Assembly (NCBI GenBank): GCA_037974665.1
Contig: CM075764.1
Span: 115,878,325-115,942,324, forward strand
Origin: Ehretia macrophylla
Taxonomy: Eukaryota > Streptophyta > Magnoliopsida > Boraginales > Ehretiaceae
Direction of reading: 5' to 3'
DNA: 64,000 nt
Under the pieces are notes generated by a model that was not told the origin of the DNA, searched no databases, and worked only from the letters and a program-made list of their open reading frames with translations. The translations under genes were made by a program, and so were the position numbers. Below, one piece after another: positions 1 to 64,000 of the stretch. Numbering within the stretch: the stretch's first letter is position 1; each line of letters begins with the position of its first letter.

Positions 1-2119
1 CCTTATGAACTCAGCGAGGGGGAACGAGAAATAAGTTTTGAAACTCATTTTTCAGTTCAACTTATGAAAACCCTTTTTGCAAGCATGACATGTATCACAA
101 GCAAGTACATAATGTAATATAATAGTAAAAGAACGCAATTACCCGTCTTTTCTCCCCGAGGGCCTCTAGAAACCAAGCGAGAGTGCTTATACACATAGTG
201 AAAAGGATACGATGAGGTTTTACTCTCAGTTCAAGTCCAGTATCAGTTGTTGCGGCTGTCTTGAATTCATCCATTTATCACGCCAAATTGGTATACTCCG
301 GATATACCCCGAAATCCCACGACCCACCTCTCTGAGCAAGTCTAGCCCCCAAGCGAGAGAGGGAATTGAACAATGGTAGTCACAGTTGCACCGGCAAGCC
401 CGCTGCCGCCCGGTGTGCGTGAATGCTACCACGCCAGAATGAAAGGTTGCAACCTTATACGCAATGCACATTTATGACATTTAATATATCACATTAGGAG
501 GACAACAAAGTAGGTTGCCTCCGGACAGTCATAAGATTGCACATTGACAAGTAAACAAGCGAGGCACGATAAGACAAGTAATTTCACTTGAAAGGCATAT
601 GGAGTTATATGAACATTAAACGGGCAGCCATGTAACGCACGTAAATCAAGTCATATAACTCATTTCAACATTCACGTAATCAAATAATAAGATTATTCAA
701 CCTGCAACGGTAATCTACGTGGGTTCGAGTGCAAGAAAACCTACTTATCAACATGTAATCATCAATATCGCATTTAGGTCTACAATGGCAACTACGGGCA
801 GCCTACTAGACGTATAATTAAGCTCGATATTCATAGGATCAACACTTAGTGAATTTACCTAGTCACTAGGGTTTCCATTTCGTGCTGACCCGTGCAATTA
901 AGCCCCAAGTTAACTCAAAATCAATCTCAAGCCATGCATCAATTAGTTCAATCATCTTCAAGTATTCAAAACAGTCCACACAACATCCCAATGCCACAAT
1001 CCCAAGCATTTAATTCAACAAAAGAAGTTACAACAATTTTTCTAAGCACATCACTAAGTGAAACCCTCACTGCAATGGGCTGTTTTCTCACAATCATTAA
1101 GACAAGCAAAAAATCTCCAATTCCAGTGAATAAGATATCAAATTAAATCTTAAGAAGTGAACTAAATTCAGAAACAAACCTCGCATCATTTGGAGTTCGG
1201 GTTCAATAGTTATAGCCAAAACAGTGAGATTGCACAAAACTGTCCAGATTTGCACACATTTCAATACTTGTCATTTTTGAGGTCCTTAGGGTCAGATTTA
1301 GCCTTAGTACATTTCTGACAAAAATGTACAGAACTGAAAAATCTAGTAGCAAACCAAATTTCATGAATTTTGGATATCATTTACTAAGTCAAAAATGGTT
1401 CGTTCCACAAAGTCAGTGAATTTGCCAAAACCTGCTTCATTTTTCCAGATTTTCCAGATTTGGACACATTTTAATGATTTGCCATTTTGAGGACCTTAGA
1501 GTCAAAATTAGCTTTGGCCTATTTCTGGGAAAAATGTTCATAACTGGCAAAAATAGTTACCTACCAATTTTCACACATTTTCAACATCATTTGCCTAGCC
1601 AAAATCATCTCGCACCAACAAGACAGAAAGCTGTCACAAACCCGATTTCATCTATCATCACCTTCTAGCCCAAAATCTTGCCATGCATGGTTATAAAAGC
1701 TTATAAACACACATATATCTCAAGTACAGAAGCAAAGAAAAACATTTAAGAGTATGCATGTGGTTTTTTTGAAGGATTTTCAAGAAGTTTTAGCCCTCAC
1801 CTTAGCAAAACAACAAGAAGATGCACAAGATTTTGATGAAGCACAAGGTTGACTCTTTTCCTTGCTTAGCCGAGACACCACTCGATTTCTCTCTAGTTTC
1901 CTAGCTTAGTAACCAAGTTCTTAGTAGGTGCATGTGGTTAGAACAAGAAGAAAAGAAATGGAAGCTAGCAAACTCACCTAAACCGAAATGGAAGTTCAAT
2001 AAGCTTGCATGTGAGCTTTCTTGCAACTTAGCTTGCTTAGTCGAGCTTCTTAGCTTCTAGCTTGCCTTGATGAACCATGGAATGATGAAGATTAGCTATG
2101 GAGTGTATGAACTCAGCCA

Positions 2120-2170
2120 AGGCCGAGAGAGAGAGAGAAGAATGAGAGGGAGAGAGAGAAATGTGAGGAA
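2120..2170 (-). promoter_or_regulatory. CT-rich (GA-rich on plus strand) tract in LTR, possible pyrimidine-patch promoter element
   Basis: A run of GAGAGA repeats on the plus strand is CT-rich in the element's sense direction. Equivalent tracts occur in the other complete LTRs near 38780-38830, 54880-54925 and, in the opposite orientation, 56580-56630. Pyrimidine patches and GAGA tracts are known in plant core promoters. Promoter activity here is inference, and I could not place a convincing TATA box beside it. Confidence 0.3.
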
Positions 2171-2654
2171 ATGAGAGAAATGAAAGAAAAATGGAGGCTT
2201 TTGCAAAATTTGAAGCATGTGTCGGCCTTGAGACTTGCAATTTCAGATTTGTGTCTTCAAGAAGCACAATTTTCAATCACCTAGCATGGCAAGGAGCTTA
2301 TGTCGAGATTGGTGGAGCATTGGTAGAGTTTTTGAGCTATTTTTTTTTATGCATTTGTGTCATAGAATTGTCATATATTGTCTAGGAATTAAATTGAATT
2401 AAGCAAAGAAATCACAAAGCCCAACAAGTGGTCGGCCAAGGCATGTAGAAATCTGATTTTTTTTGTCATCTTTTGGGTATTAATTAATTGTATGTTTGAA
2501 AGTGCAAAAGAATAAAGAATAAAGAATAAGAAATGTCTAGCTTTTTGTGAGATTTTGTCTTCTAGTGGGTTGAATTAGTAATTTAATATTAGTTAGTGAA
2601 ATTTGTAGGATTAATTATTGACCTAGTGCTTCGTGTAAGATGCTTTCTTGATTA

Positions 2655-2880
2655 GAGTGAGGGCACGCTTTCCTAGGTCTAGGGCACGCACTACGAGGTA
2701 GGGCACGAACTATGAGATGAATGCACGTTTTCCAAGTAAATGCACGCAACCCTAAATGAATGCACGTAATTCAATGGATGGCACATAAAACGAAACACAA
2801 TTCTTAACCCTAGGTCAAGGCACACAAATCTAGGTTAGGGCACACGAAACGAGGTATCGCACGCAAATCGAGGTCGGGCC
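2655..2880. repeat. LTR-edge minisatellite, short form (about 11 units of 18-22 bp)
   Basis: Degenerate units of the form GGCACG, about 6 variable bases, then AGGTA or AGATA recur back to back up to the LTR terminus. About eleven units are countable. The same short form is present in the LTR ending at 55633. The LTRs at 35945-39807 and 55671-59409 carry about twice as many units. Confidence 0.75.
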
Positions 2881-2885
2881 TCACA

Positions 2886-2898
2886 TCCTCCCCTCCTT
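2886..2898 (-). other. Polypurine tract of element A
   Basis: On the minus strand this reads AAGGAGGGGAGGA and directly abuts the 3' LTR terminus TGTGAGG, as required for plus-strand DNA priming. Just upstream in element sense (2899-2925) lies a sequence resembling the end of a chromovirus-type pol, suggesting that A descends from a pol-containing parent. Confidence 0.85.
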
Positions 2899-4576
2899 AA
2901 AAGAATTTCATCCCGAAATTCATTCTTACCTATTGAGGTTAGTTAGATGGGTTCTGGCCATTGATATTTCTACTCCGGGCCGATGCTCACTGCATGATCC
3001 CCTTTTCCAAGACTAATTCACTTCCGAACTTTCTCCAATCATTAATTCGGTGTGACCACTACATTTGTAGTTCGTTCCTTTGAACGACTCTATTCTGCAT
3101 TTGATCTTAAGGTCAAGTTCATTAACTAAGGTTAGAATCTCTATATATAGTCATCAAAGCTGCATCGGTATTCTAACTATATAACTATAACTCCAAAATC
3201 ATGACTTATGTCGTGTCGATTTTGCACTCATATCTCAAAAGGAATATCCCAATAATACCACGATCCTAGGGTGACATACACTAATTGCAATATGATAAGT
3301 CTATATCCGATTTACATACCATATCAACTAACTTCAAATTGTTATCACATAGGTCATACACAGGTTATGGATCATTTCACAATACGACCCTATTTTCAGG
3401 AAGAACTATTCCAAACAACTAATCCATTTCAAGTCGTCATCTTTCGATAGTATCATAGTCCTTTTTATCTCATAGGTACATTAGATTAGCAAATCTTCTA
3501 GTGACTAGTCTCCAAGTTACAAGCTCCTATTCACTAACCTCATTTCCCAGCTTTGTTAACCTTCACGCTCGTAATCAACGAGAAAGACCGTTGAGATTCG
3601 TTAAACTCAACTCTAAGGCTTATTAAGTACCACCAACAAACTGCCATCGAAATTGCATGGGTAAACTAATCATGTGGCACTCATTCAACTCTTCAAGTAA
3701 GTTTCATCAGCTTGTGACCCACAATTTATTTCTTTATTCAAATCTCTGTCTTCACGATACGAAGCTTTAGAATTTTTTTTAATCTTAATCAAGACTCCTA
3801 AAGCGAATGGTTTTAACCTCAAATAAATTTCACTCACCTCAATCCAAGGTTACATCATACCTAAGAAGATAATGGTCCCACTTACTTAGTGACCTAGTCA
3901 TTCTTTCGAACACTTAATACCCGCCAATATATCTTCAACATTAGTGCCACTAAGCTAGGGTTATAGCCATGTAAGCGATCTCAATGTTCCATTAGGTTAC
4001 CGGTAGTACAACAATAATCCTAGGACTATAAATGGGTACCGGAATGATCTAGCTCATAGGATACTTACCATACTAACCCAAGTAGCTTGTTACACGAAAT
4101 AACTTCAAGGCTGTATCAATATAAGAATTATGACCACGAGGCATCCTTCAATATAACCTAATAGAACTTCAAAAGTAATCAACCACTCATCTAACTATCA
4201 CTGTGAGATTCGTCCTCTATTCAACAACCACAATTCGAAGTCCACCAACCGCTAGTTTCTAGACGTGAAACGGTGCACTTAAATACGGTTGTCTAACAAC
4301 AGTCTCTTGGGTCATCATGACTCTGATTCATATTTATTTTAACTATGTGGAATCTTACTCTCCCCATTCACATGTTCAATTAGCTAAGAGCATCAAGACT
4401 CGTTGACCTTATGTCTTAGGGTTTACTACCATCATGCTCGTGTTTTACTTCCGTTATATAAAGCAACCTCTTTACTTACATGACAATACATTATTTCTAA
4501 GGAAATGCACATAAAGGATGGATGATACTGAGGTCAAGTAATATTTTTCCTATAGGTTTAATAGGTAAGTTTACCT
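2899..4576 (-). other. Internal region of element A without recognisable coding sequence
   Basis: About 1.7 kb between gag and the PPT. It is AT-rich, with no open frame of note in any direction and none of the protease DSG, RT, RNase H DALSR or integrase motifs. Full-length gypsy elements carry about 3.5-4 kb of pol in this place. I see no tandem repeats, hairpins or RNA genes in it. Confidence 0.7.
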
Positions 4577-5434
4577 TCAACTGTGGATACTGCTAGCAAT
4601 CTGGGCACGATTCTTTTGCCACCTTGGACATTCCTTGACGAGATGTTGATCACTCCCACATCCTTTGCATTTACCAGACCTCTTCCAACATTGGGCCTCC
4701 GTGTGCCCCCTCTTGCTGCAATAGTTACATGTATCAGGATGGGGGTTAACCGTGCCTCTCGATGTGACATGACTAAATTGGTTGACTGTGGTACCCGACC
4801 GTAATCTGTTAGTAGTTGCCTTACCCGAATTCTGACCCTGGCCCTGGGTACTCCCTCTCATAGCCTTCCCTTGCACCCTCTGTCATTTTGGGCATTCCTT
4901 GACCTTATGTTGATTGCTACCGTAACCGTTACACCTTCCTGTTTTCCTCCAATAGTTAATCTCCAGATGACCTCTACGTGCACAGTGAGTACAACATGGG
5001 ATTAGAGTAGTAGTAACACCTCCATAAGGGCCTCGAGCTACAGGAATATCTAAACCGCCCTGGCAGACTTTCTCGACAGGTAGCTCCTCCAGGCTCTGAA
5101 CTTGACTCGGTTGACTCGACCCTGCCACTTCCTGACTCTTTCCTCTCTCAGCTTTTATTGCCTCGAAAAGAACTTCACCATAGGTGAGAAACTGAAAATG
5201 AGCCAAGCTATTTTGAATCTCGGATCTCAGCCCTTGAATAAATCTCTGGATCTTTTTCTCAGTAGTCTGTACCATTTCAGGAGCATACTGGGACAGTTGA
5301 TTCAATCGGGTTTCGTACTGTGCAACCGTCAAATCCCCTTGTTTGAAGGTCACGAACTCATTCCTTCGAAGTCTTCCTCTACTTCCAAGAACTCTTCCAA
5401 CCATTCTAAAAGAGGTAGCCCCACGATATGACAT
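4577..5434 (-). pseudogene. gag: gag of element A: truncated, one in-frame stop, duplicated zinc-knuckle pair
   Basis: Gag forms the nucleocapsid-like particle around the retrotransposon RNA. The frame holds the C-terminal part of a Ty3/gypsy gag domain (NEFVTFKQGDLTVAQYETR, then GLRSEIQNSLAH), with the usual upstream 100 or so residues missing. Two CCHC pairs follow. The first pair (about 4885-5000) is damaged: in CTHCARRGHLEINY the last Cys is Tyr, and in CNGYGSNQH the second Cys is Tyr. The second pair (about 4610-4715) is intact, with CNYCSKRGHTEAQC and CKGCGSDQHLVKEC, both CX2CX4HX4C. An in-frame TGA at 4883-4885 separates the two modules, at the place where the second module has a Trp codon, so TGG to TGA is likely. 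The frame is otherwise continuous. It starts close to the PBS-proximal leader, with no convincing native start codon. Confidence 0.8.
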
Positions 5435-5810
5435 GTATTTATATATATACGATTATGTTACACGAGAAGCAAATGTGTACTTATATAATCATACCACATA
5501 AGAACAATTATATCTTAATGCATAGGATTGTATAATAAAACATTAACAGCTAGTGTACAGCCTAGCATACAAGAAACCATTGTAACATAATAAACACATA
5601 AAGCATACGGTGCACTTGAATCATATAGGCATGTTGAGTAAATAAAACATATTGTTCAAATTGGTTCATAAAAGCACATAATATTCAATGCTCAAATCAA
5701 TTAAAGCACATTAGCACACATTAACACATATAAACAAGACATCAAAATTACCTTAGGGCTTCTACCTACAATCCGAGAGTTGAACCCGACTAATGCCTAG
5801 TTAGCAAACT
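5435..5810 (-). other. 5' leader of element A between PBS and gag
   Basis: An AT-rich leader of about 375 bp. Its PBS-proximal 100 bp is clearly related to the leader of element B (61440-61543), with shared ACCTTAGGGCTTCTACC on the plus strand. That places A and B in one family. No coding content seen. Confidence 0.7.
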
Positions 5811-5824
5811 AAGCTCTGATACCA
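5811..5824 (-). other. Primer-binding site of element A, complementary to initiator tRNA-Met
   Basis: The minus strand reads TGGTATCAGAGCTT, which starts with the standard plant iMet PBS TGGTATCAGAGC. It lies about 11 bp from the inner LTR end and fixes the element's orientation as minus. Confidence 0.92.
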
Positions 5825-5835
5825 TTTCACTAAGG

Positions 5836-8193
5836 TGTCACGCCCCAACCCGGCCTATAAAGGTTAGACTAGCGTGTGATCTAAACATTCAAGTCATATC
5901 ACGTACTTAATCATTCAAGAGGGTTTAACACTTAACGTTTTAGCCTAAACTCCACAAATTCTCCGGAAAACAGGCAGCATAACGGCTGTAATTGGGCTAT
6001 TTAGTTTGACCTAATTCTCTAAACGCCTTAAAATTTTCAATCTCAATTTCATTTCCAACTAAGATTACTATTTACCATCAATTGAAACGCCTACTAGTTA
6101 TCTCGAAGTCTCGTTCGATTAATAACCTAGCATGATACTATGTCTCGTTTGTTTGTTAATCCTCGTTATAAAAGTACCTGTTGATCTTAGCTTAACAATG
6201 AATACCTGCTTAAGATTGGATAGGTTCATTTTACTTAATCCTTACCTGATACATCATAATCTTATGATATGTACTAGCCAATAATGATAGCAAAAACGAT
6301 CATCGTAGTGTATATCTAGTTATTATCAGTACAAGTCAAAATTAGACCCCAAATTACAACAGGGGTCGTTTACAATACGATAACAAGCAAAATAAGAAAT
6401 AGTCTTCAAGCAACATATTGTTCACGAAATGGCCATAGTCAAGCAAGGCACATAGGACAAGCAATCATTCCAAGGAATCATCATTAGGCACATCGTCCTC
6501 GGGTACATGTTCCTGGTCTTCTTCAACTGAGATGATAAAAGAGGGTGAGTCCTTATGAACTCAGCGAGGGGGAAACGAGAAATAAGTTTTGAAACTCATT
6601 TTTCGGTTCAACTTATGAAAACCCTTTTGCAAGCATGACATGTATCACAAGCAAGTACATAATGTAATATAATAGTAAAAGAACGCAATTACCCGTCTTT
6701 CCTCCCCGAGGTCCTCTAGAAACCAAGCGAGAGTACTTAGACACATAGTGAGAATGATACGGTGAGCTTTTACTCTCAGTTCAATTCCAGTATCAGTTGT
6801 TGCGGCCGACTTCAATTCATCCCTTTATCACGCCAAATGGGTGTACTCCGGATGTACCTCGAAATCCTACAGCCCAACTCTCCGAGGAAGTCTAGCCCCC
6901 AAGCGAGAGAGGGAATTGGACAATGGTAGTCACAGTTGCACCGGCAAGCCCGATGCCGCCCGGTGTGCGTGAACGCTACCACGCCAGAATGAAAGGTTGC
7001 AACCTTATATGCAATGCACATTTATGACATTTAATATATCACATTAGGAGGACAACAAAGTAGATTGCCTCCGGACAGTCATAAGATTGCACATTGACAA
7101 GTAAACAAGCGAGGCACGATAAGACAAGTAATTTCACTTTGAAAGGTATATGGAGTTATATGAACATTAAACGGGCAGCCATGTAACACACGTAAATCAA
7201 GTCATATAACTCATTTCAACGTTCACGTAATCAAATAATCAGATTATTCAACCTGCAACGACAATCTACGTGGGTTCGGGTGCAAGAAAACCTACTTGTC
7301 AACATGTAATCATCAAGATCGCATTTAGGTCTACAATGGCAACTACGGGCAGCCTACTAGACGTATAATTAAGCTCGATATTCATAGGATCAACACTTAG
7401 TGAATTTACCTAGTCACTAGGGTTTCCATTTCGTGCTGACCCGTGCAATTAAGCCCCAAGTTAACTCAAAATCAATCTCAAGCCATGCATCGATTAGTTA
7501 AATCATCCTCAAGTATTCAAAGCAGTCCACACAACATCCCAATGACATAATCCCAAGCATTTAATTCAACAAAATAACTTACAACAATTTTTCTAAGCAT
7601 ATCACTAAGTGAAACCCTCACTGCAATGGGCTGTTTTCTCACAATAATTAAGACAAGAAAACAATCTCCAATTCCAGTGAATAAGAATTCAAATTAAAGC
7701 TTAAGAAGTGAACTAAATTCAGAAACAAACCTCGCATCATTTGGAGTTCGGGTTCAATAGTTATAGCCAAAACAGTGAGATTGCACAAAACTGTCCAGAT
7801 TTGCACACATTTCAATACTTGTCGTTTTTGAGGTCCTTAGGGTCAGATTTAGCCTTAGTCCATTTCTGACAAAAATGTCCAGAACTGAAAAATCTAGCAG
7901 CACACCAAATTTCATGCATTTTGGATATCATTTACTAAGTCAAAACTGGTTCGTTCCACAAAGTCAGTGAATCTGCCAAAACCTGCTTCATTTTTTCAGA
8001 TTTTCCAGATTTGGACACATTTTAATGATTTGCCATTTTGAGGACTTTAGAGTCAAAATTAGCTTTGGCCTATTTCTGGAAAAAATGTTCAGAACTGGAA
8101 AAACTAGTTACCTACCAATTTGCACGCATTTTCAAAATGAGGTTAGGGTACACAAAATGAGGTATCGCACGGAAATCGAGGTCGGGCCTCACA
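5836..8193 (-). repeat. 5' LTR of element A with a 1.25-kb internal deletion
   Basis: Bounded by TGTCACGCCCC at 5836 and GGGCCTCACA at 8193. It aligns with the LTR at 1-2885 until about 8135, then jumps directly to the terminal 60 bp. Positions equivalent to about 1585-2829 are missing, including the GA tract and most of the minisatellite. In element sense this is the U3 side, so promoter function may be lost. The 210-bp internal duplication is retained (7796 versus 8006). Confidence 0.9.
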
Positions 8194-8854
8194 AGGACTG
8201 GGTTGTGTGTTGATGCAAAATTGTAGAGTGATTGCGTATGCTTCTAGGAAACCGAAGCCGTATGAATTGAACTACCCGACATATGATTTGGAGTTATCGT
8301 CTATTGTGTTTGCACTCAAGAAATGGAGGCACTATCTGTGGGGTAACAAGTTCGAGGTGTTTACTGATCACAAGAGCTTGAAATACTTGTTCTCACAAAA
8401 AGAGTTGAACATGAGGCAAAAGCGGTGGATGGAGCTTTTGGATGATTATAACTGCACAATCAATTATGTGCTTGGTAAAGCAAATGTAGTTGCAGATGCC
8501 TTAAGTAGGAAAGCGAGCATGAAAAAACTGGAAGTTAAGGTGCAGGAGTTGTTGGAGGAAGCATTCTTGTGGAAACCACAATTGACTCAAAAAGGGTTAC
8601 TTTTTGCCACTACACAAGTTCAATCGACCTTGTTGTCTGAATTACGAGAGGCTCAACGGAAGGACCAACAGTTTCAGAAGATTAAAGAAAGCAACACATA
8701 TTTCAAGTTACATGATGATGGTATTTGGAGGTTTAGGAATCGGATTTATGTTCCTAATGTGCCAGAGCTGAAAAAGAAGATTCTTGAAGAAGCCCATAAT
8801 TCAAGATATACTATTCACCTCGGCAGAACAAAGATGTACCGGGATTTGAAGTAA
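8194..8854 (+). pseudogene. pol: Element D: gypsy RNase H and start of integrase, truncated at left by element A
   Basis: The frame opens directly after the LTR end with GLGCVLMQ, the start of the Ty3/gypsy RNase H domain. It continues through [10 protein letters not shown] and ends the domain with [10 protein letters not shown], so this catalytic Asp is present. A linker and the start of the integrase zinc-binding domain follow ([11 protein letters not shown], both His present). The RT part to the left is missing because element A is inserted here; it should lie beyond A's other LTR, outside the window. The frame stops at TAA 8852-8854, probably a former Gln codon. At protein level it is clearly related to element C but distinct, at roughly three quarters identity by eye in RNase H. 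Confidence 0.88.
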
Positions 8855-9204
8855 CACTATTGGTAGAATAACATGAAGAAAGAGATTGCAGAGTTTGTGG
8901 CATAGTGTTTGACTTGCCAGAGAGTCAAAGCAGAACATCAACGACCAGCAAGTTTACTTCAGCCGTTGGAAATTCCTCAATGGAAATGAGAACATATAAC
9001 TATGGACTTTGTTATGGACCTGCCCAAGTCACAAAAGGGTCATGACGCCGTTTGGGTCATAGTGGATAGATTGACCAAGTTAGTGCACTTCTTACCGATG
9101 AACAAGGATGATAGTCCTGAGAAGTTGGGAGATATGTATGTGGCGGATATTGTGAGGTTGCACGGGATGCTTGTGAGTATTGTATCGGATAGGGATCCTC
9201 ATTT
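8855..9204 (+). pseudogene. pol: Element D: integrase zinc finger and catalytic core start, truncated by the satellite
   Basis: Same reading frame as the upstream RNase H part, broken by stops at 8864 (TAG), 8903 (TAG) and 8987 (TGA). CLTCQR completes the HHCC zinc finger. The core begins with TMDFVMDLP (first catalytic Asp) and VWVIVDRLTK, and reaches VSDRDPHF (second catalytic Asp). The coding sequence then changes without a gap into satellite DNA at about 9204. The third catalytic residue (the Glu of the usual QTDGQSE block), the C-terminal domain and the 3' LTR are all absent. Confidence 0.88.
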
Positions 9205-9804
9205 TAGAAATATGATGGATTAGGTTGTCGTCCTTTACGCGGCTCACGATGTACGATCCGGGATGGAAAAATAGCGAAAAGGAAGAAAAGGTTCCCGAAA
9301 TAGATGAAAATGTTTGATTTTAGGCTCTGAAAATAGGCGCAGCCGAGCAGGCTGGTTACCCCCGTCGTAGAGCTCTCAGAGAGCTTACCAACGGTATGAT
9401 ATGTGCCGCGTAACTCCTTACGGATCAAAAGTTATGGGCACCGAAACGACGAATACCTAGTCACAAGCCCCACGCCCTCGATTTGCGCGCCCAACCTCTA
9501 CGTGAAGTGAAGTTGTCTAGCCTAAGGTGCCGTGGGATTCGGTAATAGAAATGTGATGGATTAGGTTGTCGTCCTTTTCGCGGCTCATGACGTACGATCC
9601 GGGATGAAAAAATAGCGAAAAAGAAGAAAAGTGTCCCGAAAATGATGAAAACGTTCGATTTTGGGCTCCGAAAATAGATGTAGCCGAGTAGGATTGCTGT
9701 CCCCGTCGTAGAGCACTCGAAGAGATTTCCAAAAGTATGCTGTGCTCCGCGTAACTCCTTACGAATCAAAAGTTATGGGCACCAAAGCAACGGATACCTG
9801 GTCA

Positions 9805-9835
9805 CAAGCCCCACGCCCTTTACGTCAATGAAGTT
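9805..9835. repeat. Satellite monomer with 20-bp deletion
   Basis: The block that usually carries the GCGGGCCC segment is missing between CCCCACGCCC and TACGTCAATG, which shortens this monomer to 321 bp. Confidence 0.8.
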
Positions 9836-11055
9836 GTCTTGCCTAAGGTGTCATGGGATTCGGTAAAAGAACTATGATAGATTAGGTTGTTGTCCTTTTC
9901 GCGGCTCACGATGCATGATCCGGGATGGAAAAACAGCGGAAAAGAAAAAAAGTATCCTGAAACTGATGAAAACGTACAATTTTGGGCCTTGAAAACATGC
10001 GCAACCGAGTAGGCTAGGTACCTTAATCGTAGAGCTCTCGGAGAGCTTTCCAACGGTATGATGTGCACCGCATAACACTTTACGGATCAAAAGTTATGGG
10101 CACTGGAGCGACGGATACTAGGTCACAAGCCCCACGCCTTCGATTTGCGGGCCCAGCCTCTACGTCAAGTGAAGTTGTCTTGCCCTAGGAGCCGTGGGAT
10201 TCAGTAATAGAAATGTGATGGATTACATTGTCGTCCTTTTCGCGGCTTATGACGTATGATCCGGGATGGAAAAACAACGAAAAGGAAGAAAAGTGTCCCA
10301 AAACTGATGAAAACGTTTGATTTTGGGCTCCGAAAATAGGCGCAGTCGACCAGGCTTGTTGCCTCCGTCGTAGAGTTCTCAGAGAGCTTTGCAACGGTAT
10401 GCTGTGCGCCGCGTAACTCCTTACGGATCAAAAGTTATTAGTACCGGAGCGACGGATACTTGGTCACAAGCCCCACGCCCTCGATTTGCGGGCCCAGCCT
10501 CTACGTCAAGTGAAGTTGTCTTGCCCATGGTGCCGTCGGATTCAGTAATAGAAATGTGATTAATTAGGTTGTCATCCTTTTCGCAGCTCACCATATACGA
10601 TCCGGGATGGAAAAACAGCGGAAAAGAAGAAAAGTGTCCCGAAATAGATGAAAACGTTCGATTTTGGGATCCGAAAAGAGGCGCAATCGACCAGGCTTGT
10701 TACCTCAGTCGTAGAGCTCTCAGAGAGCTTTCCAACGATATGTTGTGCGCCGCGTAACTTCTTACGGATCAAAAGTTATAGGCACCGGAGCGACGGATAC
10801 CTGGTCACAAGCCCCACGCCCTCGATTTGCGGGCCCAGCCTGTACGTCAAGTGAAGTTGTCTTGCATAAGGTGCCATGGGATTCGATAATAGAAATATGA
10901 TGGATTAGGTTGTCGTCCTTTTCGCGGCTCACCGCGTACGATCCGAGACGAAAAAATAGCAAAAAATAAGAAAAGTGTCTCGAAACTAATGAAAACGTTT
11001 GATTTTGGGCTACGAAAAGAGGTGCAGCCGAGCAGGCATGCTGCCTTCGTCGTAG

Positions 11056-11070
11056 AGCTCTCGGAGAGCT
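11056..11070. repeat. Representative conserved dyad in the monomer
   Basis: AGCTCTCGGAGAGCT has perfect 7-bp inverted arms around one base. It recurs once per monomer, often as AGCTCTCAGAGAGCT, which keeps the arms. It includes a GAGCTC (SacI) site that most monomers retain. Confidence 0.8.
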
Positions 11071-11154
11071 TTCCAACGGTATGTTGTGCGCCTTGTAACT
11101 CCTTACGGATCAAAAGTTATGGGCATCGGAGCGACGGATACCTGGTTACAAGCC

Positions 11155-14100
11155 CTACGCCCTCGATTTGCGGGCCCAGCCTCTACGTAAAGTGAAGTTG
11201 TCTTGCCTAAGGTGTTGTGGGATTCGGTAATAGAAATGTGATAGATTAGGTTGTTGTCCTTTTCGCGGCTCACAACGTACGATCCGAGACGGAAAAACTG
11301 TAGAAAAGAAGAAAAGTGTCCCGAAACTGATTAAAACGTTTGAATTTGGTCTCCGAAAACTGACGTAGCTGACCACGCTTGATGCCTCCGTCGTAGAGCT
11401 CTCATAGTGCTTTCCAACGGTATGTTGTGCCCTTCGTAACTCCTTACGGATCAAAAGTTAAGGACACCGGAGCGACGGATACCTGGTCACAAGCCCCACG
11501 TCCTTTGTTTGCGGGCCCTGCCTCTACGTGAACTGAAGTTATTTTGCCCAAGGTACCGTGGGATTCGGTAATAGAAATGTGATGGATTAGGCTGTTGTCC
11601 TTTTCGCGGCTCACGACATACGATCCGGGACGAAAAAATAGCACAAAAGAAGAAAAGTGTCCCGAAACTGATGAAAACGTTCGATTTTGGGCATCGAAAA
11701 TAGGCACAGCTGGGTAGGATTGTTACCCCCGTTGTAGAGCTCTTGGAGAGCATTCCAACGGTATACTGTGCACCGCGTAACTCCTTACAGATTAAAAGTT
11801 ATGGGTACCGGAGCGACGGATACCTGGTAACCAGCCCCACGCCCTTGGTTTACGGGCCCAGCCTCTACATGAAGCGAAGTTGTCTTGCCCAAGGTGCCGT
11901 GGAATTCGATAATAGAAATGTGATGGATTAGGTTGCCGTCTTTTTTTGTGGCTCACAACGTACAATCCGAGACCAAAAAACAACACAAAAGAAGAAAAGT
12001 CTCTCGAAACTGATGAAAACGTTCAATTTTGGGATCCAAGAAAGGCACAGCAAAGCAGACTTGTTGCCCCCGTCGTAGAGCTCTCGGAGAACTTTCCAAC
12101 GGTATGCTGTGCGCTGCGTAACTCCTTACGGATTAAAAGTTATGGGTACCGGAGCGACGGATAGCTGGTAACCAGCCCCACACCCTCGATTTGCGGGCCC
12201 AGCCTCTACGTGAAGTGAAGTTGTCTTGCCTAAGGTGCCGTGGGATTCGGTAATAGAAATGTGATGGATTAGGTTGTCGTCCTTTTCGCGGCTCACGACG
12301 TACCATCTGGGACGAAAAAACAGTGCAAAAGAAGAAAAGTGTCCCGAAACTGATGAAAACGTTCAATTTTGGATTTCGAAAATAGGCGTAGCCGAGTAAG
12401 ATTGTTGCTCCCGTCGTAGAGCTCTCAAAGAGCTTTCCAACGGTATTCTGTGCGCCGCCCTTACGGATCAAAAGTTATGGGCACCGGAGCGACGGATACC
12501 TGGTCACAAGCCCTACGCCCTCGGTTTGCGAGCCCAGCCTCTACATGAAGTGAAGTTATCTTGCCCAAGGTGCCGTGGGATTCAGTAATAGAAATGTGAT
12601 GGATTAGGTTGTTTTCCTTTTCGCGGCTCACGACGTACGATCCAGGACGAAAAAACTTCGAAAAAGAAGAAAAGTGTCCTAAAACTGATAAAAATGTTCG
12701 ATTTTGATCTGCGAAAATAGGCGCAGCTGAGCATGCTTGCTGCCCCCATCGTAGAGCTCTCGGAGAGCTTTCCAACGGTATGCCGTGTGCCGCGTAACTC
12801 CTTACGGATCAAAAGTTATGCGCACTGGAGCGACGGATATCTGGTCACAAGCCCCACGACCTCGGTTTACGGGCCCAGCCTCTACATGAAGTGAAGTTGT
12901 CTTGCCCAAGCTACAGTGGGATTCTGTAATAGAAATGTGGTGGATTAGGTTGTCGTCCTTTTCGCGGCTCACGACGTACAATCCGAGATGAAAAAACAGC
13001 AGAAAATGAGAAAAGTGTCCCGAAACTGATTAAAACATTCGAATTTGGTCTCCGAAAACTGACGTAGCCGACCATGCTTGATGCCTCCGTCGTAGAGCTC
13101 TCAGAAAGCTTTCCAACGGTATGTTGTGCACCGCGTAACTCCTTACAGATCAAAAGTTAAGGGCACCGGAGCGACGGATACCTGGTCACAAGCCCCACGT
13201 CCTTTGTTTACGGGCCCTGCCTCTACGTGAACTGAAGTTATTTTGCCCAAGGTACCGTGGGATTCGGTAATAGAAATGTGATGGATTAGGCTGTTGTCCT
13301 TTTCGCGGCTCACGACATATGATCCGGGACGAAAAAACAGCGCAAAAGAAGAAAAGTGTCCCGAAAATAATGAAAACGTTCGATTTTGGGCTTCGAAAAT
13401 AGGCACAGCTAGGTAGGATTGCTGACCCCCTCGTAGAGCTCTTGAAGAACATTCCAACGTTATGCTGTGTACCTCGTAACTCCTTACGGATCAAAAGTTA
13501 TGGGCACCGGACCGACGGATACCTGGTCACAAGCCCCACGCCCTCGGTTTGTTGGCCCAGTCTCTACATGAAGTTAAGTTGTTTTTCCCAAGGTGCCATG
13601 GGATTCGGTAATAGAAATCATATGGATTAGCTTGTCGTCAATTTCGCAGCTAACGACGTACGATACGGGATGAAAAAATAGCGCAAAATAAGAAAACTGT
13701 CCCGAAATTGATGAAAACGTTCAATTTTGAGATCCAAAAATAGGCACAGCAAAGCATGCTTGTTGCCCCTGTCGTAGAGCTCTCGGAGAGCTTTCCAACG
13801 GTATGCTATACGTTGCGTAACTCCTTACGGATTAAAAGTTATGGGTACCAGAGCGACAGATAGCTGGTAACCAGCCCCACGCCCTCGATTTGTGGGCCCA
13901 GCCTCTACGTGAAGCGAAGATGTCTTGCCCAAGGTGCTATGGGATTCGGTAATAGAAATATGATGGATTAGGTTGTCATCCTTTTCGCAGCTCACGACGT
14001 ACGATCTGGGATGAAAAAACAGCGAAAATGAAGAAAAGTGTCCCGAAATTGATGAAAATGTTCGATTTTGGGCTCCGAAAATTGGCGCAGCCGAGTAAGA

Positions 14101-14552
14101 TTGTTGCCCCCCTCGTAGAGCTCTCAAAGAGCTTTCCAACGGGATTCTGTGCGCCGCCCCTACGGATCAAAAGTTATGGGCACCGGAGCGACGGATACCT
14201 GGTCACAAGCCCTACACCCTCAGTTTGAGGGCCCAGTCTCTTCATGAAGTGAAGTTGTCTTGCCCAAGGTGCCGTGCAATTCGGTAATATAAATGTGATG
14301 GATTAGGTTGTTATCCTTTTCGCGTCTCACGACGTACGATCCTGGACGAAAAAATAGCGCAAAAGAAGAAAAGTGTCCTAAAACTGATAAAAATGTTCGA
14401 TTTTGATCTGCGAAAATAGGCGCAGTTGAGCAGGCTTGTTGCCCCCATCGTAGAGCTCTCAGAGAGCTTTCCAACGGTATGCTTTGCACTGCGTAACTCC
14501 TTACGGATCAAAAGTTATGGGCACCGGAGGGACGGATATCTGGTCACAAGCC
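11155..14552. repeat. Higher-order repeat: two copies of a five-monomer unit (1699 bp)
   Basis: Rare variants recur at a constant offset of 1699 bp. These include TCCTTTGTTT with GGGCCCTGCC (11501 and 13200), TAGCTGGTAACCAGCCCC (12162 and 13861), and the 6-bp deletion giving GCGCCGCCC (12451 and 14150). The variant TTTTGATCTGCGAAAATAGG also recurs, at about 12712 and 14401. Since 5 x 341 is 1705, the 6-bp deletion accounts for 1699. Unit edges are approximate. Confidence 0.85.
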
Positions 14553-15099
14553 CCATGACCTTGATTTGCTGGCCCAGCCTCTACGTGAAGGGAAGTTGTC
14601 TTGCCCAAGGTGCCATGGGATTCGGTAATAGAAATGTGATGGATTAGGTTGTCATCTTTTTCGCGCCTCACGATGTACAATCCGGGATGAAAAAACAGCG
14701 GAAAAGAAGAAAAGTGTCCCGAAACTGATGAAAACATTCGATTTTGGGCTCCGAAAACAGGCACAGCCGAGCACGCTTGCTGCCCCTGTCGTAGAGCTCT
14801 CTGAGAGCTTTTCAACAGAATACTGTGCGCCTCGTAACTCCTTACGGATCAAAACTTATGCGCACCAGAGCGACGGATACCTGGTCACAAGCCCCACACC
14901 CTCGATTTGCAGGCCCAGCCTCTACGTGAAATGAAGTTGTCTTGCCCAACATGCCATGGGATTCAGTAATAGAAATATGATGTATTAGGTTGTCGTCCTT
15001 TTCGCGACTCATGACGTACGATCCGCGATGGAAAAACAGCACAAAAGAAGAAAAGTATCACGAAACTAATGAAAATGTTCGATTTTGGGCTCCAAAAAA

Positions 15100-18000
15100 A
15101 GTCACCGCCGAGCATCCTAGGTGCCCCCATTGTAGAGCTCTCAGAGAGCTTTCTAACGTTATGTTGTGCGCCGCTGAACTCCTTATCGATCTAAAGTTAT
15201 GAGCACCGGAGCGATGGATACCTGGTCACAAGCCCTACGCCCTCGGTTTACGGGCCCCATCCTCTACGTGAAGTGAAGTTTTCTTGCCCAAGGTGCTGTG
15301 CGATTCTATAATAGATATGTGATGGATTCGGTTGTCGTCCTTTTCGCGGCTCATGACGTACGATCTGGGACGGAAAAACAGCGAAAAAGGAGAAAAATAT
15401 CCCGAAATTGATGAAAACGTTCGATTTTGGGCTCCGAAAATAGGCATATCCTACGAGGCTTGTTACCTCTATCGTAGAACTCTCAGAGAGCTTTCCAACG
15501 GTATACTGTGCGCCGCGTAACTCCTTATGGATCAAATGTTAAGGGTACCGGAGCGACGGATACCTGGTTACAAGCCCCACGTCCTTTGTTTGCGGGCCCA
15601 GCCTCTACGTGAAGTGAAGTTGTTTTGCCCAAGTTACTGTGGGATTCGGTAATAAAAATGTGATGGATTAGGTTGTCGTCCTTTTTGCGGCTCACGACAT
15701 ATGATCCTGGACGGAAAAACAGCGCAAAAGAAGAAAAGTGTCCCGAAACTGATGAAAACATTCGATTTTTGGCTCCAAAAATAGGCGCAAATTGGTAGGA
15801 TTTCTACCCTCGTCGTAGAACTCTCGGAGAGCTTTCCAACGGTACGCTGTGCACCGCGTAACTCCTTACGGATTAAAAGTTATGGGCACCGGAGCGACGG
15901 ATACTTGGTCACAAGCCCCACGCCCTCGGTTTGCGGGCCCAGCCTCTACGTGAAGTGAAGTTTTCTTGCCTAATGTTCCATGGGATTCGGTAATTGAAAT
16001 GTGACGCATTAGGTTGTCGTCCTTTTCGCGGCTCACGACGTATGATCCGGAACGAAAAAACAGCGAAAAAGAATAAAAGTGTCCCAAAACTAATGAAAAC
16101 GTTCAATTTAGTGATCCGAAAATAGGCGTAGCCAACCAAGCTTGTTGCCTCTATCGTAGAGCTCTCAGAGAGCTTTCCAACGGTATGCTGTGCGCCGCAT
16201 AACTCTTTACGGATCAAAAGTTAAGGGCACCAGAGCAACGGATACCTGGTCACAAGCCCCACATCCTTTGTTTACGGGCCCAGCCTCTACTTGAAGTGAA
16301 GTTGTTTTGCCCAAGGTACCGTGGGATTCAATAATAGAAATGTGATGGATTAGATTGTCGTCCTTTTCGCGGCTCACGACTTACAATCCGGGAAGAAAAA
16401 ATAGCGTAAAACAAGAAAAGTGTCCCAAAACTGATGAAAATGTTCAATTTTGGGCTTTGATAATAGGCGTAGCTACGTAGGATTGCTGCCCCCGTCGTAG
16501 ATCTCTCGGAGAGCTTTCCAATGGTATGCTGTGCACCGCGTAACTCCTTACGGATCAAAAGTTATGGGCTCCGGAGTGACGGATACATGGTGACAAGCCC
16601 ACGCCCTCGAGTTGTGGGCCCAGCCTCTACGTGAAGTGAAGTTTTCTTGCCGAAGGTACCATGGGATTCGGTAATAGAAATGTGCTGGATTAGGTTATCG
16701 TACTTTTCGCGGCTCACGACGTACGATCCAGGACGAAAAAACAGCGAAAAAGAAGAAAAATGTCCTAAAATTGATGAAAATGTTCAATTTTGGGCTCCGA
16801 AAACAGGCACAGTAGAGCATGCTTGCTGCCCCAGTCATAGAGCTCTCGGAGAGCTTTCCAATGGAATACTGTGCACCTCGTAATTCCTTACGAATCAAAA
16901 CTTATGCCTACCGGAGCGACGGATACCTGGTCACAAGCCCCACACCCTCGATTTGCAGGCCCAGCCTCTACGTGAAGTGAAGTTGTCTTGCCCAACATGC
17001 CATGGGATTCAGTAATAGAAATGTAATGTATTAGGTTGTCGTCCTTTTCGCAGCTCACGACGTAAAATCCGCGACGGAAAAATAGCACAAAAGAAGAAAA
17101 GTGTCCAAAAACTTATGAAATTTTTTGATTTTGGGCTCCAAAAACAGTCGCGACCGAGCGTCCTAGGTACCCCCATTGTAGAGCTCTTAGTGAGCTTTCC
17201 AACGGTATGCTGTGCAACGCGTAACTCCTTACGGATCAAAAGTTATGAGCATTGGAGCGACGGATACCTGGTCACAAGCCCCACGCCCTCGGTTTGCGAG
17301 CCCAGCCTCTATGTGAAGTGAAGTTGTCTTGCCCAAGGTGCCATGGGATTCGGTAATAGAAATGTGATGGATTAGGTTGTCGTCCTTTTCGCGGCTCACG
17401 TACGATCCGGGACAGAAAAACATCAAAAAAGAAGAAAAATATCCCAAAATTGATGAAAACCTTCGATTTTGGGCTCCGAAAATAGGAATAGCCAACCAGG
17501 CTTGTTGCTTCGGTCGTAGAGCTCTCAGAGAGATTTCCAACGGTATGTTGTGCGCCGCGTAACTACTTATGGATCAAATGTTAAGGGTACCGGAGCGACG
17601 GATACCTGGTTATAAGCCCTACGTCCTTTGTTTGTGGGCTCAGCCTCTACGTGAAGTGAAGTTGTATTGCCCAAGGTACCGTGGGATTCAGTAATAGAAA
17701 TGTGATGCATTAGGTTGTTGTCCTTTTCGCGGCTCACGACATATTATCCTAGACAGGAAAAAAATTGCAAAAGAAGAAAAGTGTCACGAAACTGATGAAA
17801 ATGTTCGATTTTGGGCTCCAAAAATAGGCGCAGAGTAGTAGGATTTCTACTCCCGTCGTAGAGCTCTTGGAGAGCTTTCCAACGGTACGCTGTGCACCAC
17901 GTAACTCCTTACAGATCAAAAGTTATGGCACCGAAGCGACGGATACCTGGTCACAAGCCCTACGCCATCGTTTTGCGGGCCCAGCATCTACATGAAGTGA

Positions 18001-19200
18001 AGTTTGATTTCCCAAGGTGCCGTGGGATTCAGTAATTGAAATGTGATGGATTAGGTTGTCGTCCTTTTCGCGGCTCACGACGTACGATTCGGGATGGAAA
18101 AACAGCGTAAAAGAAGAAAAGTGTTCTAAAACTGATGAAAACGTTCAATTTTGAGATCCAAAAATAGGCGTAGCCGACCAAGCTTATTGCCTCTGTCGTA
18201 GAGCTTTCAGAGAGGTTTCTAACGGTATACTGTACGCCGCATAACTTCTTACGGATCAAAAGTTATGGGCACCGGAGCGACGGATACTTGGTCACAAGCC
18301 CCACGCCCTCGATCTGCGGGCCCAGCCTCTACGTGAAATGAAGTTTTCTGGCCTAACGTGTAGTGGGATTCGGTGATAAAAATGTGATGGATTAGGTTGT
18401 CGTCTTTTTCGCGGCTCACGACATATGATCCGGAACAGAAAAATAGCCTAAAAGAAGAAAAGTGTCTCGAAACTGATGAAAACATTCGATTTTGGGTTCC
18501 AAAAATAGGCGCAGCTCGCTAGGATTGCTACACTCGTCGTAGAGCTCTCGGAGAACTTTCCAACAGTATGCTGTGCACCGCGTAACTCCTTACAGATCAA
18601 AAGTTATGGGCACCGGAGCGACGGATACCTGATCACAAGCCCCACGCCCTCGGTTTACGGGCCCAGCCTCTACATGAAGTGAAGATGTCTTGCCCAAGGT
18701 GCCGTGGGATTCGGTAATAGAAATGTGATTGATTAGGTTGTCGTCCTTTTCGCGGCTCACGACGTACGATCCAGGATGAAAAAACAGCGGAAATGAAGAA
18801 AAACATCCCGAAAGTGATGAAAATGTTCAATTTTTGGCTTCGAAAACAGGCGCAGATGAGTAGGCTTGCAGCCCCCATCGTACAGCTCTAGGATAGCTTT
18901 CCAACAGTATGTTGTCCACCGCGTAACTCCTTTCGGATCAAAAGTTTTGGGTACCGGAGTGCCGGATACCTGGTCACAAGCCCTACGTCCTCTATTTGCT
19001 TGCCCAGCCTCAACGTGAGGTGAAGTTGTCTTGCCCAAGGTGTCGTGGGATTCGGTAATAGAAATGTGATAGATTAGGTTGTCATCCGTTTCGCGGCTCA
19101 CAACGTATGATCCAGAACGAAAAAACAGCGCAAAAGACTAAAAGTCTCCCAAAACTTATGAAAATGTTCGATTTTATGCTCCAAAAAATGACGCAGCCGA
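15100..19200. repeat. Higher-order repeat: two copies of a six-monomer unit (about 2043 bp)
   Basis: Rare variants repeat about 2043 bp apart: GGATCAAATGTTAAGGGTAC (15529 and 17571), GGATTTCTAC (15798 and 17841), and a CGAGC-TCCTAGG block (15109 and 17155). Six monomers would be 2046 bp. Related variants near 19200 and 21700 suggest the six-monomer spacing continues with more divergence. Confidence 0.78.
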
Positions 19201-22200
19201 GCATGCTAGGTGCCCCCATTGTAGAGCTCTCGGAGAGCTTTCCAACAGTATGCTGTTTGCCGCGTAACTTATTACGGATCAAAAGTTATGGGCACCGGAG
19301 AGACGGATACCTGGTCACAAACCCCACGCTCTCGGTTTGCGGGCCCAGCATCTACGTGAAGTGAAGTTATCTTGACCAAGGTGCCGTGGGATTCGGTAAT
19401 AGAAAAGTGATGGATTAGGTTGTCGTCCTTTTCGCGGCTCACGACGTACGATCCAGGACGGAAAAACAGCGAAAAAGAAGAAAAGTGTCCCAAAACTGAT
19501 GAAAACGTTCAATTTGGGGCCCTGAAAATAGGCGTAGCTGACCAGGCTTGTTACCTCTGTCGTAGAGCTCTCAGAGAGCTTTCCAACGGCATGCTGTGCG
19601 CTGCGTAACTCTTTATGGATCAAAAGTTATGGGCACCGGAGCGACGGATACCTGGTCACAAGCCCCACATCCTTTGTTTACGGGCCCAGCCTCTACGTGA
19701 AGTGAAGTTATTTTGCCCAAGGTACCGTGGGATTCGGTAATAGAAATGTGGTGGATTAGGTTATCGTCCTTTTCGCGGCTCATGACATACGATTTGGGAC
19801 GGGAAAATAACGCAAAAGAAGAAAAGTATCTCAAAACTGATGAAAACATTCGATTTTGGGCTCTGAAAACAGGCGTAGCTTGCTAGGTTTGCTACACACG
19901 TCGTAGAGCTCTCGGTGAACTTTCCAATAGTATGATGTGCACTGTGTAACTCCTTACGGATCAAAAGTTATGGGCACCGGAGCGACAGATACCTGGTCAC
20001 AAGCCCCACGCCCTCGGTTTACGGGCCCAGCCTCTAGGTGAGATGAAGTTGTCTTGCCCAAGGTGTAGTGGGATTCGGTAGTAGAAATGTGATGGATTAG
20101 GTTGTCATCCTTTTCGAGGCTCAAAACGTACGATCCGGGACGGAAAAAAAGCGCAAAAGAAGAAAAGTATCCCAAAACTTATGAAAATGTTCGATTTTGT
20201 GCTCCAAAAACTGACGCAGCTGAGCATGCTAGGTGCCCCCATTGTAGAGCTCTCAGATAGCTTTCCAACGGTATATTGTGCGCCTCGTAACTCCTTATGG
20301 ATCAAAAGTTATGGGCACCGAAGCGGCGGATACCTGGTCACAAGCCCCACACCCTCGGCTTGCGGGCCCAGCCTCTACGTGAAGTGAAGTTGTCTTGCCC
20401 AGGGTGCCACGGGATTCGGTAATAGAAATGTGATGGATTAGGTTGTCGTCCTTTTCACGGCTCACGACGTACGATCTAGGACGAAAAAACAACGGAAAGG
20501 AAGAAAAGTATCCCAAAACAAAATAAAAACGTTCGATTTTGGGCTCCGAAAATAGGCGCAGCCGAGCAGGCTTGCTGCCCCATCGTAGAGCTCTCGGAGA
20601 GCTTTCCAACAGAATACTATGCGCCTCGTAACTCCCGACGAATCAAAACTTATGCATACCAAAACAACGGATACCTTGTCACAAGTCCCACGCCCTCGGT
20701 TTGCGGGCCCAGCCTCTACGTGAAGTGAAGTTTTCTTGCCCAACGTGCCATGGGATTCGGTAATAGAAATATGATGGATTAGGTTGTCATTCTTTTCGTT
20801 GCTCACGACGTACGATTCGGGATGAAAAAACAGTGCAAAAGAAGAAAAGTGTCCCAAAACTTATGAAAATGTTTGATTTTGGGCTACAAAAATAGTCGCA
20901 GCCGAGCATGCTAGGTTCCCCCATTGTAGAGCTCTCAGGGAACTTTCCAACGGTATGCTGTGCGCCGCGTAACTCCTTATGGATCAAAAGTTATGGGCAC
21001 CGGAGCGACGGATATCTAGTCACAAGCCCCACGCCCTCGGTTTGCGGGCCCAGCAACTACGTGAAGTGAAGTTCTTTTGCCCAAGGTACAGTGAGATTCG
21101 TTAATAGAAATGTGATGGATTAGGTTGTCGTCTTTTTCGCGGCTCACGACATACGATCCGGGACGAAAAAAATGCGCAAAAGAAGAAAAGTGTCTCGAAA
21201 CTGATGAAAACGTTCAATTTTTGGCACAAAAAATTGGCACAGTTGGGTAGGATTGCTACCCCCGTCATAGAGCTCTCGGAGAGCTTTCCAACGGTATGTT
21301 GTGCACCACGTAACTCCTTATAAATCAAAAGTTATGGGCACCGGAGTGACGGATACCTGGTCACAAGCCTCACACCTCGGTTTGTGGGACCAGCCTCTAC
21401 ATGAAGTGAAGTTGTCTTGCCCAAGGTGCCGTGGGATTCGGTAATAGAAATGTGATGGATTAGGTTGTCGTCCTTTTCGCGGCTCACGACGTATGATCCG
21501 GGACGGAAAAACAGCGGAAAAGGAGAAAAGTATCCCAAAATTGATGAAAACGTTCGATTATGGGCATCGAAAATAGGCGTAGCCAACCAGGCTTGTTGCC
21601 TCTGTCGTAGAGCTCTCAGAGAGCTTTCCAACGGTATGCTGTGCGCCGCATAACTCCTTACGGATCAAAAGTTAAGGGCACCGGAGCGACGAATACCTGG
21701 TCACAAGTCCCACGTCCTTTGTTTGTGGGCCCAGCCTCTACGTGAAGTGAAGTTGTTTTGCCCAAGGTACCGTTGGATTCGGTAATAGAAATGTGATGGA
21801 TTAGATTGTCGTCCTTTTCGTGGCTCACAACGTACGATCCGGGATGAAAAAATAACGCAAATTAATAAAAGTGTCCCAAAATTGATGAAAATGTTCAATA
21901 TTGTTTCCAAAAATAGGTGCAGCTAGGTAGGATTGTAGCCCCCATCGTAGAGTTCTCGGAGAGCTTTCTAACGGTATGTTGTGCTCCGCGTAACACCTTA
22001 CGGATCAAAAGTTATGGGCACCGGAGCGACGGATACCTGGTCACAAGCCCCACGCCCTCGGTTTGCGGGCCCAGCCTCTACGTGAAGTGAAGTTGTCTTG
22101 CCTAAGGTGCCGTGGGATTCGGTAATAGAAATGTGATGGATTAGGTTGTCGTCCTTCTCGCGAGTCACAATGTACGATCCGGGACAGAAAAACAGCGGAA

Positions 22201-25200
22201 AGAAGAAAACTGTCCCAAAACTGATGATAACGTTCAATTTTGGGCTCTGAAAATAGGCGTAGCCCACCAGGCTTGTTGCCTCCATTATAGAGCTCTCAGA
22301 GAGCTTTCCAACGGTATGCTGTGCGCCGCGTTACTCCTTACGGATCAAAAGTTAAGGGCACCGGTGCGACGGATACCTGGTCACAAGCCCCACGTCCTTT
22401 GTTTACGGGCCCAGCCTCTACATGAAGTGAAGTTGTTTTGCCTAAGATACAGTGGGATTCAGTAATAGAAATGTGATGGATTAGGTTGTCGTCTTTTTCG
22501 CGGCTCATGACATACGATCCGGGACGGAAAAACAACGCAAAAGAAGAAAAGTGTCTCGAAACTGATTAAGATGTTCGATTTTGGGCTCCGAAAATAGGCG
22601 CAGCTAGCTAGCATTGCTACCCCCGTCGTAGAACTCTCGGAGAACTTTCCAATGGTATGCTGTGCACCGTATAACTCCTTACGGATCAAAAGTTATGGGC
22701 ACCGGAGTGACGGATACCTGGTCACAAGCCCCACGCCCTCAGTTTGCGGGCCCAGCCTCTACATGAAGTGAAGTTGTCTTGCCCAAGGTGCCGTGGGATT
22801 CGGTAATATAAATGTGATGGATTAGGTTGTCATCCTTTTCGCGGCTTACGACGTACGATCCGGGATGAAAAAACAGCGGAAAGGAAGAAAAGTGTCCTGA
22901 AACTGATGAAAACGTTCGATTTTGGACTTCGAAAACAAGTGCAGCCGAGCAGGCTTGCTACCCCCGTCGTAGATCTCTCAGAGAGCTTTCCAATGGTATG
23001 CTGTGCGCCATGTAACTCCTTACAGATCAAAAGTTATGGGTACCGGAGCGACGGATACCTGGTCACAAGCCCCACACCCTCAATTTGTGGGCTCAGCCTC
23101 TACGTGAGGTGAAGTTGTCTTGCCTAACATGCCGTGGGATTCGGTAATAGAAATGTGATGGATTAGGTTGTCGTCTTTTTCGCGGCTCACGACGTACGAT
23201 CCGAGACGGAAAAATAGTACAAAAGAAGAAAAATGTCCCAAAACTTATGAAAATGTTCGATTCTGGGCTCCAAAACATATGCAGCTGAGCATGCTAGGTG
23301 CCCCCATTGTAGAGCTCTTAGAGAGCTTTCCAACGGTATGCTGTGCGCCTCGTAACTCCTTACGAATCAAAAGTTATGGGCACCGGAGCGACGGATACCT
23401 AGTCACAAGCCCCACGCCCTCGGTTTGCGGGCCCTGCAACTACGTGAAGTGAAGTTGTTTTGCCCAAGGTACCGTGAGATTCGGTAATAGAAATGTGATG
23501 GATTAGGTTGTCGTCCTTTTCACGGCTAACGACATACGATCTGGGACGAAAAACATGTGCAAAAGTGGAAAAGTGTCCTAAAACTGATGAAAACGTTCAA
23601 TTTTTGGCACCAAAAATTGACAAAGTTGGGTTGAATTGCTGCCCCCGTCATAGAGCTCTCGGAGAGCTTTCTAACGGTATGTTGTGCTCCGCGTAACACC
23701 TTACGGATCAAAAGTTCTGGGCACCGGAGCGACGGATACTTGGTCACAAGCCCTACGCCTTCGGTTTGCGGGCCTAGCCTCTACGTGAAGTGAAGTTGTC
23801 TTGCCTAAGGTGCCGTGAGATTCGGTAATAGAAATGTGATGGATTAGGTTGTCGTCCTTCTCGCGGCTCACGACGTACGATCCAGGACGGAAAAACAACA
23901 GAAAGAAGAAAGGTGTCCCAAAACTGATGAAAACGTTCAATTTTGGGCTCTGAAAATAGGCGTAGGCCACCGGGCTTGTTGCCTCAGTCGTAGAGTTCTC
24001 AGAGTGCTTTCCAACGGTATGTTGTGTGCCGCGTTACTCCTCACGGATCAAAAGTTAAGGGCACCGGATCGACGGATACCTGATCACAAGCCCCACGTCC
24101 TTTGTTTACGGGCCCAACCTCTACGTGAAGTGAAGTTGTTTTGCCTAAGATACCGTGGGATTTGGTAATAGAAATGTGATGGATTAGGTTGTCGCCTTTT
24201 TAGCGGCTCATGACATACGATCCGGGATGAAAAAACAGCGCAAAAAAAGAAAAGTGTCTCGAAACTGATTAAAATGTTTGATTTCGGACTCCGAAAATAG
24301 GCATAGCTAGCTAGCATTGATACCCTGTCGTAGAGCTCTCGGAGAACTTTCCAATGGTATGATGTGCACTTCGTAATTCCTTACGGATCAGAAGTTATGG
24401 GCACCGGAGTGACGAATAACTGGTCACAAGCCCCACGCCCTCAGTTTAAGGGCCCAGCCTCTACATGAAGTGAAGTTGTCTTGCCCAAGGTGCCATGGGA
24501 TTCGATAATAGAAACGTGATGGATTAGGTTGTCGTCCTTTTCGCAGCTCACGACGTACGATCCGCGACGAAAAAACAGTGCACAAGAAGAAAAAGGGTCT
24601 AGAAACAGATGAAAACATTCGATTTTGGGCTTCAAAAACAGGTGCAGCCAAGCAGGCTTGCTGCCCCCGTCGTAGAGCTCTCGCAGAGCTTTTCAACTGT
24701 ATGCTGTGTGCCGCGTAACTCCTTACGAATCAAAAGTTATGGGCACCAGAGCGACGGATACCTGGTCACAAGCCCCACACCCTCAATTTGTGGGCTCAGC
24801 CTCTACGTGAGGTGAAGTTGTCTTGCCCAACGTGTCGTGGGATTCGGTAATAGAAATGTGATGGATTAGGTTGTCGTTCTTTTCGCGGCTCACTACGTAC
24901 GTTCTGAGACAAAAAAACAGTGCAAAGGAAGAAAAATATCCCAAAACTTATGGAAATATTCGATTTTGGGCTCCAAAAACATATGCAGCTGAGCATGCTA
25001 GGTGCCCCCATTGTAGAGCCCTCAGAGAGCTTTCCAACGGTATGCTGTGCGCCTCGTAACTCCTTACGAATCAAAAGTTATGGGCACCGGAGCGACGGAT
25101 ACCTGGTCACAAGCCCCACGCCCTCGGTTTGCGGGCCCAGCCTCTACGTGAAGTGAAGTTGTCTTGCCCAAGGTGCCATGGGATTCGGTAATAGAAATGT

Positions 25201-28200
25201 GATGGATTAGGGTGTCGTCCTTTTCGCAGCTCACGACGTACGACCTGGGATGCAGAAATAGCGAAAAAGAAGAAAAGTATCCCGAAACTGATAAAAATGT
25301 TCAATTATGGGCTCCGAAAATAGGCGTAGCCAACCAGGCTTGTTACCTCCGTCGTAGAGATCTCAGAGTGCTTTCCAACAGTATACTGTGCACCTCGTAA
25401 CTCCTTACGGATCAAAAGTTAAGGGCACCGGAGCAACATATACCAGGTCACAAGCCCCACGTGCTTTGTTTGCGGGCCCAGCCTCTACATGAACTGAAGT
25501 TGTTTTGCCCAAGGTACCGTGGGATTCGGTAATAGAAATGTGATGGATTAGGTTGTCGTCCTTTTGGCAGCTCACGACATACGATCCGGGACAGAAAAAC
25601 AGCGCAAAAGAAGAAAAGTATCCCGAAACTGATGAAATCGTTCGATTTTTGGCACCAAAATAGAAGCAGGTAGGTAAGTTTGTTGCCCCCGTCGTAGATC
25701 TTTCGGGGAGCTTTCCAACAGTATGCTGTGCACCACGTAACACCTTACGAATCAAAAGTTATGGGCACCGGAGCGACGGATACCTAGTCACAAGCCCCAC
25801 GCCCTCAGTTTGCTGGCCCAACCTCTACGTGAAGTGAAGTTGTCTTGCCTAAGGTACCGTGGGATTCGGTAACAGAAATGTGATGGATTATGTTGTCATC
25901 CTTTTAGCAGCTCATGACGTACGATCCGGGACGAAAAAATAGCGGAAAGAAAAAAAGTGTCCTAAAACTGATGATAACGTTCAATTTTGGGCTCTGAAAA
26001 TAGGCGTAGCCCACCATGCTTGTTGCGTCTTCGTAGAGCTCTCAGAGAGCTTTCCAACGGTATGCTGTGCGCCGCGTTACTCCTCACGAATCAAAAGTTA
26101 AGGGCGCCGATGCGACGGATACCTGGTCACAAGCCCGACGTCCTTTGTTTACGGGCCCTGCCTCTACGTTAAATGAAGTTGTTTTACCTAAGATATCGTG
26201 GGATTTGGTAATAGAAATGTGATGGATTACGTTGTCGTCTTTTACGCGGCTTATGACATATGATCCGGGACGGAAAAACAGCGTAAAAGAAGAAATGTGT
26301 CTCGAAACTGATTAAAATGTTCGATTTTAGGCTCCGAAAATAGGCGCAACTAGCTAGCATTGCTACCCCCGTCGTAGAGCTCTCGGAGAACTTTCCAATG
26401 GTATGTTGTGCACCGCGTAACTCCTTACGGATCAAAAGTTATGGGCACTAGAGCGACGGATAACTGGTCACAAGCCCCACGCCCTCGGTTTGGGGGCCCA
26501 GCCTCTACATGAAGTGAAGTTGTCTTGCCCAAGGTGCCATGGGATTCGGTAAAAGTAATGTGATGGATTAGGTTGTCGTCCTTTTCGCAGCTTACGACGT
26601 ACGATCTGGGACAAAAAAACAGCGGAAAATTAGAAAAGTGTCCTGAAACTGATGAAAACGTTCGATTTTGGGCTTCGAAAACAGGTGCAGCAAACCAGGG
26701 TTGTTGCCCCCGTTGTAGATCTCTCGGAAAGCTTTCCAACGGTATGCTGTGCTCCACGTAACTCCTTACGGATCAAAAGTTATGGGTACTGGAGCGACGG
26801 ATACCTGGTCAGAAGCCCCACACCCTCGATTTGCGGGCCCAACCTCTACGTGAGGTGAAGTTGCCTCGTCCAATGTGTCATCGGATTCGGTAATAGAAAT
26901 GTGAGGGATTACGTTGTCGTCCTTTTCGAGGCTCACGACGTACGATCCGAGACGGAAAAACAGTGCAAAAGAAGAATAATGTCCCAAAAATTATGAAAAT
27001 GTTCATTTTTTGGCGCCAAAAACATATACAGCCGAGCATGCTAGGTGCCCCCATTGTAGAGCTCTCAGAGAGCTTTCCAACGGTATGTTGTGCGCCGCGT
27101 AACTCCTTATGGATCAAAAGTTATGGGCACCGGAGCGACGGATACCTGGTCACAAGCCCCATGCCCTCGGTTTGCGGGCCCAGCCTCTACGTGAAGTGAA
27201 GTTGTCTTGCCCAAGGTGCCATGGGATTCGGTAATAGAAATGTGATGGATTAGGTTGTCGTCCTTTTCTCGGCTCACGACGTATGATCTTGGACGAAAAA
27301 ATAGCGGAAAAGAAGAAAAGTATCCCGAAACTGATAAAAACGTTCGATTTTGGACTCTGAAAATAGGCGCAGCTAGCTAGTATTACTACCCCCGTCATAG
27401 AGCTCTCGGAGAACTTTCTTATGGTATGCTGTGCACCGCGTAACTCCTTACAGATTAAAAGTTATGGGCACCGGAGCGACGGATACTTGGTCACAAGCCC
27501 TACGCCCTCGGTTTACGGGCCCAACCTCTACATGAAGTGAAGTTGTCTTTCCCAAGTTGCCGTGGGATTCGATAATAGCAATGTGATGGATTAGGTTGTC
27601 GTCCTTTTCACGGCTCACGACGTACGGTCCGAGACAGAAAAATAGTGCAAAAGAAGAAAAATGTCCTAAAACTCATGAAAATGTTCGATTTTGGGCTCCA
27701 AAAACAGATGCAGCCATGCATGCTAGGTCCCCCCATCGTAGAGCTCTCAGAGAGCTTTCCAACGGTATGTTGTGCACCGCGTAACTCCTTACGGGTCAAA
27801 AGTTATGGGCACCGGAGCGACAGATACCTGGTCACAAGCCCATGCCCTCGGTTTGCGAGCCTAGCCTCTACGTGAAGTGAAGCAGTCTTGCCCAAGGTGT
27901 CGTGGGATTCGGTAATAGAAATGTGATGGATTACGTTGTCATCCTTTTTGTGGCTCACGATGTACGGTCTTGAACGAAAAAATACCGCAAAAGAAGATAA
28001 GTGTCCCGATACAGATGAAAACGTTCGATTTTGAGCTCCAAAAATAGGCGTAGCCAACTAGGCTTGTTGCCTCCGTCGTGGAGATCTCAGAGTACTTTCT
28101 AACGGTATACTGTGTGCCTCGTAACTCCTTACGGATCAAAAGTTAAGGGCACCGGAGCGACAAATACCTGGTCACAAGCCCCATGTCCTTTGTTTGCGGG

Positions 28201-31200
28201 CCCATCCTCTACGTGAATTGAAGTTGTTTTGCCCAAGGTACAGTGGGATTCGGTAATAGAAATGTGATGGATTAGGTTGTCGTCCTTTTCGCAGCTCACA
28301 ACATACGATCCGGGACGGAAAAACAGCTCAAAAGAAGAAAAGTATCCCGAAACTGATGAAAACGTTTGATTTTTGGCTCCAAACATAGGAGCAGCTAGGT
28401 AAGATTATTGCCCCCGTCGTAGAGCTCTCGGGGAGCTTTCCAACGGTATGCTGTGCACTGGGTAACACCTTACGAATCAAAAGTTATGGGCACCGGAGCG
28501 ACGGATACCTGGTCACAAGCCCCACGCCCTCGGGTTTCTATCCCAGCCTCTACGTTGAGTGAAGTTGTCTTGCCTAAGGTGCCGTGGGATTCGGTAATAG
28601 AAATGTGATGGATTAGGTTGTCGTTCTTCTCGCGGCACATGACGCACGATACGGGACGGAAAAACATCGGAAAAGAAGAAAAGTATCCCAAAACTGATGA
28701 AAACGTCAATTTTGAGCTCCAAAAATAGGCATAGTGGAGCAGGTTGCTGCCCCCGTCGTAGAGCTCTCGGAGAGATTTCGAATGGTATACTGTGCGCCGC
28801 GTAACTCCTTATGGATAAAAAGTTATGGGCATTGGAGCGACGGATACCTGGTCACAAGCCCCATGCCCTCGGTTTGCGGGCCCAACCTCTAAGTGAAGTG
28901 AAGTTTTCTTGCCCAAGGTGCTGTGGGATTCGGTAATAAAAATGTGATTGATTAGGTTGTCGTCCTTTTCGCGACTCACGATGTACGATCCCGGATGAAA
29001 AAACAGCGCAAAAGAAGAAAAGTATCCCAAAACAAATGAAAACTTTCGATTTTGGGCACCAAAAATAGGCGTAGCTAGGTAGGATTGCTGCCCCCGTCGT
29101 AGAGATCTCGAAGAGCTTTGCAACGGTATACTGTGCACCGCGTGACACCTTACGGATCAAAAGTTATTGGGACCAGAGCGACGGATACCTGGTCACAAGC
29201 CTCACGACCTCGGTTTTCGGGCCCAGACTCTACGTGAAGTGAAGTTGTCTTGCCTAAGGTGCCGTGGTATTCGGTAATAGAAATGTGATGGATTAGGTTG
29301 TCATCCTTCTCGCGGCTCACGACGTATGATCCAGGACGAAAAAGACTGCGGAAAAGAAGAAAAGTGTCCAAAACTGATGGAAACGTTCAATTTTTGGCAC
29401 TGAAAATAGGCTTAGCCGACCAGTCTTGTTGCCTCCATCGTAGAGCTCTCAGAGAGCTTTCCAACGGTATGTTGTGCGACGCGTAACTCCTTACGAATCA
29501 AAAGTTAAAGGAACTGGAGCGACGGATACCTGGTCACAAGCCCTATGCCCTCAGTTTGCGGGCCCAACCTCTACGTGAAGTGAAGTTGTCTTGCCCAAGG
29601 TGTCGTGGGATTCGATAATAGAAATGTGATGGATTAGGTTGTCGTCCTTTTCTCGGCTCACGACATACGATCTGGGATGAAAAAATAGCGGAAAACAAAA
29701 AAAGTATCCCGAAATTGATGAAAACGTTCGATTTTGGGCTCCAAAAATAGGCGTAGCCAACCAGGCTTGTTGTCTTCGTCGTAGAGATCTCAGAGTGCTT
29801 TCCAACGGTATACTGTGCGCCTCGTAACTCCTTACGGATCAAAAGTTAAGGGCACCGGAGCGACGGATACCTGGTCACAAGCCCCACGTCCTTTGTTTGC
29901 GGGCCCAGCCTCTACGTGAACTGAAGTTGTTTTGCCCAAGGTACCGTGGGATTCGGTAATAGAAAGTGATGGATTAGATTGTCGTCTTTTTCGCAGCACA
30001 CGACATACGATCCGAGACGGAAAAACAGAGCAAAAGAAGAAAAGGGTCCCAAAACTGATGAAAACGTTCGATTTTTGGCTCCAAAAATAGGCGCAACTAA
30101 GCAGGATTGTTGTACATGTTGTAGAGCTCTTGGAGAGGTTTCCAACGATATGCTGTGCGCCGCATAACGCCTTACGGATTAAAAGTTATGGCCACTAGAG
30201 CGACGGATACCTGGCCCCAAGCCCCACGCCCTCGGTTTACGGGCCCATCCTCTACTTGAAGCAAGTTGTCTTGCCCAAGGTGCCGTGGGATTCAGTAATA
30301 GAAATGTGATGGATTAGGTTGTCGTCCTTCTCGCGGTTCACGACGTACGATCAGGGACGGAAAAATAGCGAAAAAGAAGAAAAGTGTCCCAAAATTGATG
30401 AAAACGTTCAATTTTGGGCTCTAAAAATAGGCGTAGCCTACCAGGCTTGTTGCCTTCGTCGTAGAGCTCTCAGAGAGCCTTCCAACGGTATGCTGTGCGC
30501 CGCGTAACTCCTTATGGATCAAAATTTATGGACACCGGAGCGACGGATACCTGGTCACAAGCCCCATGCCCTCGATTTACGGGCCCATCCTCTACGTGAA
30601 GTGAAGTTGTCTTGCCCAAGGCGCTGTGGGATTTGATAATAGAAATGTGATGGATTAGGTTTTCGTCCTTTTCTCGGCTTACGACGTATGATTTGGGATG
30701 AAAAAACAGCGAAAAAAAAGAAAAGTGTCCCGAAATTGATGAAAAAGTTCGATTTTTGGCTACAAAAATAGGCGCAACTAGGTAGGATTGTTGCCCTCGT
30801 TGTAGAGCTCTCGAAGAGCTTTCCAACGGTATACTGTGCACCGCGTAACACCTTACGGATCAAAAGTTATGGGCATCAGAGCGACGGATACCTGGTCACA
30901 AGCCTCACGTCCTCAGTTTGCGGGCCCAGCCTCTACGTGAAGTGAAGTTGTCTTGCCTAAGGTGCCGTGGGATTCGGTAATAGAAATGTGATGGATTAGG
31001 TTGTCGTCCTTCTCGCGGCTCACGATGTACGATCCGGGATGGAAAAATAGCGAAAAAGAAGAAAAGTGTCCCAAAACTAATGAAAACATTCAATTTTTGG
31101 CTCTAAAAATAGGTGTAGCCAACCAGGCTTGTTGCCTCCGTCGTAGAGCTCTCAGAGAGGTTTCCATTGGTATGCTATGCGCCGCATAACTCCTTACGGA

Positions 31201-33439
31201 TCAACAGTTAAGGGCACCGGAGCGACGGATACCTGGTCACAAGCCCCATGTCCTTTGTTTACGGGCCCAGCCTCTACGTGAAGTGAAGTTGTTTTGCCCA
31301 AGATACCATGGGATTCGGTAATAGAAATGTGATGGATTAGGTTGTCATCCTTTTCGCGGCTCATGACATACGATCCAAGACGGAAAAATAGAGCAAAAAA
31401 AGAAAAGTATCCCGAAATTGAAGAAAACGTTCAATTTTTTGCTCGAAAAATAGGCACATCTAGGTAGGATTGTAGCCCCAGTCGTAGAACTCTCGGAGAG
31501 CTTTCCAACGGTATGCTGTTCACCGCGTAACTCGTTACAAATCAAAAGTTATTGGCACCGGAGCGACGGATACCTGGTCACAAGCTCCACGCCCTCGGTT
31601 TGCGGGCCCAGCCTCTACATGAAATGAAGTTGTCTTGCCCAAGGTGTCGTGGCATTCGGTAATAGAAATGTGATGGATTATGCTGTCATCCTTTTCGCGA
31701 CTCACGACGTACGATCCGGGACGGAAAAACAGCGAAAAAGAAGAAAAGTATCCCGAAACTGATGGAAACATTCGATTTTGGGCTTCAAAAATAGGCGCAG
31801 CCGACCAGGCTTGTTGCCTCTGTCTTAGAGCTCTCAGGGAGCTTTCCAACGATATGTTGAGCGCCGTGTAACTCCTTACGGATCAAAAGTTAAGGGCACC
31901 GGAGCGACGGTTACTAGGTCACAAACCCCACGTCTTTTGTTTGTGGGCCCAGCCTCTACGTGAAGTGAAGTTGTTTTTCCCATGGTACCGTGAGATTTGG
32001 TAATAGAAATGTGATGGATTAGGTTGTCGTCCTTTTCGCGGCTCACGACGTACGATCCGCGATGAAAGAACTGCGCAAAAGAAGAAAAGTGTCACGAAAC
32101 TGATGAAAACGTTCGATTTTTGGCTCCCAAAATAGGCGCAGCTCGGTGGGATTGTTGCGTTCGTCGTAAAGCTCTCGGAGAGCTTTCCAACGGTATGCTG
32201 TGCACCGCGTAACACCTTATGGATCAAGAGTTATGGGCACCGGAGCGACGGATACCTGGTCACAAGCCCCACACCCTCGGTTTGCGGGCCCAGCCTCTAC
32301 GTGAAGTGAAGTTGTCTTGCCTAAGGTGCCGTGGGATTCAGTAATAGAAATGTAATGAATTAGGTTGTCGTCCTTCTCGCGGCTCACGACGTACGATCCG
32401 GGACGGAAAAATAGCGAAAAAGAAGAAAAATGTCCCAAAACTGATGAAAACGTTCAATTTTGGGCTCTGAAAATAGGCGTAGCCGACCAGGCTTGTTGCC
32501 TCAGTCGTAGAGCTCTCAGAGAGCTTACCAACGGTATGTTGTGCGCCGCGTAACTCCTTACGGATCAAAAGTTAATGGCACTGGAGCGACGGATACCTGG
32601 TCACAAGCCCCACGTCCTTTGTTTACGGGCCCAGCCTCTACGTGAAGTGAAGTTGTTTTGCCCAAGATACCGTGGGATTCGGTAATAGAAATGTGATGGA
32701 TAAGGTTGTTGTCCTTTTCGCGGCTAACGACATACGATCCGGGACCGAAAAACAGCGTAAAAGTAGAAAAGTGTCTCGAAACTAAAGAAAATGTTTGATT
32801 TTGGGCTCCAAAAATAGGCGCAGCTGGCTAGCATTGCTACCCCCGTCGTAGAGCTCCCGGAGAACTTTCCAATGGTATGCTGTGCACCGTGTAACTCCTT
32901 GCGGATCAAATGTTATGGGCACCGGAGCGACAGATACCTGGTCACAAGCCCCACGCCCTCGGTTTGTTGGCCCAGCTTCTACGTGAAGTGAAGTTGTCTT
33001 GCCTAAGGTGCTGTGTGATTCGGTAATAGAAATGTGATGGATTAGGTTGTCGTCCTTTTCGCGACTTACGACGTACGGTCCGGGACGAAAAAATAGTGGA
33101 AAGGAAGAAAAGTATCCTGAAACTCATGGAAATGTTCGATTTTGGACTTCGAAAACAGGTGCAACCGAGCAGGCTTGCTGCCTCCGTCGTAGATCTCTCG
33201 GAGAACTTTCCAACGGTATGCTGTGCGCCACGTAACTCCTTACGAATCAAAAGTTATGGGTACCGGAGCGACGGATACCTAGTCACAAGCCCCACACCCT
33301 CGATTTGCGGGCCCAGCCTCTACGTGAAGTGAAGTTGTCTTGCCCAACGTGTCGTGGGATTCAGTACTAGAAATGTGATGTATTAGGTTGTCTTCCTTTT
33401 CGCGGCTCACAACGTACGATCCGGGACAGAAAAACAGGG

Positions 33440-33500
33440 TAAAAGAAGAAAAGTGCCCCAAAACTAATGATGTCGAGCATGATAGGTGCCCCCATTGTAA
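33440..33500. repeat. Satellite monomer with 33-bp deletion
   Basis: The landmark spacing is 33377 to 33685, 308 bp. The block that would hold the GATTTTGGGCTCC segment is missing near 33470. Confidence 0.75.
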
Positions 33501-34489
33501 AGCTCTCAGAGAGCTTTCCAACGGTATGTTGTGCGCCGTGTAACTAGTTATGGATCAAAAGTTATGGGTACCGGAGCGACGGATACCTGGTCACAGGCCC
33601 CACGCCCTCGGTCTGCGGGCCCAACCTCTACTTGAAATGAAGTTGTCTTGCCCAAGGTGCTGTGGGATTTGGTAATAGAAATATGATGGATTAGGTTGTC
33701 ATTCTTTTTGCGGCTCACGACGTACGATGCTGGACGAAAAAGTAGCGCAAAACAAGAAAAGTGTCCCGAAACTAATGAAAACGTTCGATTTTGGGCTTCA
33801 AAAATAGGCACAACCGAGTAGGCATGTTACCCCAATCGTAGAGCTCTCGTAGAGCATTGCAACGGTATGCTGTGCGCCACGTAACTCCTAACGGATGAAA
33901 AGTTATAGGCACCGGAGCAATGGATACCTGGTCACAAGCCCCATGCCCTCGATTTGCGGGCCCAGCCTCTACGTAAAGTGAAGTTGTCTTGCCCAACGTG
34001 CCATGGGATTCGGTAATAGAAATGTGATGGATTAGGTTGTTATCCTTTTCGCGGCTCACGACGTACGATCCGGGACGGAAAAGCAGTGCAAAAGAAGAAA
34101 AGTGTCTGAACACTTATGAAAATGTTCGATTTTAGGCTCCAAAAACAGTCGCAGCAGAGCATGCTAGGTGCCACCATTGTAGAGCTCTAAGAGAGCTTTC
34201 TAACGGTATGCTGTGCGCCGTGTAACTCCTTATGGATCAAAAGTTATGGGCACCGGAGCGACGGATACCTGGTCACAAGCCCCACGCCCTCGGTTTGCGG
34301 GCCCAGCCTCTACGTGAAGTGAAGTTGTCTTGCCCAAGGTGTCGCGGGATTCGGTAATAGAAATGTGATGGATTAGGTTGTCGTCTTTTTTGCGGCTCAC
34401 GACATACGATCTGGGACAGAAAAACTGCGGAAAAGAAGAAAAGTATTCTGAAACTGATGAAAACGTTCAATTTTGGACTCCGAAACTAG

Positions 34490-34540
34490 GCGTAGCCGAC
34501 TAGGCGTATTGCCTCCGAGAGACGGATACCTGGTCACAAG
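34490..34540. repeat. Satellite monomer with 80-bp deletion
   Basis: The landmark spacing is 34367 to 34628, 261 bp. TTGCCTCCG joins directly to AGAGACGGATACC near 34518, so the conserved dyad and the GGATCAAAAGTTA block are absent from this copy. Confidence 0.8.
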
Positions 34541-35939
34541 CCCCACGTCCTTAGTTTGCGGGGCCAGCCTGTACGTGAAGTGAAGTTGTGTTGCCCAAGG
34601 TACCGTAGGATTCGGTAATAGAAATGTGATAGATTAGTTGTCGTCCTTTTCGCGGCTCACGACATACGATCCGGGACCGAAAAACAGCGCAAAAGAAGAC
34701 AAGTGTCCCGAAACTGATGAAAACGTTCGATTTTTTGCTCCCAAAATAGGCACAGTTGTTTAGGATTGATGCACCCGTCGTAGAGCTCTTGGAGAACTTT
34801 TCAACGGTATGCTATGCACCGCGTAACTCCTTACAGATCAAAAGTTATGGGCAACGGAGCGATGGATACCTGGTCACAAGCCCCACGCCCTCAGTTTGCT
34901 TGCCCAGCCTCTACGTGAAGTGAAGTTGTCTTGCCTAAGATGCCGTGGGATTCGGCAATAGAAATGTGATGGATTAGGTTGTCGTTCTTTTCGCGGCTCA
35001 TGACGTACGATCCGGGACCAAAAAACAGCGAAAAAGAAGAAAAGTGTCGCGAAACTGATAAAAACATTCAATTTTGTGCTCGGAAAATAGGCGTACCCAA
35101 ACCAGGCTTGTTGCCTCCATCGTAGAGCTCTAAGAGAGCTTTCCAATAGTATGCTGTGCACTGCGTAACTCCTTATGGATCAAAAGTTAAGGGTACCGGA
35201 GCGACGGATACCTGGTCACAAGCCCCACGTATTTTGTTTGTAGGCCCAGCCTCTACGTGAAGTGAAGTTGTTTTGCCTAAGGTACCGTGGGATTCGGTAA
35301 TATAAATGTGATGGATTAGGATGTCGTCCTTTTCGCGGCTCAGGACATACGATCCGGGACGAAAAAACAGCGCAAAGGAAGAAAAGTGTCTCGAAACTGA
35401 TGAAAACGTTCGATTTTGGACTCTGAAAATAGGCGCAGCTGGCTAGGACTGCTACCCCCGTCGTAGAGCTCTCGGGGAACTTTCCAATGGTATGTTGTGC
35501 ACCGCGTAACTCCTTACGGATCAAAAGTTTTGGGCATTGGTGCGACGGATACCTGGTCACAAGCACCACGCCCTCGGTTTGGGGGCCCAGCCTCTACATG
35601 AAGTGAAGTTGTCTTGCCCAAGGTGCCGTGGGATTCGGTAACACAAATGTGATGGATGAGGTTGTCGTTCTTTTCGCGGCTTACGACGTACGATCCGGGA
35701 TGAAAAAACAGCGGAAAGGAAGAAAAATATCCTGAAACTGATGAAAAAGTTCGATTTTGGGCTTCTAAAACAGGTGCAGCCGAGCAGGCTTGCTGCCCCC
35801 GTCGTAGATCTCTCGAAAAGCTTTCAAACGGTATGCTGTGCGCCGCGTAACTCCTTACGGATCAAAAGTTATTGCCACCGGAGCGACGGATACCTGGTCA
35901 CAAGCACCACACCCTCGATTTGCAGGCCCAACCTCTACG

Positions 35940-35944
35940 TGAGG
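35940..35944. repeat. Target-site duplication TGAGG (left copy; right copy 39808-39812)
   Basis: TGAGG flanks the solo LTR on both sides. With one copy removed, the satellite reads continuously (CTCTACGTGAGGTGAAGTTG, as at about 23098). Confidence 0.93.
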
Positions 35945-38900
35945 TGTCACGCCCTAACCGGACCTATAAAGGTTAGACTAGGGTGTGATCTAAACATTCA
36001 AGTCCTTTCACATTCTTAATCATTCTAGGAGGTTTAACACTTAACATTTTATTCTAGACTCCAAAATTTTCCGAAAATCCGGCAGCATAACGGCTGTAAT
36101 TGGGCTCTTTGTTTTGACCTAAATTTTTTAACAGCCTCAAACTTTCAATTCCAGTTCATTCCCGACTAGAGTTTACTATTTTATCGTCAATTGAATTGCT
36201 TATTGGTTATTTCGACGTCCCGTTTGATTTATAACCTAGCATGATACTATGTCTCGTTTGTCCATTTATCCTCGTTTCAAAATGTACATGTTGATCTTAG
36301 CTTATTAGCAAGTACCTGTTGAGATTGGATAAGTTCGTTTGCCTATTCCTTAGCTAAACATCATAACCTATGATAGATACTAGTGATAATAAAAGCAAAA
36401 CGATCATAGTATGTCTAGTATCAGTCTACTTAATATAAGTACAAACCAAAATTAGACCCCAAATTACAACGGGGGTCTATTACATCACAAACAACAAATA
36501 ACGTAGGGGAAATAGTCTTCTAGTAGCAAAAGTTCACAAGTAGTCACAATCAAGCAAAATAAGCAATGACAGGCATTCACTCCAGGGGTTCATCATTAGG
36601 CACACCGTCCTCGGGTTCCTGTACCTGGTCTTCTTCACCTGAGATGATAAAAGAGGGTAAGTCCTTATGAACTCAGCGAGGGGGAACGAGAAATAAGTTT
36701 TGAAACTCATTTTCCGGTTAAACTTATGAAATTCCCTTTCTCACACATGAATGTAACAGAAATACAAGTACAGAAATACAAGTACAGAATAGGAACACCG
36801 AACTTTCCTCCCTGAGGTTCTCTAGGAACCAAGTAGGAGTACTTATACACATAATAAAAAGGATACGGTGAGCTTTTGCTCTCAGATCAAGTCAAGTAAC
36901 AGGAGTTGCGGCCGACTTTAATTCATCCCCAAAACACGCCAGGTGGGTGTACTCCGAATGTACCCCGAAATCCTACGACCCAACTCTCCAAGGGTGAATA
37001 CCAAGCGAGAGAAGGAATTGGATCATGGTAGTCACGGTAACACCGGCAAGCCCGATGCCGCCCGGCGGACGTGAAACGCTACCATGCCACACGAAAGGTT
37101 GCAACCTTGTATGGAATGCACATTTATAACATTTAACATATCACATTAGGAGGACAACAAAGTAGGTTGCCTGCGAACAGTTATAAGATCGCACGTTGTC
37201 AAGTAGTCAAACAAGGCACGATAAGACAAGTAGTTTCACTTGAAAGGCATATAGAGTCATATGATCATCAAACGGGCAGCCATGTAACACATGTAAAACA
37301 GGCTATATAACTCATTAAGAGGTCCACGCAATCAAGCGATAAGATTATTCAACGTGCAATGATATCAACATGGGTTCGGATGCAAGAAAAGCTTATTTGT
37401 CAACATGCAATGGTCAAGATCACTTTTGAAGTTATAAAACATTTACGGGCAGCCCACTAAGCATATGATTCCAACACAATATCCAATTGATCAACACCCA
37501 TTAAGATTATTGAGTCATTAGGGTTCCCATTTCATGCTTAATCAAGTGATTAAAACCCTAAGTCCACTCAAGATCATTATCAAGTCTTGCATCATTTAAT
37601 TCAACATCCTCAAGTGCTCACAACAGTACACATAACATCCCAACCCCACATTTCCGCACAATTAGTGTCACAAGAGAGGTTACAACAATTTTCCAAGCAT
37701 ATGGCTAAATAAAACCTTTACTGCAATAGGCTGTTTTCTCACGATCAATAGGATAATCAAAAAATCTCCAAATTCAGTAAATAATATGTCAAATTAAAGC
37801 TTAAGAAGTTAACTAAAATCAGAAACAAACCTTGCATCAATTGGAGTTCAGAATCATTAGTTATAGCCGAAACAGTGAGGTAGCACAAAACTGTCCAGAT
37901 TTGTACACTTTTCAGAAATTGACATTTTTGAGGTCCTTAGAGTCAGTTTTAGCTTTGGTCCATTTCTGACAAAATTGTCCAGAACTGAAAAATATAGCAG
38001 CACACCAAATTTCACTCATTTTGGACAACATTTACTAAGTCAAATATGGTTCGTTCCACAAGGTCAGTGCATCTGCCAAAACCTGATTCATTTTTCCAGA
38101 TTTCCAGATTTGGTCACATTTTAATGATTTGCCATTTTGAGGACCTTAGAGTCAAAATTAGCTTTGGCCTATTTCCGGGAAAAATGTTCAAAACTGTCCA
38201 AAATAGTCACCCACAAATTTACAAGCATTTTCAACATCATTTGCATAGCTAAAATTACCTCGAAAATACTGGTCAGAGAGCTGTCATCCATTTCGACTTC
38301 ACCTGGCATCATTTTCAAGCCAAGATCTTGCCATGCATGGTTGTTTAAGCTTATGAACGACCATATATCTCACGTACAGAAGCAAATACATACATTTATG
38401 AGCATGCATGTGAGTTTTTAAAGAGTTTTTAAAAGATTTTAACCCTCACCTTAGCAATCAACCACAAAGATGCACAAAAACTTGTTGAAGCTTCAAATCT
38501 CTTCTTCTTCTTGCTTAGCCGAGATTCCAACTTGGTTTCTCTATTTTTCCTAGCTTAGTGATCAATCTCTTAGCACATGCATGAGGTTAGAACAAGAAGA
38601 AAAGAAATGGAAGCCAAGAAAACTCACCTAGGCCGAATAGAGGTCTTCAATGTACATGCATGTGTGATTTTCACTTCCTAGCTAGCTCGGTTGAGGTCCT
38701 TTGCTTATGGCTTGCTTTGTTTAGCTATGGTGTGAAGAAGATAAGCTATGGAGGTGGAGAACTCAGCCAAAACCGAAATGGAGAGAGGAAATGAGAGGGA
38801 AGTGAGAGAAAAGAATGAAGAGAAATGAAGAAATGACAAAGAAATGAAGCCTTTTGCAAGTTGGAGGAGCATGTCGGCCTTGGGCTTCCAAATCTGAATT

Positions 38901-39807
38901 TTTGTGTCTTCAAGGTGGAATTTGAAATGTTAGCATGGGCCATGAGTGGTTTGGTCGAAAATGAGAGGAAATTGAGGTGGTTTTGGGCAATTTTTTATGC
39001 ATTGATAAGTGTTTTTGTGTCATGACTTGTCTAGAATCATTTTGAATTAAACATGCATGCAAAAATCTGATTTTGTGTCATCTTTTGAATTGTTTTAACA
39101 TGTGTGTAAGAGAATGTTGGGTATTTAGGGATTTTAGGTAGAATAGAATATAGGGTATGTTTAGAGGTTTGTGAGATTTTGTCTTGTAGTGAGTTTAAAA
39201 TATAATATTTAGGTGTTAGTGGATTTTGTAGAGATTTGAATTAGGATTATAATAATAGTTAGTGGATTGTGTAGGATTATTTTATTGTCTTGTGCTTTGT
39301 GTAGGATTCTTTATTGATTAGCGTGGTGGCACGGATTCCTAGGTCTAGGGCACGAATTACGAGGTAGACACGAACTACGAGATAAGACACCAACTTCAAG
39401 ACTAATGCACGTACTTCAAGATAAATGCACGGATTCTAATGCTAACACACGCAACCCTAGGTGAATGAACGTAAACCAATACAAGGCACGTATTTCAATG
39501 CAATGCACGTAAAACAAGACATGACTCTTAAACTTAGGTTAAGACACGTAGTTCAAGGTTAATGCACACGAAACGAAGAGACACGCAAATCAAGGTCTCA
39601 CACGTAAATTAAGGTCATGGCATGTTTATCTAGGTATTGCACGGCACGTATATCGAGGATTAGGGCACACAATTCTAGGTTAAGGCACGTATGACGAAGT
39701 ATGCACAAAAACTAAGACAGGGCACGTAATCCAAGGTCAGTCATATCATTCTTAGTCTAAGGCACGCAAATCAAGATAACACACGTTATTCGGGGTCGGG
39801 CCTCACA
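35945..39807 (-). mobile_element. Solo LTR inside the satellite array (3863 bp)
   Basis: Complete LTR of the A/B family from TGTCACGCCC to GGGCCTCACA, flanked by TGAGG duplications. No internal region is attached, as expected after recombination between the two LTRs of a full element. It carries the internal 210-bp duplication (about 37895 and 38104) and the long form of the edge minisatellite (39325-39800, about 22 units), which explains why it is about 300 bp longer than the LTR at 52066. Orientation is the same as element A. Confidence 0.93.
39325..39800. repeat. LTR-edge minisatellite, long form (about 22 units)
   Basis: Degenerate 18-22 bp units beginning GGCACG or GACACG and ending in AGGTA, AAGGTTA or similar occupy the last 480 bp of this LTR. 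That is about twice the count in the short-form LTRs. Confidence 0.75.
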
Positions 39808-41140
39808 TGAGGTGAAGTTGTCTTGCCCAACGTGTCGTGGGATTCGGTAATAGAAATGTGATGGATTAGGTTGTCGTCCTTTTCACGGCTCACGACATAC
39901 GATTTGAGATGGAAAAACTGTGCAAAAGAAGAAAAATGTCCCAAAACTTATGAAAATGTTTGATTTTGGGCTCCAAAAACATATGCAGCCGAGCATGCTA
40001 GGTGCCCCTATTGTAGAGCTCTCAGAGAGTTTTCCAACGGTATACTGTGCGCCTCGTAACTCCTTATGGATCAAAAGTTATGGGCACCGGAGCGACGGAT
40101 ACCTGGTCACAAGCCCCACGCCCTTGGTATGCGAGCCCAGCCTCTACGTGAAGTGAAGTTGTCTTGCCCAAGATGCCGTGGGATTCGGTAATAGAAATGT
40201 GATAGATTGGGCTGTTGTCCTTTTCGCGGCTCATGACATACGATCTAGGACAAAAAAATAACGTAAAAGAAGAAAAGTGTCTCGAAACTGATTAAAATGT
40301 TCGATTTTGGGCTCCGAAAATAGGCGCAGCTAGCTAGCATTGCTACCCCGTCGTAGAGCTCCCGGAGAACTTTCGAATGGTATGTTGTGCACCGCGTAAC
40401 TCTTTACAGATCAAAAGTTATGGGTACCGGAGCGATGGATACCTGGTCACAAGCCCCACGCCCTCGGTTTGGGGGCCCAGCCTCTACATGAAGTGAAGTT
40501 GTCTTGCCCAAGGTGCCGTGGGATTCGATAATAGAAATGTGATGGATTAGGTAGTCGTCCTTTTCGCGGCTCACGACGTACAATCCGAGACGGAAAAATA
40601 GTACAAAAGAAGAAAAATGTCCCAAAACTTATGAAAATGTTCGATTCTGGGCTCCAAAACATATGCAGCCATTCATGCTAGGTGCCCCCATTGTAGAGCT
40701 CTCAGAGAGCTTTCCAACGACATGTTGTGCGCCGCGTAGCTCCTTACGGATCATAAGTTATGGGCATCGGAGCGACGGATACCTAGTTACAAGCCCCACG
40801 CCCTCGGTTTGCGAGCCCAGCCTCTACGTGAAGTAAAGTTGTCTTGCCCAAGGTACCGTGGGATTCGATAATAGAAATGTGATGGATTAGGTTGTCGTCC
40901 TTTTCGCAGCTCACGACGTACGATTTAGGACGAAAAAATAGCGGAAAAGAAGAAAAGTGACCCAAAACTGATGAAAATGTGCAATTTTGGGCTTCAAAAA
41001 TAGGCGTAGCCAACCAGGCTTGTTGCCTCTGTCGTAGAGATCTCAGAGTGTTTTCCAACGGTATGTTGTGCGCCTCGTAACTCCTTACGGATCAAAAGTT
41101 AAGGGCACCGGAGAGACAGATACCTGGTCATAAACCCCAC

Positions 41141-44100
41141 GTCCTTTGTTTGCGGGCCCAGCCTCTACGTGAACTGAAGTTGTTTTGCCCAAGGTACCAT
41201 AGGATTCGGTAATAGAAATGTGATGGATTAGGTTGTCGTCCTTTTCGCAACTCACGACATACGATTCGGGAAGAAAAAACAGCGCAAAAAAAGAAAAGTA
41301 TCTCGAAATTGATGAAAACGTTCGATTTTTGGCTCCAAAAATAGGATCAGCTAGGTAAGATTGTTGCCGCCGTCGTAAAGCTCTCGGAGATCTTTCCAAC
41401 GGTTTGCTGTGTGCCGCGTAACTCCTTACGGATCAAAAGTTATGGGCACCGGAACGACGGATAATTGGTCACAAGTCCTACGTCCTCGGTTTACTAGCCC
41501 AGCCTCTACGTGAAGTAAAGTTGTCTTGCCTAGGGTGTTGTGGGATTCGGTAATAGAAATATGATGGATTAGGTTGTCGTCCTTTTCGCGGCTCACGACG
41601 TACGATCCGGGACGGAAAAATAGCGAAAAAGAAGAAAAGTGTCCCAAAACTGATGAAAATGTTCAATTTTGGGCTCTGAATATAGGCGTAGCCGACCAGG
41701 CTTGTTACCTCTGTCGTAGAGCTCTCAGAGAGCTTTCCAACGGTATGCTGTGCGCCGCGTAACTCCTTATGGATCAAAAGTTATGGGCACCGGGGCGACT
41801 GATACCTGGTCACAAGCCCCATGCCCAAGGTTTGCAGGCCTAGTCTCTACGTGAAGTGAAGTTGTCTTACCCAAGGTGCCATGGGATTCGGTAATAGAAA
41901 TGTGATGGATTAGGTTGTCGTCCTTTTCTTAACTCACAACATACAATCTGGGATGAAAAAATAGCGAAAAAGAAGAAAAGTGTCCCAAAATTGATGAAAA
42001 CGTTTGATTTTTGACACCAAAAATAGGCGCAGCTAGGTAGGATTGTTGTCCCCGTCGTAGAGATCTCAAAGATCTTTCCAACGGTATACTGTGCACCGCG
42101 TAACACCTTACAGATCAAAAGTTATGGGCACCAAAGCGACGGATACCTGGTCACAAGCCTCACGACCTTGGTTTGCAGGCCCAACCTCTACGTGAAGTCA
42201 AGTTGTTTTGCCTAAGGTGCCACGGGATTCGGTAATAGAAATTGATGGATTAAGTTGTCGTCCTTCTCGCGGTTCACGACGTACGATCCGGGACGGAAAA
42301 AACTGCAGAAAAGAAGAAAAGTGTCCAAAACTGATGGAAACGTTCAATTTTTGGCACCGAAAATAGGCGTAGCCGACCAGTCTTGTTGCCTCCGTCGTAG
42401 AGCTCTTAGAGAGCTTTCCAACGGTATGTTGTGCGCCGCGTAATTCCTTACGGATCAAAAGTTATGGGAACCGGGGCGATGGATACCTGGTCACAAGCCC
42501 CACGTCTTTTGTTTACGGGCCCAGCCTCTACGTGAAGTGAAGTTGTTTTTCCCAAGATACCTTGGGATTCGGTAATAGAAATGTGATGGATTAGGTTGTC
42601 ATCCTTTTCGCGGCTCATGACATACGATCCGGGATGGAAAAACATCGCAAAAGAAGAAAAGTGTCCCAAAACTAAAGAAAACATTCAATTTTTGGCTCCA
42701 AAAATAGGCGCAGCTAGGCAGGATTGCAGCCCCCGTCGTAGAGCTCTCGGAGAGCTTTCCAATGGTATGTTGTACACCGCGTAACTCCTTACGGATCAAA
42801 AGTTATGGGCACCGGAGCGACGGATACCTGGTCACAAGCCCCACGCCCTCGGTTTGGCAGCCCAACCTCTACATGAAGTGAAGTTGTCTTGCCCAAGGTG
42901 CTGTGGGATTCGGTAATAGAAATGTGATGGATTAGGTTGTCGTCCTTTTCGCGGCTTACTACGTACGATCCGGGACGAAAAAATAGCGGAAAGGAAGAAA
43001 AGTGCCCTGAAATTGATGAAAATATTCGATTTTGGGCTTTGAAAATAGGTACAGCCGAGCAGTCTTGCTACCCCCGTCGTAGATCTCTCAGAGAGCTTTC
43101 CAACGGTATGCTGTGCACCACGTAACTCCTTACGGATCAAAAGTTATGGGTACCGAAGCGACGGATACCTGGTCACAAGCCCCACGCCCTCGATTTGTGG
43201 GCCCAGCCTATACGTGAAGTGGAGTTGTCTTGCCCAACATGTCACGGGATTTGGCAATAGAAATGTGATGGATTAGGTTGTCTTCCTTTTTGCGGCTCAC
43301 GACGTACGATTCGAGACAGAAAAACAGTGCAAAAGAAGAAAAATGTCCCAAAACTTATGAAAATGTTCGATTTTGGGCTCCAAAAACAGATGCAGCCATG
43401 CATGCTAGGTGCCCCCATTGTAGAGCTCTCAGAGAGCTTTCCAACGGTATGCTGTGCGCCGCGTAACTCCTTATGGATCAAAAGTTATGGGCGGCAGAGC
43501 GACAGATACTGCTCACAAGCCCCATGCCCTCGGTTTGCAGGCCCAGCCTCTACGTGAAGTGAAGTTGTCTTGCCCAAGGTGCCGTGGGATTCTGCAATAG
43601 AAATGTGATGGATTAGGTTGTCGTCCTTTTCTCGGCTCACGACGTACGATTTGGAACGAAAAAATAGCGGAAAAGAACAAAAGTATCCCGAAACTGATGA
43701 AAACGTTCAATTTTGGGCTCCAAAAATAGCGTAACCAAACAGGCTTGTTTCCTTCGTCGTAGAGAACTCAGAGTGCTTTCCAACGGTATACTGTGTGCCT
43801 CGTAACTCCTTACGGATCAAAAGTTAAAGGCACCGGAGCAACGGATACCTGGTCACAAGCCCCTTGTCCTTTGTTTGCAGGCCAAGCCTCTACGTGAAGT
43901 GAAGTTGTTTCCCCCACGGTACCGTGGGATTCGGTAATAGAAATGTGATGGATTAGGTTGACGTTCTTTTCACAGCTCACGACATACGATCCGGGACCGA
44001 AAAATAGGGCAAAAGAAGAAAAGTGTCCCGAAACTGATGAAAACGTTCGATATTTGGCTCCAAAAATAGGCGCAGCTAGGTAAGATTGTTGTCCCCGTCG

Positions 44101-45240
44101 TAGAGCTCTCGGAGAGCTTTCCAACGGTATGTTGTGCACCGCGTAATACTTTACGAATCAAAAGTTATGGGCACCGGAGCGACGGATACCTGGTCACAAG
44201 CCCTACGCCCTCGGCTTGCTGGCCCAGCCTCTGCGTGAAGTGAAGTTGTCTTACGTAAGGTTCCGTAGGATTCGGTAATAGAAAAGTGATGGATTAGGTT
44301 GTCGTCCTTCTCGCGGCTCATAACGTACGATCCGGGATGGAAAAACAGTGAAAAAGAAGAAAAGTGTCCCAAAACTGACGAAAACTTTCAATTTTGGGCC
44401 CTGAAAATAGGCGTAGCCGACCAGGCTTGTTGCCTCCGTCATAGAGCTCTCAGAGAGCTTTCCAACGGTATGTTGTGCGCTGCGTAACTCCTTATGGATC
44501 AAAAGTTATAGGCACCGGAGCGACGGATACCTGGTCACAAGCCCCATGCCCTCGATTTTCGGGCCCAGCCTCTACGTGAAGTGAAGTTGTCTTGCCCAAG
44601 GTACCATGGAATTCGGTAATAGAAATGTGATGGATTAGGTTGTCGTCCTTTTCTCGGCTCACGACGTACGATTTGGGACGAAAAAAAGCGAAAACGAAGA
44701 AAAGTGTCCCGAAATTGGTGAAAACATTCGATTTTTGGCTCCAAAAATAGGCGCAGCAAGGTAGAATTGTTGCCCTCGTCGTAGTGCTCTCGAAGAGCTT
44801 TCCAACGGTATACTGTGCATTGCGTAACACCTTACGGATCAAAAGTTATGGGCACCAAAGCGACGGATACCTGGTCACAAGCCTCACGCCCTCGGTTTGC
44901 GGGCCCAGCCTCTACGTGAAGTGAAGTTGTCTTGACTAAGGTGCCATGGAATTTGGTAATAGAAATGTGATGGATTAGGTTGTCATCCTTCTCGCGGCTC
45001 ACGACGTACGATCTGAGACGGAAAAACAGTGGAAAAGAAGAAAAGTATCCCAAAACTGATGAAAACATTCAATTTTTGGAGCTAAAAATAGGCGTAGCCG
45101 ACCAGTCTTGTTGCCTCCGTCGTAGAGCTCTTACAGAGCTTTCCAACGGTATGTTGTGCGCCACGTAACTCCTTACGGATCAAAAGTTAAGGGCACCGGA
45201 GCGACGGATACCTGGTCACAAGCCCCACGTCCTTTGTTTA
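41141..45240. repeat. Higher-order repeat: four-monomer spacing (about 1363 bp)
   Basis: The rare monomer type with GTCCTTTGTTT (or GTCTTTTGTTT) in place of GCCCTCGGTTT occurs at 41141, 42504, 43866 and 45229, spacings 1363, 1362 and 1363. Four monomers would be 1364 bp. Confidence 0.75.
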
Positions 45241-46481
45241 CGGCCCCAGCCTCTACGTTAAGTGAAGTTTTTTTGCCCAAGATACCGTGGGATTCAGTAA
45301 TATAAATTTAATGGATTAGGTTGTCGTCCTTTTCGCGGCTCATGACATACGATTTGGGATGAAAAAACAGCGCAAAAGAAGAAAAGTGTCCCGAAATAAA
45401 GAAAATGTTCAATTTTTGGCTCCAAAAATAGGAGCAGCTAGGTAGAATTGTAGCCCCCATCGTAGAGCTCTCGGAGAGCTTTCCAACGGTATGTTGTACA
45501 CCGCGTAACTCCTTACGGATGAAAAGTTATGGGCACCAGAGCGACGGATACCTGGTTACAAGCCCCACGCCCTCGATTTGCAGGCCGAACCTCTATATAA
45601 AGTGAAGTTGTCTTCCGAAGGGACCATGGGATTCGGTAATAGAAATGTGATGGATATGGTTGTCGTCCTTTTTGCGGCTCACAACGTACGATCCGGGACG
45701 AAAAAATAGCGGAAAAGAAGAAAAATATCTCAAAACTGATGAAAACGTTCGATTTTGGGCTTCGAAAACAGGCGCAGTCGAGAAGCCATGCTGCCCCCGT
45801 AGTAGAGCTCTCGGAGAGCTTTCCCATGGTATGCTGTGCGCCACGTAACTCCTTACGGAAGAAAAGTTATGGGCACCGGAGCGACGGATACCTAGTCACA
45901 AGCCCTACACCCTCGATTTGCGGGCCCAGCCTCTAAGTGAAGTGAAGTTGTCTTGCCCAACATGTCGTGGGTTTCGATAATAGAAATGTGATGGATTAGG
46001 TTGTCGTCCTTTTCGCGGCTCACGACGTACGATCTGGGACGGAAAAACATTACAAAAGAAGAAAAGTGTCCCAAACTTATGAAAATGTTCGATTTTGGGG
46101 CTCTAAAAACAGATGCAGCCGAGCATACTAGGTGCCCCCATTGTAGGGGTCTCAAAGAGCTTTCCAACGGTATACTGTGCGCCGCGTAACTCATAATGGA
46201 TCAAACGTTATGGGCTCTGGAGCGACGGATACCTGGTCAAAAGCCCCACGCCCTCGGTTTGTGGGCCCAGCCTCTACATGAGGTAAAGTTGTTTTGCCCA
46301 AGATACCATGAGATTCGGTAATAGAAATGTGATGGATTAGGTTATCGCCTTTTTCACGGCTCACGACATATGATCCGGGACGGAAAAATAGCGAAAAAGA
46401 AGAAAAGTGTCCCAAAATTGATGAAAACGTTCAATTTTTGGCACCAAAAATAGGCACAGCTGGGTAAGATTGTTGCCCCCA

Positions 46482-46680
46482 TCGTAGAACTCTCGGAGAG
46501 CTTTCCAACGGTATGCTGTTCACCGCGTAACTCGTTACAAATCAAAAGTTATTGGCACCGGAGCGACGGATACCTGGTCACAAGCTCCACGCCCTCGGTT
46601 TGCGGGCCCAGCCTCTACATGAAATGAAGTTGTCTTGCCTAAGGTGTCGTGGCATTCGGTAATAGAAATATGATGGATTA
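46482..46680. repeat. 199-bp segment nearly identical to 31482-31680 in block 1
   Basis: Only two differences are visible across 199 bp, including shared private variants (GCTGTTCACC, AACTCGTTACAAATC, CAAGCTCCAC, GTGGCATTCGG). Neighbouring monomers differ far more. Similarity drops sharply on both sides. Confidence 0.85.
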
Positions 46681-47253
46681 GGTTGTCGTCCTTTTCGCGG
46701 CTCACGACGTACGATCCGCGATGAAATAATAGCGCAAAAGAAGAAATGTGTCCCGAAACAGATGAAAACGTTCGATTTTTGGCTCCCAAAATAGGCGCAG
46801 CTTGGTAGGATTGTTACGCTCGTCGTAGAGCTCTCGGAGAGCTTTCCAACGGTATGTTGTGCACCGCGTAACACCTTACGAATCAAGAGTTATGGGCATT
46901 GGAGCGACGGATACCTGGTCATAATCCCCACACCCTCGCTTTGCGAGCCCAGCCTCTACGTGAAGTGAAGTTGTCTTGCCTAAGGTGCCACGGGGTTCAG
47001 TAATAGAAATGTGATGGATTAGGTTGTCGTCCTTCTCGAGGCTCACGACGTACGATCCGGGACGGAAAAATAGCAGAAAAGAAGAAAAGTGTCCTAAAAC
47101 TGATGAAAACGTTCAATTTTGGGCTCTGAAAATAGGCGTAGCCGACCAGGCTTGTTGCCTCCATCATAGAGCTCTTAGAGAACTTTCCAACGGTATGTTG
47201 TGCACCGCGTAACTCCTTACGGATCAAAAGTTAAGGGCACTGGAGCGACGGAT

Positions 47254-47676
47254 GGCTTGGCGGGTTATTACCGTAGGTTTGTCAAGGACTTCTCAAAGAT
47301 TGCTGGGCCACTTTCTAAGTTGACTCAGGAACGAACTATCTTTGCTTGGGATGAAAAGTGTGAGAGTGGGTTTCAGGTGTTGAAAAAGAGGTTGACTACT
47401 GACCCAGTACTTGTTCTACCAGACGGGACCGAGAATATGGTTATTTACAGCGTTGCATCCAAGGAGGGCTTGGGATGTGTTCTTATGCAGGATGGTCGTG
47501 TTACTGCCTATGTGTCCAAGAAGTTGAAGCCTTATTAGGTGAATTATCCGACTCATGATATTGAGTTGGCAGCAGTTGCCTTCCCACTGAAGAAGTGGCG
47601 TTATTATCTGTGGGGCTGTAAGTTCGAGATTTTCACTGATCATAAGAGTCTGAAATACTTGTTCTCATAGAAGGAG
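47254..47676 (+). pseudogene. pol: Element C pol: end of RT and RNase H, two TAG stops
   Basis: The frame enters from the satellite at GLAGYYRRFV, a hallmark of the RT/RNase H junction in Ty3/gypsy pol. It continues with [10 protein letters not shown] and [10 protein letters not shown] of RNase H. Stops at 47536 (TAG) and 47668 (TAG, where related copies have SQKELN, so CAG to TAG is likely) break it without shifting the frame. The catalytic RT YxDD box is upstream of the truncation and absent. Confidence 0.9.
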
Positions 47677-48246
47677 TTGAATATGCGCCAACGGAAGTGG
47701 ATGGAACTTCTTGGAGATTATAATTGTTCTATCAATTATCTGCCTAGCAAGGCAAATGTTGTAGCATATGCTCTCAGTCGGAAGGCGAATGTTGCTTGTT
47801 TGGCTGTCAAGAAATGGAAGATTTTTGAGGAATTCACTTATTGGAGACCGGAGTTGACTCAGGTTGGGGTAATGTGTTCACATCTCCGTATTCAGCCTTT
47901 ATTGCTATCTCAGATCAGGGAAGCTCAGGAGCTTGATATTAAACTTCAGAAGATCAAGGATCAGATCACAGATGATCAGTCTGACTTTAAACTGCATGAG
48001 GATGGTATTCTTCGGTTTCGGAACAGGGTTTGTGTTCCCGATGAACTGGGCTTGAGGCGAGGTATTCTGGAGAAAGCTCATAATTCTAAGAACACTATTT
48101 ATCCCGGTGGAACCAAAATGTATCAGGATTTGAAGCAACACTATTGGTGCAAGAACATAAAGAGGCAGATTGATCAATTTGTATCTAGATGTTTGACTTG
48201 TCAGAGGGTAAAAGCTGAGCATCAACGACCTGCAGGTTTGCTTTAG
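47677..48246 (+). pseudogene. pol: Element C pol: RNase H end and integrase zinc-binding domain
   Basis: Continues the frame of the preceding part. The RNase H end reads VVAYALSRK, where the conserved motif has Asp in place of this Tyr, so a catalytic residue is lost. The integrase HHCC domain follows. The second His is replaced (TIYPGGTKMY where IHPG is usual), while CLTCQR is intact. It ends at TAG 48244-48246, probably a former CAG. Confidence 0.88.
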
Positions 48247-49257
48247 CTATTGGCTATACCAGAGTAGAAGTGGGAGCATATTACGATGGACTTCGTCACT
48301 GGTTTGCCTAGAACACCGAGAGGTAATGATGTAGTTTGGGTTGTCGTGGATCGTTTGACAAAGACAGCTCACTTTATTTCGATGATGATAGGAGATGAAG
48401 TTACAAAGTTGACGGGTCTTTATTTGGATTAGATTGTTAGACTTCACGGGATTCCATCTAGTATTGTCTCAGATCGAGATCCTCAATTTACTTCTAGTTT
48501 GTGGGAGAAACTTCAGGAGACCTTGGGTACTCAATTGAACTTCAGTACAACGTATCATCCACAGACCGACGGTCAGTCTGAGCGGACTATTCAGATTCTG
48601 GAAGATATGCTTAGGGCTTGTGTTCTGGACTTCAGGAAGAACTGGGAGAAACATCTACCACTTGCCGAGTTTGCCTATAACAACAATTATCAAGCTACTA
48701 TTGGGATGGCACCTTTCGCAGCTCTTTATGGTCGTAAGTGCCGTTCACCTTTATATTGGGACGAGGTAGGGGAGATGAAGACTATTGATCCGACTATCAT
48801 GCCAGAGCTTCTTGAGAAGATTGAGAATGTTCAGTTGATCAGGCAGAGAATGCTTACAGCGCAGAGTAGATTCAAGAGTTATGCTGATAAGCGTCGTCGG
48901 GACTTGGAGTTTGCAGTCGAAGATCGGGTTTTCTTGAGATTGTCTCCTCGTAAGGGGTTTGCTCGTTATGGTAAAGGTGGAAAGCTGAGTCCGAGATTTG
49001 TTGGGCCGTTTGAGATTACCGGCAGGGTTGGTAAGTTGGCATATCGGTTGGCTTTACCGGAGAACTTCTCTAATGTCCACGATGTATTTCACGTGTCTAA
49101 TTTGCGAAAATATAATCCGGATCCTTCTCATATTCTTGAGCTAGAGCCGTTACAGCTTCGTGAGAATCTGACTTATGACAAGTGTCCGATTCGTATTCTT
49201 GATCAGACGGAACGAGAGTTGAGGTCAAAGAAGATTCCGATGGTTAAGGTATTGTAG
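48247..49257 (+). pseudogene. pol: Element C pol: integrase catalytic core and C-terminal domain
   Basis: Same frame. TAG stops at 48265 (where WKWEH is usual, so a Trp codon), 48430 and 49255 interrupt it. The DDE triad is visible: Asp in TMDFVTGLP, Asp in VSDRDPQF and Glu in QTDGQSERT. The C-terminal part has [24 protein letters not shown] and [20 protein letters not shown]. This last stretch is typical of the Tekay/Del type of plant chromovirus, so assignment to that group is likely but not proven. An uninterrupted 252-codon stretch runs from 48499 to 49257. Confidence 0.9.
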
Positions 49258-49367
49258 AAGCATCACGGAATTGAGGAAGTGACTTGGGAGAGACGAGATC
49301 AGATGCAGCAGCAGTACCCAGATTTGTTCAGTACATCAAGTAAGAATTTTGAGGGCAAAATTTCTTT
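49258..49367 (+). pseudogene. pol: Element C pol C-terminus, chromodomain-like tail
   Basis: After the TAG at 49255 the frame continues with EEVTWERRDQMQQQYPDLF, the conserved tail of chromovirus pol. It then runs through the PPT into the LTR, where it meets a stop codon about 40 bp inside. Confidence 0.8.
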
Positions 49368-49380
49368 AAGGGGGGGAGAA
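49368..49380 (+). other. Polypurine tract of element C
   Basis: AAGGGGGGGAGAA directly precedes the LTR start TGTGAAACCCC and sets the element's orientation as plus. Confidence 0.9.
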
Positions 49381-51830
49381 TGTGAAACCCCACTTTTCTA
49401 TCTTATCTCGTTTTGCGTGCTTTAATCTCGTTTTGCGTGAATTAACCTGTCTATATGCTATGTGACTTAGAATGTCGTAATTTTGATATCAATACTCCTA
49501 GAACATGCTAAATGTGCATTCATGAAATTTTCATCAAAAACGAAGTCAGAAATTTTATCGTCGACTTTTAGTGAATAGTGTTTTCAAAACACGTTCGCTA
49601 AAATTTTGAAACTGGTATTTTTAACCCTTCTAGACCTAGTCCACAGACTTTAATAGACCTGTGTTTGATTAAAACAGTTTTAAAATGGGCTTAGGAATTT
49701 ATTAGGATTTTTACACCGACTTTTGCAAAAATCGAGTTTTAAGCCGACTCGGGTGAAATTGTTTGATTGTAAAACTACTTGTCACCTAAAAATAATCTAC
49801 GTGAACTATCTTGGGTGTTGAATAATTGTTTTGAACTTTGGTGATCAAGAAATTGCATTTAAAGTCAAGAAAACACAAAAAAATGCTAAGTTAATTCAAC
49901 TTTGACTTTCATTAAATGTTGACCAATATGCATATATCACCAACACACACACGCAAAGCACAAAAACAAACTCATTTGCACACACATTGCCGTGAGGAAG
50001 AAGAGGAAAAATAGAGAGAAATTTTCAAGGTTTTCAAAGCAAAATTTCAAAGAAAAACCTAGTTTTTGTCCGTAGAATTTCGTGCCGAGTTGGATTCCGC
50101 TTGTTGGGCACGCATTGCACGCATTACTAGGATTTTATTGCATCAAATGTGAGAGAAAAATTCTAGATCTCAAAACTCATCTTTTGTATTTTTGCGTAGA
50201 ATTGAATATCGAACCGTTATAATATTAATCTGATGTTAGATTATTGCTCCATGCATGCTAGGGATCATTTATATGTAATCCTACGAGATTTGAACGGTTG
50301 TAGCATAATTATTATTTTTCGGGTATTTAAAGTTGATTAATTTGCTAAATGTTGATTATTTTGAGTTGTGTTGATCGGAATCGATTGCCGTCGATTTTTA
50401 AAAGTTTGATAATTACGTGGTAACGCCGTTGTAGTGCTGAATTTTTTATTGTGATGTCCGTGCTAAAATTCAGAAATTTCAGCCATGACACACTAGGGTT
50501 TTTGGGTTATTGGGCATGATTTGGATGTGTTTTGGTTGGTTTCCGAGGGGACTAATGTAGTTGGTTGATTGGGTGAGTGATAGAAACTGATTTGGAGTTG
50601 TTTGGATTAGTAGAATATAAGATATGATTATTTGAAGTCTAGGTTGTCTTTCTTTAAAATATTAGATTATGCCTTTAGTTGATCGGGTGTGGTTTGAGTG
50701 ATTGAATTGTGAGTTGATGATGGGTAAACTAGGGTTTGATTGTGTGTTTAATGCATGTTCGGTTAGATGGACTACTTAGTCATCTAACTTAGTTATTTGT
50801 TGTTAAATTGGTTATTGATGTTATTATGATGATAATATGATTATTGATGATTATTGATTGATGATTGATGCCGGGAGATAGGCAGTTCTGCTAGACTGTC
50901 CTCCTGTGAATGATTGATGTTTATTATTATTGCTGAGTCTTTGGTATGTGTGTGCCACCTCTCGGGCAGTATCGGGCTGTCGGGTTGATAACGGCATGAC
51001 TACCAGAGCCTCCCTCCAGCTCGCATGACGGAGGTGTCATGGAGGGAGAGGTTATTGGGGTACCTCGGGTGCGTAAGTTTATGGGAGTCACAAGAAGGCT
51101 GTTATGATCGTGATAGCGTTTGGAGCTACACCAACTAGTGTATCCTTTATTGAATGGTCATTATAGTTTATGTGATATTAGTATTATTGTTGTTATTGTG
51201 TGTTTACTTGCTCAAAGGGTTATTTCCAAGGAGTATAGTAAATACTGTTAGAGTTCTATCGGATCCTCACTGGGCTTATTTTATATAAGCTCACTCTTTA
51301 TTATTGCATGCTTACAGGTGTTGTAGAGTAGGGTTACGGGTACGGGCCTCCTGAAGAGGAAAATGTGTCTTACGTGGATCAGTCTTATGTTCCAGTGTCC
51401 TATTCTTGATGTTTGATGTGTTGAACACCTTATTATCTTGTATATTATCTAGTTAACTTTTATATGCTTTGTAGTTTATAATGTATAAGATGTTGAAAAT
51501 ATGATGAATTAGTTGATGCTATCTTAGTAGTCTTTCTTTTGTCTATGTATAGGTTGCTAGGTTGGTATCAATATATTTTGCAATGTATATTAAGGATTAT
51601 GTATTATGTTGGAACAGAGGCGTATAACGAGGAATGATTATTGTATAATATGGTCATGATGTATGTTGTTATTTTATTGAGGAGTTGTTTGTTGTATGGT
51701 TTATGGAGTTGATGTATGATGTTCTATTGAGGTTGGTTTAGAGCCTCGGTGTCCTATTTACTGTCGTTATATTACCGAAATTCCGTTGCGTCCTGACTGA
51801 TTATAGGAGGGGTCGAGTTGGGGCGTGACA
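49381..51830 (+). repeat. 3' LTR of element C (2450 bp)
   Basis: Runs from TGTGAAACCCCAC to GAGTTGGGGCGTGACA, with TG...CA ends. Its last 16 bp match the U5 end of the A/B LTR family and it shares a CTCACTCTTTATTATT...CAGGTG block (51288-51322) with them (compare 58694-58723). Otherwise the two LTR families are divergent. TTATTTTATATAAGC at about 51276-51290 is the best TATA-box candidate. It has no edge minisatellite. Its insertion cuts element B's RT. Confidence 0.9.
51276..51292 (+). promoter_or_regulatory. Candidate TATA box of the element C LTR
   Basis: TTTTATATAAGC lies just upstream of the block shared with the other LTR family, a reasonable position for the start of the R region. This rests on composition and position alone. 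Confidence 0.35.
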
Positions 51831-52065
51831 CATCAAGTCCATAAAAGCTGCAAGGGCGTTAGTTAGCCCAAATGGCATCACCACATATTCATAATGCCCA
51901 TATCTCGTCCTGAAAGCCGTTTTAGGCACATCCTCCTTTTTGATTCGCAACTAGTAGTACCCCAGTCTCAAGTCGAGCTTTGAATACACTTTGGCTCCTT
52001 GAAGTTGATCAAACAACTCGTCGATCAGTGGAAGTGGGTATTTATTCTTAACGGTCACTTGGTTC
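51831..52065 (-). pseudogene. pol: Element B RT, middle segment
   Basis: The frame continues from 55634-55670 across the nested LTR. Motifs seen: [28 protein letters not shown] (first catalytic Asp of RT) and [11 protein letters not shown]. One in-frame TAG replaces the Gln of the usual YYQLRI. The segment ends at AAFMDLM, just before the YxDD box would follow, because element C is inserted there. Confidence 0.92.
52061..52065. repeat. Target-site duplication GGTTC (left copy; right copy 55634-55638)
   Basis: GGTTC flanks the solo LTR at both ends. Removing one copy restores continuous RT coding sequence (CIDYQGLN followed by QVTV). Confidence 0.95.
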
Positions 52066-55000
52066 TGTCACGCTCCAACCCGGCCTATAAGGTTAGACTA
52101 GAGTGTGATCTAAACATTCAAGTCATATCACGCACTTAATCGTTTATGAAGATTTAACACTTAATGTTTTAGTCTAAACTCCAAAATTTTCTGGAAAACC
52201 GGCAGCATAACGGCTGTAATTGGGCTCTTTGGTTTGGCCTAATTCTCTAAACGCCTCAAATTTTTCCAATCTCAATTTCATTTCCAACTAAGATTTCTAT
52301 TTAACATAAATTGAAATGCCTATTGGTTATCTCGATGTCTCGTTTGATTTATAACCTAGCATGATACTATGTCTCGTTTGTTTGTTTATCCTCGTTACAA
52401 AAGTACATGTTGATCTTAGCTTAAAAGCGTGTACCTGTTTAAGATTGGATAGGTTCATTTACTTAGTCATTACCTAATACATCATAATCTATGATAGATA
52501 CTAGCAGTAATAATAGCAAAACGATCATAGTAGTGTCTAGTGTCTGTCTAGCAATATCAGTACAAACCAAAATTAGACCCCAAATTACAACGGGGGTCTT
52601 TTACATTACAAATGACAAGCAACATAAAGGACATAGTCTTCAAGTAGCATAGAGTTCACAAGTAGCTACAATCACGCAAAGCACACAAGACAGGCAATCA
52701 CTCCAAGGATTCATCGTTAGGCACACCGTTCTCGGGTACCTGTTCTGGATCTTCTTCACCTGAGATGATAAAAGAGGGTGAGTCCTTATGAACTTAGCAA
52801 AGGGGAAACGAGAAATAGGTTTTGAAACTCATTTTCTAGTTCAACTTATGAAAATCCTTTTGCAAGCATGAATATAACAATAATATAAAGTAAAGGAACA
52901 GAAATACCAATCTTTCCTCCCCGAGGTTCTCTAGGAACCAAGCGATAGTACTTATACACATAGTAAAAGGATACGGTGAGCTTTTGCTCTCAGATCGGTT
53001 CCAGAATCAGTTGTTGCGGCCGACTTCAAATCATCCCCCAAACACGCCAGGTGGGTGTACTCCGGATGTACCCCGAAATCCTACGACCCAACTCTCCGAG
53101 GAAGTCTAGCCCCCAAGCGAGAGAGTGAATGGGACAATGGTAGTCATGGGTGCACCGGCAAGCCCGATGCCGCCCGGTGTGCGTGATCGCTATCATGCCG
53201 AAATGAAAGGTTGCAACCTTGTATGCAATGCACATTTATGACATTTAAAATATCACATTAGGAGGACAACAAAGTAGGTTGCCTTCGGATAGTTATAAGA
53301 TTGCACATTGACAAGTAAAGAAGCAGGGCACGATAAGACAAGTAATTTCACTTGAAAGGCATATAGAGTTATATGAACATTAAATGGGCAGCCATGTAAC
53401 ACATGTAAATCACGCCATATAACTCAATTCAAAGTCCACGTAATCAAATAATAAGATTATATAACATGCAACAACCTCTAGTGGGCTCGGATGCAAGAAA
53501 AGCCTATTTGTCAACATACAATGGTCAAAACCACATTTAAGGCTATAAGGAAACTACGGGCAGCCTACTAAACATATAATTTCACACAATATCCAAATGA
53601 TCAACACTTAGCAAGCCTACCTAGTCATTAGGGTTTCCATTTCGTACTTACCCGTGTGATTAAACCCTAAGTCAACTCAAAATCAATCTCAAGTCATGCA
53701 TCATTTAATTCAAATATCCTCAAGTACTCAAAACAGTCCATACAACATCCCAACACCACAATTCCAAGCAATTAATACCACAAGAGAGGTTACAACAAAT
53801 TTTCCAAGCATATAACTAAGTGAAACCCTCACTGCAATAGGCTGTTTTCTCACAAACATTAAGATAATCAAAAAATATCCAATTCCAGTGAATAAGATGT
53901 CAAAATAAATCTTAAGAAGTGAAATAAAATCAGAAACAAACCTTGCATCATTTGGAGTTCGGGATCATTAGTTATAGTCGAAACAATGGGATAGCACAAA
54001 ACTGTCTAGATTTGCACACATTTCGATAATTGACGTTTTTGAGGTCCTTAGGGTCAGATTTAGCCTTAGTCAATTTCTGACAAAAATATCCAAAACTGAA
54101 AAATATAGCAGCATACCAAACTTCATGCATTTGGGATATCATTTACTAAGTCAAATCTGGTTCGTTCTACAAGGTCAGTGCATCTGTCAAAACCTGCTTC
54201 ATTTTTCCAGATTTGGACACATTTTAAAGATTTGCTATTTGGAGGACCATAGATTCAAAATTAGCTTTGGCCTATTTCTTAGAAAAATGTTCAAAACTGG
54301 CCAAACTAGGCACCTACTAATTTTCATGAATTTTAAACATTATTTTCCTGGCCAAACTCACCTCGAAACAACAGGTCAGAGAGCTGTCACATAATCCGAC
54401 TTCACCTATCATCACTTTCAAGCCAAAATCTTGCCATGCATGGTTGAAGATGCTTATGAACGAACATATAACTCAAGTACAGAAGCAAATACATACATTT
54501 AAGAGCATGCATGTGGATTTTTGAAGGATTTTCAAAAGGTTTTAGCCCTCACCTTAGCAATCCACCAAGAAGATGCACAAAACTTGTTGAAGCACAACTT
54601 TCTTCTTCTCCTTTGCCTAGCCAAGGTTCCAACTAGATTTTCCATATTTTTCCTAGCTTAGTGATCAAGCTCTTAGTACTTGCATGTGGTTAGGACAAGA
54701 AGAAAAGAAATGGAAGCTTAGTAACTCACCTAGGGCCGAAATGAAGACTCAATAGCTTGCATGTGTGTTTTCTTGCAATCTAGCTAGCTTGGTTGAGTTC
54801 CTTTGCTTGGGCTTGCCTTGATTAACCTTAGGATGATGAAGATGAGTTGTGAAGTGAAGAGAATCAGCCAAGGCCGAGAGAGAGAGAGAAAAATGAGAGG
54901 GAGAGAGAGAAGATTGAGGAAGAAAGAAGAAATGACAAAAAAAAAATGAAGGCCTTTATAACTTTGATGAGCATGTTCGGCCTTGAGCTTGATGAATCAG

Positions 55001-55633
55001 ATTTTTGTGTCTTCAAGGTGTGATTTTAAAATGCTAGCATGGGCAAAGGTTGTTTGGTCGAGCAAGGTGAGGAAATTGAGGTGGTTTTGAGCAATTTTTT
55101 ATGCATTGATAAGTGTTTTTGTCATAACTTATCTAGAAATGAATTTGAATTGAGCATGCATGCAAAGAAACCACATAGTGGTCGGGCAACGCTTCTCAAA
55201 ATCTGATTTTTTGTCATATTTTGAGTGTTATTTAATTGTGTGTTGAAAGTACAAAAAGAATAAAGAATAAAGAATAAGGAATGCTTAGTGTTTGGTGAAT
55301 TTTTTGTCTTCTAGTGAATTGATTTAGGATTATAATATTGATAGTGGAGTTTGTAGGATTATTTAGTAGTCTAGTGCTTTGTGTAGGATGCTTTCTTGAT
55401 TAGAGTGAGGGCACGCTTTCCTAGGTCTAGGGCATGCACTACGAGGTAGGGCACGAACTACGAGACGAACGCACATTTTTTTATATAAATGCACGCAACC
55501 CTAAATGAATGCACGTAATTCAATGCATGGCACATAAGACGAACACAATTCTTAAACCTAGGTCAAGGCACACAAATCTAGATTAGGGCACACGAAACGA
55601 GGTATCGCATGCAAATCGGGGTCGGGCCTCACA
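52066..55633 (-). mobile_element. Solo LTR in element B RT (3568 bp)
   Basis: Complete A/B-family LTR from TGTCACGCTCC to GGGCCTCACA with the GGTTC duplication. It has the short-form edge minisatellite (about 55408-55630), a GA tract (about 54880-54925) and the internal 210-bp duplication. Orientation is the same as element B. It lies 37 bp from an oppositely oriented solo LTR. Confidence 0.95.
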
Positions 55634-55670
55634 GGTTCAATCCTTGGTAATCGATGCATATCCTCAACGT
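55634..55670 (-). pseudogene. pol: Element B RT, 37-bp island between two solo LTRs
   Basis: The minus strand reads LRICIDYQGLN, a conserved RT block. The island contains one copy of each flanking duplication (GGTTC 55634-55638, AACGT 55666-55670). Its frame agrees with the RT segments on both sides, which shows that both LTRs landed in one continuous gene. Confidence 0.95.
55666..55670. repeat. Target-site duplication AACGT (left copy; right copy 59410-59414)
   Basis: AACGT flanks the inverted solo LTR. Removing one copy joins VKKKDGT to LRICIDY in frame. Confidence 0.95.
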
Positions 55671-58600
55671 TGTGAGGCCCGACCCCGAATAACGTGACTT
55701 ACCTTGATTTGGGTGCCTTAGACCCAGACCTGTATGACCGACCTTGGATTACGTGTCCTGTCTTGGTTTTCGTGCATACCTCGTCATACGTGCCTTGACC
55801 TAGAATAGTGTACTCTAATCCCCGACTGACGTGCGATACCTAGATATACGTGCCCTGACCTCAATGTACGCGCGTTACCTCATTTCGTGTGCCCTAACCT
55901 TGAACTGCGTACCTTAACCTAGATATGGAGTCGTGCCTTGATTTGCGTGCATTACATTAAATTACGTGCCTCGCATTGGGTTACGTGCATTCACCTAGGA
56001 TTGCGTGCATTAGTCTTGAAGTACGTGCCTTAGCCTTGAAGTTTATGTCTACCTCGTAATTCATGACCTAGACCTAAGAATCCGTGCCACCACGTTAATC
56101 AAGAAAGAATCCTACACAAAGCACTAGACACTAAAATAATCCTATACAATCCACTAACCAATATTATATTCCTAATCCAAATTCTCTACAAACTCCACTA
56201 ACAATAAAATAATACTAAACTATTCCTACATTTCCACTATCTATTATTCTATTCATAATTCAACTCATCAACAAACATTCATATATTTTATTCTACTTAG
56301 ATTCCCTAATTTCCCAACATTCCGATGACAATTCTAATGACACGAATGCATAAAAATTAGTTCTAGACAAATTATGACAAAAACACTTATCAATGCATAA
56401 AAAAATGCTCAAAACCACCTCAAATTTCTCACCTTGCTCGACCAAACCACCTATGCCCATGCTAACATTTTAAATTTCACATCTTGAAGACACAAAATCA
56501 GGAATTTTGCTGCCCAAGGCTGACCATAAGCATTGAAGATTGCAAAAGCTTTATTCCTTGTCATAATTTTGTCATTTCTTCCTCAACTTCTCTCTCTCCC
56601 TCTCATTCCTCTCTCTCCATTTCGGTTTTGGCTGAGTTCTCTCCACCTCCTAGCTCATCTTCTTCATCATATGGTGCAACAAGACAAGCAACCATCAAAG
56701 AAACTCAAGCAAACAAGCTAGGATGCGAAAACTACACATGCATGTCCTTTGAAGTCTTCTATTCGGCCCTAGGTAAGTTTCTTAGCTTCCATTTCTTTTC
56801 TTTTTGTTCTAACCTCATGCATGTACTAAGAGGTTGGTCACTAGGCTAGGAAAAATAGGGAAAACCAAGTTGGAATCTCGGCTAAGCAAGAAGAAGAAGA
56901 GATTTGAGCTTCAACAAGTTTTTGTGCATCTTTTTGGTTGATTGCTAAGGTGAGGGCTAAAACCTTTTGAAATTCCTTCAAAAATTCACATGCATGCTCA
57001 CAAATGTATGTCTTTGCTTCTGTACTTGAGTTTTATGTTCGTTCATGAGCTTAAACAACCATGCATGGCAAGATCTTGGCTTCAAAGTGATGCTAGGTGA
57101 AGTCGGATTGTTGACAGCTCTCTGACCAGTCTGTTTCGAGGTACGTTTAGCTAGTCAAATGATGTTAAAAATGCTTGAAAATTTGTAGGTGACTATTTTG
57201 GACAGTTTTGAACATTTTGACTCTAAGGTCTTAACAATGGCAAATCTTTAAAATATGTCCAAATCTGGAAATCTGGAAAAATGAAGCAGGTTTTGGCAGA
57301 TGCACTGACCTTGTAGAACGAACCAGATTTGACTCAGTAAATGATATCCAAAATGCATGAAATTTGGTGTGCTGCTAGACTTTTCAGTTCTGGACATTTT
57401 TGTCAGAAATGGACTAAGGCTAAAACTGATCTTAAGGACCTCAAAAACGTCAATTACTGAAAAGTGTGCAAATCTGGACAGTTTTGTGCTATTCCACTGT
57501 TTCGGCTATATCTAATGATCCCGAACTCCAATTGATGCAAGGTTTGTTTCTGATTTTAGTTAACTTCTTAAGCTTTAATTTGACATCTTATTCACTGGAT
57601 TTGGATATTTCTCGATTATCCCATTGATTGTGAGAAAATAGCCTATTGCAGTAAAGGTTTCACTTAGTTATATGCTTGGAAAATTGTGTAACCTCTCTTG
57701 TGGTACTAATTGCTTGGAATTGCGGTGTTGGGATATCGTGTGGACTGTTTTGAGTACTTGAGGATGTTTGAATTGAATGATGCATGACTTGAGAATGATC
57801 TTGAGTTGACTTAGGGTTTAATCACACGGTTAAGCATGAAACGGAAACCCTAATGACTAGGTAGTCTTGCTAAGTGATGATCATTTGGATATTGTATGGA
57901 AATTATATGCTTAGTGGGCTGCCTGTAAATGTCTTATAACTTCAAATGTGATTTTGACTATTGCATGTTGACAAATAGGCTTTTCTTGCACCCGCCCATG
58001 TTGATGTCATTGCATGTTGAATAATCTTATCACTTGATCACGTGGGCTTCGTAATGAGTTATATGGCCTGTTTTACATGTGTTACATGGCTGCCTGTTAA
58101 ATTTTCATATAACTCTATATGCCTTTCAAGTGAAATTTCCTGTCTTATCGTGCCTCATTTGATTACTTGACAATGTACGATCTTATAGCTGCTCGGAGGC
58201 GACCTACTTTGTTGTCCTCCTAATGTGATATGTTAAATGTTATAAATGTGCATTGCATACGAGGTTGCAACCTTTCAGTGTGGCATGGTAGTGGTTCACA
58301 CACGCCGGGCGGCATCGGGCTTGTCGGTGTTACCGTGACTACCATGGTCCAATTCCCTCTCTCGCTTGGCATTTCACCCTCGGAGAGTTGGGTCGTAGGA
58401 TTTCGGGGTACATCTGGAGTACACCCACCTGGCCTATTTTGGGGTTATCTGAAGTCGGCCGCAACATCTGATTCTGAAACTGATTTGAGAGCAAAAGCTC
58501 ACTTTATCCTTTTTACTATGTGTATAAGTACTCTCGCTTGGTTCCTAGAGAACCTCGGGGAGGAAAGACTGATATTTTTGTTCCTGTACTTGTATTATTG

Positions 58601-59409
58601 TTATATTCATGCTTGCAAAAGGATTTTCATAAGTTGAACTGGAAAATGAGTTTCAAAACCTATTTCTCGTTCCCCCTCGCTGAGTTCATAAGGACTCACC
58701 CTCTTTTATTATCTCAGGTGAAGAAGATCCAGAATAGGTACCCGAGGACGGTGTGCCTAACGATAAATCCTTGGAGTGATTGTCTGCTTGTGTGCTTTGC
58801 GTGATTGTGGCTACTTGTGAACTCTATGCTACCTGAAGACTATTTCTTTTATATTGCTTGTTGTTGTAATGTAAAGACCCCCGTTGTAATTTGGGGTCTA
58901 ATTTTGGTTTGTACTGATATTGCTAGACAGACGCTAGACACTACTATGATCGTTTTTGCTATTATTACCGCTAGTATCTATCATAGGTCATGACGTATTA
59001 GTTAAGGACTAAGTAAATGAACTTATCCAATCTTAAACAGGTACTTGATGTTAAGCAAAGACCAACAGGTACTTTTGTAATGAGGATAAACAAACAAACG
59101 AGACATAGTATCATGCTAGGTTATAAATCAAACGAGACATCGAGATAACCAATAGGCATTTCAAATGGATGTTAAATAGAAATCCTAGTTGGAAATGAAA
59201 TTGAGATTAGAGAAATTGAGGCGTTTAAAGAATCAAGCCAAACCAAAGAGCCCAATTACAGCCGTTATGCTGCCGGTTTTCCGGAAAACATTGGTGTTTA
59301 GACTAAAACGATAAGTGTTAAATCTTCATAAACGGCTAAGTATGTGACTTCTCCTGATCGTTTAGATCACACCCTAGTCTAACCTTATAGGCCGGGTTGG
59401 GGCATGACA
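55671..59409 (+). mobile_element. Solo LTR in element B RT, inverted relative to its neighbour (3739 bp)
   Basis: Complete LTR in its sense orientation on the plus strand, from TGTGAGGCCCGACC to GGGTTGGGGCATGACA, with AACGT duplications at 55666-55670 and 59410-59414. It carries the long-form edge minisatellite (55680-56105, about 22 units). It is homologous to the LTR at 52066-55633 in reverse complement; the outer ends compare at roughly 85-90% by eye. Confidence 0.95.
55680..56105. repeat. LTR-edge minisatellite, long form, opposite strand
   Basis: Complement of the GGCACG-type units: repeated (A/T)ACGTGCCTTNACCT-like blocks of 18-22 bp, about 22 in number, starting right after the LTR terminus. 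Confidence 0.75.
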
Positions 59410-60140
59410 AACGTTCCGTCTTTCTTCTTTACAAATAAGACTAGCGCGCCCCACGGAGAAGAACTTGGTTGAACAAACCCCTTCTTCAACAATCCTTGCA
59501 ATTGGTCCTTCAATTCTTGTAGCTTGGCTGGTGCCATACGATAAGGAGCTTTAGATATCGGCTGGGTGCCAGGCAGTAATTCTATAATGAACTCGATCTC
59601 CCGCTTTGGGGATAAACCGGGCAATGCTTCTGGAAACATATCTGCATAATCTTTAATCACTGGCATCTCCTCCAACTTAGCTTTGTCCGACGGCTTGTTG
59701 ATGAGGTAAGCTAAGTATCCACTACACCCTTTTCTCAAGGACTTCACTGCTTTCGTAGATGAAATGATGGAACTCCCGGTGAAGTCTCTTCGACCCATTA
59801 CCTCCAATATTGGTTGACCAGGTATCTGGAATGTTACAATCTTCATCCGGCAATCTAGTTGGGCATGATGCTTTGCCAACCAGTCCATCCCTAAGATGAC
59901 TTCATAGTCTCGAAAGGGTAATACAATAAGATTGGCTGAGAATTCCCTATCTTTAATTTGGATTTTACATGCTTTACAAGCTGAGCGAGTAACAAGTTTA
60001 GAACCCATCGGAGTACCAACTTCTACTTCGTAAGGCAAACATACAACTCGTAGTTTCACACGTTGCACACATAAGGGAATAATAAATGAATGAGTAGCAC
60101 CTGGATCAATTAGCACCCTAACAGGTTGATTCAGTATCAA
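59410..60140 (-). pseudogene. pol: Element B protease and RT N-terminal part
   Basis: In frame with gag, as usual for a single gag-pol polyprotein. The aspartic protease site reads VLIDPGATHSFI at about 60080-60120; the usual motif is DSG, so the Ser is Pro here while the catalytic Asp remains. It continues with VILGMDWLAKHHA, typical of gypsy protease. RT begins near 59690 with DYADMFPEALPGL and has YRMAPAKLQELK, GFVQPSSSPWGALVLFVKK and KKDGT. The solo LTR inserts at 59409. No stop codon occurs in this segment. Confidence 0.92.
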
Positions 60141-60509
60141 GAATGTACCTTCAACAACAGCGGTCTCCTCAGGAAGCTCATCGCACTCAATAGCATAAGC
60201 TCGGGCCTGAACTCTAGGAACTAGAGTCTTGCCGCTACCAGCTGGTTTAATCTGATTTTGTCCCCCTTTCCATTTAGGACAATCCTTAACCTGGTGTTGA
60301 TCGCTACCATACCCTACACATCGTCCCGATTTCCTCCAACACTGGGCCTCGGTGTGACCCTTCCTGTTATAGTAAGAACAGGTGACAGTCTGAGAAGCAG
60401 GTGAACTACCCGTGGATCCGCGGGTGGAAGAGGTTGATGGTGCTTTAGTCGGGCCACGGTTATTGATTGGTCTGTTCTGGCTCTGGCCCTGACTGCGACT
60501 CTGACTCTA
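60141..60509 (-). pseudogene. gag: Element B gag C-terminal linker and zinc knuckles
   Basis: The frame is open from the TAG at 60507-60509 to protease without another stop. It is rich in Gln, Ser, Arg and Thr, then has one zinc-knuckle pair at about 60262-60380. Both knuckles are damaged: CSYYNRKGHTEAQC and CVGYGSDQHQVKDC each carry Tyr where the second Cys belongs. The layout matches one module of the duplicated pair in element A. Confidence 0.85.
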
Positions 60510-61292
60510 GAATTTCCTCTGTTGACCTGGAGGCTGATATGGTTTCTTGTTCGGCTGGCTTGAACCGGCTCTATCAAGTTTCCTCTTCTCAACTCGGGAA
60601 GCAGCAGCAAGGAGAGCAGAATAAGTAATAAAGTCATGCGAAGCCAACTGATCTTGAATTTCTGGCCTTATCCTATTCATAAATTTCCACATCTTTGCCT
60701 CAGGGGTACTGACAATGTATTGAGCATAACGGGACAGTCGATAAAAACGAGCCTCATACTGGGCCACCGTCATGTTACCCTTGTTCAAGTGCATGAATTC
60801 TTCAATTCGCCTCTACCTAGAAACTGCAGGTACGTATTTCTCCTTGAACGCCTTAACGAAATTACCCCACAGGCGAGGTGTATGATCAGTTTCCCAAAGT
60901 GCCTCCACAGTGTACCACCAATGCTCAGCATCCCTGTGCAACAGGAACACAGCGAACTCAATCTTTTCCTCATCAGTATAGTCAAGTGGCCTGAAAATCC
61001 TTTCAATCTCAAACAGCCAAGCCTTTGCCTTTTCATCTTCAGCTTTCCCGTGGAATTTGGACGGACGAAAGTCAAGGAACTCCCGCATTCTGCTATTTCT
61101 CCCATTGTTACCATCATTCCGGTTGTTGTTGTTTGCTTCACGTGCATCTTGACGTTCCATCACTCGCGACACGCGATACATGACATTCGCCATCATATTA
61201 AACATTGCCATGTCGGGATTAGTTTGATGAGCATCTCCGGTCTCTTGGGGCTCACCGCTCCTATTAGTATTGTGGGTACTAGGGCCAGCCAT
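60507..61292 (-). pseudogene. gag: Element B gag, N-terminal and capsid-like part, two in-frame TAG stops
   Basis: ATG at 61292 starts a frame with an Asn-rich N-terminus (EANNNNRNDGNNGRN), followed by the Ty3/gypsy gag domain: FRPSKFHGKAEDEKAKAW, DAEHWWYTVEALW, WGNFVKAFKEKYVP, then TVAQYEARFYRLSRYA and ASHDFITYSALLAAASRVE. In-frame TAG codons at 60813-60815 and 60507-60509 (the latter where Gln is expected in RKFQSQSR) disable it, but the frame itself is unbroken down to RT. Length to the first stop is 159 codons. The start choice is supported by the leader and PBS 250 bp upstream. Confidence 0.92.
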
Positions 61293-61543
61293 CTATAGAC
61301 ACAGATTATTATGCACAATTTATTGGAGTACGACAAACAAGAATTTAATGTATAAGGTATGTAACATATAATTTTACATAGACATACAATTCTCGAAACA
61401 GTTAAGACATGTTAATCACATAAGCACATAGAAACAGAGAAGACACAACTGATATTGTCACACATTAACACATAAACAAGTCATCCCAATAACCTTAGGG
61501 CTTCTACCCATGGTTCGAGAGTTAAACCTGGCTTAAGCAATCT
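61293..61543 (-). other. 5' leader of element B
   Basis: AT-rich leader between PBS and gag ATG. The PBS-proximal part matches that of element A. No coding content seen. Confidence 0.7.
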
Positions 61544-61557
61544 AAGCTCTGATACCA
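61544..61557 (-). other. Primer-binding site of element B, complementary to initiator tRNA-Met
   Basis: The minus strand reads TGGTATCAGAGCTT, identical to the PBS of element A and 11 bp from the inner LTR edge. Confidence 0.93.
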
Positions 61558-61568
61558 TTAAGATAAGG

Positions 61569-64000
61569 TGTCATGCCCCAACCCGACCTATAGAGGTTAG
61601 ACTAGGGAGTGATCTAAACATTCAAGTCATTTCACGTACTTAATCGTTCATGAAGGTTTAACACTTAACATTTAACCTAAACTCCACAAATTCTCCAGAA
61701 AACCAGCAGTATAACAGCTGTAATTGGGCTCTTTAGTTTGACCTAATTCTCTAAACGCCTCGAAACTTTCAATCTCAAATTCATTTCCAACTAAGATTAC
61801 TATTTATCACCAATCGAGGTGCCTACTAGTTATCTCGAAGCCTCGTTTGACTAATAACCTAGCATGATACTATGTCTCCTTTATTTATCAATCTAGTTAC
61901 ACCGGTACCTGTTGATCTTAGCTTAACAATGAGTACATGCTTAAGATTGGATAAATTCAATTTACTTAACTTTTATCTAGTACTTCATAAGTCTGTGATA
62001 GATACTAAACCAAAGTAGCAATAGCAAAATGATCAGAAGAGTGTGTACCTAGTTATGATCAGTACAAGCCAAAATTAGATCCCAAATTACAACGGGGGTC
62101 ATTTACAATACAACAACAAGCAACATAAGAAATAGTATTCAAGCAACATATCGTTCACAAAATGGCCATAGTAAGTAAGGCACGTTGGGCAAGCAATCAT
62201 TCCAAGGAGTCATCAATAGGCACGTTGTCCTCGAGTACCTGTTCCTGGTCTTCTTCACCTGAGATGATAAAAGAGGGTGAGTCATGAACTCAGCGAGGGG
62301 GAACGAGAAATACATTTTGAAACACTTTTTCCAGTTAACTTATGAAAACCCCTTTTGAAAACATGTCACGTATTATAAGTAATAAGGTACGCAAAGTATA
62401 AGAATCAAATTGTGCAACAGATACGATTACCAATCATTTCAAGGATACGGTGAACATTTGCTCTCAATATCGATTTCGATACGATTTGTTGCGGCCGACT
62501 TCAATAATCTACTTATCGCTCCCATTTGGGTATAAACTCTCCGAGGGTGGAATGCCAAGCGAGAGAGGGAATTGGACCATGGTAGTCACGGTAGCGCCGG
62601 CAGGCCCGATGCCGTCCGGCGTGCGTGAAACGCTACCATGCCACAATGAAAGGTTGCAACCTTGTATGCCGTGCACATTTATAACATTTAACATATCACA
62701 TTAGGAGGACAACAAAGTAGGTTGCCTCCAAGCAGTTATAAGATTGCACATTGACAAGTAAACACGCGAGGCATGCTATGACAGGTAATTTCACTTGTAA
62801 GACACATGGAGTTACATGAATATTAAACGGACAGCCATGTAACACATGTGAATCAAGTCATATAACTCATTTCAGGGTTCACGCAATCAAATAATAAGGT
62901 CATACAACATGCAACGACATCTACGTGGGACCGGGTGCAAGAAAGGTCTACTTATCAACATGTAATCGTCGGAATCACATTTAGGGCTATAAAGACAACT
63001 ACGGGCAGCCCACTAATTACACAATTAGACACGATAACCATAGGATCAATACTTAGCGAGTTGTTCATAGTCACTAGGGTTTCAATTCATGCTTACACGT
63101 ACGATTAAGCCACGAGTTGACAAGTAATTAAACTCAAGCCATGCATTGATTAATTAAACATCCTCAAGCATTCAAAACAGTCCACACAATATCCAAGTGC
63201 CACAATCCCAAGCATTTAATACAACAAGAGAAGTTACAATAATTTTCAAAGCATATCACTAGATGAAAACCTCACTGCAATGGTCTGTTTTCCCACAATC
63301 ATTTAGACAAGAAAACAATCTCCAATTCCAGTGAACAAAATGTCAAATTAAAGCTTAAGGAGTGAACTAAATCCAGAAACAAACATCGCATCATTTGGAG
63401 TTCAGATTCAAGAGTTATAGCCAAAACTGTGAGACTACGTAAAACTGTCCAGATTTGTACACATTTCAATACTTGTCATATTTTAGGGCCTTAGGGTCAG
63501 ATTTAGCCTTAGTCTATTTCTGACAAAAATGTCCAGAAATGAAAATTATAGCAAAATACCAAATTTCATGCATTTTTGATATCATTTTCTGAGTCCAAAC
63601 TAGTTCGTTCTATAAGGACAGTGAACTGCCAAAAACCTGCTTTATTTTTCCAGATTTGGATACCTTTCGATGTTTTGCCATTTTGGAGACCTTAGAGTCA
63701 ACCTTGGCCTATTTCTACAAAAAATTCTCAAAACTGGAAAAAATAGTCACCTACCAATTTTCATGCATTTTCAACATCATTTACCAGGTCAAATTCACTT
63801 CGCTCCAACAAGTCAGAAAATTGCCATTTATGCGATTTCACCTATCTTCAAATTCTAGCCAAACATCTTGCCATGCATGTTTACAAAAGTTCATGTACAC
63901 ACATATATCACAAGTACAGAGGTAAAATAGACATATGAAGGCATGCATGTGGTTTTTGAAAGCTTTTCAAGAGAGTTTTAGCCCTCACCTTAGCAAGACA
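61569..64000 (-). repeat. 5' LTR of element B (partial, window edge)
   Basis: Begins TGTCATGCCCCAACCC at the PBS side and is homologous to the other A/B-family LTRs to the end of the window. About 1.1-1.4 kb, including the outer terminus and minisatellite, lie outside. The 210-bp internal duplication is present (about 63455 and 63650). Confidence 0.9.

What the first reader, a model, noticed from the sequence alone, without database searches (positions are those of the whole stretch)
9205..47253. One 34-kb satellite array (341-bp monomer, about 100 copies) split by a solo LTR
Spacings of exactly 341 bp over many copies, and the interrupted monomer resuming precisely after the duplicated TGAGG, show that the two blocks were one array. 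The monomer length is in the range of two nucleosome repeats, common for plant centromeric or knob satellites. I do not recognise the sequence.
Basis: partly seen in the sequence, partly recalled or inferred. Interest (0 to 1): 0.7.

Follow-up and report, generated by a model that had tools for sequence, protein, structure and literature searches.

The report
Old satellite array, copied along chromosome
A plant-like genome carries, at this spot, about 100 tandem copies of a 341-base non-coding repeat cut in two by a leftover retrotransposon end; the repeat is a common satellite of that genome, and this array has two sister copies far away on the same contig that show how such arrays slowly change.

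Summary
A 341-bp monomer runs head to tail from 9205 to 35944 and 39808 to 47253, about 100 copies, split by a 3863-bp solo LTR with TGAGG duplications; the cut monomer adds up to 341 bp. Three things were missed. (1) The array has a decayed, irregular higher-order structure: neighbours are less alike than random pairs, and multi-monomer blocks recur, some across the LTR. (2) The family is abundant: one 30-mer of it occurs 37,634 times in the 1.58-Gb genome, very roughly 130,000 copies (3%), in several clusters along contig C1 and on other contigs. (3) The left flank, the exact left junction and partly collinear satellite exist at three places on C1 (49.85, 54.40, 115.89 Mb), flanks 95-96% identical. 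The stretch read at 49.85 Mb lacks this solo LTR, so the LTR is probably younger than the split. The same LTR family joins the satellite 124 times genome-wide within one 61-bp stretch of the monomer, at few positions; some of these are copies of one insertion. CENH3 binding could not be tested. A satellite family that my searches did not find described; a known kind. The dated sister arrays are the useful part.

The parts
9205..35944 (+). Satellite block 1: 341-bp monomers, rows 0-78 and the first 13 bp of the cut monomer
39808..47253 (+). Satellite block 2: second TGAGG copy, then 328 bp of the cut monomer, then rows 80-100
35945..39807 (-). Solo LTR, 3863 bp; element sense is the minus strand, judged from relatives in the flanks whose primer-binding-site motif lies beside the corresponding end
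35940..35944 (.). Target-site duplication TGAGG, first copy
39808..39812 (.). Target-site duplication TGAGG, second copy
9205..9206 (.). Left junction, Ty3-type pol to satellite, with a 2-bp overlap (TA); matched over full length at three places on contig C1, the window included, of 40 scored
8199..9204 (+). Fragment of Ty3-type pol (RNase H; integrase by reading and by 67% DNA identity to the right flank) that abuts the array on the left
   Evidence: the 8990-9205 piece has no Pfam match
47254..49254 (+). Another truncated Ty3-type pol (end of RT by reading, RNase H, integrase zinc finger, SH3) that abuts the array on the right; of 40 scored places only the window has this junction
24800..47253 (+). 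Part of the array with long-range duplications: monomers 46-59 vs 73-86 (offset 27), and offset 8 in monomers 67-97
21394..23436 (+). Six-monomer block (rows 36-41) that recurs at rows 41, 47, 66, 74 and 84 (also 18 and 92, weaker)
5813..8193 (-). LTR of the same family with an internal deletion, and primer-binding-site motif, in the left flank; shared with the two sister loci, so older than the split of the three

Best explanation
This is one array of a common, dispersed satellite family of a plant-like genome, in a region rich in Ty3-type retrotransposons. Shown from sequence: a tandem array with an irregular, decayed higher-order structure; an LTR insertion that left a target-site duplication; a left flank and junction shared by three places on one contig, one of them inverted; satellite order that is partly kept between them; and a sister stretch without this LTR. 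Inferred: the blocks arose by unequal exchange or end-joining repair between copies; the array and its flank were then copied or moved along the chromosome, after which each copy gained and lost monomers; the solo LTR comes from LTR-LTR recombination after the split; the strong C-to-T bias means methylated, silent chromatin; and the array has no coding role and acts, if at all, as heterochromatin and as a landing place for this LTR family.
For: Anatomy. Higher-order structure: mean identity at separation 1 is 0.834 (z -3.9), at 6 and 8 it is 0.848 and 0.850 (z 3.7 and 4.6; 0 of 2000 permutations as high); deficit at 1 and excess at 6 and 8 hold on transversions alone. Best segments score 0.362 (offset 27), 0.298 (offset 8) and 0.246 (offset 30) against a largest value of 0.214 in 500 permutations. 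Decay: transitions 0.161 per site at CG and 0.141 at CHG, 0.017 at A/T. Abundance: 37,634 exact hits of a 30-mer, reversed control 0, exact in 29 of about 100 window copies. Sisters: a junction query matches full length at 3 of 40 scored places, the window included, all on C1; flanks 95.7, 96.0 and 95.2% identical and collinear chains of 1.438, 0.680 and 0.610 against largest permuted values of 0.743, 0.492 and 0.415 of 60 each; 25.5 kb of satellite in the 49.85-Mb sister without a break, the collinear counterpart of the cut monomer among it.
Against: On transversions alone the offset-27 segment does not pass (0.071 vs 95% point 0.076) and the best offset-8 score (0.110) lies under the largest permuted one (0.120). 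The right junction was found only in the window among 40 scored places, so copying of the whole array is not shown; the two sisters were read only in part, and the satellite of the 54.40-Mb one runs to the edge of what I fetched. By identity alone the best match to the empty site in the 49.85-Mb sister is another monomer (92.5% vs 91.5% for the collinear one). The 130,000-copy figure assumes that the window's share of exact 30-mers holds genome-wide. Methylation and silencing are inferred from mutation bias only. Single assembly, no reads.
Confidence: 0.85

Rival explanations
1. It is a functional centromeric satellite: this array, or larger arrays of the family, bind CENH3.
For: High copy number, arrays with higher-order structure, LTR insertions in the satellite. 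Many hits at 32-33.7 and 49.7-55.3 Mb of C1.
Against: Hits near 4.9, 20-25, 32-42, 49.7-55.3, 115.8-117.0 and 122-124.6 Mb of the 126.5-Mb contig C1, so not one place on it unless holocentric; low homogeneity (pairwise 0.83-0.86 in each of 20 sampled stretches). No CENH3 data.
Confidence: 0.15
2. The satellite is carried by a retrotransposon (born as tandem repeats inside an LTR element, then expanded), so the junction with Ty3-type pol is part of the mobile unit.
For: Plant satellites born from retrotransposon tandem repeats are described (review PMC12477314, passages seen). Both array ends lie in Ty3-type pol.
Against: Outside the array edges the best match of the monomer to the flanks or the LTR has E 2.5. 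The left junction is at 3 of 40 scored places, the other 37 match only the pol half; the right junction at 1 of 40. The two pol fragments are 67% identical, so not halves of one element.
Confidence: 0.1
3. The split array or the sister arrays are assembly artefacts (misjoined or haplotype-duplicated sequence).
Against: Longest exact repeat 158 bp, monomer pairs at most 0.94 identical within the window, flanks 4-5% apart, loci 4.5 to 66 Mb apart, different LTR breaks in each, exact TSD and phase at the LTR.
Confidence: 0.05

Closest known systems
Maize CentC arrays in centromere 10 (PMC4806543; passages seen)
   Same: Tandem monomers interrupted by retrotransposons; solo LTRs nearby; higher-order repeats formed by adjacent duplications; small arrays flanked by retrotransposons.
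   Different: CentC is 156 bp and lies in a mapped centromere; duplications dated there at 131-297 thousand years. Here the monomer is 341 bp, copies are about 84% alike and the family lies in several clusters along one contig; centromere function untested.
Arabidopsis centromeric satellite invaded by ATHILA (named in review PMC12477314, passages seen; monomer details recalled)
   Same: A Ty3-type LTR family repeatedly inserted into one satellite.
   Different: That satellite is centromeric; this one is in several clusters and untested. The lineage of the LTR family here is not established.
American pika candidate centromere repeat of 341 bp (PMC4053949, passage seen)
   Same: Monomer length.
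   Different: Animal; sequence not compared; taken as coincidence.
Retand-borne satellites and Lathyrus satellites born in LTR elements (PMC12477314, passages seen)
   Same: Satellite and LTR elements intermixed.
   Different: No sign in this window that the monomer comes from an LTR element.

Membership tests
Satellite DNA | Head-to-tail, non-coding unit in long arrays | tested here: met
   longest stop-free run in block 1 is 132 codons, mean 168 in 100 mononucleotide shuffles
Satellite DNA | High copy number in many arrays | tested here: met
   37,634 exact 30-mer hits, control 0; each of 20 sampled 10-kb stretches, chosen at hits, holds it
Centromeric satellite | Restricted to one region per chromosome | tested here: not met
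   Several separate clusters along contig C1; other contigs not mapped, and that contigs are whole chromosomes is assumed
Centromeric satellite | CENH3 enrichment | not testable with these tools
   no ChIP data
Higher-order repeat array | Multi-monomer units more alike than their constituent monomers | tested here: met
   irregular, no single period; weaker on transversions, where offsets 8, 30 and 5 pass the 95% point and 27 does not
Solo LTR | TG...CA ends, target-site duplication, no internal region | tested here: met
   one relative in the flank aligns end to end
Solo LTR | LTR identity: primer-binding site and polypurine tract beside relatives of the same sequence | tested here: met
   TGGTATCAGAGC (motif recalled) on the minus strand at 5813-5824 and 61546-61557, each 11 bases from a TGTCAYGCC end; purine-rich minus strand beyond the other end near 2886
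Chromovirus (Tekay-like) LTR family | Chromodomain at the integrase C terminus in elements of this LTR family | tested here: inconclusive
   No chromodomain among the Pfam matches of 8 flanking pieces, but no piece covered that region of an element tied to this LTR family; the label is recalled

The most novel reading that the evidence does not exclude
The satellite and this LTR family form a target-and-invader pair: the retrotransposon goes into the monomer at a few preferred positions (18 of 61 possible positions used by 100 listed joins), and the arrays in turn travel along the chromosome as large segments, so that three datable paralogues allow direct measurement of how fast a plant satellite array gains, loses and mutates monomers while hardly homogenising.
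Probability: 0.35. Interest if true: 0.55.

Novelty: new member of a known kind. Interest (0 to 1): 0.4.

Why it matters
How satellite arrays turn over is usually inferred from arrays of unknown relationship. Here three loci share a junction and a flank that serves as a clock: flank transversions 1.4-1.7%, 2.0-2.5% in the counterpart monomers compared, 5.3% between random satellite pairs. That separates old block structure from later gain and loss of monomers and places the LTR insertion, most likely, after the split from at least one sister. It also shows an abundant satellite whose copies within an array are on average hardly more alike than copies on other contigs, although a tree still finds some grouping by locus.

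Tried and rejected
Half-monomer origin (two 170-bp units): no internal similarity. A/T 10-bp periodicity of the monomer: p 0.36. Ten-bp periodicity of LTR insertion positions (nucleosome face): looked attractive, not supported (p 0.11-0.17 for periods 10-11; 0.02 at period 5 and 0.06 at 5.25, uncorrected). Functional dyad at consensus 209-241: present in the consensus (p 0.007, 300 mononucleotide shuffles) but copies show no compensating change (paired 0.692, expected 0.697). CENP-B-box-like site (box recalled): best match has 2 of 9 fixed positions wrong, not convincing. Coding role: no long frames. Rfam at gathering scores and tRNA: nothing. Mixture-model subtyping gave no clear solution, dropped; linked-allele groups used instead. 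I first took the 35-nt matches for native monomer variants; the stricter LTR end showed many to be LTR joins, while others (C3 near 63.66 Mb) disappeared. Whether the LTR family hits the satellite more often than the satellite's share of the genome predicts: not tested; the total LTR count and the opposite-orientation test did not complete.

The insertion-position test uses the 100 rows listed of 124. I read the gap lengths off by hand and did not correct them for three rows with an indel. Several rows share an odd flank on one contig and are probably copies of one insertion, so independent events are fewer than 100; I did not remove them before the test.
Full report
Observation. The array is real and the coordinates are right. 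Tandem Repeats Finder reports period 341 in both blocks. Aligning both blocks to a cyclic consensus gives 102 rows, 101 after joining the cut monomer, over 9205-35944 and 39808-47253. Pairwise identity has mean 0.841 and range 0.772-0.940. Most monomers are 340-342 bp; nine inner ones are shorter (325, 337, 335, 335, 338, 339, 339, 308, 261 bp). The insert at 35945-39807 is 3863 bp with TG...CA ends and TGAGG on both sides, and the cut monomer adds up to 341 bp.

Solo LTR. Relatives of the insert lie in both flanks at 77-82% identity over stretches of 0.8-3.9 kb, one of them end to end. Beside two of them, on the minus strand and 11 bases from the TGTCAYGCC end, stands TGGTATCAGAGC (recalled as the initiator-Met primer-binding site; 2 exact matches in the window, and 5 with two mismatches elsewhere; chance expectation for the 7 together 3.6). 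Beyond the other end of a relative near 2886 the minus strand is purine-rich. So the sense of the LTR is the minus strand. Two LTR stretches in the left flank (1-1587 and 6551-8138), which may belong to one element, are 95.4% identical. Pfam finds RNase H, integrase zinc finger, SH3_Tf2-1, protease and gag domains in 7 of 8 flanking pieces, some below the curated cut-off; the piece 8990-9205 has none. The chromovirus (Tekay-like) label is recalled and not established.

Flanks of the array. On the left it abuts a pol fragment (RNase H, then integrase by reading), on the right another that starts, by reading, at the end of RT; they are 67% identical where they overlap, so they come from two elements. 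The left junction has a 2-bp overlap at 9205-9206, judged against an uncut relative of the pol element.

Higher-order structure. Neighbouring monomers are less alike than random pairs (0.834 vs 0.841, z -3.9); separations 6 and 8 are more alike (z 3.7 and 4.6, none of 2000 permutations as high); block 2 alone has a clear period of 8 (0.879, z 6.6). Best segments: offset 27, monomers 46-59 vs 73-86, mean 0.888; offset 8, 67-89 vs 75-97, 0.876; offset 30, 36-41 vs 66-71, 0.904; offset 11, 36-41 vs 47-52, at the edge of the largest permuted value (0.218 vs 0.214). The block 36-41 recurs at 41, 47, 66, 74 and 84 at 0.895-0.904 and at 18 and 92 at 0.88; the 95% null point is 0.875, the largest of 2000 permutations 0.889. 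Linked alleles fall into four larger groups (A-D) with a preferred order, such as C before B. With transversions only, the deficit at separation 1 and the excess at 6 and 8 remain; of the segments, offsets 8, 30 and 5 pass the 95% null point, offset 27 does not, and the largest permuted score exceeds them all. Offset 27 and the block copy at 74-79 run across the LTR insertion in monomer 79 while the other copies hold no LTR there, so the insertion came after these duplications.

Mutation pattern. Transitions per site are 0.161 at CG, 0.141 at CHG, 0.064 at CHH and 0.017 at A/T. I read this as decay of methylated cytosines. The monomer has a variable stretch around 166-212 (worst 30 bp 0.108 non-C-to-T changes per site, mean 0.038; none of 5000 permutations as high) and a conserved one near 295 (p 0.007). 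The variable stretch carries many subtype alleles.

Genome context. The window is C1:115,878,325-115,942,324 of a 1.58-Gb genome in 20 contigs, no name given. A consensus 30-mer occurs 37,634 times (18,901 and 18,733 by strand; reversed control 0) and in 29 of about 100 window copies. If that share is typical there are about 130,000 copies, 44 Mb or 2.8% of the genome. Hits on C1 lie near 4.9, 20-25, 32-42, 49.7-55.3, 115.8-117.0 and 122-124.6 Mb (listings are capped). Satellite matches were listed on 16 of 20 contigs: C1-C10, C12, C13, C14, C16, C17 and C19. Twenty 10-kb stretches chosen at hits (15 on C1, 5 on other contigs) all hold the satellite; mean pairwise identity within them is 0.827-0.859, between them 0.812-0.854. 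A tree of 513 monomers (the window sampled at 30) shows grouping by locus (224 changes against 410 or more in 100 shuffles; the minimum is 20) and by C1 against the rest (50 against 97 or more), with most tree length (32.7 of 39.3) in terminal branches. So arrays are weakly, not fully, homogenised. Some pairs elsewhere are 0.97-1.00 identical, so local duplication still goes on.

Sister arrays. A 400-bp query across the left junction matches over its full length at 3 of 40 scored places: the window, C1:49,849,737 (+, 90%) and C1:54,395,356 (-, 92%); the other 37 match only the pol half. The left flanks are 95.7% (3939 bp), 96.0% (5463 bp) and 95.2% (3935 bp) identical as far as I fetched. Satellite order is partly kept: the best collinear chains have 47, 28 and 27 pairs with scores of 1.438, 0.680 and 0.610 against largest permuted scores of 0.743, 0.492 and 0.415 (60 permutations each). 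The A-D types are frequent in L016 and L018, which belong to these two sisters, and rare in the other 18 stretches. The first sister has 25.5 kb of satellite without a break; its collinear counterpart of the cut monomer is intact, 341 bp, 0.91 identical. By identity alone another of its monomers matches the joined empty site better (92.5% vs 91.5%), but within that 25.5 kb none is interrupted. Its own LTR lies to the right of this, in the other orientation and 81% like the one in the window. The break in the second sister has its LTR end at monomer column 186, not near column 11-13 as here, so it is another insertion. The right junction of the window was found nowhere else among 40 scored places.

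Rates. Flank differences are 2.2-2.7% transitions and 1.4-1.7% transversions. Three monomers next to the junction differ between window and first sister by 6.7% and 2.5%, five between window and second sister by 6.8% and 2.0%, and 16 collinear pairs, chosen for high identity, by 4.3% and 2.0%; random satellite pairs differ by 10.4% and 5.3%. By transversions the family's spread is thus two to four times older than the split of these loci, if rates are even. Absolute dates need a rate for this species; with 6.1e-9 (used for hop in PMC12371157, passage seen) or 1.3e-8 (recalled) the split would be very roughly 1.5-4 million years old.

LTR family and satellite. A query across the satellite-LTR junction matches at or near full length at 31 of 40 scored places, the window included; the 30 others are 80-89% identical, on 13 contigs, and the rest match only the LTR half or little more. 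This listing favours joins near the same point, and some rows look like copies of one insertion (two pairs on C7 both about 4.5 Mb apart, one pair on C2). A satellite anchor followed within 60 nt by a strict LTR end gives 124 joins (64 and 60 by strand; control 0); among the 100 listed, 18 of 61 positions are used, with 23 at one, 21 at another and 19 at a pair of neighbouring positions (chi-square 690 against at most 118 in 20,000 uniform draws). Rows with the same odd flank on one contig are probably copies of one insertion and were not removed; the top positions nevertheless show many different flanks. Sequence preference of the integrase, chromatin, or spread of insertions with the arrays could each explain the peaks. 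In the fetched stretches and the window 7 of 13 such LTR ends abut satellite, but the stretches were chosen for satellite and one of the 13 is only a motif match.

Literature. Searches for a 341-bp satellite, for its strings and pattern scans of viral contigs and genome contigs gave no relative; those collections hold no plant genomes, so this says little about whether the family is already described. Papers seen as passages only: PMC4053949, PMC4806543, PMC12477314, PMC12371157. The other papers were seen as listings with abstract starts.

Verdict. The finding is correct and its kind is ordinary. What lifts it is the set of three datable sister loci, the decayed higher-order structure and the repeated insertion of one LTR family. 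Centromere function remains untested.

Noticed in passing
window 52066-59409: Two LTRs of the same family lie tail to tail, 52066-55633 on one strand and 59409-55671 on the other, 37 bp apart.
   Followed up: no
window 5836-8193: An LTR of the same family lacks its middle part: it runs to 8138 and goes on with the last 54 bp of the LTR at 8140-8193, followed by pol; the flanks of both sister loci align across it.
   Followed up: partly
window 59388-61292, minus strand: Gag and protease frames end near the start of RT (by reading) and run into an LTR of this family at 59409, as in a truncated element.
   Followed up: no
satellite consensus 166-241: Hypervariable stretch (166-212) that carries many subtype alleles, beside a 33-bp imperfect dyad at 209-241.
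   Followed up: partly
L027 (C8:46457000-46466999) and L023 (C1:124550000-124559999): Monomer pairs up to 1.000 and 0.997 identical, so recent local duplication in otherwise old arrays.
   Followed up: no
L021 (C1:115942325-115952324) and L020 (C1:115817000-115826999): The same satellite resumes about 1 kb to the right of the window and another stretch ends about 57 kb to the left of it, each bounded by this LTR family.
   Followed up: no
C7:44478186 and 48998841; C7:44832185 and 49332800: Two pairs of satellite-LTR joins of near-equal score, both about 4.5 Mb apart on C7: perhaps another segment copied along a chromosome.
   Followed up: no
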